56,976 bases of DNA from NCBI GenBank assembly GCA_903896015.1, contig CAITWF010000080.1:1-56976 (forward strand), written 5' to 3'. Shown here one piece after another: positions 1 through 56,976 of the stretch. The stretch comes from an uncultured Opitutia bacterium. Lineage in GTDB: Bacteria; Verrucomicrobiota; Verrucomicrobiia; Opitutales; Opitutaceae. Both the position numbers and the translations under genes were made by a program. Each line of letters begins with the position of its first letter. The first letter of the stretch is position 1. Below the pieces are notes generated by a model. The model had not been told where the DNA came from. It saw only the letters and a list, made by a program, of their open reading frames with translations, and made no database searches.

Positions 1-282
1 CTCTCCTGGGGTCACGACGAATACATCTACCACGTCGCGAAGGATTATCTACCGGAGGAGGGTCTCTACATGCTGCGCTATCACAGCTTCTATCCGTGGC
101 ACCGCGAAGGGGCTTATGATCAGTTCTGCAACGCGAAGGATCGCGCGATGATGGCGTGGGTGCTGAAATTCAACACCTACGATCTCTACACGAAGAGCCA
201 CGTGCCGCCCGTCGTCGAGGAAGTGAAGCCATTTTACCTGGAACTCATCCGGGAATTCTTCCCGGAGAAAGTCCGCTGGTGA
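1..282 (+). CDS. Myo-inositol oxygenase, C-terminal part (5' cut by window edge)
   Basis: The frame is open from base 1 to a TGA at 280-282, giving 93 residues of a protein whose start lies outside the window. The sequence matches the C-terminal third of the MIOX family, the non-haem di-iron enzyme that oxidises myo-inositol to D-glucuronate in the cytoplasm. Family landmarks are visible: SWGHDEY with an iron-ligand His, YHSFYPWH with the next ligand His, and FNTYDLYTK with the last ligand Asp, plus the conserved tail region ending FPEKVRW. MIOX is mainly eukaryotic but known in some bacteria. The neighbouring fucosidase is convergent, so the two are not an operon. The family assignment is strong; the physiological role is inferred. 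Confidence 0.93.
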   Translation, partial: LSWGHDEYIYHVAKDYLPEEGLYMLRYHSFYPWHREGAYDQFCNAKDRAMMAWVLKFNTYDLYTKSHVPPVVEEVKPFYLELIREFFPEKVRW

Positions 283-315
283 ATTAAGCGACGCGAGGCG
301 CCTTGCCAAACGTCC

Positions 316-346
316 AAAAAAGCCCGTCGTTCACGACGGGCTTTTT
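316..346. terminator. Bidirectional rho-independent terminator
   Basis: A near-perfect inverted repeat (AAAAAGCCCGTCGT / ACGACGGGCTTTTT, 2-nt loop) is flanked by A-runs on the left and T-runs on the right. It lies between the ends of the convergent MIOX and fucosidase genes, so it can terminate transcription from both sides. Confidence 0.9.
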
Positions 347-371
347 GTTGAAAACGGGCGCGCGGCGCGGC

Positions 372-1796
372 TCAGCGCTGGACGGTGTCGCCTTCGATTT
401 CGACGACGACGACCGAGCCCATCGTGTCGAGCACGGCCGCGCGCGGTACGTCGATCGTGCGCAAACCATCCTTGGCGGTTTTCACTTTAAGTTCCTTCCG
501 ATGGCCGACCTCATCGATCTGCGTGACGGACTTGATGGCGTTCTTGAAGGCGGGGAGCACGAATCCCTCGCGGCCAATCTTGAAAATTTCGAAGTAGAGT
601 TTCCCGGGCTTGGTCGTGCAGCGCCAATCGGTGCGCGCGAGGAAGAGCGGCTTGCCATCGGCGCCCTTTTGCGTGGCGGCGTAGTCGCCAAACTCCTCGC
701 CGAAGGGCGAGCGGCCGGCACCGTAGATCGCCTCGCCGTTGAGCTTAAGCCATTCGCCGACGGCGCGGAGATTATCCTGACTCGCCTGCGGGACGATGCC
801 CTCGGAGGTGGGGCCGACGTTGAGGAGGTAGTTGCCGCCCTTGCTGACGATGTCGACGAGCTTGAAAATGACGTCGCCGGGAGATTTCCAGTCGTGATCG
901 TCGGAGCGGAAACCCCAGGTGCGGTTGAGGGTGGCGGGTGTTTCCCACGCGCCTTCCTTGTTCGTCGATGGGATGGCGTTGTCGCCGGTGGACTCGTAAT
1001 CGCCTACGGCGCCAAGGCGCCCGTCAATCAGCGTATTGGGCTGGAGCGTGCGCACGATGTCGGTGAGTCGCTTCGGGCGATCGCCGGTCATCATCTGAGG
1101 CGTGTCAAACCACACGAGGCAGATCGGGCCGTAGTTGGAGAGGAGTTCCTTCAACTGCGGCTCGGCTTTCGTGCGCAGATAATTGTCGTAGGAGCCATCC
1201 TTGTCCTTCACGGCGTTTTCCGGGAAATCCCAATTATTGCCGGTGCCGCCACGTTCGTGCCAGTCCTGCGACTGTGAGTAATAGACACCGAAGCGCAGGC
1301 CGTGGCGCGCGCAGGCGGCGGAGAGCTCCTTGATGACGTCGCGGTGAAACGGCGTAGCGTCGTAAACATTATATTTGCTGACCTCGGATTTGAATAGCGC
1401 AAAGCCGTCGTGGTGCTTCGAGGTAATGACGACGTATTTCATACCGGCATCGGCAGCCATCTGCGCCCAAGCGTCGGCGTCGAACTTCCATGGATTGAAA
1501 CCACTCGCGAGCTTCTCGTAGTCGGTGACCGGGATTTTCATCCGATTCATGATCCACTCGCCGATACCGGGCGAGCGCTCGCCTTTCCAGAAGCCAGCGG
1601 GAATCGAGTAGAGGCCCCAGTGGATAAAGAGACCGAACTTCGCCTCTTTGAACCACGCAAGGCGCGCCTCTTTCGCCGCCGGTGATTCGGAATCGGACGG
1701 AGCCGCGGGCGATTGGGAAAAGGCGACCAACGCAAAGGCGAACGCGCTGAGCGCGACGAGAAGAAAACGGAGGGGAGCCGAGACGGGGGTTTTCAT
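372..1796 (-). CDS. Secreted alpha-L-fucosidase, GH29
   Basis: This 474-residue protein has an N-terminal signal peptide (hydrophobic run about residues 10-27, ending near AFSQS), so it is exported to the periplasm or beyond. It carries GH29 landmarks: FGLFIHWGLYS (54-64), SKHHDGF (126-132), and the LVWFD motif whose Asp231 is the expected retaining nucleophile. The C-terminal part (about 360-474) is the usual beta-sandwich. The enzyme would release L-fucose from glycans, which suits a polysaccharide-degrading Verrucomicrobium. The gene stands alone, with a 182-nt gap before the next gene on the other strand. No Shine-Dalgarno sequence precedes the ATG. The acid/base residue cannot be assigned safely from sequence alone. 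Confidence 0.95.
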   Translation of the reverse strand: MKTPVSAPLRFLLVALSAFAFALVAFSQSPAAPSDSESPAAKEARLAWFKEAKFGLFIHWGLYSIPAGFWKGERSPGIGEWIMNRMKIPVTDYEKLASGFNPWKFDADAWAQMAADAGMKYVVITSKHHDGFALFKSEVSKYNVYDATPFHRDVIKELSAACARHGLRFGVYYSQSQDWHERGGTGNNWDFPENAVKDKDGSYDNYLRTKAEPQLKELLSNYGPICLVWFDTPQMMTGDRPKRLTDIVRTLQPNTLIDGRLGAVGDYESTGDNAIPSTNKEGAWETPATLNRTWGFRSDDHDWKSPGDVIFKLVDIVSKGGNYLLNVGPTSEGIVPQASQDNLRAVGEWLKLNGEAIYGAGRSPFGEEFGDYAATQKGADGKPLFLARTDWRCTTKPGKLYFEIFKIGREGFVLPAFKNAIKSVTQIDEVGHRKELKVKTAKDGLRTIDVPRAAVLDTMGSVVVVEIEGDTVQR

Positions 1797-1978
1797 GGGT
1801 AAGGGGCAAGCCTACAGATAATCCCTCGCTACTAAAATGGATAATTTTGGCGAAGCCATGTGCATTTTCGCCCAGCCGTCCGAAACCGGCACTGGATCGA
1901 ATCGGCCGAGTGATTGCAGCGGCCGGGAAATGAAAAGCGAGGCTGGCGCTCGAAGGGCCGCACCGCTTTGTTCGCCGA

Positions 1979-2767
1979 ATGCTTTTTGGGCTCAAGAAAC
2001 TAATTTCGTTCTGGCTGATGCCGCTGCCCGTGTGCCTCGCGCTCCTGCTCGCGGGACTGTGGCTGACGCGCTCAGTCCGTCGAGCGCGGTTGGGCCGCGC
2101 ACTGCTCCTGCTCGGGACGACCTTGCTGGTGCTGAGTACCAACAAGGTCGTCAGCAAGGCGATGATCGCGCCCCTTGAGCAGCGCTATGCCGCAATTCCG
2201 GAATTGCGTGACGGTGAGCCGCCGCCTTCGGCGCTCGCAGCGTGCCGCTTTGTCGTCGTGCTCGGTTCCGGTCATACCGATGCGCCGGGCCTCGCAGCCA
2301 CGCTCCAGTTGTCGGAAGCGGGACTCTCTCGTATCACTGAGGGATCACGACTGTTGCACGCGCTGCCCAGCGCAAAGCTCGTCGTCAGCGGCCCGCCGGT
2401 CGGCGCCAATCCCAGCCATGCGACTGTGCTTGCCCGCGCCGCAGAATCGCTCGGCATTGTGCGGGAGCGAATCGTCTTCGTCGACACCGCGCGCGACACC
2501 GAAGACGAGGCCAATGCCGTGAAAAAGCTCGTCGGCGATGCGCCCGTCGCGCTCGTCACCTCCGCGTGGCACATGCCACGTGCGGCTGGCCTCTTTCGTC
2601 ACGCCGGCGTCAACATCCTGCCCTGCCCCGCCGGCTTCCTCGGCAACCGCAACCGCGACTTCCGCCTCGATGACCTCACGTGGGACAGTGAGTCGCTTTT
2701 CCGCAGCAACTGGGCCTGGCATGAATATCTCGGCCTGCTCTGGAACGCCCTCCGCGGGCGAAACTGA
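1979..2767 (+). CDS. YdcF/ElyC-like DUF218 envelope protein
   Basis: This 262-residue protein has two N-terminal transmembrane segments (about residues 10-27 and 39-54) followed by a DUF218 domain. DUF218 signatures are visible: FVVVLGSG (about 91-98), ARDTEDEA and LVTSAWHMPRA. In enterobacteria the closest described type, ElyC, affects envelope and lipid-carrier homeostasis. Biochemical activity in the family is poorly defined, so no reaction is assigned. The gene is monocistronic-looking: 56 nt separate it from the DUF47 gene. The 182-nt stretch upstream (1797-1978) shows no gene or obvious regulatory element. Confidence 0.85.
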   Translation: MLFGLKKLISFWLMPLPVCLALLLAGLWLTRSVRRARLGRALLLLGTTLLVLSTNKVVSKAMIAPLEQRYAAIPELRDGEPPPSALAACRFVVVLGSGHTDAPGLAATLQLSEAGLSRITEGSRLLHALPSAKLVVSGPPVGANPSHATVLARAAESLGIVRERIVFVDTARDTEDEANAVKKLVGDAPVALVTSAWHMPRAAGLFRHAGVNILPCPAGFLGNRNRDFRLDDLTWDSESLFRSNWAWHEYLGLLWNALRGRN

Positions 2768-2823
2768 GTCAGCGCAGAAATTTGTTTCGCAATCGTGACG
2801 TTCGCCACTAGCTCACACCTGCC

Positions 2824-3462
2824 ATGCTTTCGCTGAAAAAACTCCTGGGCCAAGACGACAAATTTTTCGACCTGCTAGAAGCCGGTGCCGAAGAGGCCAA
2901 AGCCAGCGTCGCCCTCTTTAGCGGCTTCCTCGAGGCCATCGCCAGCGGCAGCAGCCCCGCGAAACTCGACGAGTTCATCCAGACCCGCCGTAAAGAAAAG
3001 CGGATCCGGCACCTGACTACGGAGGCGCTGAGCAAGACCTTTGTTACGCCGCTCGAGCGCGAGGATATCGAGGCACTCTCGTTCGCGCTCTACCGTATCC
3101 CGAAGCAGATCGAAAAGATCGTCGAGCGACTTTCCATTTACCCGGGCCGCGTGCCGCATGAGGCGTTCAAGCGTCAGGCCGAGCTCATGCTCCAGGCCGC
3201 CGATGCCGTCGTGTTCATGGTGAAACAGCTCCGTGGCGGCACCCACATCGAAAAAATCCGCGAGGCGAACGATCGTCTCCAGTTCGCCGAGGGCGAGGCC
3301 GACAAGGTCATGCTCGGCCTCCTCAAGGAACTTTACCACGGCCCCTACGACGCCAAGGAACTCGTCATCCTTCAGGAACTCTTCGAGATGGTCGAGCAGG
3401 CCGTCGACCGCTGCCGTAACGCCGGCAACATCGTCGTCCAGATCGTCCTCAAGCATTCCTAA
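2824..3462 (+). CDS. DUF47 (PhoU-like) accessory protein of PiT transporter
   Basis: This 212-residue protein lacks signal peptide and membrane segments and is predicted to be all-helical and rich in charged residues. It matches the DUF47/PhoU_div family in length and pattern, for example AGAEEAKASVALF near the start and the ELFEMVEQAVDRCRNAGNIV helix near the end. DUF47 proteins are PhoU relatives usually encoded directly before a PiT phosphate transporter and thought to regulate it. That is exactly the layout here: only 21 nt separate it from the PiT gene, so the two are almost certainly cotranscribed. Confidence 0.93.
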   Translation: MLSLKKLLGQDDKFFDLLEAGAEEAKASVALFSGFLEAIASGSSPAKLDEFIQTRRKEKRIRHLTTEALSKTFVTPLEREDIEALSFALYRIPKQIEKIVERLSIYPGRVPHEAFKRQAELMLQAADAVVFMVKQLRGGTHIEKIREANDRLQFAEGEADKVMLGLLKELYHGPYDAKELVILQELFEMVEQAVDRCRNAGNIVVQIVLKHS

Positions 3463-3483
3463 CGGAGCGCCTGCCCCGTCGCC

Positions 3484-4551
3484 ATGACGCTGTTCCTGCT
3501 CGTTCTGCTGGCCGCGATCGTCTTCGAATATATCAACGGCTTTCACGACACCGCCAACGCGATCGCGACCGTCGTCTCGACGAAAGTGCTCACCCCTCGC
3601 GCCGCGATCGTATGGGCTGCTGCGTGGAATCTCATTGGCGCACTCGCCGGCACCGCCGTAGCCAAAACGATCAGCGGCGGCCTCGTCGATGCCAGTGCCG
3701 TCAACATGCTCACTGTACTCTGTGCGCTGCTCGCCGCGATCGCGTGGGGCCTGCTGACCTGGTGGCTCGGGCTGCCCTCCAGTTCCAGCCACGCGCTTAT
3801 TGGCGGTCTCTGCGGTGCCGCGCTCGCCACCGCGCAGGGCAACTGGCGCGTGCTGATCTGGTCCGACGTCGACAAAAAAGGCGCCGCCGTCGGCCTGTGG
3901 CCCAAGGTCGTGCTGCCGATGTTTTCATCCCCGTTCCTCGGCTTCGTCGGCGGCGCGCTGCTGATGTGGTTTCTTATGTTCGTGCTGCAAAAGGCCACCC
4001 CTCGGCTCGTCAACGTCATCTTTGGCAAGGCGCAGCTGCTCAGCGCCGGTTTCATGGGTTTCGGCCACGGCTCGAACGATGCGCAAAAGACGATGGGCAT
4101 TATCACGCTCGCGCTCTTCACCGGGACGACCTCGGGCGCGTTTAAAGACTTGCCCGCGTGGGCCTCGTTTCTGCGTGTGAACGAGTTTAAGGAGATTCCG
4201 TTTTGGGTCGTGCTCACCTGTGCGCTGACGATGGCCGCCGGCACCGCCGGCGGCGGCTGGCGCATCATCCGCACGATGGGCCACAAGATGGTGAAGCTCC
4301 AACCAGTCCATGGCTTCGCCGCCGAGACGACCGCTGCGCTCATCATCCACGGCGCTTCGACAATCGGTGTGCCGGTCTCAACCACACACGTCATCTCAAC
4401 GTCGATCATGGGCGTCGGCGCCGCCAAGCGCATCAGCGCCGTCAAATGGGGCGTCGTCGAACGCATCCTCTGGGCCTGGGTGCTCACACTTCCAATCACA
4501 GGCCTGCTCGGCTACGGCCTGGTGAGGCTGTTGCGCGCGGTCGGCGCCTAG
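3484..4551 (+). CDS. PiT-family low-affinity inorganic phosphate transporter
   Basis: This 355-residue inner-membrane protein has about ten hydrophobic segments. Both inverted PiT signature repeats are visible: GFHDTANAIA (residues 19-28) and GFGHGSNDAQK (around 195-205), plus the paired LPSSSSHALIGG and VPVSTTHVIS motifs. It would import phosphate, probably as metal phosphate, driven by the ion gradient. Length is short for the family but complete for the bacterial subtype. It follows the DUF47 gene by 21 nt. I see no Pho-box-like repeat upstream of this pair, consistent with constitutive uptake next to the inducible Pst system. Confidence 0.95.
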   Translation: MTLFLLVLLAAIVFEYINGFHDTANAIATVVSTKVLTPRAAIVWAAAWNLIGALAGTAVAKTISGGLVDASAVNMLTVLCALLAAIAWGLLTWWLGLPSSSSHALIGGLCGAALATAQGNWRVLIWSDVDKKGAAVGLWPKVVLPMFSSPFLGFVGGALLMWFLMFVLQKATPRLVNVIFGKAQLLSAGFMGFGHGSNDAQKTMGIITLALFTGTTSGAFKDLPAWASFLRVNEFKEIPFWVVLTCALTMAAGTAGGGWRIIRTMGHKMVKLQPVHGFAAETTAALIIHGASTIGVPVSTTHVISTSIMGVGAAKRISAVKWGVVERILWAWVLTLPITGLLGYGLVRLLRAVGA

Positions 4552-4679
4552 TCCGAGGAATTCGGGAGCCGATTATCGCGGCTTCTAAGCCCGCAGCCTC
4601 GGCAACGCCCGGCTGTCCGCCGCGTCCTACGCAGTAGGCGCAAGTCTTCGTGCCCTCTCCGCAATCACCCCGCCTCCCG

Positions 4680-4844
4680 ATGAAAATGAAAATCGCCTGC
4701 CTCAGCGTTCTCGTCCTCGCACTGGTCGCTGGCTGCACAACTGGCGCCGACAAGCTTAACACCATCCGCATCGGCATGACCAAGGCAGAAGTCATCGCCC
4801 AGCTCGGCCCGCCCGACAGCACGAGCGCACAGGCCAACATCTAG
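4680..4844 (+). pseudogene. Small BamE/SmpA-like lipoprotein, cut short by a nonsense codon
   Basis: The 54-residue reading frame begins MKMKIACL and has a clear lipoprotein signal with lipobox LVAGC (Cys about residue 19). TTGADKLNTIRIGMTKAEVIAQLGPPDS follows, the start of a BamE/SmpA-type or DUF-type outer-membrane lipoprotein domain. The frame stops at a TAG (4842-4844), exactly where relatives normally continue with an aromatic strand such as YLTYRLY. After the TAG the same frame indeed reads YLTYGFVA before a second stop. This looks like a recent nonsense mutation followed by decay. A short functional lipoprotein cannot be excluded. Within the leader, 4552-4679 shows nothing recognisable. 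Confidence 0.55.
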
Positions 4845-4897
4845 TATCTGACTTACGGCTTTGTTGCATAATCCAGGATGATGCCCACCGCGGTTAA

Positions 4898-5209
4898 GCC
4901 GCGACGGGGAAGACCTATGGGTTATGGGTCGCGACAGCGACACGCGGGAGGTCCGGGACGAGCCGGGCCACAGCCCGCAAAGCCCTGAAAGTCTTCGAGG
5001 CCGAACTCGATCGCCTCACCCAACCCCGTGCCCCCGCCCGGCCGAAAAAGAAGACCGCCGCACGGCCTGCCGTGAAAAAAACTTCGCGCAGTGCGCCGAA
5101 AAAATCTCGCGGCCCTTCCGCCCCCGAACCCATCGGGACGGAGACAAAGCCTTTGCCCACGGTGCCCCTGCCTTCGCTCAGCGAGCCCGCCACTCTCCCC
5201 CGCGCGTGA
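4898..5209 (+). pseudogene. Possible coding remnant with Lys/Ala/Pro-rich tail
   Basis: The gap 4845-5263 has no intact gene. One frame (open from after a TAA at 4895 to a TGA at 5207-5209) translates from about 4973 to a plausible peptide: RKALKVFEAELDRLTQ, then a Lys/Ala/Pro/Ser-rich tail (KKKTAARPAVKKTSRSAPKKS and on). This resembles the basic tails of small DNA- or RNA-binding or histone-H1-like proteins. There is no ATG in frame; an ATG at 4917 in another frame could be the old start separated by a frameshift. Together with the broken lipoprotein just upstream, the region looks like decaying sequence. Confidence is low. Confidence 0.25.
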
Positions 5210-5263
5210 TCTGCCAGCACGCCGGTCCCTCGAGACACAGATAACACCCGCTGAACTCCGCCC

Positions 5264-6448
5264 TCACTTCACCTTCGCTGCCGGCAGCGTGAAGAAAAAT
5301 TCGGTGCCCAAGCCCAGCGTGCTCTCCACGCGCACTTCGCCGCCGTGCGCCGTGACGACGTTCTTCACGATCGCGAGGCCCAGGCCCGTGCCGCCCTGCT
5401 CGCGCGAGCGCGCCTTGTCCACGCGGTAGAACCGCTCGAAAATTCGCGCGACCGCGTCCGGCGGAATCCCGGGCCCGTCGTCGCGCACGCTCACTTCCAC
5501 GCGCCCGTCGTCTAGCGACCGTCCGCCCACAATCACCCGCCCGTTCGCCGCGCCATATTTGATCGCGTTGTCGATCAGATTGGCCAGCACTTGCCGCAGT
5601 CGCTCCGCATCCGCCTGCACAATCAATCCGCCCGGCAGCTCGTGCGCCAGCGTCACGCCGCGCACCGCTGACTTCGGCCCGAGATCGTCCACGACTTCCT
5701 GCACCGCCAACCCAAGCGACAACGGCTCCAGCCGCAACTCCACCCGCCCCGAGTCCAGCCGCGCCAGCAGCAGCAAATCATCGATCAGCAACGTAAGCCG
5801 GTTGGCGTTCTTGTCGATGATTTCCAAGAAACGCGTGAGCGCCGTTGCGTCATTCTTGCCACCGTCGATCAACGTCTCCGCTGCGCTCTTGATTAGCGAG
5901 AGCGGCGTTCGCAGTTCATGACTCACGTTCGCCACAAAATCCTGCCGCAATCCCTCCAGCTCGCGCAGCCGCGAGACGTCGTGAAACACCAGCACGGCAC
6001 CCGCCGGCGCATTCGCGGCGTCGTGCAGCGCCACCGCACTGATTTGCAGCACCCGCACCACCGGACTCTCCAGCCTCACCTCATGCTCCACCACCGCCTC
6101 GCCGGCGTTGACGCGATTCGCGATCGCCGCGACTTCGTGATGTCGGATGATCTCCAGCAAGGTCCCACCAATCATCATTCGGGAAAAACTGAACAGTCGC
6201 TCGGCCGCACGGTTTGCCAGCGTGATTCGTCCGCGCGCATCAATCACGATCAACCCCTCGATCATGCTGTCGAGCATGGCGCCCATGCGAGCGGCCAACG
6301 CGTGCTGCGCCTCTGCATGCGTGCGCTTCACCTCATCCAACGCCGCTTCCTGTCTCATCTTTTCCGCGAGCCGACGATCACGCTGCCACCACGCCGCGTA
6401 AAGTGCAGCGCCAAGCAACCCAATAAGAAGAAATTCGATCGCGGTCAT
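5264..6448 (-). CDS. phoR: PhoR-type sensor histidine kinase
   Basis: This 394-residue protein has one N-terminal membrane segment (about residues 4-21), a coiled linker, and a PAS domain (about 55-165). A HisKA domain follows with the phospho-acceptor His177 in ANVSHELRTPL, then a HATPase domain with N box (NLIDNAIKYG), G1 (DDGPGIP) and G2 (GGTGLGLAIV) motifs. It lacks a large periplasmic sensor, as usual for PhoR, which reads phosphate status through PstSCAB-PhoU. It is the last gene of the pst-phoU-phoB run, 87 nt after phoB on the same strand. Substrate specificity is assigned by context. Confidence 0.92.
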   Translation of the reverse strand: MTAIEFLLIGLLGAALYAAWWQRDRRLAEKMRQEAALDEVKRTHAEAQHALAARMGAMLDSMIEGLIVIDARGRITLANRAAERLFSFSRMMIGGTLLEIIRHHEVAAIANRVNAGEAVVEHEVRLESPVVRVLQISAVALHDAANAPAGAVLVFHDVSRLRELEGLRQDFVANVSHELRTPLSLIKSAAETLIDGGKNDATALTRFLEIIDKNANRLTLLIDDLLLLARLDSGRVELRLEPLSLGLAVQEVVDDLGPKSAVRGVTLAHELPGGLIVQADAERLRQVLANLIDNAIKYGAANGRVIVGGRSLDDGRVEVSVRDDGPGIPPDAVARIFERFYRVDKARSREQGGTGLGLAIVKNVVTAHGGEVRVESTLGLGTEFFFTLPAAKVK

Positions 6449-6535
6449 GCGGATTGATGCAGCGCTTCAGTCTAGCGACGCCGCTACCCGAACATCACGG
6501 GTCTTCGCCGCGCCTGCAAGACCGACGCCCTCACC

Positions 6536-7225
6536 TCACGGCGCGTCGGCGGTAAAGCGGTAGCCCACGCCGCGAATCGTTTCCAAAAACCGAGCGGCCT
6601 CGCCGACCTTTTCACGGAGCCGCCGCATGTGCGTGTCGACGGTGCGGCTGTCGATCGGGTTTTCATAGCCCCACACGTCCTGCAGCAACCGCTCGCGCGT
6701 CTGCACTCGGCCGCGGCGGCGGGCAAGGATTTCCAAGAGTTTAAATTCGGTCGCCGTGAGAACCACTGGCTCGCCCCCAATCTTCACCTCATGACGCGGC
6801 ACATCGATCTCCAGCTCGCCGAATCGGAGCTGCGCGACCGGTTCGTCGGCGGCCTTCGCCCGGGCGAGGAGCTTCTTGATGCGCAGCACCAGTTCGCGCG
6901 GGCTAAAAGGCTTGGTCACGTAGTCGTCCGCGCCCAACTCGAGCCCCAGCACGCGATCCATTTCGGCGGCGCGCGCGGTGAGCATGAGGATCGGAATCAT
7001 CGCGGTCGCTGGATCCCGGCGAAGGATTTTGCAGACCTCCAGCCCGTCGATTTCCGGAAGCATGAGATCGAGCACGATCAACGCCGGGCGCTCATCGCGC
7101 GCGGCGGTGATGGCGCGTGAGCCGTCCTTTGCGAAGATCGGCGCGTAGCCGGCCTCCTTCAGTTTGAACCCGAGCACTTCAAGCGCGTCGGGTTCGTCGT
7201 CAACGACCAGGATTTTCGGTTTCAT
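6536..7225 (-). CDS. phoB: PhoB-type phosphate response regulator
   Basis: This 229-residue protein has a receiver domain (acidic pocket DDE at 9-11, phospho-acceptor Asp53 in VLDLMLPE, KPF motif) and a C-terminal OmpR/PhoB winged helix with recognition-region text DSRTVDTHMRRLREKVG and GVGYRF. I chose the ATG before KPKILVVDDE because it starts the receiver fold. A longer upstream extension is basic and unlike the family, and it would run deeper into phoU. The start overlaps the 3' end of phoU by 26 nt, implying translational coupling. It should activate the Pho-box-like sites described before the porin and pstC. Confidence 0.94.
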   Translation of the reverse strand: MKPKILVVDDEPDALEVLGFKLKEAGYAPIFAKDGSRAITAARDERPALIVLDLMLPEIDGLEVCKILRRDPATAMIPILMLTARAAEMDRVLGLELGADDYVTKPFSPRELVLRIKKLLARAKAADEPVAQLRFGELEIDVPRHEVKIGGEPVVLTATEFKLLEILARRRGRVQTRERLLQDVWGYENPIDSRTVDTHMRRLREKVGEAARFLETIRGVGYRFTADAP

Positions 7226-7886
7226 CAGCCTTAAGGTTAGTGTGCCGGATGTCTTTCGCTTCGTAGAGATAAACGACCTCTTCCGCGATGTTTTGCGCGT
7301 GGTCGGCAATGCGCTCGAGGCTCTTTGAGATCACCATGAGATGCAGGCACCGCGTGATCGTCGTGGGACGCTCAACCATGTAGCTCGACAGTTCGCGGTG
7401 GAGTTGGCGATTCAAGTCGTCCACATCGTGATCACGCGGAACCACCGCGCGCGCCTTTTCGGGCTCGCGATTGATAAACGCCGAGATCGCCTCACGCAGC
7501 ATTTCGAGCGACATCGTCGCCATCCGCGGCAAGTCGACATACGGTTTAAGCTGCGGCTCGGTGCCGAGATCGATCGCCCGGCGGGCAATCGTGACCGCCT
7601 CATCGCCCACACGCTCGAGGTTCTGAGAAATCTTCATCGCCACCGTTATGAGCCGGAGATCCGTTGCAAGCGGTGCTTTGGTGAGGAGATGCAACGCCGT
7701 GTCGTCGATCTCGACCTCGAATTGATCCAGGATCGTGTCGTCGCGTTGCACGTCCCGGGCGAGATCGTCGTTGCGCTCGACCAGCGCGCGCATCGCGCGC
7801 GAGACCGCCGATTCGGCGTGGCTGGCCATCGCGAGCAGGCTCTCCTTGAGCCGCGTCATTTCTTCTGTGTAGTGCGTCATGGCCAT
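7200..7886 (-). CDS. phoU: PhoU phosphate-signalling regulator
   Basis: This 228-residue all-helical cytoplasmic protein carries both PhoU metal-binding repeats (ISQNLERVGDEAVTIA and ISKSLERIADHAQNIAEEVVYL), typical of the two three-helix bundles. PhoU couples the Pst transporter to PhoR so that the kinase is silent when phosphate is plentiful. It starts 4 nt after the pstB stop, and its end overlaps phoB, so pstCAB-phoU-phoB is one transcriptional unit. No Shine-Dalgarno sequence is visible. Translation could begin at either of the first two Met codons (MAMTHY). Confidence 0.96.
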   Translation of the reverse strand: MAMTHYTEEMTRLKESLLAMASHAESAVSRAMRALVERNDDLARDVQRDDTILDQFEVEIDDTALHLLTKAPLATDLRLITVAMKISQNLERVGDEAVTIARRAIDLGTEPQLKPYVDLPRMATMSLEMLREAISAFINREPEKARAVVPRDHDVDDLNRQLHRELSSYMVERPTTITRCLHLMVISKSLERIADHAQNIAEEVVYLYEAKDIRHTNLKADETENPGR

Positions 7887-7890
7887 AAAA

Positions 7891-8760
7891 TCAGCCGAAG
7901 CGGCCGGAAACGTAGGCTTCGGTTTGGGGGTTGGCGGGGTTTGTGAAGATATTGCGCGTGTCGGCGTATTCGATAAGCCGGCCCATGTAGAAAAAGGCGG
8001 TCCGATCCGAACAGCGTGCGGCCTGCTGCATGTTGTGCGTCACAATCACGATCGTGAACTTCTCGCGAAGTGATTGGATCAACTCCTCGACCTTCGCTGT
8101 GGCGACCGGATCGAGTGCAGAGCACGGCTCGTCCATGAGAATCACCTCGGGCTCAACCGCGATCGCGCGCGCGATGCAAAGCCGCTGCTGCTGACCACCG
8201 GAGAGTCCGAGTCCGCTGGTGTTGAGCCGATCCTTAACTTCGTCCCACAGCGCGGCACCGCGGAGGGATTTTTCCACAATCGCATCCAGGTCAGCCTTAT
8301 TCGTGCGCCCCTGAAGCCGCAGACCGTAGGTGATGTTCTCGTAGATCGATTTCGGGAATGGGTTGGACTTCTGAAAGACCATGCCGACGCGTTTGCGCAG
8401 TTCGATCACGTCGACGTCGGGCTGGTAGATGTTGACGCCGCGAATTTTGATCGTGCCCTTCGCGACGCGCGTGCCGTCGATCAGATCGTTCATGCGGTTG
8501 AGGCAGCGGAGAAGCGTGGACTTGCCGCAACCCGACGGACCGATAAACGCGGTGACCTTCTTGTCGTCGATCTTGAGGTTGATGTCGGCGAGCGCCTGCG
8601 TGGCGCCGTAGAAAAAATCCACCTGCTCGATGTCGATCAGCGTCGTGTCGGCGGGCACATTCGGCACGCTAAAGGTGGCGGCGGCGGGCGCGACGGCCGT
8701 CGGCGGGCGGACGGCAGGCTTGGGCAGAGTGTCCATGAGAATGGGGGCGCTGGTTACCAT
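7891..8760 (-). CDS. pstB: Phosphate ABC transporter ATPase PstB
   Basis: This 289-residue ABC ATPase has Walker [10 protein letters not shown], signature [14 protein letters not shown], Walker [14 protein letters not shown] and the switch His in [14 protein letters not shown]. These, with the [24 protein letters not shown]-loop region, are characteristic of PstB. It powers phosphate import by PstC-PstA. The start at 8760 (MVTSAPIL) overlaps the pstA stop by 7 nt; a start eight codons later (MDTLPK) is equally possible. The first roughly 35 residues are an Ala/Pro-rich extension before the ABC fold. The much longer in-frame extension into pstA was rejected because it translates to shadow sequence. 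Confidence 0.96.
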
Positions 8761-9794
8761 TTGTAGCGGCTGCGAAGTTTGTTGCGGAGTAAAATCGAGC
8801 TCGTGGCGATCAGCGCGACAACGAGCAGGAACACGAACGCCGTACCGTATTGCACGCGCTCCGTGTATTCGTTCTGCGGGATTTTTGAGCTGACGACGTA
8901 GATATGGTAGGGCAGCGCCATCACGCCTTGAAAAAAGAAGTCGGAGATTTTCGTGACGTCCCACGGCAGCTTGTCGCGCACGACGTAGGCCGCCGTAAAC
9001 ATGATCGGCGCGGTCTCGCCCGCGACACGCGCGATGCCGAGAATAGATGACGTGAGAATACCGGGCAAAGCGTAAGGCAGGACGTTGGTGCGGATCGTCT
9101 GCCACTTCGTCGCGCCGAGTGCGAGCGAGCCCGCGCGGAAGCCCATCGGCACAGCCTTGAGCGACTCCTCACTCGCGGTGATCACCACGGGGAGGACCAT
9201 GAACGCGAGCGTAAACCACCCCGCGATCAGCGAGACGTTCCACCCAAAGAAGATTACAAACATACCAAAGCCGAACAACCCGAAGACAATCGATGGCACG
9301 CCCGCGAGATTGAGGATCGCGAGCCGCACAAAGCGGATGAACGCGCCGTCCCGCGCATACTCGTTGAGGTAAATTGCGGCGCAAACGCCGAGCGTGAGCG
9401 CGATCGTCATCGAACCGACGACCAGCAGGACCGTGCCAACAATGCACGGGAAGATCCCGCCCGCCGAGTAAACGTAGCTCTCGGTTTTTGCCTTCGCCGC
9501 GGCGGGATGCTCCGCGACGAACGCCCGGTGCTCGCGATCGCCCTGGGCGAATTTCTTTCCCTCGAATTCGAAAACGTAGAGGGACTCAGGTGCATCGGTG
9601 AAGAAGGCGGTGTTGATGAAGGGCGCCTTCGGCTGCACGAGTGCACCCGCGCCCTTGACCACGATCGTCCCGAAAACCGCCAGCCCACAGAGCAGCACGA
9701 GATACGTCGCGCCACGGAACAGCCAAAACGTCGCGCGCTCGAAGCGCCGCGCGGCGTTGGGCTGGCTCTGGAAAATATGGGCGGTGGCGCTCAT
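8754..9794 (-). CDS. pstA: Phosphate ABC transporter permease PstA, with enlarged periplasmic loop
   Basis: This 346-residue inner-membrane permease has six predicted membrane segments and the ABC permease EAA-type loop ([29 protein letters not shown]). The C-terminal half matches PstA well. The family is usually around 280-300 residues. The extra length lies in the first periplasmic loop (about residues 52-110), a hydrophilic stretch with [18 protein letters not shown] and YVYSAGG. The gene begins 3 nt after pstC and overlaps pstB, so it is tightly coupled. The larger loop is paralleled by a bigger insertion in PstC. Confidence 0.94.
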
Positions 9795-9797
9795 CGC

Positions 9798-11405
9798 TCA
9801 ACCGATGGAAATCCGGTAGCGGCGCACGATGCCCTGCGCGGCGTAGTTGATGAGCAGCGAAAGGAAAAACAGTAGTAGCCCAACGACAAAGAGCGCGCGG
9901 TAATGGATGCTCCCGCGCACGACTTCGCCCATCTCCTGCGCAATGATGCCCGTCATCGTATGCACCGGCTGCGTGATCACCCCGAGCCCCGCCGAAAAGT
10001 CCGGGATCGCGATGCGGTTGCCCGCACAGAGGAGCACAACCATCGTTTCTCCAATCACGCGACCGAGGCCGAGCAAAACGGCGGAAATAATTCCCGAAAG
10101 GGACGCTGGCACGATGATCTTGACGATCGTCTGCAGACGCGAGGCGCCGAGGGCGAACGAGGCCTCCTTGAACGCACGCGGGACGTTGTTGAGCGCGTCT
10201 TCCGCGAGCGTGAAAATCGTCGGCACCGCGAGCAGCGCAAGCAGGCAGCCGGCGGTGAGCACGTTGAGCCGCTCGCTGTACGGAAACCCGGGTACCCACG
10301 ACAGCCACGATTGCTGCGACACGGCCCGCAGCGTCTGGCCGAGGATCGCGATCCCGAAAAATCCGAGCACCACCGACGGAATCGCCGAAATGAACTCGAT
10401 GCACGGTTTGATGAATTTTTGCTCGGTCGCGGAAGCGATTTGATTCACGTAGACGGCCGCACCCACGCCGAAGGGCACCGCAATGAGCAGCGCGACGAAC
10501 GAGACGAGCACCGAGCCGACGAGCAACGGGATCACGCCATACCAGTCCTGCCAGAAACTCGCCGTGAGCCACTCGCGTCCGAACACAAACGCCGTGAACG
10601 ACTGCGCAGCCGGCACCGGCTTCGTGTAGTCCCACGTCATGAGATTTTTTTCGATGGCGGGAAAGCCTGCAATGTAAGTGCGCGAAAGATCCTTGAATCG
10701 ATCGAGGCGAGCCTCGATTTCAGGCGCCGGCATTTTGGGCGCGGCGTCGAGGGCGGCCGCGAGTTTTTGGGCGAGTTCGCGGTTAGCGGCCAGGTAGGCG
10801 GTCCTTGTTTCGAGCAGCGGCTTCAACTCGGCGGAAAAATTCACCGCGTCGATTTTGACGGCGGCTGCCTCGGCCGTCTTACCCACCGCGAGCAACTGAC
10901 GGCGCTCCTCCTCCTTGTCTCCCGCGACGATGAACTTCGTTTTGATCGCGGTCGCCTGCTCCGTGAGATCAGATACGATCGCGCGGAGGGGATCGATCGC
11001 GGAGCCAAACTGATCGGCAAAGGCATCAAACGCAGCGAGCGCGGCGTTGGCGTCGGCGAGGGAGAGTTTTTTCTCCTGCTGGAGAAACGCGATCTGGCGC
11101 ACCCTCAAATCGGAAAGATAGCGCGTGAGCGCAGTGTGATCGTCAGTTTGGGCGCGGATGAAGTCGACGTATTCGAGCCCGGCCTGACGGTAAATGCGGA
11201 GATTCTGGCGGTTCTGCGCGAAGAAGCCGAAGCCTTCGCGAAAGAGAAAAATCGTGATGAGCGCAAGCACGACGACTGAGACGAGGGCGTTGCCGCCAAA
11301 GAACGCCTTGATCGCGTCGTCCAGCGTCAACCCAAGGAGCCGGAGCCGTTTTTTTGAGACGGCGAAGGCAGCGGGTGCGGCAACCGTGGCGGTGGAATCG
11401 CTCAT
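9798..11405 (-). CDS. pstC: Phosphate ABC transporter permease PstC with a roughly 225-residue periplasmic insertion
   Basis: This 535-residue protein is far longer than usual PstC (about 300-320). The permease core occupies about residues 290-535, with the EAA loop AFKEASFALGASRLQTIVKIIVPASLSG and GRVIGETMVVLL. After the first membrane helix (about 40-58), a hydrophilic, Ala/Glu/Lys-rich, mostly helical segment (about 62-288) is inserted before the second helix. It should project into the periplasm, where it could contact PstS or the porin. It is the first gene of the pstCAB-phoU-phoB unit. A Pho-box-like repeat lies 51 nt upstream of its ATG. Confidence 0.94.
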   Translation of the reverse strand: MSDSTATVAAPAAFAVSKKRLRLLGLTLDDAIKAFFGGNALVSVVVLALITIFLFREGFGFFAQNRQNLRIYRQAGLEYVDFIRAQTDDHTALTRYLSDLRVRQIAFLQQEKKLSLADANAALAAFDAFADQFGSAIDPLRAIVSDLTEQATAIKTKFIVAGDKEEERRQLLAVGKTAEAAAVKIDAVNFSAELKPLLETRTAYLAANRELAQKLAAALDAAPKMPAPEIEARLDRFKDLSRTYIAGFPAIEKNLMTWDYTKPVPAAQSFTAFVFGREWLTASFWQDWYGVIPLLVGSVLVSFVALLIAVPFGVGAAVYVNQIASATEQKFIKPCIEFISAIPSVVLGFFGIAILGQTLRAVSQQSWLSWVPGFPYSERLNVLTAGCLLALLAVPTIFTLAEDALNNVPRAFKEASFALGASRLQTIVKIIVPASLSGIISAVLLGLGRVIGETMVVLLCAGNRIAIPDFSAGLGVITQPVHTMTGIIAQEMGEVVRGSIHYRALFVVGLLLFFLSLLINYAAQGIVRRYRISIG

Positions 11406-11455
11406 GCGTCGCTAGCAACACGCCCGGCCAGCCCACAACCGTCAAGCGGCGCGCT

Positions 11456-11472
11456 GTTACAATCAAGTGACG
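11456..11472 (-). promoter_or_regulatory. Pho-box-like PhoB site upstream of pstC
   Basis: On the minus strand, CGTCAC and TGTAAC are direct repeats whose starts are 11 bp apart, the spacing of the two halves of a PhoB Pho box (7-bp repeat plus 4-bp spacer). The site lies 51 nt before the pstC ATG and about 120 nt before the divergent secreted-protein gene, so it could serve either side. The same TGTAAC half-site with 11-bp phasing recurs before the porin gene. Confidence 0.6.
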
Positions 11473-11590
11473 CCCCCAGGCTGCGTTCGCAATGGGACTT
11501 GCGTTACGAAGCTGGGCTGCACTCCCTGCGATAGTAGCCGCTCTCGGGCGCCGCAACCCTCCGCCTTTTTCCCCGTCTTGCTTTACGCGC

Positions 11591-13195
11591 ATGAGCCCAG
11601 ACCGCCCGTCGTTCGCAGTCGCCCGGAGCACGTTCCGGCTTTGGCTGGGTAGTGTGTTCGGGCTGACCTTGGTGGCGAGCGCCTTCGGCCAGACGTCGAA
11701 CGACGGTCTCTTGCCCCTTGGGGGCGATCCCTATGCCTCCGTGCCCGTACGTCCGGTGGTGATCTGTTTCCCGCCCACTCCGCCGCCGCTCGACCGGGCC
11801 GTCGCGCATGTCACGCCCCCGATGCCGCGGCCTTTAACCCCGCCGCCCGAACTGGCCAACTACACGAACGAGTTATTTTACGCGCCGCTCAGCACCCGCC
11901 TGCTTGAGAAAGACCTCAACGATCAAATGCGCACGCGCATCGCTGCATTTCATAACGCGCAGGCGGACGCGCTGGCCGAGCTGCGCGCCGAGATCGAGCA
12001 AGTGCGCGGGGCCGACGCCCCGACGCGCCGCCACGCCTTGGAAGCGCTCGCGCGCCATCAAACCCAGTCACTCGCGGCACTCGAGCAAGAATCCGAACAA
12101 ATCCGGACCGAACTCGCAGCCGCCCGTTATGACTGGAGCGCGCTGCGCGAATGGGCTCTCGGCGAATCGAGCCGTCGCGGCGATTCGCCGATGGAGATCG
12201 CCGCCACGATGCGCGCCTACGCGTTCTACCAAAGCGGGCTCGTGCCGGGCCAGCGCCGGCTGCTCCGCGAAATCTCGCTCGAACTCGCGATGGCGGGCGA
12301 AGACGCCGTGGCGGCGCAGGCCGCGCAGCCGTTTATGTTTTTTTCGCCGGAGCCCGCGCGTGTCCTGCTCCCCGACGATCTGCCGGCGGACCTCGCAGGG
12401 AAAGTCGCGGCTTATCAGACCAAAAAATCCGCGTTGAAAAAGGAACTCTATGACGCCGTCTACAAATCCGACAGCGCCATGTTATCGCTCCTGCGCCAAA
12501 TCGCGCTGAAATCACTCGCCAAAAAGCAGGCGCCGCAGCTCGCGGAGCTCGAGCCACTCGCCGAGGAAATTCGCAGCGGACTCGCCGCACTGCCCTCGCC
12601 GACCAGACGCCGCACCTCCACTTCCCCGCTCCCGCCCATCCTCTCCGCACGCCTCGATGCAGTCGTCCGCGCCGGCGGCGCCCTGCAAAAGGAAACGATG
12701 CAAAAGATCGAGGCCGTGCGCGCCGAAATCGTCGACGAACCGGTCGCGCTCTCCTATAGTTTCGAGGGGAGTGGCTTGAAGTTCACCGTCACCCCTCGCC
12801 TCGGACGCTTTGTCCGCTCCGACCCGAACAGACCCATCGCCGATGGCATCGCCGCGCGCATGCGTCAGGTTGAAAACACGATGGCGGAAATCGCCAGTGA
12901 GTTTGGCCACCGTCTCGCCGATCTGGTGAACGAGTCCGAGTCGATCCGGGCCGACGCCGCCGTGGCACTCGGGCAAACGAACCGTCGCGTCATCGACGCG
13001 GCGCTCGCGGGCGCTCGCGAGAATTCCGCCCTGAAGGAATCCGAAGACGCCTTTAACGAATACCGTTTCGCCGTCTTCGAGCCCGGCCTCTCGCCCGAGC
13101 AACGCCGGTTGCTCTTCGGCGGCGCGATTGCGAAACTCGATCTGCCGCTGCTGCGCGGCGAATACCAGCCGACTCGTCGCGCGCAGCAATGGTAA
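11591..13195 (+). CDS. Unknown secreted helical protein, Pho-linked
   Basis: This 534-residue protein has a signal peptide (hydrophobic core about 17-32, ending ASAFGQ). A Pro-rich stretch follows (about 49-88, several PPxPPP runs), then long Ala/Glu/Leu-rich helical or coiled-coil segments. I recognise no family. The motif GLxPxQRRLL occurs twice, at about 216-225 and 499-508, each preceded by an aromatic-rich Tyr-x-Phe context, suggesting an internal duplication. The start at 11591 was chosen because it puts the signal peptide near the N-terminus; a longer frame from 11492 adds unlikely sequence. It lies divergently between pstC and pstS and may share the Pho box. A periplasmic role with Pst or the porin is only an inference. 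Confidence 0.8.
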   Translation: MSPDRPSFAVARSTFRLWLGSVFGLTLVASAFGQTSNDGLLPLGGDPYASVPVRPVVICFPPTPPPLDRAVAHVTPPMPRPLTPPPELANYTNELFYAPLSTRLLEKDLNDQMRTRIAAFHNAQADALAELRAEIEQVRGADAPTRRHALEALARHQTQSLAALEQESEQIRTELAAARYDWSALREWALGESSRRGDSPMEIAATMRAYAFYQSGLVPGQRRLLREISLELAMAGEDAVAAQAAQPFMFFSPEPARVLLPDDLPADLAGKVAAYQTKKSALKKELYDAVYKSDSAMLSLLRQIALKSLAKKQAPQLAELEPLAEEIRSGLAALPSPTRRRTSTSPLPPILSARLDAVVRAGGALQKETMQKIEAVRAEIVDEPVALSYSFEGSGLKFTVTPRLGRFVRSDPNRPIADGIAARMRQVENTMAEIASEFGHRLADLVNESESIRADAAVALGQTNRRVIDAALAGARENSALKESEDAFNEYRFAVFEPGLSPEQRRLLFGGAIAKLDLPLLRGEYQPTRRAQQW

Positions 13196-13203
13196 GGTGC
13201 GCG

Positions 13204-13233
13204 AAAAAAACGCGCCGGCAAATCCGGCGCGTT
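13204..13233 (-). terminator. Rho-independent terminator of the porin-pstS unit
   Basis: A 10-bp perfect stem (AACGCGCCGG / CCGGCGCGTT, 5-nt loop) at 13209-13233 is followed on the minus strand by a run of T (complement of the A-run 13204-13210). It starts 20 nt after the pstS stop. It separates pstS from pstC, which therefore needs its own promoter, consistent with the separate Pho box there. Confidence 0.88.
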
Positions 13234-13253
13234 GAGAATCGATTAATTCAGAC

Positions 13254-14072
<819 letters not shown>

Positions 14073-14103
14073 AGGTGAGTTGTGCGAGGTTTGTCCAGGG
14101 CGA

Positions 14104-15441
14104 TCAGAATTTCACGACGAGGTCGACGAGTAGTTCCTGAGATTTGTCGAGATTCCCGAGCGAGAAGGTCATGCCCTTCTGGAGGATTTGAGTGTCGAAG
14201 TAGGTGACGTTGAAGTTGGTGAAATCGTTAACGTTGTAGGAGAGCGCGAGCTTCCAGCCCTTTTCATTCAACTTGCTGAGGGCCCAGTCGGAATCGTTGG
14301 TATTCGGATCGGTCGCGGTGACACCCACACTGCGGTAGTCGAGCTTGGCGCTGTAGTCACCCTGCACCTTGCCAGTGCCGTAGCTGTAGCCGATTCCGGC
14401 GAGCCAGGCAGTGGAACCTTTGCTGAAAAGCGCGGGATTGAGGCCGTAGACGCGATAGGCGCGCGTCGCGCCCGTGGTGTTATATGACGAGTCCCAGTAG
14501 ACTTTAAAGCCGGTGCCTTCGCCGCGGACGTTGGCCCAGTTCACTTCGCCAGCGAAGGTGAGATAGTCCTGGGCACGGACCGAGCCGACGTACGCTGCCG
14601 AGTTGATCGGCGAATTGGTGGGCGTGACGGTCGCGGTCGAGGGGATGTTCGACTGGTTGTAAGCCGAGTAGCCGAGCGCGAAGATCGCGTTGCTCAGATT
14701 TTCCGGGGAAAACCAGTGCGTATAAACGGCCTGCTGCTCGAACAGCCAAGTATCGCGGCCAAGGGGTCCGGCGACCTGCTCATTGTTGTCCTGCATGATA
14801 TGCTGCATGGCGCGGATTTCGAAAGTGTCCTTCGCGCCCGTGAAGTATTTGTAGATTTCGGAAGCACCCTGAGGGCTGATGTCAGGATCCCAGCGCATAT
14901 CGGTCGCATACATCGGGTTTTTCTGCTTCCCGAGCACAAAGTTCCAGTTGAGGTTCGGCTGCCAACCAATGTAGGCGCGTGCGAGGAAAATTCCGTAATC
15001 ATCGGCGGCACCGGTGAAGGTCTGGTTCGCCGAATCGGAAGTCTGGGCGGTTTCGAGCGCAAAGCCTGCGCTCCAGCCCTTCTGGAGCAGGACGTCGCCA
15101 TTGAGGCGAAAACGAAAACGCTGGCGCGAGGTCTCGTTGTTCAATGCCGCTGCGCCAGTAGCGAGCTCGGGCACCTGATCATTATACTCGTAGCGCATCC
15201 GCAGATCGCCGGAAAGTTTGAAGCTCACATCCGTCGAGCTCAGGTCGAGTTTGCCGGCGGAGGTATTATTGGCAAAGTCTCGCGACAAATCGGCGCGGAG
15301 ATTTTCCGCCTCCTGATCAGTGACGATGCCCTTTTTCACGAGCAGATCTATAAGCGCGCCGCTGTCCTGTGCGACGAGCGGAGACGCCAGAAGCATTGTG
15401 CCGCCAAGCAGCGCAATGCGGGAGAATTTCAGATTGAACAT
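14104..15441 (-). CDS. Outer-membrane porin, probably phosphate-inducible
   Basis: This 445-residue protein has a signal peptide (about 1-24, ending PLVAQ), a short helical segment with coiled-coil character ([17 protein letters not shown]), and then alternating beta strands ending in a C-terminal Phe (LLVDLVVKF), the hallmark of outer-membrane barrels. It resembles the putative-porin family found in Verrucomicrobia and other groups. Its position directly before pstS and behind a Pho-box-like repeat argues that it lets phosphate across the outer membrane under starvation, like PhoE or OprP functionally. Specificity is inferred from context only. Confidence 0.85.
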
Positions 15442-15501
15442 GTGGATGTGAAACGAGGTTGGAGCACTCGAACTGGATCGCCTCCACAGTGGCGGTCAAA
15501 T

Positions 15502-15529
15502 GTTACAAACGCGTGGCGTCTGTGTGACA
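15502..15529 (-). promoter_or_regulatory. Pho-box-like triple repeat upstream of the porin-pstS unit
   Basis: Reading the minus strand, TGTCAC, CGCCAC and TGTAAC start at exact 11-bp intervals, matching the phase of PhoB half-sites. The last half-site ends 61 nt before the porin ATG, a usual promoter distance. The TGTAAC half-site is shared with the site before pstC, which supports regulation of both units by the PhoB encoded nearby. No clear -10 box can be pointed out. Confidence 0.6.
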
Positions 15530-15588
15530 AAGCCGCAAAACACGCCCGCCTCCGGCCGCTTTGGCCACGCTCGGATCAGTCCCGTCCG

Positions 15589-16905
15589 CTAGTTGCCCAC
15601 GGCGAACCGCAAAGCGTATTGGGCTTGGTTGAAGTCGGCGACCGTCGCGAGGTAGTCGCGGCGCGCTTTGGCCAATTCGTCCTCAGCCTGCAAATCCTCC
15701 AGCACAGCGCTGACGCCGGTATCGCGGCGTGCACGCGAGAGCCGCGCGGTTTCATCGGCGGCCTCGAGTGCCTTGCGCGCGAGATCGATTTGCTCGGCGA
15801 GCGAGCGCAGGCGCGCCCATTGCTCAACCACTTGCCGGCGCACGGCATCACGGGTCTTCTCCAAATCCAGTTCGCTCTGGCGGGTGCGCGCGGCGGTCTC
15901 TCGCTCGCGGTTGTGATCAAACAGGCCGCCCGGACCGATGCGCCAGCTCACGCCGAGCGCGTAGTCGTTGCTGGTGTCGAAATCATGCACGGGCGAGGTC
16001 GAGCCCGGGCCGCCGCCTAGGCCGCCGATACTGGCTTGCGCGCCGATGCTGGGGATGAGCGGGCCGCGCGTCGCGCCTTGTTGTGCGGCGCGCGCGCCAG
16101 CGGTGCGCGCCGTCGCTTCATCGAGCTCGGGTCGTGCAGCCAATGCGTGCGAAATGAGCGCCGCCACATCTTCCGTGGCGCCGGCCAGTGTGAGTGGCGC
16201 GAGATCGGCCTCAGCGGGCGTCAACTCGACGGCCGGATCGAGGTGGAGCACCTCCGCGAGGCGGGCCGCCGCGATCCGCTGCTCGGCGCGCAGGCGGCTG
16301 AGCGCGAGTTCGCTGCGCTCGCTGGCCGCGCGCACACGCGCGGAGTCGCCGCGAAACACCAGGCCGGCGTCGACGTTGGCCGCGATCTGTTCCGCATGCC
16401 GGCGCGCGATACGCGCCGATTCCTCGGCCGCCCCAACCGCGGCGCGGGCACCCGCGAGCTGAAAGTAAGCGACCGCCGCGCGATAAATCGTCTCCCGCTG
16501 GCGCGCGGCGAACGCGGCCTCGTTGGCGCGGACCACCTGGTGCGCGACGAGGTTTTGATAATAGACTTCGCCCAGATCGAATTGCGCGTTGAGCGCGAGG
16601 CCGGCGGCGAGCGAGTTTTTATCGGCGTCGAGGATCGGCCCGTTGACGGCCTGAATATTGTTCTCATGTCGCCGCACCACGACCGAAGGAGCGATCCACG
16701 GAAAATATCGGGCGCGCGCCGAATCGTTCGCCGCCCGGGCCTCGGTAAGCTTCTCACGCGCGATCTGCACGTCAAGGTTGTTGGCTCCGGCCAGTCGCAG
16801 CGCCGTCGGCAGGTCGATCACGTTGCCGGAAGGCGCGGGCGAATTCGCCGCGAGGACGGCCGCGGCAAACGTAAACAAAAGGGCGAAGTGGCGCACGCGG
16901 CTCAT
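15589..16905 (-). CDS. TolC-family outer-membrane efflux protein
   Basis: This 438-residue protein has a signal peptide (about 1-19) and two long Ala/Glu/Arg-rich helical halves, typical of OEP (TolC/CusC) proteins. The N-terminal LPTALRLAGANNLDVQIAREKL and later DFNQAQYALRFAVGN segments fit OEP repeats. It would form the outer-membrane exit duct of the tripartite RND pump encoded just upstream on the same strand. Its ATG overlaps the stop of the membrane-fusion gene by 4 nt, giving translational coupling. There is no lipobox Cys, so it is not a lipoprotein of the CusC/OprM kind. Confidence 0.92.
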   Translation of the reverse strand: MSRVRHFALLFTFAAAVLAANSPAPSGNVIDLPTALRLAGANNLDVQIAREKLTEARAANDSARARYFPWIAPSVVVRRHENNIQAVNGPILDADKNSLAAGLALNAQFDLGEVYYQNLVAHQVVRANEAAFAARQRETIYRAAVAYFQLAGARAAVGAAEESARIARRHAEQIAANVDAGLVFRGDSARVRAASERSELALSRLRAEQRIAAARLAEVLHLDPAVELTPAEADLAPLTLAGATEDVAALISHALAARPELDEATARTAGARAAQQGATRGPLIPSIGAQASIGGLGGGPGSTSPVHDFDTSNDYALGVSWRIGPGGLFDHNRERETAARTRQSELDLEKTRDAVRRQVVEQWARLRSLAEQIDLARKALEAADETARLSRARRDTGVSAVLEDLQAEDELAKARRDYLATVADFNQAQYALRFAVGN

Positions 16906-17948
16906 TTGGCTTCCGTGGCGTTGACGGGCTGTTCAGGCGCGAGTGTGAGCCTGCCGACGAGAATCACGGCCTGCGCGGCGTCGAGACCTTTCAGCACCTC
17001 CACTTGCGCGCCGTCGTTGAAACCGATCGTGAGCGGAATTTTCTGCGCTTTGCCACCGTTGGCGACAAACGCGAACGCCGCCGTCTTTTCCATCACGAGC
17101 GCATCGGCGGGGATCAATAGCGCGTCGGTGTGCTTCTCCACGCCGAGACGCGCCCGGGCATACATGCCGGGGCGCAGCTCACCGTCAGAATTCGGCAGAT
17201 CGGCTTCGACGAGCATCGTGCGCGTGGACTCGTCGAGCGCGTAGCCCATGCGCGAGACCTGACCGGAGAAAACTTTCCCCGCGAGGCCGTCGACACCGAG
17301 CTTCACCGGCTGGCCGGGACGCACCCGCGATGCCTCGATCTCGGGCACGGGAATCTGCACGCGCACCGTGCGAAAATTGGCGAGCGTGAACAGCGCCGCA
17401 TTTTGCGCCGCACCGCCGGCGCTCGGCGCGGCGAGAAACGCACCGACATCCGCGAACCGCATCGTGATCGTGCCGGCGAACGGCGCGACGATCCGCGCGT
17501 AGCCGAGCAGCGTTTCCGTGCGATCGAGGCTGGCTTGGGCAATTTGCAGACGCGCTTTCGCCTCGTCGGCGGCTGCGGGCGTGATGAGGTCAGGCGCTTT
17601 CGCCTGCGCGGCAGTCACGCGTTCCAACGCCACTTTCGCCACCGCGACATCGGCGCGGTAGCGCGCGACATCGGCGGCAAGCTCCGGCACCTCAAGTTCA
17701 GCGAGCACCTGGCCGGCGCGGACCTGATCGCCCTTGTCGACCGCGATCGTTTTAAGATAGCCGGCGACTTTCGGATAAAGCGTGACCTGCTGATCGGCGT
17801 GGAGCGTGCCGGGCAGGCCAACATAGCGGACAATCTCGCCGCGCTGGGGATGCACGGTCTTCACCTCGACGGGCGCGGCAGGTTGGGCGCCGAGCGGAAA
17901 TACGCAGAGCGCGAAGATACCGGCACGGAAAAAAATGGGGGAGTTCAT
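16902..17948 (-). CDS. RND efflux periplasmic adaptor (membrane fusion protein)
   Basis: This 348-residue protein has a signal peptide (about 1-22, ending PLGAQ). The barrel-sandwich half GTLHADQQVTLYPKVAGYL and DKGDQVRAGQVLAELEVPEL form the biotinyl-lipoyl-like fold, followed by a helical hairpin (about 85-150) and beta-barrel and membrane-proximal domains. It links the inner-membrane RND pump to TolC. I chose the ATG before NSPIFF; an upstream extension would overlap the pump gene. It starts 17 nt after the pump gene stop and its end overlaps tolC, so the three are one operon. Substrate is unknown. Confidence 0.92.
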   Translation of the reverse strand: MNSPIFFRAGIFALCVFPLGAQPAAPVEVKTVHPQRGEIVRYVGLPGTLHADQQVTLYPKVAGYLKTIAVDKGDQVRAGQVLAELEVPELAADVARYRADVAVAKVALERVTAAQAKAPDLITPAAADEAKARLQIAQASLDRTETLLGYARIVAPFAGTITMRFADVGAFLAAPSAGGAAQNAALFTLANFRTVRVQIPVPEIEASRVRPGQPVKLGVDGLAGKVFSGQVSRMGYALDESTRTMLVEADLPNSDGELRPGMYARARLGVEKHTDALLIPADALVMEKTAAFAFVANGGKAQKIPLTIGFNDGAQVEVLKGLDAAQAVILVGRLTLAPEQPVNATEAK

Positions 17949-17964
17949 GTTGGCGAAGGTCAGT

Positions 17965-20900
17965 TCAGCGAGAGCCCGGAGGAGCAACATAGTGGTCACC
18001 GAGCGGATCGTCGGGATCGAGCGAACGCGATCGCGTGCTCGCTCCGCGCCGCAACAGCGCGAAAACCGCTGGCAACACGAAGAGTGTGGCGAGCGTCGCG
18101 CAAACGAGCCCGCCGATCACGGCGCGACCGAGGGGAGCCGTTTGACCACCACCCTCCCCCAGCCCTAGCGCCATCGGTATCATGCCGGCGATCATGGCGC
18201 AGCTCGTCATCAGGATCGGACGCACGCGGCTGCGCGCGCCCTCGACTGCCGCGGCAAGCGCATCCGCGCCCGCGACCCGCGAGCGCTCCGCAAACGTCAC
18301 CAGCAGGATCGCGTTGGCCACGGCAACACCGATCGCCATGATCGCTCCCATCGCCGACTGAATGTTGATCGTTGTGCGCGTGAGCCAGAGGGCGAGCGCG
18401 ACGCCGGCGAGCGCGGCGGGCACGCTCGCAACGACCGCCAGCGACAGCCGCAGCGATTGAAAATTGGCCGCGAGCAGGAGAAAAATCACCGCCACCGCCA
18501 CGAGCAGGCCCGAGCGAAAACCGCCCAGGAGCTCCTGCAGCGGCGGCACCTGGCCGCGAACCGCGACATTCGTCTTTGCCGGCGGGGCGTTGGCCGCGAG
18601 CACGCGCGCGATGTCGTTCGCGACATGGCCGAGATCGGAACCATATATGTTAGCGGTAATCGAGACGATGCGGGCCATGTTGTAGCGCGCGTATTGGCCG
18701 ACCGCCGAGCCCGGCGCGATCGTCGCGACACTGCGCAGGTAAACCGGCTCGCCGGAAGCCCCGCGCACCACGGGAACGTTTTTAAGATCGTCGAGCGAGC
18801 TGGTCAGCGCCTGCGGAATCTGTACCTGGAGATTGTAGGAAACTCCTGAGCCTGGGTCGGCCCAGAAATTGGCGACGGTGAAACGACTCGAGGTCGTCGC
18901 GGCGACGAGCGAGCGCGTGACGTCAGTGGTCTTCACGCCGAGCAGGCCGGCGCGTTCGCGATCGACGGTCACGTCGATTGTAGGGAAATCGAGGTTCTGC
19001 GCGATCTGCACGTCGCGCAGCGCAGGGAGTTCCTTGAGTTTCGCGAGGAGATTTTCCGCGTGGTCCCGGCTGACGGCGAGGGTCGGCCCGCTGACGGCGA
19101 TCTCGATGGGAGTCGGCGAACCAAAGCTCATCACCCGCGAGACAATGTCCGCCGGCTCGAACGACACGCGCGCGCCCGGCAACTCGGCCGCGAACACCGT
19201 CCGCAGCCGCTCCTGTAGCGCGGGCCCATCGAGCTGAGCATCAGGCCTGAGCTGCACCGCAAACCACGCCTCCTCGGGGCCGCCGTTCCAGAGGTAAATC
19301 AGGTTGATGGGATAGTTCGGCGCGTGCACCCCCACGAGGCCGATCGTGAGCGCCACCCGATCGGTACCTGCTTCGCGCTTGATGAGGTCGAGCGCCTTGA
19401 GCGCAAGCGCTTCGGTGTTTTCGATCTTGGTGCCCGCGGGAGCGCGCACGCGAAACGCGAACTGCCCGGCATCCACGCGCGGGAAGATTTCCAATCCGAG
19501 CCGTCCACCGACGAACCAAATTATCGCCGCCGAGGCGACGAGGTAGAGCAGGACGAGCGCGAGGCGGGCGCCGGCGAGGCGTGTGAGCAGGGTGGCGTAA
19601 CCTCCTTGCAACGCCGCAAAGGCACCGCGCGCGCCCTGCGCGCGGGCGATCTCGTCCTTCTCATGGGCCCGCACGAGCCAGACCGTGAGTACAGGCACAA
19701 GCGAGCTGGAGAAAATATACGATGCGATCATCGCAAAGCCGACGGCCAGCGAGAGCGGCACGAACAGCGCGCGGGCCGGACCCGTCATGAAAAACGACGG
19801 CAGAAACACCGCCACGATGCAGAGCATCGCGAGCAGCCGGGGCAGCGCCGTCTCGCGGGTCGCGTCCCGCGCGGCGCGGGACGGGCTGCCACCACTGGCG
19901 AGATGCGTGTGGATGCTCTCCATGGTAACGGTCGCCTCGTCGACGAGAATGCCGACGGCGAGCGCTAGGCCGCCGAGCGTCATCAGATTGATACTTTGGC
20001 CGGTGAGCCAAAGCGCAGTCGTCGCGGCAAAGAGCGCAAGCGGAATATTGACCACGACCACGAGGGCACTGCGCCAGTCGCGCAGAAAAATCAACACCAT
20101 CAAACCGGTGAGCACGGCGCCGATAATACTCTCCTTCGTGAGGTTGGAAATCGCCTGGACTACGACGGGCGACTGGTCGAACTCGTAGGTAACATTGATG
20201 TCGTCGGGCACGGCGGCCTTGAATTTCGGCAGGCTCGCCTTGACGAGTTCGACGACGGAAAGCGTGGAGGCGTCGGCGCGTTTTGTGACCGGCATGTAGA
20301 CGGTGCGCCGGCCGTTCACGAGCGCGTAGGAGGTGACGAGATCGGAACTATCCTCGACCGTTGCGACGTCCCGCAAAAATACCGCGCCATTCGCGCCACC
20401 ACGCAGGACCGTGCCCTCGAGGTCCTTGATGTTCTTGGGAATCGCGTTGACCGGGACGATGGGATACTTGTCCCCGAGATTCATATTACCCGAGGGGCTG
20501 ACGGCGTTGGACTGGGTCATCGCTTGTACGATGTCGTCGGGTGCGAGGCCGTAGGCGCGCAGGCGATCGGGTTTCACGTTGACGACGATCGTGCGAGCGC
20601 TGCCGCCGAATGGCGGCGGGGCCGACACACCGGGCAACGTGGCGAACAGCGGACGCACCATGTTGAGCGCGGCATCCTGCATCTGGCCGACGGTGCGATT
20701 GGGATTTTCCGTCGAGAAGACGAGGTAGCCGACCGGCACGCTGCCCGCGTCGAACCGCGTGACGAACGCCCCCGGCGCACCCGGCGGCATGAACGAGCGC
20801 GCGCGGTTCACGTAAGCGACGGTCTCCGAAAGCGCCGCCGACATGTCGGTGCCTGGATAAAACTGGAGCTTCATGATCGCGGCGCCCTGAATCGACTTCG

Positions 20901-21144
20901 ACTCCACGTGCTCGATGCCCGTGATGTAGAGGAAGTGATACTCGTAATAGTAGGTCAGGTAGCCCTCCATCTGCGCCGGGTCCATGCCGCCATAGGGCTG
21001 CGCCACGTAGATTGTCGGAACGCCGAGTGGCGGGAAGATGTCGCGGGTCATCCGCTTGATCGCCACGCCGGCCGCGAAAATCACTGCGACGATCGCGACG
21101 ATGACCGTGAGCGGGCGGCGGAGCGAAAGCTGGGTGAGATTCAT
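17965..21144 (-). CDS. RND efflux pump, HAE1-like, atypical proton-relay residues
   Basis: This 1059-residue inner-membrane pump has the RND layout: TM1, large periplasmic loop, TM2-6, TM7, second loop, TM8-12. Sequence such as IFPPLGVPTIYV, the TM4 region LALAVGILVDEATVTMES and TM10-12 region MAIGVAVANAILLVTF places it in the HAE1/AcrB superfamily. The usual Asp-Asp pair in TM4 is Asp-Glu here, and the TM10 Lys of AcrB is Ala, as in a divergent HAE1 branch. Exported substrate cannot be predicted. ATG before NLTQLS chosen; a start nine codons upstream is possible. First gene of the pump-adaptor-TolC operon. Confidence 0.92.
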   Translation of the reverse strand: MNLTQLSLRRPLTVIVAIVAVIFAAGVAIKRMTRDIFPPLGVPTIYVAQPYGGMDPAQMEGYLTYYYEYHFLYITGIEHVESKSIQGAAIMKLQFYPGTDMSAALSETVAYVNRARSFMPPGAPGAFVTRFDAGSVPVGYLVFSTENPNRTVGQMQDAALNMVRPLFATLPGVSAPPPFGGSARTIVVNVKPDRLRAYGLAPDDIVQAMTQSNAVSPSGNMNLGDKYPIVPVNAIPKNIKDLEGTVLRGGANGAVFLRDVATVEDSSDLVTSYALVNGRRTVYMPVTKRADASTLSVVELVKASLPKFKAAVPDDINVTYEFDQSPVVVQAISNLTKESIIGAVLTGLMVLIFLRDWRSALVVVVNIPLALFAATTALWLTGQSINLMTLGGLALAVGILVDEATVTMESIHTHLASGGSPSRAARDATRETALPRLLAMLCIVAVFLPSFFMTGPARALFVPLSLAVGFAMIASYIFSSSLVPVLTVWLVRAHEKDEIARAQGARGAFAALQGGYATLLTRLAGARLALVLLYLVASAAIIWFVGGRLGLEIFPRVDAGQFAFRVRAPAGTKIENTEALALKALDLIKREAGTDRVALTIGLVGVHAPNYPINLIYLWNGGPEEAWFAVQLRPDAQLDGPALQERLRTVFAAELPGARVSFEPADIVSRVMSFGSPTPIEIAVSGPTLAVSRDHAENLLAKLKELPALRDVQIAQNLDFPTIDVTVDRERAGLLGVKTTDVTRSLVAATTSSRFTVANFWADPGSGVSYNLQVQIPQALTSSLDDLKNVPVVRGASGEPVYLRSVATIAPGSAVGQYARYNMARIVSITANIYGSDLGHVANDIARVLAANAPPAKTNVAVRGQVPPLQELLGGFRSGLLVAVAVIFLLLAANFQSLRLSLAVVASVPAALAGVALALWLTRTTINIQSAMGAIMAIGVAVANAILLVTFAERSRVAGADALAAAVEGARSRVRPILMTSCAMIAGMIPMALGLGEGGGQTAPLGRAVIGGLVCATLATLFVLPAVFALLRRGASTRSRSLDPDDPLGDHYVAPPGSR

Positions 21145-21239
21145 GCGGCGAAGATCAGAGGGTGAGCGCAAGACGGCCGAACGTCGCCAAGGTTCGACAT
21201 TTTATTTGCGCTCGAAAAATAAGTGGTCGACTGGGCAAC

Positions 21240-23015
21240 TTAAGGCGAGAGCGCCTTGCGCCGCTCGACGAGTGCCAGCAGCAAGTCCCCTTTGGCCAAA
21301 CTGCCGCGCAACGTGCCGTCGGCCTCCACCACCGGCAAACGCTCGGCGACGACGCCTAGGAATTTCCCGAGCGCCTCCGCGAGCGACTGCTCGGGCGCGA
21401 CGCGCGGAAAGTCCTCGTGCAGGATGTCGCGCGCGATCACCAACTCCGCGAGATCGGGCTCGCCGAGGTAGGGCTTGATGTCGTGCAACGAGACCGCGCC
21501 GAGGAATTTTCCCTCGCGGTCGACCACGTAGAGGTTGGTCACGCGCACGCCGAAAAACGTCTTTGCGATGTCGGCGAAGCGCGCGTTTTCGAGCACAACC
21601 GGCGGCTTCGCTCGCGTCAGATCGGCCACGCGCGTCTCGGCAAACGGCGGCGATGAATCCGCCGATTGCGCCTTCTTTTTCAACGACTCGCTGTAGAGCG
21701 ACGTGCTCGCGATGCCGCGCGAGGTGTAATACGCGACCACGCTGCACAGCATCAACGGCAGGATGATGTCGTAGCTCAGCGTCATCTCGAAGAGCAGAAT
21801 TACCGCCATCACCGGCGCGTGACTCGCGGCCGAGAGAAACGCGCCCATCCCCACCAGCGCGAACGCCCGCGGATCGAGGGCCGCCACCGGCCACACCGCG
21901 TGCACCAGCGTCCCGAAAAGAAAGCCCGTGCTCGCGCCCACGAACAGTGACGGCGTAAACACACCGCCTGGCGCACCCGAGCCAAACGACGCCATGGTCG
22001 CGAGCCATTTGCACGCGAAAATGCCGATCAGCGCGACCCAGAACAGCCGGCCATTGAGAATGTCGACGACCACCGAGTAGCCGTTGCCCGCGACCTGCGG
22101 GACATTGATCGCCATCACGCCGACCGCGAGCCCGCCGAGTGCGAGGCGCGCGACGATGGGCAGCCGCAGCGACACGAAGAATTTTTCCGCCTGCTTCAAT
22201 GACGACAAAAACCAAGGCGCCATCGAACCCGCGATCAGCCCGAGCACGACATACGGCCCCATCTCCCAGGGCGAGTTGAGTTGAAACGCCGGCACGCGAT
22301 ACAGCACGTGCGCCGCCGTGAGCACGCGAACGGTGAGCGTCGCGACGACGGCCGACACCGCGAGCGGTCCGAGGCTTTCCATCGCGATCGTGCCGAGGAT
22401 GATCTCCGCCACAAAAAACGATCCGGCGATCGGGGCGTTATAGGCGGAGGCGATGCCGGCCGAGGCACCGCACGCGACGATCAGCCGCAGTTGCGGCGGC
22501 GTGAACAGCCGCCAGCGGCCGACGAGCGATGCGAGCATCGCCGCGAGTTGCACCATCGGACCTTCGCGGCCGATCGATCCGCCGGAACCGATGGAAAAAA
22601 GCGCCGCCGTGCTTTTGACGAGGCTCGCACGAATGGGCACATGGCCGTTGCCGATCACGATCGCCTCCATGTAATCGGTCGAACTCTGCGCACGCGTCAG
22701 GCGCTGGCCGAACAGCAGCACCAAGCCCGCGCACGCACCACCCGCCGTCGGCACGATCAGGCGTCCCCACCACGGGAGCTGGCGCATCGAGTCGACGACA
22801 TCGACGTTGGCGCGGCCGAAAAATCCGTGCACCCCCTCGGCGAGACCGGAAAAGACCAGCGAGGCGAGCGCGCCGAGAAACCCCGCCAGCGCGGCCCACA
22901 GCAGCGTCGCCTGCCACTCGGTGGGCTGGAGTTTTTCCTGAATCCACAGCCGCCAGCGCAGCAGCCGCAGCACGCGCTTCATCAAGAGCGCGGCCGGATC
23001 AGTGACGGCTTTCAT
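21240..23015 (-). CDS. ClC-type chloride channel/antiporter with C-terminal CBS pair
   Basis: This 591-residue inner-membrane protein has about ten membrane segments with the ClC selectivity motifs GSGGSIGREGP (Glu at the gating position), the GASAGIASAYNAPIAG helix-N region and GSGAPGGVFTPSLFVGA. The C-terminal 120-150 residues form two CBS domains (ADLTRAKPPVVLENARFADIAK ... LPVVEADGTLRGSLAKGDLLLAL), likely a nucleotide-sensing regulator. It would conduct or exchange chloride. The ATG overlaps the stop of the EIIA-like gene by 4 nt, so the two are coupled. A much longer in-frame extension upstream is shadow sequence of that gene. Confidence 0.94.
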   Translation of the reverse strand: MKAVTDPAALLMKRVLRLLRWRLWIQEKLQPTEWQATLLWAALAGFLGALASLVFSGLAEGVHGFFGRANVDVVDSMRQLPWWGRLIVPTAGGACAGLVLLFGQRLTRAQSSTDYMEAIVIGNGHVPIRASLVKSTAALFSIGSGGSIGREGPMVQLAAMLASLVGRWRLFTPPQLRLIVACGASAGIASAYNAPIAGSFFVAEIILGTIAMESLGPLAVSAVVATLTVRVLTAAHVLYRVPAFQLNSPWEMGPYVVLGLIAGSMAPWFLSSLKQAEKFFVSLRLPIVARLALGGLAVGVMAINVPQVAGNGYSVVVDILNGRLFWVALIGIFACKWLATMASFGSGAPGGVFTPSLFVGASTGFLFGTLVHAVWPVAALDPRAFALVGMGAFLSAASHAPVMAVILLFEMTLSYDIILPLMLCSVVAYYTSRGIASTSLYSESLKKKAQSADSSPPFAETRVADLTRAKPPVVLENARFADIAKTFFGVRVTNLYVVDREGKFLGAVSLHDIKPYLGEPDLAELVIARDILHEDFPRVAPEQSLAEALGKFLGVVAERLPVVEADGTLRGSLAKGDLLLALVERRKALSP

Positions 23016-23476
23016 TTTTTCGAACGTCGCGCCAGGACGGCGCGAAACTCCACCTCGTCCGCCGCCGCGAGCAAAGCCGCACGCGTAGCCGTGTGGTTCA
23101 AAAATCGCGACAGCCCCGCGACCAGCTGCAGGTAGTCGGCCACGGCGGCCTTCGGCGTGCCGACCAGAAACACGAGGCGCACGCGCGAATGCTCGGCATC
23201 GAACGCGACCTCGCTCGTCGTCCGTCCAATCGCCAGCACGAGGCGCGACACGGCCGCTGTGCGCGCGTGCGGCAGCGCGATGTCGTCGGCGATGCACACG
23301 GTCGAGAGCGTCATGCGCTCGGTCAAATCCACGAGCAACCGCGCCGGATCCGTCACCGCTCCTCCCGCCGTTCCGAGCCGCGCGTGGAGCGCGCGTACTG
23401 CCTCGGCGCCAGTCGTTGCGCGCAAATCGAGCGCAAGCGCATCCGGTTGGGCAATGAGATCGAGCGGAGAATTCAC
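23012..23476 (-). CDS. PTS EIIA (fructose/nitrogen type) domain protein
   Basis: This 154-residue stand-alone EIIA type-2 domain has the phospho-acceptor His70 in DDIALPHART. LVFLVGTPKAAVADYLQLVAGLSRFL follows, as in PtsN-like proteins. No EIIB or EIIC partner is nearby. The start is a GTG at 23476; upstream the frame stays open but translates to basic, unlike-family sequence. Its stop overlaps the ClC gene start, so the phosphorylatable domain and channel are made together, and a regulatory link is likely. A small membrane protein is encoded divergently 112 nt away. Confidence 0.85.
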   Translation of the reverse strand: MNSPLDLIAQPDALALDLRATTGAEAVRALHARLGTAGGAVTDPARLLVDLTERMTLSTVCIADDIALPHARTAAVSRLVLAIGRTTSEVAFDAEHSRVRLVFLVGTPKAAVADYLQLVAGLSRFLNHTATRAALLAAADEVEFRAVLARRSKK

Positions 23477-23588
23477 GTGGCGTAAACGTAAGCGCCCGGC
23501 CCGGCGAAACAAGGCCGCGTTTGCGAATTCATGGATCGGCTTTGCACCGCGCTTGCACCGGCACGCGATTTTCCCACGCTGCGTGGGT

Positions 23589-23831
23589 ATGAGCGCCAAA
23601 AACAAGCGAGCCGCCGCGCAAAAATCCCCTCCAACCCCTCCTTCGGCCATTTCACTTCCGACGGACACCACCACAGCCGTCACCGCTGAGCCGTTCTACA
23701 AGCGCCACCCAAAGATCGCCAACGCGATCTTCGCCGCGCTCTGCGTTTACGTTGCGATGCTCTGGCTCCTCGCGCTCGATCAGACGTTTCACTGGGGAAT
23801 CTTCGGGCCCAAAGTGCCGCCGATGCCATGA
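23589..23831 (+). CDS. Small single-span membrane protein, unknown function
   Basis: This 80-residue protein has a hydrophilic N-terminal half (MSAKNKRAAAQKSPPTPPS) and a predicted membrane helix at about 45-65 (IFAALCVYVAMLWLLAL), followed by a short tail with Phe-His-Trp-Gly-Ile-Phe-Gly-Pro. No homology is recognised. Its TGA overlaps the ATG of the M20 peptidase by 4 nt, so it is likely the first gene of that operon. A longer frame starting further upstream (23157) overlaps the EIIA gene and is not believed. Confidence 0.6.
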   Translation: MSAKNKRAAAQKSPPTPPSAISLPTDTTTAVTAEPFYKRHPKIANAIFAALCVYVAMLWLLALDQTFHWGIFGPKVPPMP

Positions 23832-25105
23832 GCACCCGCCTTCACCGTTTTTTTCTCGCCTACCTGATGTTGGGCGCTGCCAGACTCATCTTCGCTGCGG
23901 ACCTGTCCGCCGACGAACGCCGCCTCACCGGCTACATCGACGAGCACCACGGTGAAATCAACGCGCTGCTCGAGCAGGCCGTGCGCATCGACAGCGCTAC
24001 GGAAAATCTCGAGGGCGTGAAAAAAGTCGGCGCACTCTACCGTGGCGAGCTCGATCAAATCGGCTTTGCCACGCGCTGGATCGACATGCCCGTAGAGCTG
24101 AAACGCGCCGGCCACCTCTTCGCTTCGCGCACGGGCACGCACGGCAAACGCCTGCTCCTCATCGGGCACCTCGACACCGTGCTGCCCGGCGGCACCTGGC
24201 GCGTCGAGGGCAACCGAGCCTACGGCGCTGGCGCGGGGGACATGAAGGGCGGCGACACCGTGCTCCTCGTCGCGCTCAAGGCCCTCGCCAGCATCGGCGC
24301 GCTCGACGGCACTCAGATCACCGTGGCGTTTACCGGCGACGAGGAATCCGCGGGCCACCCGATCGACATCTCGCGCCGCGACCTGATCGAAGCGGCGAAG
24401 AACAGCGACTACGCGCTGGCGTTTGAAAACGCTGTGCGCGACACCGCGACCGTCGCGCGCCGCGGCTCGAGCAATTGGCGGCTCGAAGTCTCCGGCATTC
24501 AAGGCCACTCCAGCGCGATTTTCTCGGCAGCGTTCGGGGACGGCGCGATCTACGAGGCCGCGCGCATCCTCAATTCGTTTCGCGAGCAGCTGCGCAAGGA
24601 GGACGGCCTGACGTTCAGCCCCGCCATGATTCTCGGCGGCACCGACGTCGAAGCCTCGGGCAACGGCGGCACCGCGTCCGGCAAAGGCAACGTGATCGCG
24701 CGCACGGCGATCGTGAAAGGAGATCTGCGTTTCTCCTCGCCCGAGCAACTTGCCCGCGCCCGCGCGACGATGACCGAGATCGCTTCGCACAACCTGCGCC
24801 GCACGTCGGCGAAGCTCACGTTCGAGGACAGTTATCCCGCCATGGAAGCAACGCCCGCCAACCTCGCGCTCCTCGATCAACTCAGCCAGGTCAGCGTCGA
24901 TCTCGGTTTCGGCAAAGTCGCCGCATGCGATCCGAAGGAGCGCGGCGCGGGCGACGTGTCGTTTGTCGCGCCGATTATTCCAAGCCTCGACGGTCTCGGC
25001 GCCCGCGGCGGCGGCGCGCACACTCCCGGCGATTTCGCCGACACGAAGTCCCTGCCCGAGCTCGCCAAGCGCACGGCGATTTTGATTTACCGGATGACGC
25101 GGTGA
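23828..25105 (+). CDS. Secreted M20-family zinc metallopeptidase
   Basis: This 425-residue protein has a signal peptide (about 1-23, ending LIFAA) and is periplasmic. It matches the M20 group of carboxypeptidase G2 type. Metal-site text is visible: GHLDTV (His114), GAGAGDMKGG (Asp138) and DEESAG (Glu172-Glu173, the general base and a ligand). The dimerisation domain lies between about 210 and 330. It would remove C-terminal residues such as glutamate, but substrate is not certain. It overlaps the small membrane protein gene by 4 nt. Confidence 0.92.
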   Translation: MSTRLHRFFLAYLMLGAARLIFAADLSADERRLTGYIDEHHGEINALLEQAVRIDSATENLEGVKKVGALYRGELDQIGFATRWIDMPVELKRAGHLFASRTGTHGKRLLLIGHLDTVLPGGTWRVEGNRAYGAGAGDMKGGDTVLLVALKALASIGALDGTQITVAFTGDEESAGHPIDISRRDLIEAAKNSDYALAFENAVRDTATVARRGSSNWRLEVSGIQGHSSAIFSAAFGDGAIYEAARILNSFREQLRKEDGLTFSPAMILGGTDVEASGNGGTASGKGNVIARTAIVKGDLRFSSPEQLARARATMTEIASHNLRRTSAKLTFEDSYPAMEATPANLALLDQLSQVSVDLGFGKVAACDPKERGAGDVSFVAPIIPSLDGLGARGGGAHTPGDFADTKSLPELAKRTAILIYRMTR

Positions 25106-25222
25106 GCGAACCGCTTGTCGGCGCCGCCCCGGGGAAACGGGCAATCGATGAGCCCCTTTCGCCAAAAGATGCGCATCCGACAGGCGACAGCGGGAGTATG
25201 TTCGGCCAACCCCGATCGCCCC

Positions 25223-25597
25223 ATGAAACACACTGCGTCCGTCCTTGCGCAGCAGTGGACGTGGCACCACCACGCCCTCCTCAAAATCCGCGATGCCCTG
25301 CGGCGCGAGTGCGAAGAGCACAGCGATGCCGCCCGTCGCATCACCGAAGCCGACGTGCATGACGCGGCGGACACCGCCAATCTCAATACCGACTACAGCA
25401 CGTTGATTGCAGAAATCAGGTTTGAGGAAGCCGAGATGGTGGAGGTGGAAGCCGCACTCGAACGACTGCAACGGGGTGCCTACGGTATTTGCGAGGCGAC
25501 CGGCCAGCCGATCGAACCGGAGCGACTGCGGGCGTTGCCGTGGACGTGTCTCTGCCAGCGCGCCGCCGCGCAAGCCGCCTTGCGCGAAATGCGCTAG
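25223..25597 (+). CDS. DksA/TraR-family protein with a degenerate zinc finger
   Basis: This 124-residue protein has a coiled-coil-like N-terminal part (HHALLKIRDALRRECEEHSDAARR), DTANLNTDYSTL, and a C-terminal YGICEATGQPIEPERL ... PWTCLCQRAAA. That is the DksA/TraR zinc-finger region. The canonical four Cys are reduced: the second and fourth positions are Thr and Ala, so metal binding is unlikely. Members bind the RNA polymerase secondary channel; the effect here cannot be predicted. The ATG at 25223 gives the usual length. It ends 9 nt before the end of the convergent SNF2 gene. Confidence 0.85.
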   Translation: MKHTASVLAQQWTWHHHALLKIRDALRRECEEHSDAARRITEADVHDAADTANLNTDYSTLIAEIRFEEAEMVEVEAALERLQRGAYGICEATGQPIEPERLRALPWTCLCQRAAAQAALREMR

Positions 25598-25606
25598 CCA
25601 CCTCGC

Positions 25607-28309
25607 TCAGTCGAGCGTGTAGGGCTCCTGCCCGTCCTCCGACTCGGTCGTCGTCGTCAACGCAACGAGGCTGCGCAGGCTCGTGAAGTGCTGGCTCAGA
25701 TCGAAGTCGCCGCCGAGCCCGCCGATCAGTTTGTCAAAGAGGTCTTTCTTTGAGGCCTTGAGCGCTTGGATGCGTTCCTCGATCGTACCGGCGGTGACCA
25801 TGCGGTAGACGAACACCGTGCTCTTCTGGCCGATGCGGTGCACGCGATCGACGGCCTGCGCCTCGACGGCAGGGTTCCACCATGGGTCGAGGAGGAAAAC
25901 GTAATCGGCCGCGTGCAGCGTGATGCCGGTGCCGGCGGCTTTGAGCGAGACGAGCATCACGGCCGCGCCGGTCGCGGTCTGGAAACCCTGCACGGGCTTC
26001 TGCCGATCGAGCGTCATGCCGGTGAGTTCGAAGCGCGGGAGCTCGGGAAACTTTTCCGTCAGCGCCGTGCGCACGCGATCGAGCAGCATCACGAATTGCG
26101 AGAAGATGACGACCTTGTGGCCGCTGCTGATGATCTCGGTGAGCTTTTCGACGAGCAGGTTGATCTTCCCCGAGTCGGACAGCGGAGACTTGAGCCACGG
26201 CAGCATGTCCGGATCGCAGCAGGTCTGGCGGAGGCGCGTTAGCAACGCGAGAAACCCGAAACTCTTTTCGCGCATCGCCGCGCCGACGTCGTCGCCCAGC
26301 CGATCGAGGCCCTCGCTGCAGATACGCGCGTATTCCGCGCGCTGCACGTCGGTGAGCGGGCAGATGAGATCCATTTCAACTTTTTGCGGAAGCTCGGTCG
26401 CGACTTCGTTCTTCGTGCGACGGAGAATGAACGGCGCGAGCTGCGCTCGGAGCCGCGTGAGCGTGCCCTCGCGATCGGCGACCAGCCCGGACTCGAACGC
26501 CGCGCGCGAACCGAGGAGACCCGGCAGCAGGAAGCGAAAGATGCTCCAGAGATCGAGCTGGCGGTTTTCGAGCGGCGTGCCGGTCAGCACCACGCGATGC
26601 TGCGCGCGGACCGCGAAGCACGTCTGGGTGATCTTCGCGTCGGGATTCTTGATAAACTGGCCCTCATCGAGCACGGCGTAACCGAACTCCACGTTACCGA
26701 GCAGCGCCCGGTGCTTGCGGAGCTGCGTGTAGCTCGCGAGCCAGATGACGGCATCGGTCCGGTGCGTGAAGTCGTGCCCGGTCTTGAGCACATCAACGAG
26801 CAGCGACGGAAAAAATTTCGCGATTTCCTCACGCCACACGGGCACGACGCTCGCCGGGCATACAATCAGGGTCGGCTTTTCGGTGACGCGACGCGCGGCC
26901 AGCAGCGCGAGGACCTGCATGGTTTTCCCGAGGCCCATTTCATCGGCGAGCAGTCCGTGGCAACCGACGTCGCCGAGGTGGTGCATCCACTCGACGCCGC
27001 GGCGCTGGTAGGGCCGCAGCAACTCTGGCAATGCCGGCGGCGCGGGCGGCGGCGCCAGCACCGACTGCCGCCACGCCTCGATCTCAGGCGAGAGCGTGAG
27101 CTTCAGGCGCGCATCGCTGAAGAGCGAAAAAATCAGATACGGCGAGAGCGAGGTCGCTTCGGCGCCTTGGGTTTCCTCGACGTTCTTCTGCCAGGCGTTG
27201 AACGAATCCCACTTTTCCGCGGGTAGCGTGACGATGCCGATGCTCGGCAGGATCACCGGCTGGCCGCCGCGTTTGAGCAGCGACTTCACTTCACCGTCAG
27301 TGAGCATGCGCTCGCCCGCGCGGAATATCCACCGGAGGTTCAGCGCGGTGCCGTCGGTGCCGCCACGGCCGTTCGCGGCTGGGCCGCGCTCCGCGACCGC
27401 CTCGATCTCGATCGCGCGCGTGCCCTTCAGGAGGTTGTCGGCTTTGTCATCGAGTTCGACGGCGAAGAGGCGCTTCCACGCGGGCAGCACCATTTTTAAA
27501 AATTTGGGGATTTCGACGAGCGACTCCATCAGGTAGACGCCCGTTTCCTGATCGTAGTGGAAGTGCGCCTTGCGCGCGTAGGCGGCGAGGCCGATCAGTT
27601 TGGCGCGCTCGGCGGAGGAGACGTGGCCGTTACCATCGGCATGCGCGTCGGGCCCGAGCGCGGGGATGCGGCTCTTCTTGTTGACTGAAAGCCACTCGGC
27701 CTGAAACGAGAGGCCGATGGTGCGCGTTTTAAACACGAGCACGAGCGTGCGCGACGGGCCGACGCGCGCGGCCGGTGCGGCGCCATGGCCGTTGCCCGCG
27801 CCGTGCGCCAACCCGGAACCGTTGCGGGCGAACGTTGAAACCAAGCCCGGCATTTTCGGCGTCGCCGGGCTGTGGCCGTTGCCCTGACTCGACGCTGAAC
27901 CATGGCCGTTGCCCCGCGCGACGTCATGATCCGCACCGGATGCGTCGGCGGTGAGCGGCCGGTCGCCGGGCAACGGAGAAATTTCGTCGGCCACCAGCTC
28001 CTCGATTTCGTGGAGGCCGGCGACGGCCAGCGCGCGCGCGATCTCGAGATCGGTCGAAGAGGAGCGCACGGAGAGTCCCTCGGAGGTCCATTCGATCACC
28101 GCATACTCGTCTTTTTTTTCGATGCGGCGATGCACGATCGCATCGCGATCGGTCAGCTCGAGTTCGCGCACCTGGCCGTCGCGATAGATTTGGCGGCCCT
28201 GCTCCAACTGCGTGTCCGTGAACGACGACGCCCAGTCGGTTTCAAGCTTGCTGAACCAAAATTCGAGGGAATTTGGAGTGTAGACGCGCTTGGGGCCGTG
28301 GGACTGCAT
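25607..28309 (-). CDS. SNF2-family DEAD/DEAH helicase with NGH-rich linker
   Basis: This 900-residue protein has an N-terminal bacterial SNF2-associated region (about 1-420) and a C-terminal SWI2/SNF2 ATPase: Walker A DEMGLGKT (456-463), DEGQ (about 548-551), LTGTPLENR and the motif V-VI region LVSLKAAGTGITLHAADYVFLLDPWWNPAVEAQAVDRVHRIGQ. It would translocate on double-stranded DNA or remodel protein-DNA complexes. An Asn-Gly-His repeat (GNGHG and similar) occurs about four times between residues 130 and 230 in a flexible segment. The ATG before QSHGPKR is chosen; waaA is upstream on the same strand, 100 nt away. Confidence 0.92.
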   Translation of the reverse strand: MQSHGPKRVYTPNSLEFWFSKLETDWASSFTDTQLEQGRQIYRDGQVRELELTDRDAIVHRRIEKKDEYAVIEWTSEGLSVRSSSTDLEIARALAVAGLHEIEELVADEISPLPGDRPLTADASGADHDVARGNGHGSASSQGNGHSPATPKMPGLVSTFARNGSGLAHGAGNGHGAAPAARVGPSRTLVLVFKTRTIGLSFQAEWLSVNKKSRIPALGPDAHADGNGHVSSAERAKLIGLAAYARKAHFHYDQETGVYLMESLVEIPKFLKMVLPAWKRLFAVELDDKADNLLKGTRAIEIEAVAERGPAANGRGGTDGTALNLRWIFRAGERMLTDGEVKSLLKRGGQPVILPSIGIVTLPAEKWDSFNAWQKNVEETQGAEATSLSPYLIFSLFSDARLKLTLSPEIEAWRQSVLAPPPAPPALPELLRPYQRRGVEWMHHLGDVGCHGLLADEMGLGKTMQVLALLAARRVTEKPTLIVCPASVVPVWREEIAKFFPSLLVDVLKTGHDFTHRTDAVIWLASYTQLRKHRALLGNVEFGYAVLDEGQFIKNPDAKITQTCFAVRAQHRVVLTGTPLENRQLDLWSIFRFLLPGLLGSRAAFESGLVADREGTLTRLRAQLAPFILRRTKNEVATELPQKVEMDLICPLTDVQRAEYARICSEGLDRLGDDVGAAMREKSFGFLALLTRLRQTCCDPDMLPWLKSPLSDSGKINLLVEKLTEIISSGHKVVIFSQFVMLLDRVRTALTEKFPELPRFELTGMTLDRQKPVQGFQTATGAAVMLVSLKAAGTGITLHAADYVFLLDPWWNPAVEAQAVDRVHRIGQKSTVFVYRMVTAGTIEERIQALKASKKDLFDKLIGGLGGDFDLSQHFTSLRSLVALTTTTESEDGQEPYTLD

Positions 28310-28408
28310 TCGCCTAAAAAAAGCGACCGTAGAAACCGCCCGGCGTGGTGCAATCCCGAAGTTACGCCATTTTTCCGCGGGAAACCCGCGCCGCACCCGT
28401 CGCGCAAC

Positions 28409-29692
28409 TCAGTCCCGCCGCCGCAATTCCGCGCGAATCACATCGAGCGTGCGTGCGACCGCACCGGCGTTGTCGCGATGCCACTGCGCCGCCGCCGCCG
28501 CGAGTGCTTCGCGGCGCGCCGCATCGCGCATCAAACCCTGCACCTCATCCGCCAGTTCGTTTGCACCGGCCACCTGACGCGCCGCGCCGCGCGCGACGAG
28601 ATCGCGCGCGATCATTTGAAAGTTGCCCATGCCCGGCCCGAACACGATCGGCTTTTCGAGCGCGGCGGCCTCGACCGGCGTCTGGCCCTCGGTGTGCGGC
28701 GGCAGGCTCTTGCCCACAAAGACCAAATCCGCGAGCTGCGCGAGCTTGCGGAGTTCGCCGGTCGTATCGCCCACCACGACGTCGACTTCGCCGGCCGCGA
28801 GCCCGCGCGAACGGAAGTGATATTTCAGGCCGGCCTTTTGCAGCAGCCGCTCGATCTCCACGCGGCGCTCGGCATGACGCGGCACCACGAGGAGCGAGCA
28901 CCGCACCCCGCGCTCACGCGTGAGCCTGAGTGCGGCGAGCAGGGCCTCGCATTCCCCCGGCCACGTTGACGAGCCGAGCAACACGAGGCCGGCGGGGAGG
29001 CCAAGCTCACGGCGGAGTTGCGCGCGCTCTGCCTCCCCGAGCAGCGGGATGTTCACGTCGAGCTTGATGTTGCCCGTCGTGAAGATTTTTTCCGCCGGCA
29101 CGCCGAGTTCGCGAAAGCGCTCCTCGTCGTGTGCCGAGCACGGCAGCAGCCGCGTGATGCCGTCGAGCATCAGGTGCGCAAACGCCGAAAACGTTTTCAT
29201 CCGCCCGAAACTCCGATCGGACAGCCGCGCATTGATCGCGATCACGGGCACGCCACGGTTCTTCGCCTGCCGCATGTGTTCCGGCCACCGCTCTCCCTCG
29301 GTCAACACGACGAGATCGGGATTAATTGCGCTCCACGCCCTCGCCGAAAACCACCACCAGTCGATTGGAAAATAGCCGATGCCAAGCGTCAGTCCGAGGT
29401 AGCGATCGTTGCCGATGCGAAAGCCGGTGCTCGTCGTCGTCGTGAGATAAACCTCGTGTCCGTCGCGGCGCAGCGCCTCGAGAATCGGTGCGATCGCAAG
29501 CATCTCGCCGACACTCACCGCCTGCAGCCAGATGCGGCGGGAGCCCGTGTGCTTGGACGGCAGCGTCGGGTGCCCGCCAAACCGCTGCCGGAAACCACCG
29601 CGATAGCCGCCACGCCGCCACATCCGCCGGAGATAAACCGGCGACGCCACGAGCAGTGCGGGAAGAAAAAGAAGTCGGTAGAGCCAAAGCAT
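28409..29692 (-). CDS. waaA: 3-deoxy-D-manno-octulosonic acid (Kdo) transferase
   Basis: This 427-residue protein has an N-terminal membrane anchor (about 5-20) and two GT-B domains. VSVGEMLAIAPIL (with the expected catalytic Glu) and LPPHTEGQTPVEAAALEKPIVFGPGMGNFQ mark the acceptor and nucleotide-sugar sides. It transfers Kdo to lipid A at the inner membrane, so the cell makes lipopolysaccharide and has an outer membrane. The start at 29692 is supported by a weak AAGGG upstream. A longer in-frame extension crosses the divergent M16 gene start and is rejected. Confidence 0.93.
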   Translation of the reverse strand: MLWLYRLLFLPALLVASPVYLRRMWRRGGYRGGFRQRFGGHPTLPSKHTGSRRIWLQAVSVGEMLAIAPILEALRRDGHEVYLTTTTSTGFRIGNDRYLGLTLGIGYFPIDWWWFSARAWSAINPDLVVLTEGERWPEHMRQAKNRGVPVIAINARLSDRSFGRMKTFSAFAHLMLDGITRLLPCSAHDEERFRELGVPAEKIFTTGNIKLDVNIPLLGEAERAQLRRELGLPAGLVLLGSSTWPGECEALLAALRLTRERGVRCSLLVVPRHAERRVEIERLLQKAGLKYHFRSRGLAAGEVDVVVGDTTGELRKLAQLADLVFVGKSLPPHTEGQTPVEAAALEKPIVFGPGMGNFQMIARDLVARGAARQVAGANELADEVQGLMRDAARREALAAAAAQWHRDNAGAVARTLDVIRAELRRRD

Positions 29693-29794
29693 GCGGCAAC
29701 CCTTAGCAACGGGCCGGCAATGCACCACGACCGCCACGCGTTTCCCAGCCTTTTGTGCTTTTGCCCGGAACACGTTCATCGCAGTCTCCCAGCC

Positions 29795-32629
29795 ATGTTG
29801 CACCTCCGCCGATCGCGCCCCGCCCTGCTCGCCGTTTTCGTGATCGTGCTCGCTGCCGCCCGCGCCGCGCTCCCGTTTCCCCAGGAGGGCAGCGATCTGA
29901 AACCCGATCCGGCGGTGCATTTCGGCGTGCTGCCCAACGGACTCCGCTACGTCATTCGCCCCAACGCCGAGCCGAAAAACCGCGCCTCGCTCCGCCTGCT
30001 CGTCGAGGCGGGCGCGTTCGACGAACGCGACGATCAGGATGGTCTGGCCCACTTCCTTGAGCACATGGCCTTCAAGGGCAGCACCCACTACGCGCCCGGC
30101 ACGCTCATCAAATTTTTCCAACGCATGGGCATGAACTTCGGCGGCGACACCAACGCCAACACCACGGTTGATCGCACGCTCTACCAAATCGAGCTGCCCG
30201 ACACGAACGAAGCGACGCTCGCCGAGGGACTGCGCGTATTTTCCGATTTTGCCGGCGGTCTCCTACTGAAACCCGAGGAGATCGACTCGGAGCGCGGCGT
30301 CATCCTCAGTGAGAAACGCACGGCCGATTCCGTCGGCTATCGCATCGGCCACGCCACGCGCGATTTTCTCTTCGCCGGCACGCTCCTCGAAAAGCGCGAT
30401 GTGCTCGGCAAGACCGACGTGCTCGAAGAGGCCCAGCGCGATCGCTTCCTCGACCTCTACAACACCTGGTATCGCCCCGAGGCAATGGCCGTAATCATCG
30501 TCGGCGACATCGATCCCGCCGGCGTGGAAAAACAAATCGTCGCCGCCTTCGCGCCGCTCGCCCCGCGCGCCGCCGCTCGCCCAGCGCCGGATCTCGGCGC
30601 CATCCCGGCCGCCCAAGGCGTGCGTGAATTCTATTACCACGAGGACGAAGCGCCGTCCACCACCGTGATGATCGCCACCGTCGTTTCGCACTCGCGCGAA
30701 CCCGACACCAAGGCCCGCCAGCTCCGCACCCTTTCGCGCGAGCTCGCCGCCGCGATGATCAACCGCCGGCTCTCTGTCCTCGCGAAAAAGGAAAACGCGC
30801 CCTTCCTCGGCGGCGGCACCGGCACGAGCGATGCCTATAATCTCCTCCGCGAGACCAGCATCGGCCTCTCCTGCAAGGCCGACCAGTGGGCCGCCGCGCT
30901 TGGGGTCGCCGATCAGGAATTGCGCCGCGCCCTCGAGCACGGCTTTCAAAGCGCCGAGTTGAGGGAAGTCGTCGCCCGCCAGATCAATTCCCTCGAGCAG
31001 GCCGTGAAGACCGCGCCCACGCGCCACTCCAATTCCATCGCCGAGGAAATCGCCCAGAGCCTCCTCGACCGCGAGGTCTACACGAGCGCCGAAGACGATC
31101 TCGCGCTGCTCAAGCCCGCGCTCGAAAAACTCACGCCCGCCGACTGCCTTGCCGCGCTGCGCGAGGTGTGGAGCGCGCCGCACCGCACCGTGCTCGTGAC
31201 CGGCAACGCAAAGATCGACGGCGACACCAAGTCAGCGATCGCCGCTGTGTACGAAAAGGCGCATGCCGCGCCCGTGGAGCCCCCCCCGGCCGAGGCCGAG
31301 TTGAAGTGGGCCTACACCGATTTCGGCGCGCCTGGAAAAATCGCGAAGCGCGAGCACGTCGCCGACCTCGACGTCACGTTGATCGCCTTTGAAAATGGTG
31401 TGCGGCTCAACCTCAAAAAGACCGACTTCGAGGCCAATCGCGTCCGCGTCAATGTGCGCGTCGGCACCGGCGAACTCACCGAGCCGAAATCGCAGCCTGG
31501 CCTCGCCGCCTACGCCGGAATGACGTTTTCCGCCGGCGGCTTAGGCAAGCACAGCGCCGACGATCTGCGCCGCATCCTTGCGGGCCGCACGGTCGGCGCC
31601 GGGCTCGGCGTCGGCGCCGACGCGCTGTCATCTGGCGGCACGACCAATCGCGAAGATCTGCTACTCGAACTCCAGCTCATCGCCGCACATCTGGTCGATC
31701 CCGGCTACCGCGCCGAGGCCGCGCGCCAGGCACAAAAGAGTCTCGAGCAAACCTACCTGAACTTCGAGCACACCGCCAATGGCCCGTTCAACCTCGAGGT
31801 CGCGCGCCTGCTCGCGAGCGGCGATCACCGCTTCGGCCTTCCGCCAAAAGCCGAGATGCTCCAGCGCAGCACCGACGAAGTGAAGGCGTGGCTTGCTCCG
31901 CAATTCGCCCGTGGCGCGATCGAAATTGCGATCGTCGGCGACATCGATCCTGAAGCCACGATAACGGCGGTCGCGCAGACGTTCGGCGCGCTGCCGCCGC
32001 GCGATCCGAAGCCCGCGCTCGAAGAACTGCGCAAGGTTTCCTTCCCCGCCACACCGTTCGCGAAGGAATATGCGATCCCGACCGAAATTCCGAAAGCGCA
32101 AGTCCGCGTCTACTGGCCAACCACCGACGACCGCGATATTAAGCGCACGCGCCGCCTTTCCCTGCTCGCCAGCGTCCTCTCGGATCGCCTCCGCATCAAA
32201 GTGCGCGACGAACTCGGCGACGCCTACAGCCCCGGTGCCGGCAGCAGCCCGAGCGACACCTACCGCGACTACGGCTTCATCTCCGCGGGCACGACGGTCG
32301 AGCCCGCGAAAGCCAAATTTATCACCGACGTGATCGTCACCCTCGCCGACGAACTGGCGAAGAACGGCATCACCGAGGACGAACTCGAGCGCGCGAAAAA
32401 ACCCGTGCTGACCTCGCTGCGCGAATCCGTGCGCACCAATCAATACTGGCTGGGCAGCGTGCTCGCGAAAGCGCAGGAGCGCCCCGAAGCGCTCGACTGG
32501 TCCCGCACCCGCACCGCCGACATCGAATCGATCACGAAGGCAGATCTCGATGCCCTCGCGAAACAATACCTCGGCGCCGCCCGCGCCTCGCGCGTGGCGG
32601 TGGTGCCGGCTACTGCCACCGCCAAATAA
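29795..32629 (+). CDS. Secreted M16-family zinc metalloprotease (pitrilysin type)
   Basis: This 944-residue protein has a signal peptide (about 8-24, AALPFP following). The first M16 domain has the inverted zinc motif HFLEH (His86, Glu89, His90) with third ligand Glu166 in SERGVILSEKR. A second M16 domain, without HxxEH, lies in the C-terminal half with GDAYSPGAGSSPSD and related text. One active plus one inactive half is typical of M16B or pitrilysin peptidases, which degrade short peptides. It is likely periplasmic. A small membrane protein gene follows after 11 nt. Confidence 0.94.
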   Translation: MLHLRRSRPALLAVFVIVLAAARAALPFPQEGSDLKPDPAVHFGVLPNGLRYVIRPNAEPKNRASLRLLVEAGAFDERDDQDGLAHFLEHMAFKGSTHYAPGTLIKFFQRMGMNFGGDTNANTTVDRTLYQIELPDTNEATLAEGLRVFSDFAGGLLLKPEEIDSERGVILSEKRTADSVGYRIGHATRDFLFAGTLLEKRDVLGKTDVLEEAQRDRFLDLYNTWYRPEAMAVIIVGDIDPAGVEKQIVAAFAPLAPRAAARPAPDLGAIPAAQGVREFYYHEDEAPSTTVMIATVVSHSREPDTKARQLRTLSRELAAAMINRRLSVLAKKENAPFLGGGTGTSDAYNLLRETSIGLSCKADQWAAALGVADQELRRALEHGFQSAELREVVARQINSLEQAVKTAPTRHSNSIAEEIAQSLLDREVYTSAEDDLALLKPALEKLTPADCLAALREVWSAPHRTVLVTGNAKIDGDTKSAIAAVYEKAHAAPVEPPPAEAELKWAYTDFGAPGKIAKREHVADLDVTLIAFENGVRLNLKKTDFEANRVRVNVRVGTGELTEPKSQPGLAAYAGMTFSAGGLGKHSADDLRRILAGRTVGAGLGVGADALSSGGTTNREDLLLELQLIAAHLVDPGYRAEAARQAQKSLEQTYLNFEHTANGPFNLEVARLLASGDHRFGLPPKAEMLQRSTDEVKAWLAPQFARGAIEIAIVGDIDPEATITAVAQTFGALPPRDPKPALEELRKVSFPATPFAKEYAIPTEIPKAQVRVYWPTTDDRDIKRTRRLSLLASVLSDRLRIKVRDELGDAYSPGAGSSPSDTYRDYGFISAGTTVEPAKAKFITDVIVTLADELAKNGITEDELERAKKPVLTSLRESVRTNQYWLGSVLAKAQERPEALDWSRTRTADIESITKADLDALAKQYLGAARASRVAVVPATATAK

Positions 32630-32640
32630 CTGACGATCTC

Positions 32641-33189
32641 GTGCCCACGCTCGAAGAACAGCGCACCGAGTTCATTCGTCAAAGCGGACGCTTTCTCGCC
32701 TTTCCGATCGCCGGCGCCGTCGTTTGGTTCGCGATCGGAATTGCGAGCTTGGTGCTTCCGCCGAAGGGCGCGCTCTATGCCCTCCTGCTGGGCAGCGGAG
32801 CGATCTTTCCCCTGGCGCTTAGGATCGCATCGCTCACCGGTCAGCAGGTTTTTCAGAAGGGAAATCAGTTCGCCACCCTGATGGGCTCCTCAGTGCTAAT
32901 GGTAAACCTCCTGTGGGCGCTCCATTTTCTGCTTTTGGCCCGCCTGCCGGCACTCGCTCCCGTTTCAATCGCGATCGCCCTCGGGATTCATTGGATTGTG
33001 TTCGGCTGGATCATCCAATCGTCGCTCGGACTGGTTCACGCGATCAGCCGGACAGTGCTCTGCACCGCCGCCTACGCGGTCTTCAAGGAGCAGGCGATCT
33101 TTGCGGTCTCGATGTCCGTGGTGCTGTGCTACGCGCTCACGATCGGCCAGTTGCTCGCCCATTTTCGACGCCTTGCTCGCGCTGGTTAA
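32641..33189 (+). CDS. Small multi-span membrane protein, unknown
   Basis: This 182-residue protein starts at GTG (MPTLEEQRTEFIRQSGR) and has about six hydrophobic segments, including AFPIAGAVVWFAIGIASLVL and SVLMVNLLWALHFLLLARL. It resembles DUF7010-type membrane proteins in length and layout, but this is only a guess. The gene lies 11 nt after the M16 peptidase and is probably cotranscribed with it. It converges with the exosortase gene 19 nt away. Confidence 0.65.
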   Translation: MPTLEEQRTEFIRQSGRFLAFPIAGAVVWFAIGIASLVLPPKGALYALLLGSGAIFPLALRIASLTGQQVFQKGNQFATLMGSSVLMVNLLWALHFLLLARLPALAPVSIAIALGIHWIVFGWIIQSSLGLVHAISRTVLCTAAYAVFKEQAIFAVSMSVVLCYALTIGQLLAHFRRLARAG

Positions 33190-33208
33190 GTAGCCGGCTG
33201 GCCAATTT

Positions 33209-34225
33209 TCAGGGTCGGGGACGCGCGTCCGCCGGCGAGTCGCCCACCGCTAATCTCAAATTAAAGATCGGCAGCAGGCACAGCAGGCCCACAACGGTTA
33301 GGCCGAGCACGGCGTAGCCGGCGGCGTCGTGCACGGTTCCCTCGATCGCCGCTGGGCCGTAGCGGTAGGCCCAGCCGGTGAGAAACAGGCTGCGGGCCAG
33401 ATTCGTCAGCAGTGCGAGCCCGAGCGCAGCGAACACCAGGGCGATTTTTTTCCAGAGTTTTTCGAGAAAAACCGCGGCCAGAAACGAGCCCGCAAACAGG
33501 CAGCCCGTGAGCGACCGGATGCCCGAGCACGCATCCTCGACGCCCACGTGGCCCGTCGGCAGCGCGAGCACGTTGCCCTGCTGCTCGAGCGGCAGGCCGA
33601 GCAGATCGAACACAAACGCCACCGTCGTCACGATGTAGCGCAGCAGCGCGAGGTTGAGCTGCGTTTCGATCGCGGAGACCATCGGGGCGGACACGAGCCA
33701 CACCAGCACTGGAAACAGAAACAGCGCGGTCAGCCGCACGCGTTCATCGGCGAACATGCCGACCGGCGAAGGCCCGGCCTTGCCCGACGCAGCCTGGGCG
33801 GCGTCGGGCGCATTCACGAACAGCAGCGGCAGCAAAATCGCGCACGCACCCAGCGTGATCGCCAGCGTGCCGGGTTGCGAGGTGCCCGCGCCCGCGCGAT
33901 AAAACGATCCGAGCAGGAACATCAGCGCGCCGCACAGCAGCGCCGCGCCCGCGAGAATCCGCAGCAGCCATTTTTGCCAACCCGTCGCACGCGGGCTGCC
34001 GTCGGCGGCACACGCCGCCAGAGCCGCGGTAATTTTCGGCCAGCGATCGTGCACGACAAACGCGACGAAGAGCGGCACGAGCCAGCCGAAGCTGTAGTCC
34101 TCCTTCACGCGCCACCAGTGCGACTGATCCCAGGCGACGAACGCAAGAAAGCCGGCCGCGAGCAGGAGCGCCCAGCGGAAGGTCGCAGGCACACCAGCGG
34201 AAAAGGTTTTCCAGGCGGAAATCAT
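33209..34225 (-). CDS. Exosortase/archaeosortase family transpeptidase
   Basis: This 338-residue inner-membrane protein has about eight membrane spans. The three invariant active-site residues of exosortases are visible: Cys233 in EDACSGIRSL, Arg278 in TNLARSLF and His299 in GTVHDAAGY. These proteases cleave a C-terminal PEP-CTERM-type sorting signal and are thought to transfer the protein to the surface. No protein with a PEP-CTERM tail is in the window, so its substrates lie elsewhere. GAGGG, a fair Shine-Dalgarno candidate, lies just before its ATG, unusual in this region. Confidence 0.92.
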   Translation of the reverse strand: MISAWKTFSAGVPATFRWALLLAAGFLAFVAWDQSHWWRVKEDYSFGWLVPLFVAFVVHDRWPKITAALAACAADGSPRATGWQKWLLRILAGAALLCGALMFLLGSFYRAGAGTSQPGTLAITLGACAILLPLLFVNAPDAAQAASGKAGPSPVGMFADERVRLTALFLFPVLVWLVSAPMVSAIETQLNLALLRYIVTTVAFVFDLLGLPLEQQGNVLALPTGHVGVEDACSGIRSLTGCLFAGSFLAAVFLEKLWKKIALVFAALGLALLTNLARSLFLTGWAYRYGPAAIEGTVHDAAGYAVLGLTVVGLLCLLPIFNLRLAVGDSPADARPRP

Positions 34226-34305
34226 CGTCCCTCAGCGAAGGAATCGGCAGCGGCAAACGCGAGCCCGTTTGAAGGCAGGGCGCGCTAGCCATCCTCCGCC
34301 GGACA

Positions 34306-34401
34306 CCGCGGATTATCGACCGCGGATTTCACGGATGAAGCGGATGAAAGCGCCCGCTAGCGAAACTCCATCCGTGCGTTCCGCGTGGTCCGCGATCAAA
34401 G
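34306..34401. repeat. Short 9-bp-periodic element at the end of the 34313 gene
   Basis: Two segments show TCCGCG/CGCGGA-type words at about 9-bp steps: GCGGATTTC, ACGGATGAA, GCGGATGAA at 34322-34348, and TCCGTGCGT, TCCGCGTGG, TCCGCGATC at 34370-34396. The stop codon and last residues of the overlapping gene fall inside it. It looks like a dispersed element that became part of the coding end. Confidence 0.5.
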
Positions 34402-34864
34402 AAAATTTGCCGCGCGCCGAGGGCGGTTGAAATCCGCGCCACTTCTTTTCCACGAGCCGCGCGCCCACGAGTTCGCGGAGCGCCGGCTCGAGCGTCGGGG
34501 CGCTGGCCGCGAAACGCTGCGTGAGTTCCGCCCACGGCACGGCGCCGTCGGGAATGAGGATCGGGGTGAGGTTGCCGAACGGGCCCGTCGAACCGGTGTC
34601 GACGGCATTGTGCGCGAAGCCGGCACGAAGACGCCACGTGAGCGCGTGCTCGCCGCCGCCGAAGCTGTAGCACAGTTGAAAGCCTTCGACCTCGCCCGCG
34701 CCGTCATACCATACGATCAATTCGAGCGGGAGCATATCGTCGTCGAACCAGCGGCGGCGACCCGCGACCGGCTCCTGACGGACTTGGCGCATTTCCTTGA
34801 ACACGCGCGCGAGCATAGTGCGGCTCGCGGCGATGTCAAAATCGCACGTCGTCGCCGAGCGCAC
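34313..34864 (-). CDS. Unknown cytoplasmic protein
   Basis: This 183-residue protein has no signal peptide or membrane segment. I recognise no family. The middle is a plausible compact domain (PLELIVWYDGAGEVEGFQLCYSFGGGEHALTWRL, GSTGPFGNLTPILIPDG). The last 25 or so residues (IADHAERTDG ... FIRFIREIRGR) are encoded by a short 9-bp-periodic repeat and may not be part of the original fold. A start 16 codons later (MLARVFKEMRQ) is also possible. It follows fabF on the same strand, with a double hairpin between them. Confidence 0.6.
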   Translation of the reverse strand: MRSATTCDFDIAASRTMLARVFKEMRQVRQEPVAGRRRWFDDDMLPLELIVWYDGAGEVEGFQLCYSFGGGEHALTWRLRAGFAHNAVDTGSTGPFGNLTPILIPDGAVPWAELTQRFAASAPTLEPALRELVGARLVEKKWRGFQPPSARGKFSLIADHAERTDGVSLAGAFIRFIREIRGR

Positions 34865-34881
34865 CGGAAAAATTCTGCGGC

Positions 34882-34922
34882 GGCGTCGCTCGGCGACGCC
34901 CGCGAGCGCGGACGAGCCGCGC
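34882..34922. repeat. Twin GC-rich hairpins between fabF and the 34313 gene
   Basis: Two perfect short stem-loops stand side by side: GGCGTCG/CGACGCC (7 bp, 5-nt loop) at 34882-34900 and GCGCGG/CCGCGC (6 bp, 5-nt loop) at 34906-34922. The arrangement resembles a REP/BIME-type element or a terminator without a T-run. It starts 10 nt beyond the fabF stop. Confidence 0.6.
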
Positions 34923-34931
34923 CCCTACGGC

Positions 34932-36260
34932 TCACGCCCGCGCGACGACGATGGAGGCGTTAGTGCCGCCGAAGCCGAAGCTGTTTGCGAGCGCGGCGCG
35001 CACCTCTTTTTTCACGGCGAAGTTGGGCGTGAAATTCAACCCGAGTTCCGCGCACGCCGGATCGATGTTATCCAAGTTGATTGTCGGCGGGATGACGCCG
35101 TGGTGCACCGCCAGTGTCGCCGCGAGCGCGCCCATCGCGCCCGCGCCTCCGAGCAAGTGACCGGTCATCGACTTCACGCCGCTGACGTGGAGCGTCGATT
35201 TGTTTTCGGCAAACACGTGCGCGATCGCGGCGGCTTCCTCGCCGTCGCCGCCGGGCGTAGACGTCGCGTGCGCGGACACGTAATCGATCGCGGAGGGCTT
35301 CAGGCCCGAGCGATCGACCGCGGCGCGCATCGAGCGCGCCGAGCCTTCTGCGCCGGGCGCAAGGGAGGAGAGATGATAGGCATCGGCCGTCGCGCCGTAG
35401 CCGCGCAGTTCGGCGTAGATTCGCGCGCCGCGCTTTTGCGCGAACTCCATTTCCTCGAGCACGAACACCACCGAGCCCTCCCCAAGCACGAAGCCGTCGC
35501 GATCCTTGTCGTAGGGGCGCGAGGCTTTTTCGGGCGCGTCGTTGCGGGTCGAGAGCGCGCGCATCTGCGCAAAGGCGCCGACCGCGAGCGGCGTGACCGT
35601 CGACTCCGATCCGCCGGCGATCATCACGTCGACATCTCCGCGCGCGATCGCGGCGGCAGCTTCGCCGAGCGCATGGCCGCTCGTGGCGCACGCGGAGGCG
35701 ACGGACATGTTAGGCCCGCGACAATCGAGTAGCAGCGAGACCTGGCCCGCGAGGAGGTTGGGCGCGATTTGAATGATGAAGAACGGCGAGATCTTCCGGT
35801 AGCCGCCGGCCTTCCACGTGTCGTGCATCGCCTCCATTTCGGGCAGGCCGCCGAGTCCGACGCCGAGATTCACGCCCATGCGCTCGGCGTTGAGGGCCGC
35901 GCGGTGTGCGTCGAGTCCGGAGTCGGCGTAGGCCTCGACCGCCGCCGCGGCGCCGAGGTGCGTGAAGCGGCCGAATTTCTTCAGGTCCTTCGGCGTGAGC
36001 GCCTGCGTGAGCGGCTCGCCACCCGGCCCGCGCGGATGCAGCGGCGTCGCGAGTGGTTTGGTGGGATCGAAATTTTTCACCTCGGCGGCGATCTGCGCGG
36101 TGCAGCCCGTCGGATCGAAGCGCGTGATCCGGCCGATGCCGCTGCGGCCGGCGATCAGCGCGGCCCACGTTTCGGCGGCGGAGTTGCCGCAGGGAGTGAC
36201 GGCGCCGAGGCCGGTGATGGCGACGCGACGGCGGGGTTGGGTCGAGGGATTTGAGCTCAT
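34932..36260 (-). CDS. fabF: 3-oxoacyl-ACP synthase II (KAS II)
   Basis: This 442-residue thiolase-fold condensing enzyme has the Cys-His-His triad: Cys191 in ASACATSGHALGE, His331 in SAHATSTPGGD and His368 in MTGHLLGGAGAMG. GFGGTNAS closes the fold. It elongates fatty-acyl chains in the cytoplasm. A somewhat long loop (residues 66-95) is inserted before the AAAVEAY helix. No ACP, fabD or fabG lies beside it, so it is probably an extra or specialised KAS II. It starts 8 nt after the TetR gene, suggesting cotranscription. Confidence 0.92.
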   Translation of the reverse strand: MSSNPSTQPRRRVAITGLGAVTPCGNSAAETWAALIAGRSGIGRITRFDPTGCTAQIAAEVKNFDPTKPLATPLHPRGPGGEPLTQALTPKDLKKFGRFTHLGAAAAVEAYADSGLDAHRAALNAERMGVNLGVGLGGLPEMEAMHDTWKAGGYRKISPFFIIQIAPNLLAGQVSLLLDCRGPNMSVASACATSGHALGEAAAAIARGDVDVMIAGGSESTVTPLAVGAFAQMRALSTRNDAPEKASRPYDKDRDGFVLGEGSVVFVLEEMEFAQKRGARIYAELRGYGATADAYHLSSLAPGAEGSARSMRAAVDRSGLKPSAIDYVSAHATSTPGGDGEEAAAIAHVFAENKSTLHVSGVKSMTGHLLGGAGAMGALAATLAVHHGVIPPTINLDNIDPACAELGLNFTPNFAVKKEVRAALANSFGFGGTNASIVVARA

Positions 36261-36268
36261 GGGAAAAA

Positions 36269-36907
36269 TCAAAACGCGCGGATGAAGTCGTGCGGCGCGG
36301 CGGAGTGTTCAGTTTGATCCGAATCGGCGCAGAACTGTGCGCGGAGCTGCCGCCTCATCGAGCGCAGAATTTCGTCGCTCCGAGCGGGGTCGTAGATCGC
36401 ACGGGCGAACAGCAGTGCGCCGACGAGCGAACTCATCAGCAGCGTCACGCGGTCACGGTTGCGCGCCGGATCGCGGCTGAGCCGCAGCGCCGCGGCGAGC
36501 CGATCGAGATGCTGCGTGAAGCCTCGCGAGTAACCCTCGCGCACTTTCCCACGCAACCGCGCCGCGTCGGCCGCGACCGCCACGATCACGCAACCGGAAC
36601 CGCGATTGTCGCGATGCCGCGAGGCGAGATAACTGTCGATCAGCACCCGCGCCCGCGCCGAACGCGTCGGCTGTGCGGCGATGCGATCAAGGTTGGGCAC
36701 AGCCGCCTCAAACGCCGCTGCGCACGCTTCAGCGACAAGTTCGGTTTTATCCTGAAAGTGCGCGTAGAAGCCGCCGTGCGTGAGACCGGCGCGCCGCATG
36801 ACTTCGTCGACACCCGTCTCCGCCACCCCGCGCTCGCGAAACGCCTGACCTGCCGCTTCAAGGATGCGACGGCGCGTGGCGAGCTTGTGGGCAGGCGGAT
36901 AACGCAT
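36269..36907 (-). CDS. TetR-family transcriptional regulator
   Basis: This 212-residue protein has an N-terminal TetR helix-turn-helix (RRRILEAAGQAFRERGVAETGVDEVMRRAGLTHGGFYAHFQDK), followed by an all-helical ligand domain. The HTH type is like NemR-style repressors. A perfect 14-bp palindrome lies 14 bp upstream of its start, a good autorepression operator. The start codon sits in a perfect 7-bp inverted repeat that could hide it in the mRNA. It lies directly upstream of fabF and probably controls it. The ligand is unknown. Confidence 0.92.
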   Translation of the reverse strand: MRYPPAHKLATRRRILEAAGQAFRERGVAETGVDEVMRRAGLTHGGFYAHFQDKTELVAEACAAAFEAAVPNLDRIAAQPTRSARARVLIDSYLASRHRDNRGSGCVIVAVAADAARLRGKVREGYSRGFTQHLDRLAAALRLSRDPARNRDRVTLLMSSLVGALLFARAIYDPARSDEILRSMRRQLRAQFCADSDQTEHSAAPHDFIRAF

Positions 36908-36918
36908 GGAAATGCGTT
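36901..36918 (-). promoter_or_regulatory. Inverted repeat spanning the tetR start codon
   Basis: AACGCAT-GGAA-ATGCGTT has perfect 7-bp arms with a 4-nt spacer, and the arm at 36901-36907 contains the tetR ATG (minus strand). In the mRNA it would form a hairpin that buries the start codon; alternatively it is a second operator. Confidence 0.5.
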
Positions 36919-36920
36919 AG

Positions 36921-36934
36921 ATGACGGCCGTCAT
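36921..36934. promoter_or_regulatory. Perfect 14-bp palindromic operator (TetR)
   Basis: ATGACGGCCGTCAT is its own reverse complement and lies 14 bp before the tetR start, in the gap between tetR and the divergent HIT gene (start 37060). This is the expected position and form of a TetR-type autoregulatory operator. Confidence 0.75.
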
Positions 36935-37059
36935 ATTAAGGCGCAAGCTCCGTTTTCCGTGCGACTGTTGTCCGCTCCGGCTACTCCGAGCCCGGCGCAG
37001 GACTCTCAGCGGGGCTTTGACTTTGCCCCGACCGACCGCTTTTCTCCGCCCCCCGCAAC

Positions 37060-37575
37060 ATGCAGCAGCTCCACCCTTATTGGCGCATGGCTTACATCGA
37101 GGCCCCGCGTTACCCGGCGAAGTCGAAGCGACCGTTCACGGAGTTGCCCGCCCTCGGAGACGACCGGGCCGCGCTGATCGTCTACCGGTCGAAGCGCTCC
37201 TACCTGATTCTCAACCGCTATCCCTACAACCCCGGCCACCTCCTCGCCGTCCCGTTTCGCGAGGTCTCCGATCTCCCTGAACTGACGGAGGCCGAACGCG
37301 CCGATCTTTTCGAGACGATCGTTTTCGGCCAGCGCCTTCTGACCGCAGCGCTCAAGCCCGACGGCTTCAACGTCGGCTTCAACCTCGGCTCCGCCGCCGG
37401 CGGCAGCATCAAGCACCTCCACGGCCACATCGTCCCGCGCTGGAACGGCGACAACAACTTCATGCCCGTCCTCGCTGAAACCCGCACGCTCCCGCAGGCC
37501 CTCGACGCCACGTGGGAACGGCTGAGCGTGACGGTCGCCAGCCTGGAAAAGCGGAAGCGACGCAAGACGAAGTAA
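37060..37575 (+). CDS. HIT-family hydrolase
   Basis: This 171-residue histidine-triad protein has the motif HLHGHIVPRW with the catalytic His in the middle of HxHxH, and the LNRYPYNPGHLLAVPFR strand-helix region. These proteins hydrolyse or transfer nucleotide groups (for example Ap4A-type or adenylylated substrates) in the cytoplasm; the exact substrate is not clear. A basic tail (KRKRRKTK) ends the protein. It lies 12 nt before phoH and is likely cotranscribed. Confidence 0.92.
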   Translation: MQQLHPYWRMAYIEAPRYPAKSKRPFTELPALGDDRAALIVYRSKRSYLILNRYPYNPGHLLAVPFREVSDLPELTEAERADLFETIVFGQRLLTAALKPDGFNVGFNLGSAAGGSIKHLHGHIVPRWNGDNNFMPVLAETRTLPQALDATWERLSVTVASLEKRKRRKTK

Positions 37576-37587
37576 CGAGATTCGCCC

Positions 37588-38574
37588 GTGCCCTCGAAGA
37601 CCCTCCACTTTCCCAGCCCGCGCCACCTCCATTCGCTCTACGGCGGACACGAGGAAAACCTCCTGCATGCTGAGCGCATGCTCGGCGTGAAACTCGTCAC
37701 GCGCGAAGACTGGCTGAAGATCGAGGCCCCCGCCGCGCCGCTCGAGCTCACAGAATCGCTCTTCGACTTCCTCAACGCTGCCCGCAGCCAAGGCATGGCG
37801 ATCCGCACGCCGGATTTTCACCGCATAACCGACACGTTTGCCCGCGGCGAAGGCAGCCAGCTCCGCGCGCTCCTCGATGAACCGCTCGTCATCGCAACCA
37901 ACCGTAAAAAAATCGTCCCGAAGACGCTGGGGCAAAAGCTCTACCTCCAGTCGATGCTCGCGCATCCGGTCGTGTTTGGCATCGGCCCCGCCGGCACCGG
38001 CAAAACCTACCTCGCGATGGCCGCCGCCGTCTCCGCGCTCCTCAACAACGAAATCGAGCGCATCATCCTCACGCGCCCCGCCGTCGAGGCCGGCGAGACA
38101 CTCGGCTTCCTCCCCGGCGATCTCCGCGAAAAAATTCTCCCTTACCTCCGCCCGCTCTACGATGCGCTGCACGACATGCTCGACACCGAGGACGTCGCGC
38201 GACTCACCGAAAAAGGCGTAATCGAAATCGCGCCGCTCGCCTACATGCGCGGCCGCACGCTCTCGAAGGCATTCATCGTCCTCGACGAGGCGCAAAATAC
38301 CACGCCGGAGCAGATGATGATGTTCCTCACGCGCCTCGGCGAAGACTCGCGCATGGTCGTGACCGGCGACATCACCCAAATCGATCTGCCGCGCTCAAAG
38401 ACGAGCGGCCTTCTTGAAGTCCGCCATATCCTCGCCGACATTCCCGGCATCGATTTCCATACGTTCAGCGGCGCCGACGTCGTCCGCCACCCGCTCGTCG
38501 CCCAAATGATCGAAGCCTACGACCGCTACCGGAACCCGATCGCGGGAGAGAATGGCTCGGAGGAAAAGCGGTGA
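37588..38574 (+). CDS. PhoH-like ATPase (YbeZ family)
   Basis: This 328-residue protein starts at GTG. The C-terminal PhoH domain has Walker A GPAGTGKT (about 134-141), Walker B AFIVLDEAQNTTPEQ and TRPAVEAGETLGFLPGDLREK. PhoH/YbeZ is an RNA-linked ATPase usually paired with the YbeY ribonuclease; here ybeY lies about 7 kb away after the 7TM-HD gene and the molybdenum operon. Its stop overlaps the DUF1801 GTG by 4 nt. Confidence 0.93.
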   Translation: MPSKTLHFPSPRHLHSLYGGHEENLLHAERMLGVKLVTREDWLKIEAPAAPLELTESLFDFLNAARSQGMAIRTPDFHRITDTFARGEGSQLRALLDEPLVIATNRKKIVPKTLGQKLYLQSMLAHPVVFGIGPAGTGKTYLAMAAAVSALLNNEIERIILTRPAVEAGETLGFLPGDLREKILPYLRPLYDALHDMLDTEDVARLTEKGVIEIAPLAYMRGRTLSKAFIVLDEAQNTTPEQMMMFLTRLGEDSRMVVTGDITQIDLPRSKTSGLLEVRHILADIPGIDFHTFSGADVVRHPLVAQMIEAYDRYRNPIAGENGSEEKR

Positions 38575-39053
38575 GCGCGACCAAGCCAGCTGCGATGAAA
38601 TCCGCGTCGCCCGAAACGCGGCTCGCCGGGTTCATCGCCAAGTTCGCGCCGGAAAACGCGCGGCTGATCAAAGCCGTGCGCACGAAACTGCGCCGTTTGC
38701 TGCCGCCCGCGATCGAGCTGGTTTACGACAACTATAATTTCTTCGTGATCGGCTACAGCCCGAACGAGCGCCCGTCCGACGCCGTCTTCTCGATCGCAGC
38801 GCAGGCCAGCGGTGTCGCGCTTTGTTTTCTCCACGGCGCCAGTTTGCCTGACCCGCAAAAAATTCTTCGCGGCTCCGGCGTGCAAGTCCGCAGCATAAAG
38901 CTTCCGACCATCGCCACGTTGGACGAGCCGGCCGTCCAATCTCTGATTGCAGCTGCGATCCAGCGCGCTCCCGTGCCGTTTGAACCGGCGCAGCGCTCGC
39001 GTCTCATAATTCGCTCCGTCTCCGCCAAGCAGCGCCCGCGCCGCGCCGCCTGA
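38571..39053 (+). CDS. DUF1801/YdhG-like protein
   Basis: This 160-residue soluble protein starts at GTG and overlaps phoH by 4 nt. FIAKFAPENARLIKAVRTKLRRLLPPAIELVYDNYNFFVIGYSP fits the DUF1801 fold (small, alpha/beta). Family function is unknown. A short basic C-terminus (SAKQRPRRAA) is seen. The gene looks cotranscribed with phoH and the downstream 7TM-HD gene. Confidence 0.75.
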   Translation: MSATKPAAMKSASPETRLAGFIAKFAPENARLIKAVRTKLRRLLPPAIELVYDNYNFFVIGYSPNERPSDAVFSIAAQASGVALCFLHGASLPDPQKILRGSGVQVRSIKLPTIATLDEPAVQSLIAAAIQRAPVPFEPAQRSRLIIRSVSAKQRPRRAA

Positions 39054-39055
39054 GC

Positions 39056-39075
39056 CAATCCAAAATCGAAAATCC
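39056..39075 (+). repeat. AT-rich heptamer repeat, 3 nt before the 7TM-HD start codon
   Basis: A 20-nt stretch built of AAAATCS-like 7-mers (CAATCC, AAAATCG, AAAATCC) ends 3 nt before the ATG. The identical 20 nt occurs 3 nt before the pyrB start (55084-55103). It stands in the place of a ribosome-binding site. Confidence 0.75.
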
Positions 39076-39078
39076 CAG

Positions 39079-41442
39079 ATGTCCGTCCGCAACCAGCTCA
39101 AACTCCTCGTCGGCGGCCTCGCAGCCCGCCGCAGCGGCGGCACGCCGCCCGTCGCGCATCACTCGGCGATGCGGGAGTTTCTGGATCGATCACGGCTCGT
39201 CGCGGCGCTCATTTTCGTCATCACAGTCTTCGCGATTCTCCTGATCAGCTCCGCCGGCGTCACGACGCTCAACGTCCCCGTCCAAACCGGCCAACTCGCC
39301 ACCGTGCGCGTGCTCGCCAGCGCGCCATTCCGCTACGAAAGCGCCGAGAAGACGCGCGCCGCCCGCGAGCAGTTCGTCGGCCGTGTGCCGCCCGTCTACC
39401 GGCTCGATACCGAGCCGTATCGTCGGTTCGAAGCCGCCTCCCGCGACTTGGTAACACAGCTCGACGCCTACGAGGCCGCGCACCCGCCGGCCCAGCCCGC
39501 AGTCAACTTCCGCGCCGCGTCCGCCCCCAGCGGGCTCGCCGCCCTCGCCGATCGGTTCAACGCTCGTGGTCCCTACCAAGTCACCGCCGACGATCTTGCG
39601 GCGCTGCTCACGGCGGGCGACGCCAAGGCGCGCGCCGCGCTCTTCGAGAACGGCCTCGCCTCGCTGCGTGATCTCTACGCGCAGGGCGTGACCGACGGAG
39701 CACTCGCCAACGCCGGCGCCGGCAACGCCGTCGTATTTCAGATCGAGCGGCCCAACGGCGACGTCACGCCGCGCTCCGTTCAGTCGATGGAAGACGCGCT
39801 CACGCTGCTCCGCGTGAGTCTCGCCGCCGACGGCGTGCCCCGTGCCGCCACACAGGCGATGTTCCGGGTTTTCCGCTTCGGGCTCACGCCCAACCTCGTC
39901 TTCGATCGCGCGGCCACCGTCGCCCGCCAGGACGCAGCCACGAAAAAACTGAAACCCGTCACGATCACCGTCGCTCGCGGCCAGTCGATTATAGAGCCGG
40001 GCGAGCGCGTGACGCCCGAGCAATACGAGATGTTTCAGGCGCACCGCCAATTCCTCCTCGAGCACGGCGACGTCGAACTCAACGAGGGACTCACACTCTT
40101 CGGCCGCGTGCTGCTCGTGCTGGCGATGGTGCTCGCGTCGCTCATCTATATTCGGATCGAGGACGCCGAGACGCTCCGCAGCAACGTCCGCTGCGGCCTC
40201 CTCGCGCTCGTCGTCATCGGCAACCTCACGCTCATTCGCGCCAACTACTCACTCGGCGGCGCGGAGTTTTTCCTGCGCGACAACGCGTGGGCCTCGACGC
40301 TACCTTACGTCGCGCCAACGGCCTTCGCCCCGCTCATTGTTGCGATCCTGATCGACGCGGGCTCGGGCATTTTCATGGCGCTGTTCATCTCGATTTTCAC
40401 CGGCGTCATCTACGGCAACCGCCTCGATCTGCTCGTGCTCACGTTTCTCGCGTCGCTCGTCGCGATCTTCATCGGGCGCGACGCGCGGCGGCGCGGGCGC
40501 GTCGTGCGGGCTGCGGGCGCGGGCGGGCTGACGGTCGCGGCGTTCGCCGCGCTCATCGGCATCGCCGATCAGACGCCCTTCGACACACTTGTCCGCCAAA
40601 TGACTGCTGGTCTCGGCACCGGCCTGCTCACCGGCATCGCCGTCGTCGGGTTGCTGCCCATCCTTGAGTCGCTCTTCAAGCGCACGACCGACATCACGCT
40701 CCTCGAACTCACCGACTACAATCACCCGCTGCTCCGCCGCATGCAGCTTGAGGCACCCGGCACGTATCACCACTCGCTTGTCGTCGCGCAGCTTTCGGAA
40801 AACGCCTGCAATGCCATCGGAGCAAATCCGCTCCTCGCCCGCGTCTGCGCGCTCTTCCACGACATCGGCAAGGTCAATAACGCCTCCTATTTCGGTGAAA
40901 ACACCCGCGAGCGCACCAGCCCGCACACCTCGCAGTCGCCGTTTGAGAGCGCACGCATCATCAAGCAGCACGTCGCTGACGGCGTCGACATCGCCCTCAA
41001 GCAAAATCTGCCTCGTGCCGTCGCCGACGTCATCCAGCAACACCACGGCACGACGCTCGTCCGCTTTTTCTATGACCGCGCCGTCGCCGAATCGCGCGCG
41101 CCCTTCGCTCACAAAAAAATCGAGCCCCCCCCGATCCCCGATCAGGAGTTCCGCTACGATGGCCCGCGCCCGCTGTTCAAAGAGAGCGCCGTCATCTCGC
41201 TCGCCGACGGCGTCGAGGCTGCCTCCCGCTCGCTCCGCACCGCCACCCCCGAGGCGCTCCGCGATTTGATCGATCGCATCGTCCGCGACCGCATCGACGA
41301 GAAACAACTCGACGAGGCCCCGCTCACCTTCGAGGAAATCACGAAGATTAAGAACAGCTTTCAGTTCACGCTGCTCAACATGCTCCACGCGCGCGTCGCC
41401 TACCCCGATCGCGAAACGCCGCCCGCCGCCGCCAAGGCCTGA
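39079..41442 (+). CDS. 7TM-HD phosphohydrolase (PgpH/YqfF-like)
   Basis: This 787-residue membrane protein has one N-terminal span (about 38-58), an extracellular 7TMR-HDED domain (about 60-330), several membrane helices (about 345-540) and a cytoplasmic HD domain. FHDIGK and QQHHGTT mark the metal site of the HD domain, which in PgpH hydrolyses cyclic di-AMP. That substrate is inferred from the family. Its start is preceded by the 20-nt heptamer element instead of a Shine-Dalgarno sequence. It lies 25 nt after the DUF1801 gene. Confidence 0.93.
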   Translation: MSVRNQLKLLVGGLAARRSGGTPPVAHHSAMREFLDRSRLVAALIFVITVFAILLISSAGVTTLNVPVQTGQLATVRVLASAPFRYESAEKTRAAREQFVGRVPPVYRLDTEPYRRFEAASRDLVTQLDAYEAAHPPAQPAVNFRAASAPSGLAALADRFNARGPYQVTADDLAALLTAGDAKARAALFENGLASLRDLYAQGVTDGALANAGAGNAVVFQIERPNGDVTPRSVQSMEDALTLLRVSLAADGVPRAATQAMFRVFRFGLTPNLVFDRAATVARQDAATKKLKPVTITVARGQSIIEPGERVTPEQYEMFQAHRQFLLEHGDVELNEGLTLFGRVLLVLAMVLASLIYIRIEDAETLRSNVRCGLLALVVIGNLTLIRANYSLGGAEFFLRDNAWASTLPYVAPTAFAPLIVAILIDAGSGIFMALFISIFTGVIYGNRLDLLVLTFLASLVAIFIGRDARRRGRVVRAAGAGGLTVAAFAALIGIADQTPFDTLVRQMTAGLGTGLLTGIAVVGLLPILESLFKRTTDITLLELTDYNHPLLRRMQLEAPGTYHHSLVVAQLSENACNAIGANPLLARVCALFHDIGKVNNASYFGENTRERTSPHTSQSPFESARIIKQHVADGVDIALKQNLPRAVADVIQQHHGTTLVRFFYDRAVAESRAPFAHKKIEPPPIPDQEFRYDGPRPLFKESAVISLADGVEAASRSLRTATPEALRDLIDRIVRDRIDEKQLDEAPLTFEEITKIKNSFQFTLLNMLHARVAYPDRETPPAAAKA

Positions 41443-41464
41443 CACCCGCGCGCGGCCGCTTTCC

Positions 41465-42430
41465 TCAGGTCGCCAGCGCCAATAGCGCGCGTTTCACGAG
41501 AGCCTTCGCCAGCGGGACCTTGAAGCCGTTGTGCTCACGCGGCTCGGCGTCGCGCAGCAGGATGTCGGCCGCACCCGCCGCCGTCTCGGCGGTTGCCGAT
41601 TTACCCTCGAGAAACGCGCTGACCTCCTTCATCTGCCAGGGAATCGCGGCCACACTCCCGAGCGCAAGCCGCACGTCGCGAAAGGTGCCGCCTTCGATGC
41701 GTCCCGCCGCTGCGCAGCTCACCAGCGCCCAGTCGAAATCGTTTTTCTCGGCGATTTTCACATAAACACTCAGCGCACCCGCCACGACCGGGACCTCAAC
41801 CCGCACGATCAGGTCGTCAGGTGCGAGCGAGTGGTGCGACTTCGCTTCCGTCCACGCTTTTTCGTAAAGTTGCGCGAGGGTGAGCGTCACCGTATTAGCG
41901 CCGCGCTGCACGACGACCGAAGCATCGAGCGCCGCGAGCGCCACGGCGAGATTCGAGACGCACGGGCTCAGACACATGGTCTTCGTGAACAGGCTGTGGT
42001 ATTTGTTTTCGCCGCCGCGCGCGAAACAGCGCGGGCCACCCTTCTTCATGCAGCGCACATCGCGCTGCCGGTAATACCAGCACCGCGAATGCTGCGCGAG
42101 GTTGCCGCCGACCGTCGCGACGTTTCGCATCTGCGGCGATCCCGCTTCCTCCGCCGCTTGCGCGAGCCCTGGTAACAGGCGCCGGATTTCCGGGTGATCT
42201 GCGAGCGTGGTTAGTGTCACGTTGGCCCCGATGGAAACATTCTTCGGGCTCGCAACGACTTCACGCGTTCCGGGCAACGCCTTCACGTTCACGAGCAGCG
42301 CCGGCTCGACGAGACCTTCCTTCATCTCGCCAAGCAGGTCCATGCCGCCCGCGAGGAAGCGGCCCTGCTCGCGGACCAGTTCCACGGCCGAGGCCGCCGT
42401 CTGCACCGTCACGTAGGAAAAGGCTTTCAT
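41465..42430 (-). CDS. Molybdenum hydroxylase FAD subunit with Cys-rich insert
   Basis: This 321-residue protein is of the CoxM/PaoB type and binds FAD: LAGGMDLLGEMKEG and ATVGGNLAQHSR form FAD motifs. A Cys-rich insert follows (SRCWYYRQRDVRCMKKGGPRCFARGG, about 115-140), resembling the extra [4Fe-4S] site of PaoB and 4-hydroxybenzoyl-CoA reductase beta. A C-terminal CO dehydrogenase-type domain ends it. It overlaps the stop of the large subunit gene by 4 nt and is the last gene of the operon. Confidence 0.9.
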   Translation of the reverse strand: MKAFSYVTVQTAASAVELVREQGRFLAGGMDLLGEMKEGLVEPALLVNVKALPGTREVVASPKNVSIGANVTLTTLADHPEIRRLLPGLAQAAEEAGSPQMRNVATVGGNLAQHSRCWYYRQRDVRCMKKGGPRCFARGGENKYHSLFTKTMCLSPCVSNLAVALAALDASVVVQRGANTVTLTLAQLYEKAWTEAKSHHSLAPDDLIVRVEVPVVAGALSVYVKIAEKNDFDWALVSCAAAGRIEGGTFRDVRLALGSVAAIPWQMKEVSAFLEGKSATAETAAGAADILLRDAEPREHNGFKVPLAKALVKRALLALAT

Positions 42431-44613
42431 GTGTAAGGGTGGCAGCCGCTATTGCCGTCAACCCACGGCGCACCCGGCGCCGCGGCGACACTCGCGAACG
42501 CGCTCTCAACTTCACGCGACCGCTCGGCCATCGTCGTCGCGGTTTCCTTCGGCACTTTGCCGAGCGCCGCCAGCACGCGATCGGGCGTGATCGGCAGGTC
42601 CGGCACTCGCACGCCGAGGGCGTTGGCCACCGCATTCGCAATGGCCGACGCCGTCGGAACCGTGCACGGCTCACCGACGCCGATGACGCCGCGCTCCGGC
42701 ATGTCGATGAGCAAAATCTCGATATCCGGCATGTCCGCCGCGCCGGGCATTTTGTAATTCTCCAGTGTCGGGTTGAGCACAAATCCCGTCCGCGCATCCA
42801 TCACCCGCTGCTCGTAGAGCGCGTAGCCAAGCCCGCCGATGACACCGCCGTTGATCTGGCTTTCGCACGTGAGCCGGTTCACGACGAGACCGCAGTCCTG
42901 CACCACGAGGATTTTTTTTACCGCCACGAAACCCGTCTCCGTGTCGACCGCCACCTCGGCAAACTGCACGCCACCCGCGCCACCCGTGGAGAGTCCCTCG
43001 CGCCACTTCCCGCGCACTTGGAGCGGCGCGGCTCCGATCATCGCGCACGCCACCTTCCAATTGGCCCCGCGCGGATCGTCGAGTCCGCTCAGTTTCTTCA
43101 GTTCCGCGATCACGTTCTCGCACGCATCGAAGATCGCCGGCGAGACCGATGCCGTCGTCGCGCTGCCGCCGCTCGATCCGCTCGGCGGCAACCGCGAGTC
43201 GCCAATGTGCGCAGTGATGCGGTCGCGATCGAGGCCCAGCAGTTCGGCCGCAACCACCTGCACCACCGTGCGCGAACCCGTGCCGAGGTCTTGCGTGCCG
43301 ACCCGCACCTCGACGGTTCCATCGGCGTTGACTTGAATTTCCGCCTGCGTGCCGCGTCCGCCGCTCATCCACGCCGCCCCCGCGCAACCGACGCCCATTT
43401 TCACCGGACCGGTCGAGGCTCCGGGCTTTTTGAATTTTTCCTTCCAGCCAAATTTCTCCGCCCCGATCACATACTCGCGCCGGCGGATTTCGTTCGGATC
43501 GTTTTTCAACCGGATCTCCACCGGATCCATGCCGAGCTTCGCCGCAAGATCGTCGAGCACCGCCTCCATACCCGCCGAGGCCGTTGGGTGTCCCGGCGCG
43601 CGAAACGCGCATGACTGGCCCGCGTTCACCGCCACGCTGCCTTGTTTCACGCGCGTCGCCGCGGGCTTATAAATGTAGGGTGCGGGAAAACTCGCTCCGC
43701 CGCTGCCACCGCCCTGGTTCGCGCCTGAGCTGTAGCCCGGCGTGCCGATCGAATAGATTTCAAACGCCGTCAGCGTCCCGTCCGACGCTGCGCCGAGTTT
43801 CAATTTCTGAAACGACGACGGCCGGTTGCCCACCGCGAGCCCCTGCTCGAAGCGCGTGAGCATGAGCTTCACCGGCACACCCGCCGCTTGCGCGAGCCGT
43901 GCGCACAACGCGCCCTCGACGCCCGGACTAAATTTCGATCCAAAGCCGCCGCCCATGTGCTCGCAGATCACGTGGACCTTGTTTTGCGCGACGTTCATGC
44001 TCTTCGCAAAAATGTCGCGGCACGCAAACACGCCCTGCGTCGAAGACCATGCGGTCATCTCGTCGCCGTCCCACTGCACCGTGTGCCCGTGCGACTCCAT
44101 CGGATGGTGAACTTGAGTCGGCGTGCTCACCGTCGTCTCCGCAATCGCGGTCGCCGCCGCGAACGCCGCCTCAACATCGCCCGTCGCCTTCGCCGCGCCT
44201 TCCGTTAGATTCGCGTTGCCGGCGGCGACTCGCGGCGAGTCCGTTTTCACCGCGTCGAGTTCTTTGACGACAAAATCCTTGGGCTCTGCACTCACTTCGA
44301 TCAACGCGAGCGCGTCGAGCACCGCCTGCTTACTCGTGCCGGCGATCGCGGCAATTTCGTCACCGTAGTAGCGCACATCGAACTCGCCCTCATGCGCGAG
44401 GATTGCGGCCTTGATGCCGGGCGCCGCTTTCGCCTTTTCCAAATTGACCGACTTTACACGCGCCGCCGCCCACTTCGACCGGAAGATCGCCCCGTGGAGC
44501 ACGCCCGCCGGCGCGACGTCGCTCGTGAACTTCGCGCGACCGGTCACCTTCGCGGGCCCGTCGACGCGCGGCGTTTCCTTTCCGAGATACCTGGTTGCTT
44601 TAGGCCACGGCAT
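42427..44613 (-). CDS. Molybdenum hydroxylase large (molybdopterin) subunit
   Basis: This 728-residue catalytic subunit is of the xanthine dehydrogenase/aldehyde oxidoreductase family. YLGKETPRVDGPAKVTGRAKFTSDV opens it, GGGFGSKF and FRAPGHPTA lie at the cofactor site, and the expected catalytic Glu lies in GVIGVGEP near the C-terminus. It oxidises an aldehyde or heterocycle using water, passing electrons through the 2Fe-2S and FAD subunits. Substrate is not clear. It overlaps the Fe-S subunit gene by 14 nt. It lacks its own export signal and probably hitchhikes on the Tat signal of the Fe-S subunit. Confidence 0.93.
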   Translation of the reverse strand: MPWPKATRYLGKETPRVDGPAKVTGRAKFTSDVAPAGVLHGAIFRSKWAAARVKSVNLEKAKAAPGIKAAILAHEGEFDVRYYGDEIAAIAGTSKQAVLDALALIEVSAEPKDFVVKELDAVKTDSPRVAAGNANLTEGAAKATGDVEAAFAAATAIAETTVSTPTQVHHPMESHGHTVQWDGDEMTAWSSTQGVFACRDIFAKSMNVAQNKVHVICEHMGGGFGSKFSPGVEGALCARLAQAAGVPVKLMLTRFEQGLAVGNRPSSFQKLKLGAASDGTLTAFEIYSIGTPGYSSGANQGGGSGGASFPAPYIYKPAATRVKQGSVAVNAGQSCAFRAPGHPTASAGMEAVLDDLAAKLGMDPVEIRLKNDPNEIRRREYVIGAEKFGWKEKFKKPGASTGPVKMGVGCAGAAWMSGGRGTQAEIQVNADGTVEVRVGTQDLGTGSRTVVQVVAAELLGLDRDRITAHIGDSRLPPSGSSGGSATTASVSPAIFDACENVIAELKKLSGLDDPRGANWKVACAMIGAAPLQVRGKWREGLSTGGAGGVQFAEVAVDTETGFVAVKKILVVQDCGLVVNRLTCESQINGGVIGGLGYALYEQRVMDARTGFVLNPTLENYKMPGAADMPDIEILLIDMPERGVIGVGEPCTVPTASAIANAVANALGVRVPDLPITPDRVLAALGKVPKETATTMAERSREVESAFASVAAAPGAPWVDGNSGCHPYT

Positions 44614-45271
44614 GGTCGTGCAGGGAGATGACGTTGAGCTTTGTCACCGGCTTTTGGCCGCTGGCCGCGAGCGTTGCGGCAAAGATGCGCGGATAGGATC
44701 CGCAGCGGCAGAGGTTGCCCGCGATCGCCCGGCGCACCTGCGCTTCGGACGGATGTGGATTTTTACGAAGCAGTGCGGTTAACACCATCACCATGCCGGG
44801 CGAGCAGTAGCCGCACTGCAGTCCGTCCCGGTCCACCATCGCCTGCTGGAGCGCGGTCAGCTTCCCGTCGCGCGCCACGCCCTCGATCGTCGTAATGTCC
44901 GCGCCCTGCGCCTCGATCGCGAGCAGCGAGCACGCGTAAACCGGCGTGTCGTTCACAAGCACGGTGCAGGCGCCGCACGTCCCGCGATCGCACGCCTCCT
45001 TCGCGCCCGTGAGGCCGGCATTTGCCCGCAGTACTTCAAGCAAAGTCACGCGCGGCTCGATCGAAAACGTCCGCGACTCGCCATTGACGCGGAGCGTTAC
45101 GCCCACGGCGCCGGGGCCCTGCGACCGCTCGGCATTGGCCTGGGCGAGACCCCGCGCGACATTGTTGGCGCCGAGGGTCGCGGCCGTGACCGCACTCGTG
45201 CCAAATGTCTTGAGAAACGTGCGCCGCGACACTGCATGCGGCCCGGTGGCATCGTGGGGGTTGGATTTCAT
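44600..45271 (-). CDS. Tat-exported 2Fe-2S subunit of molybdenum hydroxylase
   Basis: This 223-residue protein has a Tat signal (SRRTFLKTFG, about 15-24, followed by a hydrophobic stretch). The plant-type ferredoxin domain has the first 2Fe-2S Cys set ACDRGTCGACTVLV and the second set GYCSPGMVM ... NLCRCGSYPRI. It carries electrons from the molybdenum centre to FAD. The first gene of the operon (Fe-S, large, FAD order), it resembles periplasmic PaoABC of E. coli. No XdhC/PaoD cofactor chaperone is in the window. It lies divergently from ybeY. Confidence 0.92.
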   Translation of the reverse strand: MKSNPHDATGPHAVSRRTFLKTFGTSAVTAATLGANNVARGLAQANAERSQGPGAVGVTLRVNGESRTFSIEPRVTLLEVLRANAGLTGAKEACDRGTCGACTVLVNDTPVYACSLLAIEAQGADITTIEGVARDGKLTALQQAMVDRDGLQCGYCSPGMVMVLTALLRKNPHPSEAQVRRAIAGNLCRCGSYPRIFAATLAASGQKPVTKLNVISLHDHAVA

Positions 45272-45477
45272 GCGCGCCCGATTGACGCGAGTGTTGGCTT
45301 GGCGACGCCGACAAACAAGGCGGCCCGGCAGAGCGACGGCGCTTATTTTTCCCCGGCGGCGCCCCAAGTAATTTAACTGCTGAATCTCATTCCGCCATCC
45401 TTCGCCAAGAGATGCGCCGCCCCTCGCACGGTTTCCGCTTGCGTCGCGAGTGCCGGTATCCACACGAGACGACGACC

Positions 45478-45999
45478 GTGAACGTCCGCCCGCTTGCCAT
45501 CGCCAACCGCCACCCGCGCCTGCGCCTCGATCGCCGTGCGATCGCACGCGCGATCGCCACGCTCGACGCGCATGCCCCTCTCTTTGTCCCCGCAGCCCGA
45601 AAATCCGAAATCGAAAATCCAAAAGCGAAAATCTTCCCGGGCTGCCCGCCCGGCGAACTTTCGCTGGTGTTTCTCACCGACCCCGCCCTCGCGCAGCTCC
45701 ACGGCGACTTCCTCGCCGATCCGTCTACCACCGACGTGATCACCTTTGAGGGCAATTCCGCTCTCGGGACGGCCGGCGAAGTGTGCGTTTCGGCCGACAC
45801 TGCCGCCGCTTTCGCAAAAAAATCAGGAGCGGATTTTTCCTCCGAGCTCACGCTCTACCTCGTCCACGGCTGGCTGCACCTCGCCGGCTACGACGATCTC
45901 GTGCCGGCCAAAAAACGCGTGATGCGCCGCGCCGAAGCGCACGCGATGGCTCTCCTCCGCCGCGCCGGCGCGCTGCCTCGCTTCACGCTCCGTCGTTGA
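45478..45999 (+). CDS. ybeY: Endoribonuclease YbeY with an internal repeat-derived insertion
   Basis: This 173-residue protein starts at GTG (an ATG 22 codons upstream is possible). STTDVITF and LVHGWLHLAGYDD are the YbeY core, a single-strand RNase of 16S rRNA maturation. The zinc motif HGxLHLxGYDH is changed: His130 and His134 are kept, but the third ligand is Asp140. Residues about 41-53 (RKSEIENPKAKIF) are encoded by an AT-rich heptamer repeat that lengthens the protein over the usual 150-160. The gene is followed by DUF502, recO and others. Confidence 0.85.
   Translation: MNVRPLAIANRHPRLRLDRRAIARAIATLDAHAPLFVPAARKSEIENPKAKIFPGCPPGELSLVFLTDPALAQLHGDFLADPSTTDVITFEGNSALGTAGEVCVSADTAAAFAKKSGADFSSELTLYLVHGWLHLAGYDDLVPAKKRVMRRAEAHAMALLRRAGALPRFTLRR
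45599..45634 (+). repeat. AT-rich heptamer repeat inside ybeY
   Basis: Five consecutive 7-bp units of AAAATCC/GAAATCG/AAAAGCG type. It shares a 13-nt core with the elements before the 7TM-HD gene and pyrB. It is in frame and adds about 13 residues to YbeY. Confidence 0.7.
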
Positions 46000-46068
46000 G
46001 TTCGCTTCGGCCAACTGCGCAAAAAACTTTGCGTCTCGGCCGCTTTGCGTGAGCCTCGACGCCACGCC

Positions 46069-46731
46069 ATGCCCGACCAGCCCGGCAAGTCTCCGCTCAT
46101 CTCGCTGCGCAACGCCCTCCTTTCGGGCTTGCTGCTGCTCGCCCCGCTGTGGGTGACGATCTGGGCGTTCACGAAAATCGTCGATGTCTTCGGCGGTACG
46201 TTCCGCCCGCTCTACGAGCACTACCTGCCGCAGTCGCTCCAGCTTTACTCCTTCGTGCTCGATCTGCTCGCCACGATCACGGTGCTGATGTTCATCACCG
46301 CGCTCGGCTACCTCTCGCACTACGTCTTCGGTAAATTTTTCTACGGGCTGATCGAGCGCCTCATCCAAAACATCCCCGGCATCGGTGCGATTTACGACTC
46401 CGTCAAACAGATCGTCGCCACCTTCGGCTCCGAGCGGAAAAATCTCTTCAACAAGGTCGTCCTCGTGCAATTTCCCCGCCCCGGCTGCTGGACAATCGGC
46501 TTCCTGACCAACCGCACCCAGGGCGAACCGCAAGCGCGCACCGGCTCTGAAACGTGGACCGTGTTTGTGCCGACCACGCCAAATCCCACGAGCGGTTTCC
46601 TGCTCCTCCTGCCACGTCACGAGATCGTCGAACTCGATATGAACGTCGGCGACGCAATGAAAATGATCCTCTCCGGAGGTGCCGTGATGCCCCCGTGGCC
46701 GCATCCCGATCGCAAATCCGCCGCGAACTGA
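46069..46731 (+). CDS. DUF502-family membrane protein
   Basis: This 220-residue protein has two membrane helices (about 17-40 and 58-80) and a cytoplasmic/periplasmic DUF502 domain (IERLIQNIPGIGAIYDSVKQIVATFGSERKNLFNKVVLVQFPRPG). Family function is unclear; members are often near DNA repair or cell-envelope genes. The ATG at 46069 is used. It is followed by recO after 7 nt. A CTTTGCGT direct repeat lies just upstream. Confidence 0.88.
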   Translation: MPDQPGKSPLISLRNALLSGLLLLAPLWVTIWAFTKIVDVFGGTFRPLYEHYLPQSLQLYSFVLDLLATITVLMFITALGYLSHYVFGKFFYGLIERLIQNIPGIGAIYDSVKQIVATFGSERKNLFNKVVLVQFPRPGCWTIGFLTNRTQGEPQARTGSETWTVFVPTTPNPTSGFLLLLPRHEIVELDMNVGDAMKMILSGGAVMPPWPHPDRKSAAN

Positions 46732-46738
46732 TCCGCGC

Positions 46739-47365
46739 GTGCCGGCCCAAAGCCTCAACACCGACGCCTTCGTCCTGCTGAAACGTCCGCCCAAGGAGGC
46801 GTTTCAAACGCTCACCGTGTTTTCCGCCGAGCACGGCGCGCTCACCGTGCTGCAGCGCGTTGCCAAAAAATCTGCGAACGCGGCCGCCCCGCTCGATCTC
46901 TTCGATGAAGCGTCGCTCCTCCTCGAATCGTCCAACCAGGCCCGCACTTGGTTCGTGAAAGAAGCGCGCGTGCTCGCGCGGCCCAGCGGCATCGCGCGCC
47001 ACTACGAGTCGCTCCAACTCGCCTCCCAGCTCACCGCCCTCATCGCGCGCAACCCGGTGCACGAGGACGGCCGCGCCGCCGTCGCGACACTCTTACGCAC
47101 CGCACTCTCCGCTTTCGCCCACGGCGTGCGACCCGACGCCGTATTTTTCAAAAGTCTCTACTGCTTCGCCCGCGACGAAGGTTACCCCGTAAAACAACAA
47201 TGGCTCGCGACGCTGCCGAGCGAACTCCGCTCCGAGGCCGCTCACCTGCTCCGCACGCCGCTCGCCGGCCTTGAGCCCGTCGAGCCGAACCGTCCCGAAT
47301 CTGAAATCCTCCGGCGCCGGCTCACCGACTATCTGCGGGCACATACGGAAATCTTGTTCGACTAA
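46739..47365 (+). CDS. recO: DNA repair protein RecO
   Basis: This 208-residue protein starts at GTG. The N-terminal OB-fold (LNTDAFVLLKRPPKEAFQTLTVFSAEHGALTVLQRVAKKS) and C-terminal helical domain fit RecO, which loads RecA on single-stranded DNA with RecR. It is slightly short for the family, and no zinc-finger Cys set is visible, as in many RecO. It lies 7 nt after DUF502. Confidence 0.85.
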   Translation: MPAQSLNTDAFVLLKRPPKEAFQTLTVFSAEHGALTVLQRVAKKSANAAAPLDLFDEASLLLESSNQARTWFVKEARVLARPSGIARHYESLQLASQLTALIARNPVHEDGRAAVATLLRTALSAFAHGVRPDAVFFKSLYCFARDEGYPVKQQWLATLPSELRSEAAHLLRTPLAGLEPVEPNRPESEILRRRLTDYLRAHTEILFD

Positions 47366-47397
47366 ACGCGAAACAAGCCCAACACCCGAAAATTCCA

Positions 47398-47450
47398 TGA
47401 CCACGTCTTTCCTTTCGGGCGTTTCGGGTATGTCGTGGTGACAAAACCAG
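47398..47450 (+). repeat. 9-bp-periodic element between recO and the TVP38 gene
   Basis: TTTCGGGCG, TTTCGGGTA and TGTCGTGGT occur at 9-bp steps (47413-47439), flanked by CCACG and CGTGG. It occupies most of the gap upstream of the TVP38 gene and is not coding in a plausible frame. Confidence 0.5.
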
Positions 47451-47488
47451 TTCTCCCGTCTCCCGTTCTCCGCGCCTTCCCCTTGCCC

Positions 47489-48217
47489 ATGTCGTCTGCT
47501 TCCCTCGCCTCCTCTCCCGGCACTTTCCGTCGCTTGGGCGCCGCCGGGCCGGTCGCGATCATCCTGTCGTTCTGGCCGCCGCTCGGCGGCCTGATGCTGC
47601 TGGCCACGCTCACGACGTTCGCGCCGTGGCTCCGCGAGCATGCCGCGCTCGGCCTCGCGATTTATTTCCTCCTCACGGTGACCCTCGTCGGCCTCTCGTT
47701 TCTGCCGACGTTTGCGTGCGCGATCTACGCCGGCTGGACCTTTGGCTTTGCCGTCGGCAGCGCCGTCGCCCTCGCCGCGCTCACGCTCGCTTCACTGGTT
47801 GCCTATGCACTCGGACGCTGGATCGCCCGCGACCGCGTGCTTGCCGTGATCGACGAAAAGCCGCGCTGGAGTGCCGTCCACCGCGCATTGCTCGCCTCCG
47901 CTTCGGGACGCACGCTGCTGGTCGTTACCCTACTCCGCATTCCGCCCGCGTCCCCTTTTGCGATTGTGAACTTTGTGCTCGCCGCCGCGCGCGTGTCACT
48001 CGGGACCTACACGCTCGGCACGTTCCTCGGCATTGTGCCTCGCACGCTCGCAGCCACCTTCGCCGCCGCCGGCCTCGAACAACTGCGCTTCAAGGACGTC
48101 ACCGATCAACGCACCGCCGTCGCCGGAATCGTTGCCACGGTAATCGTCTGCATCGTCCTCGGCGTGCTCGCCAACCGCGCGCTCCGCTCGATGTCCACCC
48201 GCGTGGCCCAGGTCTAA
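47489..48217 (+). CDS. TVP38/TMEM64 (DedA-like) membrane protein
   Basis: This 242-residue inner-membrane protein has about five to six hydrophobic segments and the family pattern: SFLPTFACAIYAGWTFGFAVGS, YALGRWIARDRV, TLLRIPPASPFAIVNFVLAAARVS and GTFLGIVPRT. Homologues are thought to be lipid scramblases or transporters; the role is uncertain. The ATG at 47489 is chosen; an upstream frame start adds unlikely residues. Confidence 0.88.
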   Translation: MSSASLASSPGTFRRLGAAGPVAIILSFWPPLGGLMLLATLTTFAPWLREHAALGLAIYFLLTVTLVGLSFLPTFACAIYAGWTFGFAVGSAVALAALTLASLVAYALGRWIARDRVLAVIDEKPRWSAVHRALLASASGRTLLVVTLLRIPPASPFAIVNFVLAAARVSLGTYTLGTFLGIVPRTLAATFAAAGLEQLRFKDVTDQRTAVAGIVATVIVCIVLGVLANRALRSMSTRVAQV

Positions 48218-48232
48218 TTTTTGCGCGCCCGC

Positions 48233-50593
48233 ATGGAATTCTCCCTCGACGCCCATGCCGCCAGTTTCAGCGTGGGTGAGTTCGCCAATTTCTCGGTCGG
48301 CCCGCACGACGCCGGGTCCGGCGCGACCGGACTCTGGCGCGCGCAGCTTGGCACCCACTGGCACAACGAACTCCGCGCGCAGGCCACCGTCGAGCACGGG
48401 CCCGCCGCCGAATTCGAAATCCCGATCGAGGGCCGGGTCTTTCACCGCGGTTGGACGCTGACGCTCACGGGCCGCATCGATCAACGGTTGCGCCGCGAAG
48501 GTCGCGTCACACTGCGCGAAATCAAGACCGTCACGCGCGCGCTGCCCGTCGACGAGTCCGAGTTGCGCCGCGATTATCCAGAATATTTTGTCCAGCTCGC
48601 GACCTATGCCGCGCTCACGAGAATCGGTCAGATTGAGCCCGTGATCTCGGCGCTCAGTTCACAACTCGTCTTCGTCGAAACGGGCAGCGGTCTCTCCCAA
48701 TCAATCGCCCTCACCCCCGCCGACGAAGCGCTTTTCCGTGCGCAGCTCGATCGCGTGGTCGATTTTCTTAGTTTGCGGCACCGCGCCCGGGAGCGGCTGC
48801 GCGGGCTGCGCTTCCACTCGCCGTTTGCCACACCACGTCCGGGACAGGAAACCACACAGGCGGAGCTGACGGCGATTTTCGAAAGAAATCCGCTGGTGCT
48901 GTTCGAAGCGCCAACCGGCTTCGGCAAGACCGGCGTGCTGCTTGAGTTTGCCCTCGGCCAGCTTCGCGCCGGCCACTTCGATCGCGCGCTTTATCTTACC
49001 AGCAAATCCACGGGCCAGCTCCAGGTCGTCCGCACCCTCGCCATGATGTCGGCGGGCGACGGCGGCACGCCGGTCACGGTCTGGCACGTGCGCAACAAAT
49101 CCGAACACTGCATCAACCATACGTTTCACTGCGTGCGCGAGAGCTGCACGTTTCTCGACGACGTGGCGGCACGCTGGCCCGCGAGCGGCCTTGCGCGCTT
49201 CTACCTCGACGAAAAGCACGCGCGCGATCTCGATACGTTGCGCGCCGCCGGCAAAGCCGCCCGCACCTGCCCCTACGAAATCACGCGCGCCGCGCTCGCC
49301 TTCAACGACGTCTGGCTCGGCGACTACAACTACGTCTTCGCCCCGCGCAACCGCACCCTCTTCTTCGATCAGCCCGGCTTCGATCCCGCGCGCACGCTGC
49401 TGCTCCTCGATGAGGCGCACAACCTGCCCGCACGCGTCGCTGATGCGCACTCGTTTCTCGCCACCGCCGACGACGCGCGCGCCCTCCTCGCCGAACTCGA
49501 TCACGTGAGCGCGGCGAAGCCCCTCATCCGGGCATGGGAAAGCTGGACGCGACTGCTCGCCGCCCTCGCATCCATCGATCAACTCGATCACGCCCTTGAG
49601 GCCGACGCTGCCGACACGCTTGAAAAAATCTCCGCGCACCTCGTCGAAGCGCCGCCCGACAGCGCCGCGCTCGGCCCGCGATTCGCGGAAATTCTCTGGC
49701 AAGCGCCCGAACTTGCCGCGTGGCTCGGAAACCCCGCGCTCAAAAAACTCCTCTGGTGCCCGCGCGCCGGCGAACTGTCCTTCACGTGCCTCGACGCCGC
49801 CGACGCGATCGGCGAAACGCTCCGCACCTTCGGCGGCGCCGTCTTCGCGAGCGCCACGCTCACCCCGGTGGAAAATTTTGCCGAGTCGTGCGGAATCACG
49901 CGCGCCCCCACGTCGCCCACCCACCTTCGCGCGCACACTCCGTGGCGCGACGGCACCTACGACATCGCAGTCGATGCGCGCGTCGACACGACCTTCCAGC
50001 ATCGCTCGCGCTATTTCGCCCTCACCGCGCGCACGATCGCGGAATTGCACGGCGCCGCGCGCGGCGCGGTCGCCGTTTTTTTTCCGAGCTACGCCTATGC
50101 CGAATTGATCGCGCGCGAACTCGATCGCGCCACGCCGCTGCGCGTTGCCCTCCAGCCCAGGCTGCGCGATCTCACTGCGCAAACCGCGTGGGTTGACGAA
50201 TCGCTCGCGTTTGCCGACGTGCTCTTTCTCGTCCTTGGCTCGAGTTTCGCCGAAAGCATCGATGCGCTCGGCGGCCGCATCACGCATGCGATGGTCGTCG
50301 GTCCGGCGCTCCCGGAGGTTAACGCCGTGCAGCGCGCGCGGCTCGCCGAGTTTGCGCCCCTCGGTCGCGAGGCCGCCTTCCGCCGGGTCTACCAAATCCC
50401 CGGCATGACGAAAGTGAACCAGGCCCTGGGCCGCCTCGTGCGCGCCCCCGGCCAGCACGCCCGCGTGATCCTGCATTGCCGCCGTTTTCTTGAGCCGAGT
50501 TACGCCTCGCTGCTCGCCCCCGACTACCAGTTCGGCGTTAACGTCCTTACCGACGCCGACCTCGCCGCCTGGCTCGAACGCCCGCCGGTGTGA
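48233..50593 (+). CDS. Nuclease-helicase fusion: PD-(D/E)XK domain plus XPD/DinG-like helicase
   Basis: This 786-residue protein has an N-terminal nuclease-like domain: GRIDQ (Asp83), REIKT (Glu96, Lys98) and QLATY (Gln121 to Tyr125), the classic D...ExK...QxxxY. A superfamily 2 helicase follows, with Walker A APTGFGKT (226-233), DEAH (393-396) and four Cys (293, 300, 305, 346) placed like the XPD/DinG Fe-S cluster; motif VI NQALGRLVRAP lies near the end. It could nick and unwind DNA in repair, like a Dna2/Cas4-helicase combination. ATG 48233 chosen over TTG 48221. Confidence 0.88.
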   Translation: MEFSLDAHAASFSVGEFANFSVGPHDAGSGATGLWRAQLGTHWHNELRAQATVEHGPAAEFEIPIEGRVFHRGWTLTLTGRIDQRLRREGRVTLREIKTVTRALPVDESELRRDYPEYFVQLATYAALTRIGQIEPVISALSSQLVFVETGSGLSQSIALTPADEALFRAQLDRVVDFLSLRHRARERLRGLRFHSPFATPRPGQETTQAELTAIFERNPLVLFEAPTGFGKTGVLLEFALGQLRAGHFDRALYLTSKSTGQLQVVRTLAMMSAGDGGTPVTVWHVRNKSEHCINHTFHCVRESCTFLDDVAARWPASGLARFYLDEKHARDLDTLRAAGKAARTCPYEITRAALAFNDVWLGDYNYVFAPRNRTLFFDQPGFDPARTLLLLDEAHNLPARVADAHSFLATADDARALLAELDHVSAAKPLIRAWESWTRLLAALASIDQLDHALEADAADTLEKISAHLVEAPPDSAALGPRFAEILWQAPELAAWLGNPALKKLLWCPRAGELSFTCLDAADAIGETLRTFGGAVFASATLTPVENFAESCGITRAPTSPTHLRAHTPWRDGTYDIAVDARVDTTFQHRSRYFALTARTIAELHGAARGAVAVFFPSYAYAELIARELDRATPLRVALQPRLRDLTAQTAWVDESLAFADVLFLVLGSSFAESIDALGGRITHAMVVGPALPEVNAVQRARLAEFAPLGREAAFRRVYQIPGMTKVNQALGRLVRAPGQHARVILHCRRFLEPSYASLLAPDYQFGVNVLTDADLAAWLERPPV

Positions 50594-50680
50594 CCGCTCG
50601 GCAACTGCGCGGTTGATGTCCGCTCACATATCCGCGAAACAACTTGCGAAAAATCGCGTCCCATCTCGACAACCCATCCC

Positions 50681-53581
50681 ATGCTTGCTGCTCGCTTACT
50701 CGGTTGTAACCCACTTCGCCTTGCCCGGAAAATTCCCGCGCTCATCTCGCTGCTCTCGTTGGTCGTGCTCGCCTCCCCGCATGTTTTTGCCCAAGGCGGC
50801 GGGGGTGGTGCCGGCGGGGGTGGTGGCGGCGCGGCCGGCATTAACATCGGCACCATCGTGGGCAATCTCCCCGCTGGCATCAATGCCGGAACGGTCGCGG
50901 GCATCATCGGCAATCTTCCCGCCGGCACGAATCTCGGCAATTTCGCCGGCGCGATCGGCGGCAACGGCACGCTCAGCACCACGCCGACAATCGTCACCAC
51001 GACCGGCCTGCTCGCCGGCGACTCTGGCACCGCCAACGTTGTCATCCCCGCGCAAGCCGCCGCCGCCATCGCCAGCGGCACCACCGATCCCAATGCGATC
51101 GTCACGGCCAACACGAACTCCTATCTGTGGTCGATCACCGGCGGCACCCTCACCTCCGATCCGACAAAACCCTCCGTCACCTATACTGCGACGGCCACCG
51201 GCACGGCGACTCTGTCAGTCGCGGTGACAGTTGTCGGCTCCTCGCCCGTCACCGCCTCGGCCAACGTCACCGTCGTCTCGCCCGATACCGCGGGCACGAT
51301 TACCGCGCCCGTGACCATCGCCACCAACGCTGCGAGCTCCACCGCCACCGTGCCCGCCGCGGTGAGCGGCGACCGCACGTTTCGCTGGACCGTGAGCGGC
51401 GATGCTTCGATCGTCGGCAGTGCCACGACCGCCACGCTCACCTTCAAACCCGGCACACCCGGCGTGAAGGATATCAGCTGCGCGGTGCGGCTCCAAAATC
51501 TCGTCACGGTCAATTTGCACTCCTTCCTCGTCGTCACCGGCTCTGGCCCGGCGACCGCCGTCACTGTCGTCAACGGCGCCGGCAGCGGCACCTATCCCGG
51601 CGGCTCGCGCATCGACGTCCTTGCCGATCCGCCCGCCGCCGGCCAGGTGTTCGACAAATGGACCGGCGATGTCTCCGCCCTCGGCACCGGCGCGCTCGCC
51701 GCAACGCTGCCGCACGCGATCATCACCGTCCCCACGACGCCGATTACGCTCACGGCGAATTACAAACCCGCCGCCACCTGGACGCCGACCGTAATCACGT
51801 CGTTCAATCCCCAGTCGATCACCAACGCCACGACCAACAACACCACGAGCGTCGGTACCACGCTCGCGTATTTCGTCCCCACCAACGCCAGCGGCATCGT
51901 AGTCCTGCTGCATGATACCGGCGGCAACGTGAACGAATGGTTCAACACCCCCGAGAAAGCCCAGCTCGCACGCGATCTCGTCGCGGCGGGTTATGGGGTC
52001 GCGGCGCTGAACAACATCAATCGCAACACCGGCGCGTGGAACCAGCAGACAACGCTCGCGAACAATCCCGACGCCCTCAACGTCGCCGCCGCCCTCGCCC
52101 AGCTCGTCACGGCCGGAGCCACCACCGCAACGACGCCCGCGTTTCTCCTTGGCGACGCCAACGGCGCTGACGCCGCCGCGAGCTACGCCGAACTCCTCGC
52201 CGCCTCCAAACCGATCAAGGGTGTCGTGCTCTTCGACACCGCTGGCAGCGAAACGCTCGCCGTCACCTCGCACATCCCGCAATTATTCGCGCTCTCTTCC
52301 AACGACAACGTGATCGGCACCGCCGGCAACACCACCGCGCGCAACAACTCGCAGCTCCTCGTCGGCCGCGGTGTCACCTCAGCGACGACAACCAGCACGG
52401 TCGTCCCGATTTACCCGAACCGCTTCCGCGCGATCGGCAACGGCGCTAACGCCTTTACCGCCACCGATGCGGCCAGCGTGTTCACCGCGTTGAAAACGGC
52501 CGCGCTAATCGACGCCAACAGCTACCTCAAAGCGATCCCGACCAGCGACGCGCTCAAGGCCGCGCTGCCCGCCAACTACCAAGCTCGTGCCGCCGATATC
52601 GCCACCGAACTCAACGTCGCCTATGCCGCCTCCGAGCTCTACAGCGAAGCTGACGCACGCGTGATCGCGTTCCTCAACACCCGCGTCGCCGGCGCCGCCA
52701 GCCCGACGCCCGGCCGGCTCGCCAATCTTTCTACGCTCGGAAAAATCTACACCGCCACCGACAGCTTTACGCTCGGCTTCAACATCGCCGGCCCGGAAAA
52801 GGCGACCCTGCTCATCCGCGGTGTCGGCCCTGCGCTCGGCAGCCTCTTCAAGATCGCGACCGCGCTCCCCGCCCCGCGCCTCGAAGTGTATAACAGCGCC
52901 AACACGCTCCTCGCCTCCAACCAAGGCTGGGATCAGGCCAGCGCAGCGACGACCGCCCAAGTCACCACTGCCTCGAGCGCCGTCGGCGCGTTTGCGCTGC
53001 CGGCAAACGGCGGTGATTCCGCCGTTGTCCTCGCGAACCTCGCACCCGGCGCCTACACCGTCACCGTGAAAGGCGTCAACGGCTCCGTCGGCGATGTGCT
53101 CGCGGAAGTCTACGACGTCACGAAAAATTCCACGCGTCTCACCAACCTCTCGACCCTCGCCAGCATCAACAACCCCGGCGATCAACTCGTTCCCGGCATC
53201 GTGGTCCAAGGCGCGAATCCGCGCACGCTTCTCATCCGCGCTGTCGGCCCCGGACTCACCACCCTCGGAATTCCGGCGAGCTCCGTGCTCGGTGATCCGC
53301 GCGTCACCGTGCTGAGCGGCAGCACGACCGTCGCGGCCAACAACAACTGGTCCCAAGGCGGCGCGACCGGCCAAGCCGCCTCGCTCACCGCTGCATTCCC
53401 CGCGGTCGGTGCATTCCCGCTGACCACCGGCAGCAACGACGCCGCCCTGATCAGCGCGCTCGCCGCTGGCAACTTCACGCTCCAAGCCGATGCCACTCCT
53501 GCCGCGGGTGGCCAGCAAACGACGACCGTCACCACCAACCAAACCGGCCTCGTGCTTGTGGAAGTCTACGAGGTGCCGTGA
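50681..53581 (+). CDS. Large secreted protein with beta domains, inactive hydrolase-like domain and Opitutaceae-type C-terminal repeats
   Basis: This 966-residue protein has a signal peptide (about 1-38, ending VFAQ). A Gly-rich stretch and NLPAG repeats (39-95) follow, then two Ig/PKD-like domains (about 105-285), an InlB-type repeat (GTYPGGSRIDVLADPPAAGQVFDKWTG, about 303-329) and an alpha/beta-hydrolase-like domain (about 395-650). Two C-terminal repeats (about 690-830 and 835-966) carry LLIRGVGPALG and LLIRAVGPGLT and end in EVYDV or EVYEVP. In the hydrolase domain the G-x-S-x-G elbow reads GDANG, with Ala for Ser. Probably a surface or extracellular adhesin-like protein. Confidence 0.82.
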   Translation: MLAARLLGCNPLRLARKIPALISLLSLVVLASPHVFAQGGGGGAGGGGGGAAGINIGTIVGNLPAGINAGTVAGIIGNLPAGTNLGNFAGAIGGNGTLSTTPTIVTTTGLLAGDSGTANVVIPAQAAAAIASGTTDPNAIVTANTNSYLWSITGGTLTSDPTKPSVTYTATATGTATLSVAVTVVGSSPVTASANVTVVSPDTAGTITAPVTIATNAASSTATVPAAVSGDRTFRWTVSGDASIVGSATTATLTFKPGTPGVKDISCAVRLQNLVTVNLHSFLVVTGSGPATAVTVVNGAGSGTYPGGSRIDVLADPPAAGQVFDKWTGDVSALGTGALAATLPHAIITVPTTPITLTANYKPAATWTPTVITSFNPQSITNATTNNTTSVGTTLAYFVPTNASGIVVLLHDTGGNVNEWFNTPEKAQLARDLVAAGYGVAALNNINRNTGAWNQQTTLANNPDALNVAAALAQLVTAGATTATTPAFLLGDANGADAAASYAELLAASKPIKGVVLFDTAGSETLAVTSHIPQLFALSSNDNVIGTAGNTTARNNSQLLVGRGVTSATTTSTVVPIYPNRFRAIGNGANAFTATDAASVFTALKTAALIDANSYLKAIPTSDALKAALPANYQARAADIATELNVAYAASELYSEADARVIAFLNTRVAGAASPTPGRLANLSTLGKIYTATDSFTLGFNIAGPEKATLLIRGVGPALGSLFKIATALPAPRLEVYNSANTLLASNQGWDQASAATTAQVTTASSAVGAFALPANGGDSAVVLANLAPGAYTVTVKGVNGSVGDVLAEVYDVTKNSTRLTNLSTLASINNPGDQLVPGIVVQGANPRTLLIRAVGPGLTTLGIPASSVLGDPRVTVLSGSTTVAANNNWSQGGATGQAASLTAAFPAVGAFPLTTGSNDAALISALAAGNFTLQADATPAAGGQQTTTVTTNQTGLVLVEVYEVP

Positions 53582-53592
53582 CGTTTACGCGC

Positions 53593-53614
53593 GCGGGCGA
53601 TCGCTTGCGCCCGC
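53593..53614. terminator. GC hairpin between convergent genes
   Basis: GCGGGCG/CGCCCGC (7 bp, 8-nt loop) lies just after the stop of the secreted protein and just before the end of the convergent anchored protein gene. It has no T-run, so the terminator call is weak. Confidence 0.35.
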
Positions 53615-53615
53615 C

Positions 53616-54407
53616 TTACTTCCCGCTCAGTTGCTTCGCGAATTTGTCCACCGCGTCGGCGGGAATGATGGCGCGCAACCCGTCCGAAGTTTTCTGAAAC
53701 GCGAGCCCCTGCTCCTTGGTTTTTCCGTCTTCGCTCGCCAGCCGCAGCCGCACGCCGATCACATCCGGGCTGATGTCGCGCTGGCCGAGGATCTGCATGC
53801 CCGTGACCGACGCCGCATCCTTCGCGATCATCAGCGCGATCAGCTTGTCGGGTGAACCGTATTGCGCCCGCGTCGCCTCGGGCAGCCGCGCGAATAATTC
53901 CTCCGCCCTCGCCTGCGCCGCCGGATCGAGGAGAATCGAACTCGCCAACGTGTCGACATCGCCGCCAATCGCCGCCGACAGAACGGTCTCGACCGCCGCC
54001 GACAGCGTCGCACGCCCGGCATTTTTTAAATCGCCCGCCGGCGTCAATTTCACCGGGATCGGACTCTCCCCGCGCGCGGCCTGTGTCGCGGCCTGCGCCA
54101 GCCGCGTGGCGTTCTGCGTCTGTTGCACCGCGGCATGCGCAAGCACAACGAGCGCCTTCACTTCATTGCGCAATTTCTCCAGCTCCGCGCGCTCCTCATC
54201 CGCGCGCGCGCTTTCGGCCGCAACGTTTCCACCCGGCGCGTTCGCGGCAGCGGCCGCCGTCTGCCGCAGCTTTTCGATCCGTGCAAGGTCGCCGCGCAAC
54301 GCGCCAACTTCCTCGCGCAACTCCGCCAGATTTCGTTCCTGAATGAAAAACACTCCCGCCCCCAGCATCACTCCGAAGCCCAAGAGCCCGAACCACAGTT
54401 TGTTCAT
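53616..54407 (-). CDS. Membrane-anchored coiled-coil protein, unknown
   Basis: This 263-residue protein has an N-terminal membrane helix (about 5-22) and then a coiled-coil region (about 24-110, Ala/Glu/Arg-rich, such as LAELREEVGALRGDLARIEKL). The C-terminal alpha/beta-like part (about 130-263) contains DTLASSILLDPAAQARAEELFARLPEATRAQYGSPDKLIALM. No family is recognised. It probably faces the periplasm. It converges with the large secreted protein. Confidence 0.65.
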   Translation of the reverse strand: MNKLWFGLLGFGVMLGAGVFFIQERNLAELREEVGALRGDLARIEKLRQTAAAAANAPGGNVAAESARADEERAELEKLRNEVKALVVLAHAAVQQTQNATRLAQAATQAARGESPIPVKLTPAGDLKNAGRATLSAAVETVLSAAIGGDVDTLASSILLDPAAQARAEELFARLPEATRAQYGSPDKLIALMIAKDAASVTGMQILGQRDISPDVIGVRLRLASEDGKTKEQGLAFQKTSDGLRAIIPADAVDKFAKQLSGK

Positions 54408-54506
54408 GTCTGATTCGTCTCAGATTAAACCGGCCACGTCACGCCCGGCGTCGCCCGCAAAGAAAATCCTTCCCTCCGCGCGCGCGAACCGGCTCAATCG
54501 ACTCTC

Positions 54507-55070
54507 GTGGCCACACCGAAGACCATCGGCTCGGAGGAAATTCACGCCGCGATCGAGCGGCTGGCTGCGGCCGTTTCCGCCCGGCACGCCGGCATCAAGA
54601 CGCTCCTCTTCCTCGGCATTGCCAACGGAGGCGTCGAGCTCGCCCGGCGACTTGCCACGCGCGTCGGTCAGCTCGCCCCCACCCTCAAGCCTCGCGCCGG
54701 CACGCTCGACATCTCGTTTCACCGCGACGACGTCGGCCGCCATCCGATCCCGAAGGAATTCGCACCCACCTTCATCCCCGCCGATGTCCATGGCGCGCAC
54801 ATCATCCTCGTTGATGATGTGCTCTTCTCCGGTCGCACCGTGAAGGCCGGCCTCGACGAACTCTTCGATCAGGGCCGCCCCGCCAAGGTTGAGCTCGCCA
54901 TCCTCATCGATCGCGGCGGCCGTCTCCTGCCGTTCGCGCCCGACTACTGCGGCTTCGCTGTCGCCGTGAAATCGACGGAGAAAGTCTTTGTTTCCCTCGA
55001 CCCCACCGACCCGCGCCGCGACACGATCCGGATCGCACCCGCCGCCGCGAAGATGAAAACGGCGGTCTAA
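54507..55070 (+). CDS. pyrR: PyrR-like uracil phosphoribosyltransferase/regulator
   Basis: This 187-residue protein starts at GTG. It has the PRPP motif IILVDDVLFSGRTVKA and DRGGRLLPFAPDYCGF, typical of PyrR. PyrR controls pyrimidine synthesis and has uracil phosphoribosyltransferase activity. It sits in front of pyrB and pyrC. I see no convincing anti-terminator or attenuator hairpin in the 54408-54506 leader. Only 36 nt, mostly a heptamer repeat, separate it from pyrB. Confidence 0.92.
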   Translation: MATPKTIGSEEIHAAIERLAAAVSARHAGIKTLLFLGIANGGVELARRLATRVGQLAPTLKPRAGTLDISFHRDDVGRHPIPKEFAPTFIPADVHGAHIILVDDVLFSGRTVKAGLDELFDQGRPAKVELAILIDRGGRLLPFAPDYCGFAVAVKSTEKVFVSLDPTDPRRDTIRIAPAAAKMKTAV

Positions 55071-55083
55071 AGTCCCAAATCCG

Positions 55084-55103
55084 CAATCCAAAATCGAAAA
55101 TCC
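55084..55103 (+). repeat. AT-rich heptamer repeat, 3 nt before the pyrB start codon
   Basis: The 20 nt are identical to 39056-39075, and the spacing to the start codon is the same (3 nt). A longer run of related 7-mers begins at about 55074. No Shine-Dalgarno sequence is present. Confidence 0.75.
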
Positions 55104-55106
55104 ACC

Positions 55107-56057
55107 GTGCCCTGGACTCGCAAACACCTTCTCACCCTCGAGGAACTCTCACTCGCCGAGATTCAGCAGATCCATCGGACCGCCGCCGCGTTCAAAAAAG
55201 TGCTCGGCCGCACCGTCAAGAAAGTCCCGGCTCTCCGCGGCAAGACGATCGTTAATCTCTTCCTTGAGCCGAGCACGCGCACGCGCCTCTCGTTCGACAT
55301 GGCGGCCAAGTTTCTCAGCGCCGAAGTGATTTCGTTCGACGCCGCAAGTTCCTCCACCACGAAGGGTGAAACGCTCCGCGACACCGCGCAGAACATCCAG
55401 GCCCTGAAGGCCGATATGATCGTGCTGCGCCACGCGTGCTCCGGCTCGCCGCTCTACCTCAGCCGGGTGCTCGACATTCCCGTCATCAATGCGGGCGATG
55501 GCGCGCACGAGCATCCCACGCAGGGCCTGCTCGACACGTTCACGATGGTCGAGCACCTCGGATCGTTGAAGGGCCGCAAGGTCGTCATTCTCGGTGATAT
55601 TCTGTTCAGCCGCGTCGCTCGCTCCAACGTCCACGCCCTGGTGAAGATGGGCGCCGCGGTCACCCTCGTCGGCCCGAGCACGCTTGTCCCCGAGTGGCTC
55701 ACCGACCTCGGTGCGAAAGTCTCGCACGATCTGCGCGGCGCACTCGCTGATGCCGAAGTCGTGATGCTTCTCCGCATCCAGCACGAGCGCCAGGGCAGCA
55801 GCCATTTCCCTTCGCTCGGCGAATATACCAGTATGTTCGGTCTCAACAAAACGCGCGCCTCGTGGCTCAACCCGAAAGCGATCATCATGCACCCCGGCCC
55901 GATCAATCGCGGCGTCGAAATCGACAGCGACCTCGCCGACGGTGAGCACAGCGTGATTCTCGAACAAGTTACCAACGGCATCGCCGTTCGCATGGCCGTC
56001 CTCTACCTCTGCGCCGGCGGCGCCCCCGAATCCGTCTGGTCCGGCGACAACGCCTGA
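55107..56057 (+). CDS. pyrB: Aspartate carbamoyltransferase catalytic subunit
   Basis: This 316-residue protein starts at GTG. The carbamoyl-phosphate motif EPSTRTRLSFDMAAKFL, the DGAHEHPTQGLLDTFT motif with catalytic residues, and MHPGPINRGVEI near the end place it as PyrB. It makes carbamoyl-aspartate in pyrimidine synthesis. No pyrI regulatory subunit follows. The start codon is preceded by the heptamer element. pyrC starts 8 nt after it. Confidence 0.95.
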   Translation: MPWTRKHLLTLEELSLAEIQQIHRTAAAFKKVLGRTVKKVPALRGKTIVNLFLEPSTRTRLSFDMAAKFLSAEVISFDAASSSTTKGETLRDTAQNIQALKADMIVLRHACSGSPLYLSRVLDIPVINAGDGAHEHPTQGLLDTFTMVEHLGSLKGRKVVILGDILFSRVARSNVHALVKMGAAVTLVGPSTLVPEWLTDLGAKVSHDLRGALADAEVVMLLRIQHERQGSSHFPSLGEYTSMFGLNKTRASWLNPKAIIMHPGPINRGVEIDSDLADGEHSVILEQVTNGIAVRMAVLYLCAGGAPESVWSGDNA

Positions 56058-56065
56058 TTCTCCAA

Positions 56066-56976
56066 TGCCCACGCTCTGGATCAAAAACGCCCGCGTCATC
56101 GACCCCGCTGCCAAGCGCGATCGTATCGGCGATCTGTTCATCGTCGACGGAAAGTTCGTCGCATCTCTCTCCGTTGCCGCGAAAAAACGCGCCAAGAAAA
56201 TCGACGCCACCGGCCTCGTCGCCTGCCCCGGGCTTGTCGACATCCACGTCCACTTCCGCGAGCCCGGCCAGACCCACAAGGAAACGATCGCCACCGGCTC
56301 CCACTGTGCGGCCGCCGGCGGATTCACGACGGTGGTGTGCATGCCCAACACCTCGCCCGTCGCCGACAACGCCGGCACGATCCAATTCATCAAGGACGCC
56401 ATCAAGCGCGATGCGGTCGTGAAAGTCCTCCCCACCGGTTGCATCACGGCCGGCATGAAAGGTCAGGCCCTCGCTCCGATCGGCTCGCTCAAGCGCGCGG
56501 GCGTCGTCGCGATCACTGACGATGGCGACTGCGTGCAGTCAAACGAGCTCATGCGCCGTGCGCTCGAATACGCCAAAATGTTCGACCTCCCGATCATGGA
56601 TCACTGCCAGGACGCGTCGATGACGGTCGGCGCCGTGATGAATGAAGGCAAGATGTCCACGCGCCTCGGCCTGCGCGGCTGGCCGCACGCCGCCGAAGAC
56701 TTGATCGTGTCGCGCAACGTCATCCTCTCCTCTTACACCGGCGCGCACATCCACCTACAGCACATCTCGTCGGCTTACTCCGTGCAGATCATTCGCCGCG
56801 CCAAACGCCGTGGCATCCGCATCACGGCCGAGGCCACGCCGCACCACATCGCGCTCACCGACGACTCCCTCGCGGGCTACGACACCAATTTCAAAATGAA
56901 TCCCCCGCTCCGCACCGATGCGGATCGCAGGGAAATCATCCGCGGCCTGCGCGACGGCACGCTCGACTGCATCAGC
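56066..56976 (+). CDS. pyrC: Dihydroorotase (3' end outside window)
   Basis: This is at least 303 residues of a type I dihydroorotase, open to the window edge. GLVDIHVHFREPGQTHKET carries the first metal-ligand His pair and substrate Arg. MPNTSPV, ITDDGDCVQS, MDHCQD, LQHISSA and EATPHH follow in the right order. It closes carbamoyl-aspartate to dihydroorotate in the cytoplasm. Located 8 nt after pyrB, it completes the pyrR-pyrB-pyrC order. Confidence 0.95.

Follow-up and report, generated by a model that had tools for sequence, protein, structure and literature searches.

The 20 nt that closely precede two start codons in the analyzed window, a stretch of 56,976 nt from an uncultured Opitutia bacterium, probably form the 3' end portion of a heptamer repeat that is dispersed, REP/MITE-like, and tolerated at the edges of genes and in protein loops. 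The repeat is about 34 bp long and is most often composed of five NAAATCS-type heptamers, with CAATCS often being the first unit, and the arrays are part of a group of seven-base arrays that many Opitutaceae carry. The sequence-only reading had described the identical 20 nt at 39056-39075 and 55084-55103, their NAAATCS unit, and their distance of 3 nt to the start codons (ATG at 39079 and GTG at 55107), and all of this was verified. The two sites are the sole exact copies in the window, and none of 100 dinucleotide shuffles gave any exact copy. However, the two-site picture was incomplete, because the copy at pyrB represents the last three units of a five-unit array, and a third array, which that reading had missed, is present in ybeY (Table 1). 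The position of the phosphoribosyltransferase-domain gene suggests that it is pyrR. Rfam families had no match in the window at the gathering score.

Table 1. Heptamer arrays and neighboring genes in the window.
Feature	Position	Strand	Remarks
DUF1801 gene	38595-39053	+	PF08818; stop codon ends 2 nt before the array at 39056-39075
Three-unit NAAATCS array	39056-39075	+	between the DUF1801 gene and the 7TM-HD gene
7TM-HD phosphohydrolase gene	39079-41442	+	PF07697, PF07698, PF01966; ATG 3 nt 3' of the array
ybeY	45412-45999	+	PF02130 at residues 82-180; the in-frame array precedes the conserved domain
Five-unit NAAATCS array	45601-45634	+	inside ybeY, sense, read as KSEIENPKAKIF
Phosphoribosyltransferase-domain gene (pyrR-like)	54507-55070	+	PF00156; stop codon touches the array starting at 55070
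Five-unit NAAATCS array	55070-55103	+	between the phosphoribosyltransferase gene and pyrB
pyrB (aspartate carbamoyltransferase)	55107-56057	+	PF02729, PF00185; GTG 3 nt 3' of the array

In the genome of the window, two exact NAAATCS units in tandem occur 24 times and the reversed pattern not once; three-unit matches with up to two mismatches number 46, versus 0 for the reversed pattern, and merge into 21 arrays. Five units are the commonest length, both here (15/21) and in a sister species (22/32) and the relative G003 (13/28); the counts of length and placement comprise only arrays of three or more units. Exact three-unit matches are present in 25 of 61 genomes of the family and in 3 of 34 other genomes of the order. 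The named relatives of the window genome's pyrB are Opitutaceae, and strong pyrB matches (E < 1e-119) were obtained in 60 of the 61 family genomes, the match in the 61st reaching only 9e-17. Dispersed heptameric tandem repeats, a type that includes the cyanobacterial STRR, are recognized by many dispersed tandem seven-base copies, a preferred small unit number, and, in the TAACTGA and GGGAATC examples but not in those of Geobacter, mostly intergenic placement. The first two features were found in the window genome, five being the preferred number, but the third was not, as 17 of the 21 arrays lie in called genes.

In three of these 21 arrays the distance from the end to a following start codon is 0-15 nt, compared to 0.7% under random oriented placement (P = 4e-4), two of the three being those that the sequence-only reading had picked. 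Start adjacency was found independently in G003, where the distances of 11 co-directional intergenic sense arrays to the next called start are 4, 11, 5, 8, 5, 11, 37, 66, 4, 9, and 4 nt, and thus 4-11 nt in 9 of the 11 cases. The adjacency to start codons exceeds random expectation, although most copies in the window genome are elsewhere, and the spacing of 3 nt is not a rule, given the range of 4-66 nt in G003. A strict start-codon element was not adopted because most arrays of the window genome are in genes, with 13 of them lying 60 nt or more downstream of where the gene was called to begin. The gene calls were made with our own codon-usage ORF caller and the starts are approximate, so that an array that seems to lie a few nucleotides inside a gene may in reality be upstream of its true start. 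It is correct that both window genes lack a Shine-Dalgarno sequence, but this is ordinary in this genome: GGAG, GAGG, or AGGA is found at positions -18 to -4 in 4.6% (26/566) of the genes, versus 6.4% in shuffled leaders. The array is G-poor and weakly structured, which is well suited to translation initiation that does not rely on Shine-Dalgarno sequences, as in this organism.

It is unlikely that the array stands in for the Shine-Dalgarno sequence as an element for translation initiation or RNA binding, recognized by the ribosome (S1) or a regulator. The start adjacency in both genomes would fit such a role, and so would the leaders of the 7TM-HD gene and pyrB, which are among the least structured (only 4.9% and 8.1% of 568 genes, respectively, are weaker). 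Function could also explain the recurrence of arrays in pyrB leaders (7 of 30 loci), and the same idea has been put forward for the TAACTGA repeats (PMC4679880). However, in addition to the many arrays inside genes, the low occupancy of orthologous leaders argues against it: pyrB has an array in no more than these 7 loci, and the 7TM-HD leader in 1 of 30, as none of the 29 further loci inspected in Opitutaceae, that of the same-genus species included, has the array. Furthermore, Shine-Dalgarno sequences are missing genome-wide, so that other genes start without arrays. Between the two interpretations offered by the sequence-only reading, the dispersed repeat that has settled at start codons is thus supported, whereas an initiation or RNA-protein element is not needed and retains a low probability.

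The divergence of the arrays points in the same direction. Seven arrays common to the window genome and the sister species, which were picked by eye, have a mean identity of 0.78 versus 0.77 in their flanks (range 0.71-0.88 versus 0.72-0.83), and are thus on average no better conserved than the surrounding DNA. Two of the seven exceed their flanks in conservation, and most of the flanking sequence is coding, which leaves room for a modest constraint. A single pair within a genus was compared (G003 versus G051, at the gap downstream of pyrB), and the ends of this gap have diverged; neither a transposition event nor a target-site duplication was observed.

Simple tandem-repeat slippage, i.e., a microsatellite-like local expansion and contraction from chance seeds, is a quite improbable origin of the arrays. 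The tandem structure of the heptamers would be expected from it, and longer runs of matches in some relatives, e.g., G033, are in agreement with it, as are 25 of 329 family leaders, in which the 7-nt period is kept although the units differ in sequence. Yet slippage accounts poorly for a length mode at five units, for the gapless alignment of six of the seven shared arrays (in two species only), and for the organization of the arrays in G003 as inverted arms with hairpins.

This organization is informative for the dispersed repeat that we favor. In G003 the placement differs from that in the window genome, 21 of 28 arrays being intergenic, and the arrays are the arms of palindromes of about 115 bp that fill stop-to-start gaps. 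The left arm lies in antisense orientation after the stop codon, followed by two small hairpins and by the right arm, in sense orientation, before the start. Nine elements, selected for being palindromic, share 29 consensus pairs, 6 of which have two-sided changes, and the folds of the two elements that were tested are much more stable than those of shuffled sequences (z = -9.9 and -5.3). Of the arrays, 11/28 in G003, 4/32 in the sister species, and 1/21 in the window genome have an antisense array no more than 150 nt upstream; in the window genome, 1/21 has one no more than 150 nt downstream. Such short palindromic REP/MITE-like elements, which are whole in G003, are the probable source of the copies, either directly by the arrival of single arms or by descent from them. 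We infer not only this mode of insertion but also a selection of sites: the arrays, which are then inherited and decay like the surrounding DNA, would survive where harm is small, namely, in tight co-directional gene gaps and variable protein loops; the position just before a start codon would be one such low-harm site.

Matches to Y1_Tnp were found in 52 of the 61 family genomes, with one weak match in the window genome. Across the 61 genomes the Y1 transposase counts correlate weakly with the exact three-unit counts (rho 0.27, P 0.03), and with general ANTC heptamer counts at rho 0.45 (P 2e-4); with regard to a mobilization by Y1/RAYT, the sister species nevertheless contains arrays and has no Y1 match. 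Membership in the GTAG REPs was rejected, because the tag is not enriched beside the arrays: GTAG or CTAC occurs within 40 nt of 2 of 23 entries in the window genome, two arrays being counted twice, and of 8 of 28 in G003, versus 25% and 24% at random places. Opitutus terrae belongs to the same bacterial family as the window genome. The GTAG-tagged REPs of that species are defined by the GTAG tag on a stem-loop (PMC3733652), unlike the NAAATCS arrays.

The in-gene arrays, 17 in the window genome and 24 of 32 in the sister species, are strongly oriented. Forty are sense and one is antisense, all 17 of the window genome being sense, and when only arrays that lie 60 nt or more downstream of the called start are considered, the two genomes together have 33 sense versus 1 antisense (P = 4e-9). 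The bias is smaller when arrays of at least two units are counted (21 sense and 12 antisense in the window genome, 11 and 7 in G003). The array-bearing ORFs are real genes, as Pfam matches were found for 14 of 16 proteins scanned, out of 41. Due to the 7-nt period the same peptide cycle, K-S-K-I-E/Q-N-P/R, is encoded in all three frames; it is hydrophilic in the sense frames (hydropathy -1.4 to -2.0), while the antisense frames are hydrophobic (+0.6 to +1.3). The peptide falls at variable sites in YbeY and in an AlkZ-like protein. The ybeY array is carried by several genera and lacking in the sister species, with 15 of 30 loci passing a motif filter that read one strand only, and the array in the AlkZ-like loop is present in 6 of 27 aligned rows. 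That the KSKIENP-type peptide itself has been selected as a surface linker, with the intergenic copies as by-products, is very unlikely: the sense bias, the identical cycle in all frames, and the variable sites would fit, but the array is missing in 21 of the 27 AlkZ-like rows and in YbeY of the sister species, arrays are also present between genes, and no selection in favor of the sense peptide is needed to account for the bias if the antisense peptide, being hydrophobic, is avoided.

Comparable heptamer repeats upstream of start codons have already been published for other phyla. The TAACTGA repeats of Beggiatoaceae are dispersed short sets of seven-base direct repeats, mostly forward, which lie a few nucleotides before the starts of genes that mostly lack Shine-Dalgarno sequences and form no clear functional class (PMC4679880). 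They resemble the NAAATCS arrays in unit length, dispersal, proximity to starts, and the general lack of Shine-Dalgarno sequences; however, stop codons are present in their forward copies, and almost all of the sets lie between genes (PMC4679880), whereas NAAATCS can be read through in every frame and the window genome has most of its copies inside genes. The GGGAATC and GGGGA(C/T)T heptamers of Xanthomonas and Nostoc also have a preferred unit number (four, compared to five for NAAATCS) and occur in inverted pairs, and their G-rich strand is antisense near starts and sense near stops, but they form G-quadruplexes and are under-represented in coding regions (PMC4692102), while NAAATCS has no such G-tracts. 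The heptanucleotide elements of Geobacter metallireducens consist of four or five tandem units, with one family of 49 located within and between genes (PMC2700814). Their units are different and they were proposed to be regulatory RNA or regulator sites (PMC2700814), although one rotation of the ACTCCTG arrays seen in G003 fits their class 3 consensus, MTYCTGA. The Rickettsia palindromic elements, palindromes of about 150 bp, are inserted in-frame in unrelated genes and encode a recurrent peptide (PMC10969869). In-frame copies in coding genes with a recurrent peptide were likewise found here, but the in-gene copies of the window genome are mostly lone sense arms of about 34 bp instead of palindromes of about 150 bp.

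In other phyla start-adjacent heptamer arrays have been proposed as regulatory sites, while the evidence presented here indicates that the arrays are tolerated at several kinds of sites, start codons being just one of these. Because of its 7-nt period, the repeat can occupy a gene in whichever reading frame and still encode the same peptide. This offers a testable neutral model for start-adjacent heptamers generally, and new protein loops may originate in this way.

The varied unit sequences with one period represent a lead on the origin of the repeat in Opitutaceae. The unit types in the family leaders are CACTCGT-, CTCTCAA-, CATTCCG-, CACTCTT-, and AAATCG-type arrays. A heptamer signal of many units is seen in G003, where lags 1, 2, 8, and 14 are raised besides lag 7, and in the family leaders, but not in the window genome, in which the intergenic regions, when pooled, have no elevated signal at lag 7 (z = -0.8) and de novo scanning of 850 kb yielded three arrays each at periods 7 and 6. 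A grammar shared by all unit types, with A-N-T-C at fixed places, was not retained; the four-unit ANTC pattern, with 2258 matches in the 61 genomes versus 996 for the reversed pattern (higher in 37, lower in 18), speaks for it only weakly. It is conceivable, if doubtful, that a process in Opitutaceae, past or present, writes varied seven-base tracts into the same slots, i.e., stop-to-start gaps and variable protein loops, with a constant period and not a constant sequence; if true, a dedicated replicating or templating activity would await discovery. The array types in pyrB leaders differ between genomes, and one ybeY holds two types inside.

The two 20-nt copies, before the 7TM-HD phosphohydrolase gene and before pyrB, are indeed identical and each ends 3 nt ahead of the start codon. 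The window (bases 1-56976 of contig C80; the assembly of this genome, G000, has 4.96 Mb in 123 contigs) holds no further exact copy, and none occurred in 100 shuffles. The nearest named relatives of this pyrB are Opitutaceae/Opitutae metagenome assemblies.

Heptamer features of the window
Feature	Position	Context
20-mer	39056-39075	precedes the 7TM-HD phosphohydrolase gene (ATG 39079)
Five-unit array	45601-45634	in frame within ybeY
Five-unit array	55070-55103	starts at the upstream phosphoribosyltransferase stop codon; its end is the second 20-mer
20-mer	55084-55103	precedes pyrB (GTG 55107)

Genome-wide, the two-unit NAAATCS pattern gave 24 exact matches versus none for the reversed control, and 167 versus 18 when one mismatch was allowed. 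With up to two mismatches, the three-unit pattern was found 46 times in G000, 72 times in its same-genus sister species G001 and 262 times in the relative G003 (reversed: 0, 1 and 0). Merging resulted in 21 arrays in G000 and 32 in G001, all of which were inspected. Five units are preferred (15/21 arrays in G000, 22/32 in G001 and 13/28 in G003, counting arrays of at least three units, which cuts the lower side of the distribution); this preference speaks for an element roughly 34 bp long and not for an open-ended microsatellite. Among the commonest types listed, CAATC is the first unit in at least 9/21, 11/32 and 17/28 arrays, respectively. Exact three-unit matches are present in 25 of 61 family genomes, 3 of 34 other genomes of the order and 44 of 288 genomes of the phylum, including some very rich class-level relatives; therefore, the NAAATCS repeat is not limited to Opitutaceae. 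Three class-level relatives from one genus of another family (G186, G098, G157) have 234, 142 and 36 such matches, while there is none in 16 of the 22 genomes sampled from that genus.

The simplest account of the arrays is a dispersed palindrome-derived repeat, which would be inherited and decaying, and retained where harm is small. In G003 there are elements of about 115 bp that have the array as both of their arms, separated by two small hairpins, and that sit in gaps from one stop to the following start. Nine of them yield a consensus of 29 pairs, 6 of which show two-sided changes, with a small covariation term (-0.92 kcal/mol), and the folding of two tested elements gave z-scores of -9.9 and -5.3. 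A palindromic element downstream of pyrB is present in G003 (L115, 2435-2630) and absent from the congener G051 (L114); the gap ends have diverged too far to define a clean target site. Two further loci (L272, 1426-1609; L274, 10240-10413) carry an extra module, GTTTCGAG-hairpin-GACAGTCTGCC, inside the heptamer arms; it looks like a small hairpin repeat of a separate kind. The association of Y1 transposases with the arrays is ambiguous.

A preference for start codons over random placement held in part. Three of the 21 G000 arrays lie 0-15 nt before a start (expected 0.7%, P=4e-4, a value that is optimistic because the two arrays behind the original finding are counted), but 17 of 21 lie within called genes, all in sense orientation, the others being three co-directional intergenic arrays and one divergent array. 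In G001, 24 of 32 arrays are in genes (23 sense, 1 antisense) and 8 are intergenic. The in-gene ratio of both species is 33 sense to 1 antisense (P=4e-9), omitting arrays up to 60 nt after a called start. The bias is smaller for all matches of at least two units (sense:antisense 21:12 in 850 kb of G000 and 11:7 in 400 kb of G003); many of the short ones have a mismatch and may be chance matches. In 640 kb of G003, a genome picked for its number of arrays, 21 of 28 arrays are intergenic, six are in genes (five sense) and one is at an edge; start adjacency is seen there independently, as 9 of 11 sense arrays lie 4-11 nt before a called start. Within co-directional gaps of the three genomes, 16 of 17 antisense arrays are nearer to the upstream gene's stop, and 10 of 15 sense arrays are nearer to the following start. 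Under the palindrome-derived account, this intergenic orientation would follow from element geometry and the in-gene orientation from the encoded peptide.

The reading as a translation-initiation element may still apply as a local effect of arrays, and both window leaders rank among the least structured of 568 leaders; their folding does not surpass that of shuffles (z -1.0 and 0.4). G000 leaders contain Shine-Dalgarno-like cores more rarely than shuffled leaders, and C makes up 48% of the last 4 nt before starts. Among orthologous 7TM-HD leaders (the best 30 loci from 61 genomes searched), one had a sense array and one further locus an antisense array near the start. For pyrB, compared likewise, the rule found arrays in 7 of 30 loci; in one further locus, L101, an array escaped the rule although it is clear by eye. 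In G001 the pyrB array is present but forms part of the coding sequence upstream, as the C-terminal end of that protein, so the same array can be coding sequence in one species and spacer in a sister species. The seven arrays common to G000 and G001 diverge about like their flanks (array identities 0.88, 0.73, 0.76, 0.76, 0.85, 0.71 and 0.76; flanks, in the same order, 0.77, 0.74, 0.81, 0.83, 0.76, 0.72 and 0.74).

Because 3 x 7 = 21, a heptamer tandem keeps one seven-residue cycle in each frame, and in-gene arrays use all three reading frames. The typical sense peptide, QSKIENPKSKI, is hydrophilic; an antisense peptide would be hydrophobic, and selection against it as harmful can explain the sense bias. 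Pfam matches were obtained for 14 of 16 scanned array-bearing proteins (41 in-gene arrays overall), namely RNB, S55 peptidase, sulfatase, AMP-binding, exosortase, U32, GT9, AlkZ-like, BatD, BadF, YbeY, PurD and cytochrome. The YbeY array takes the place of, or lengthens, the loop ahead of the conserved GELSLVFLTD block. It was found by rule in G000, where it encodes KSEIENPKAKIF, and in G059, G016 and G005; G022 has two units, G037 a degenerate array and G040 one by coordinates, and it is absent from the sister species G001 and from G043 and G024. The ybeY region of G005 (L089) also carries a second heptamer type, CACTGGT/CATTGGT, next to the AAATCG arrays. One loop of the AlkZ-like protein holds an array in 6 of the 27 rows aligned: four were identified by rule, that of G001 by a looser rule and that of G047 by eye. 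Elsewhere in these frames, five short antisense matches were flagged as well.

No paper on heptamer arrays in Verrucomicrobia was noticed among the matches listed, in literature mostly without subscription journals. TAACTGA (PMC4679880) and GGGAATC repeats (PMC4692102) have a start/stop placement similar to that of the arrays described here, Geobacter heptamers occur inside genes as well as in the gaps separating them (PMC2700814), O. terrae carries numerous intragenic GTAG REPs (PMC3733652), and RPEs insert in frame (PMC10969869).

Other heptamers also occur. G003 has 54 arrays at period 7, compared with 12 at period 6, 18 at period 8 and 3 at period 10, and periods 4, 5, 9, 11 and 12 gave none; G000 has no period-7 excess (three arrays each at periods 7 and 6). 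Among 60-nt leaders from loci around four genes, strong lag-7 repetition was detected in 25 of 329 family leaders, and still in 21 of 318 after removal of leaders with AAATCS arrays; the corresponding counts were 4 of 383 for gene interiors and 3 of 297 for leaders from more distant bacteria. The units vary (CTCTCAA, CACTCGT, CATTCCG, CTACTCG, CACTCTT and others). At three G003 loci (L272, L277, L382), starts are preceded by arrays of ACTCCTG/TATTCTG, which is a rotated form of MTYCTGA, the class 3 consensus of Geobacter.
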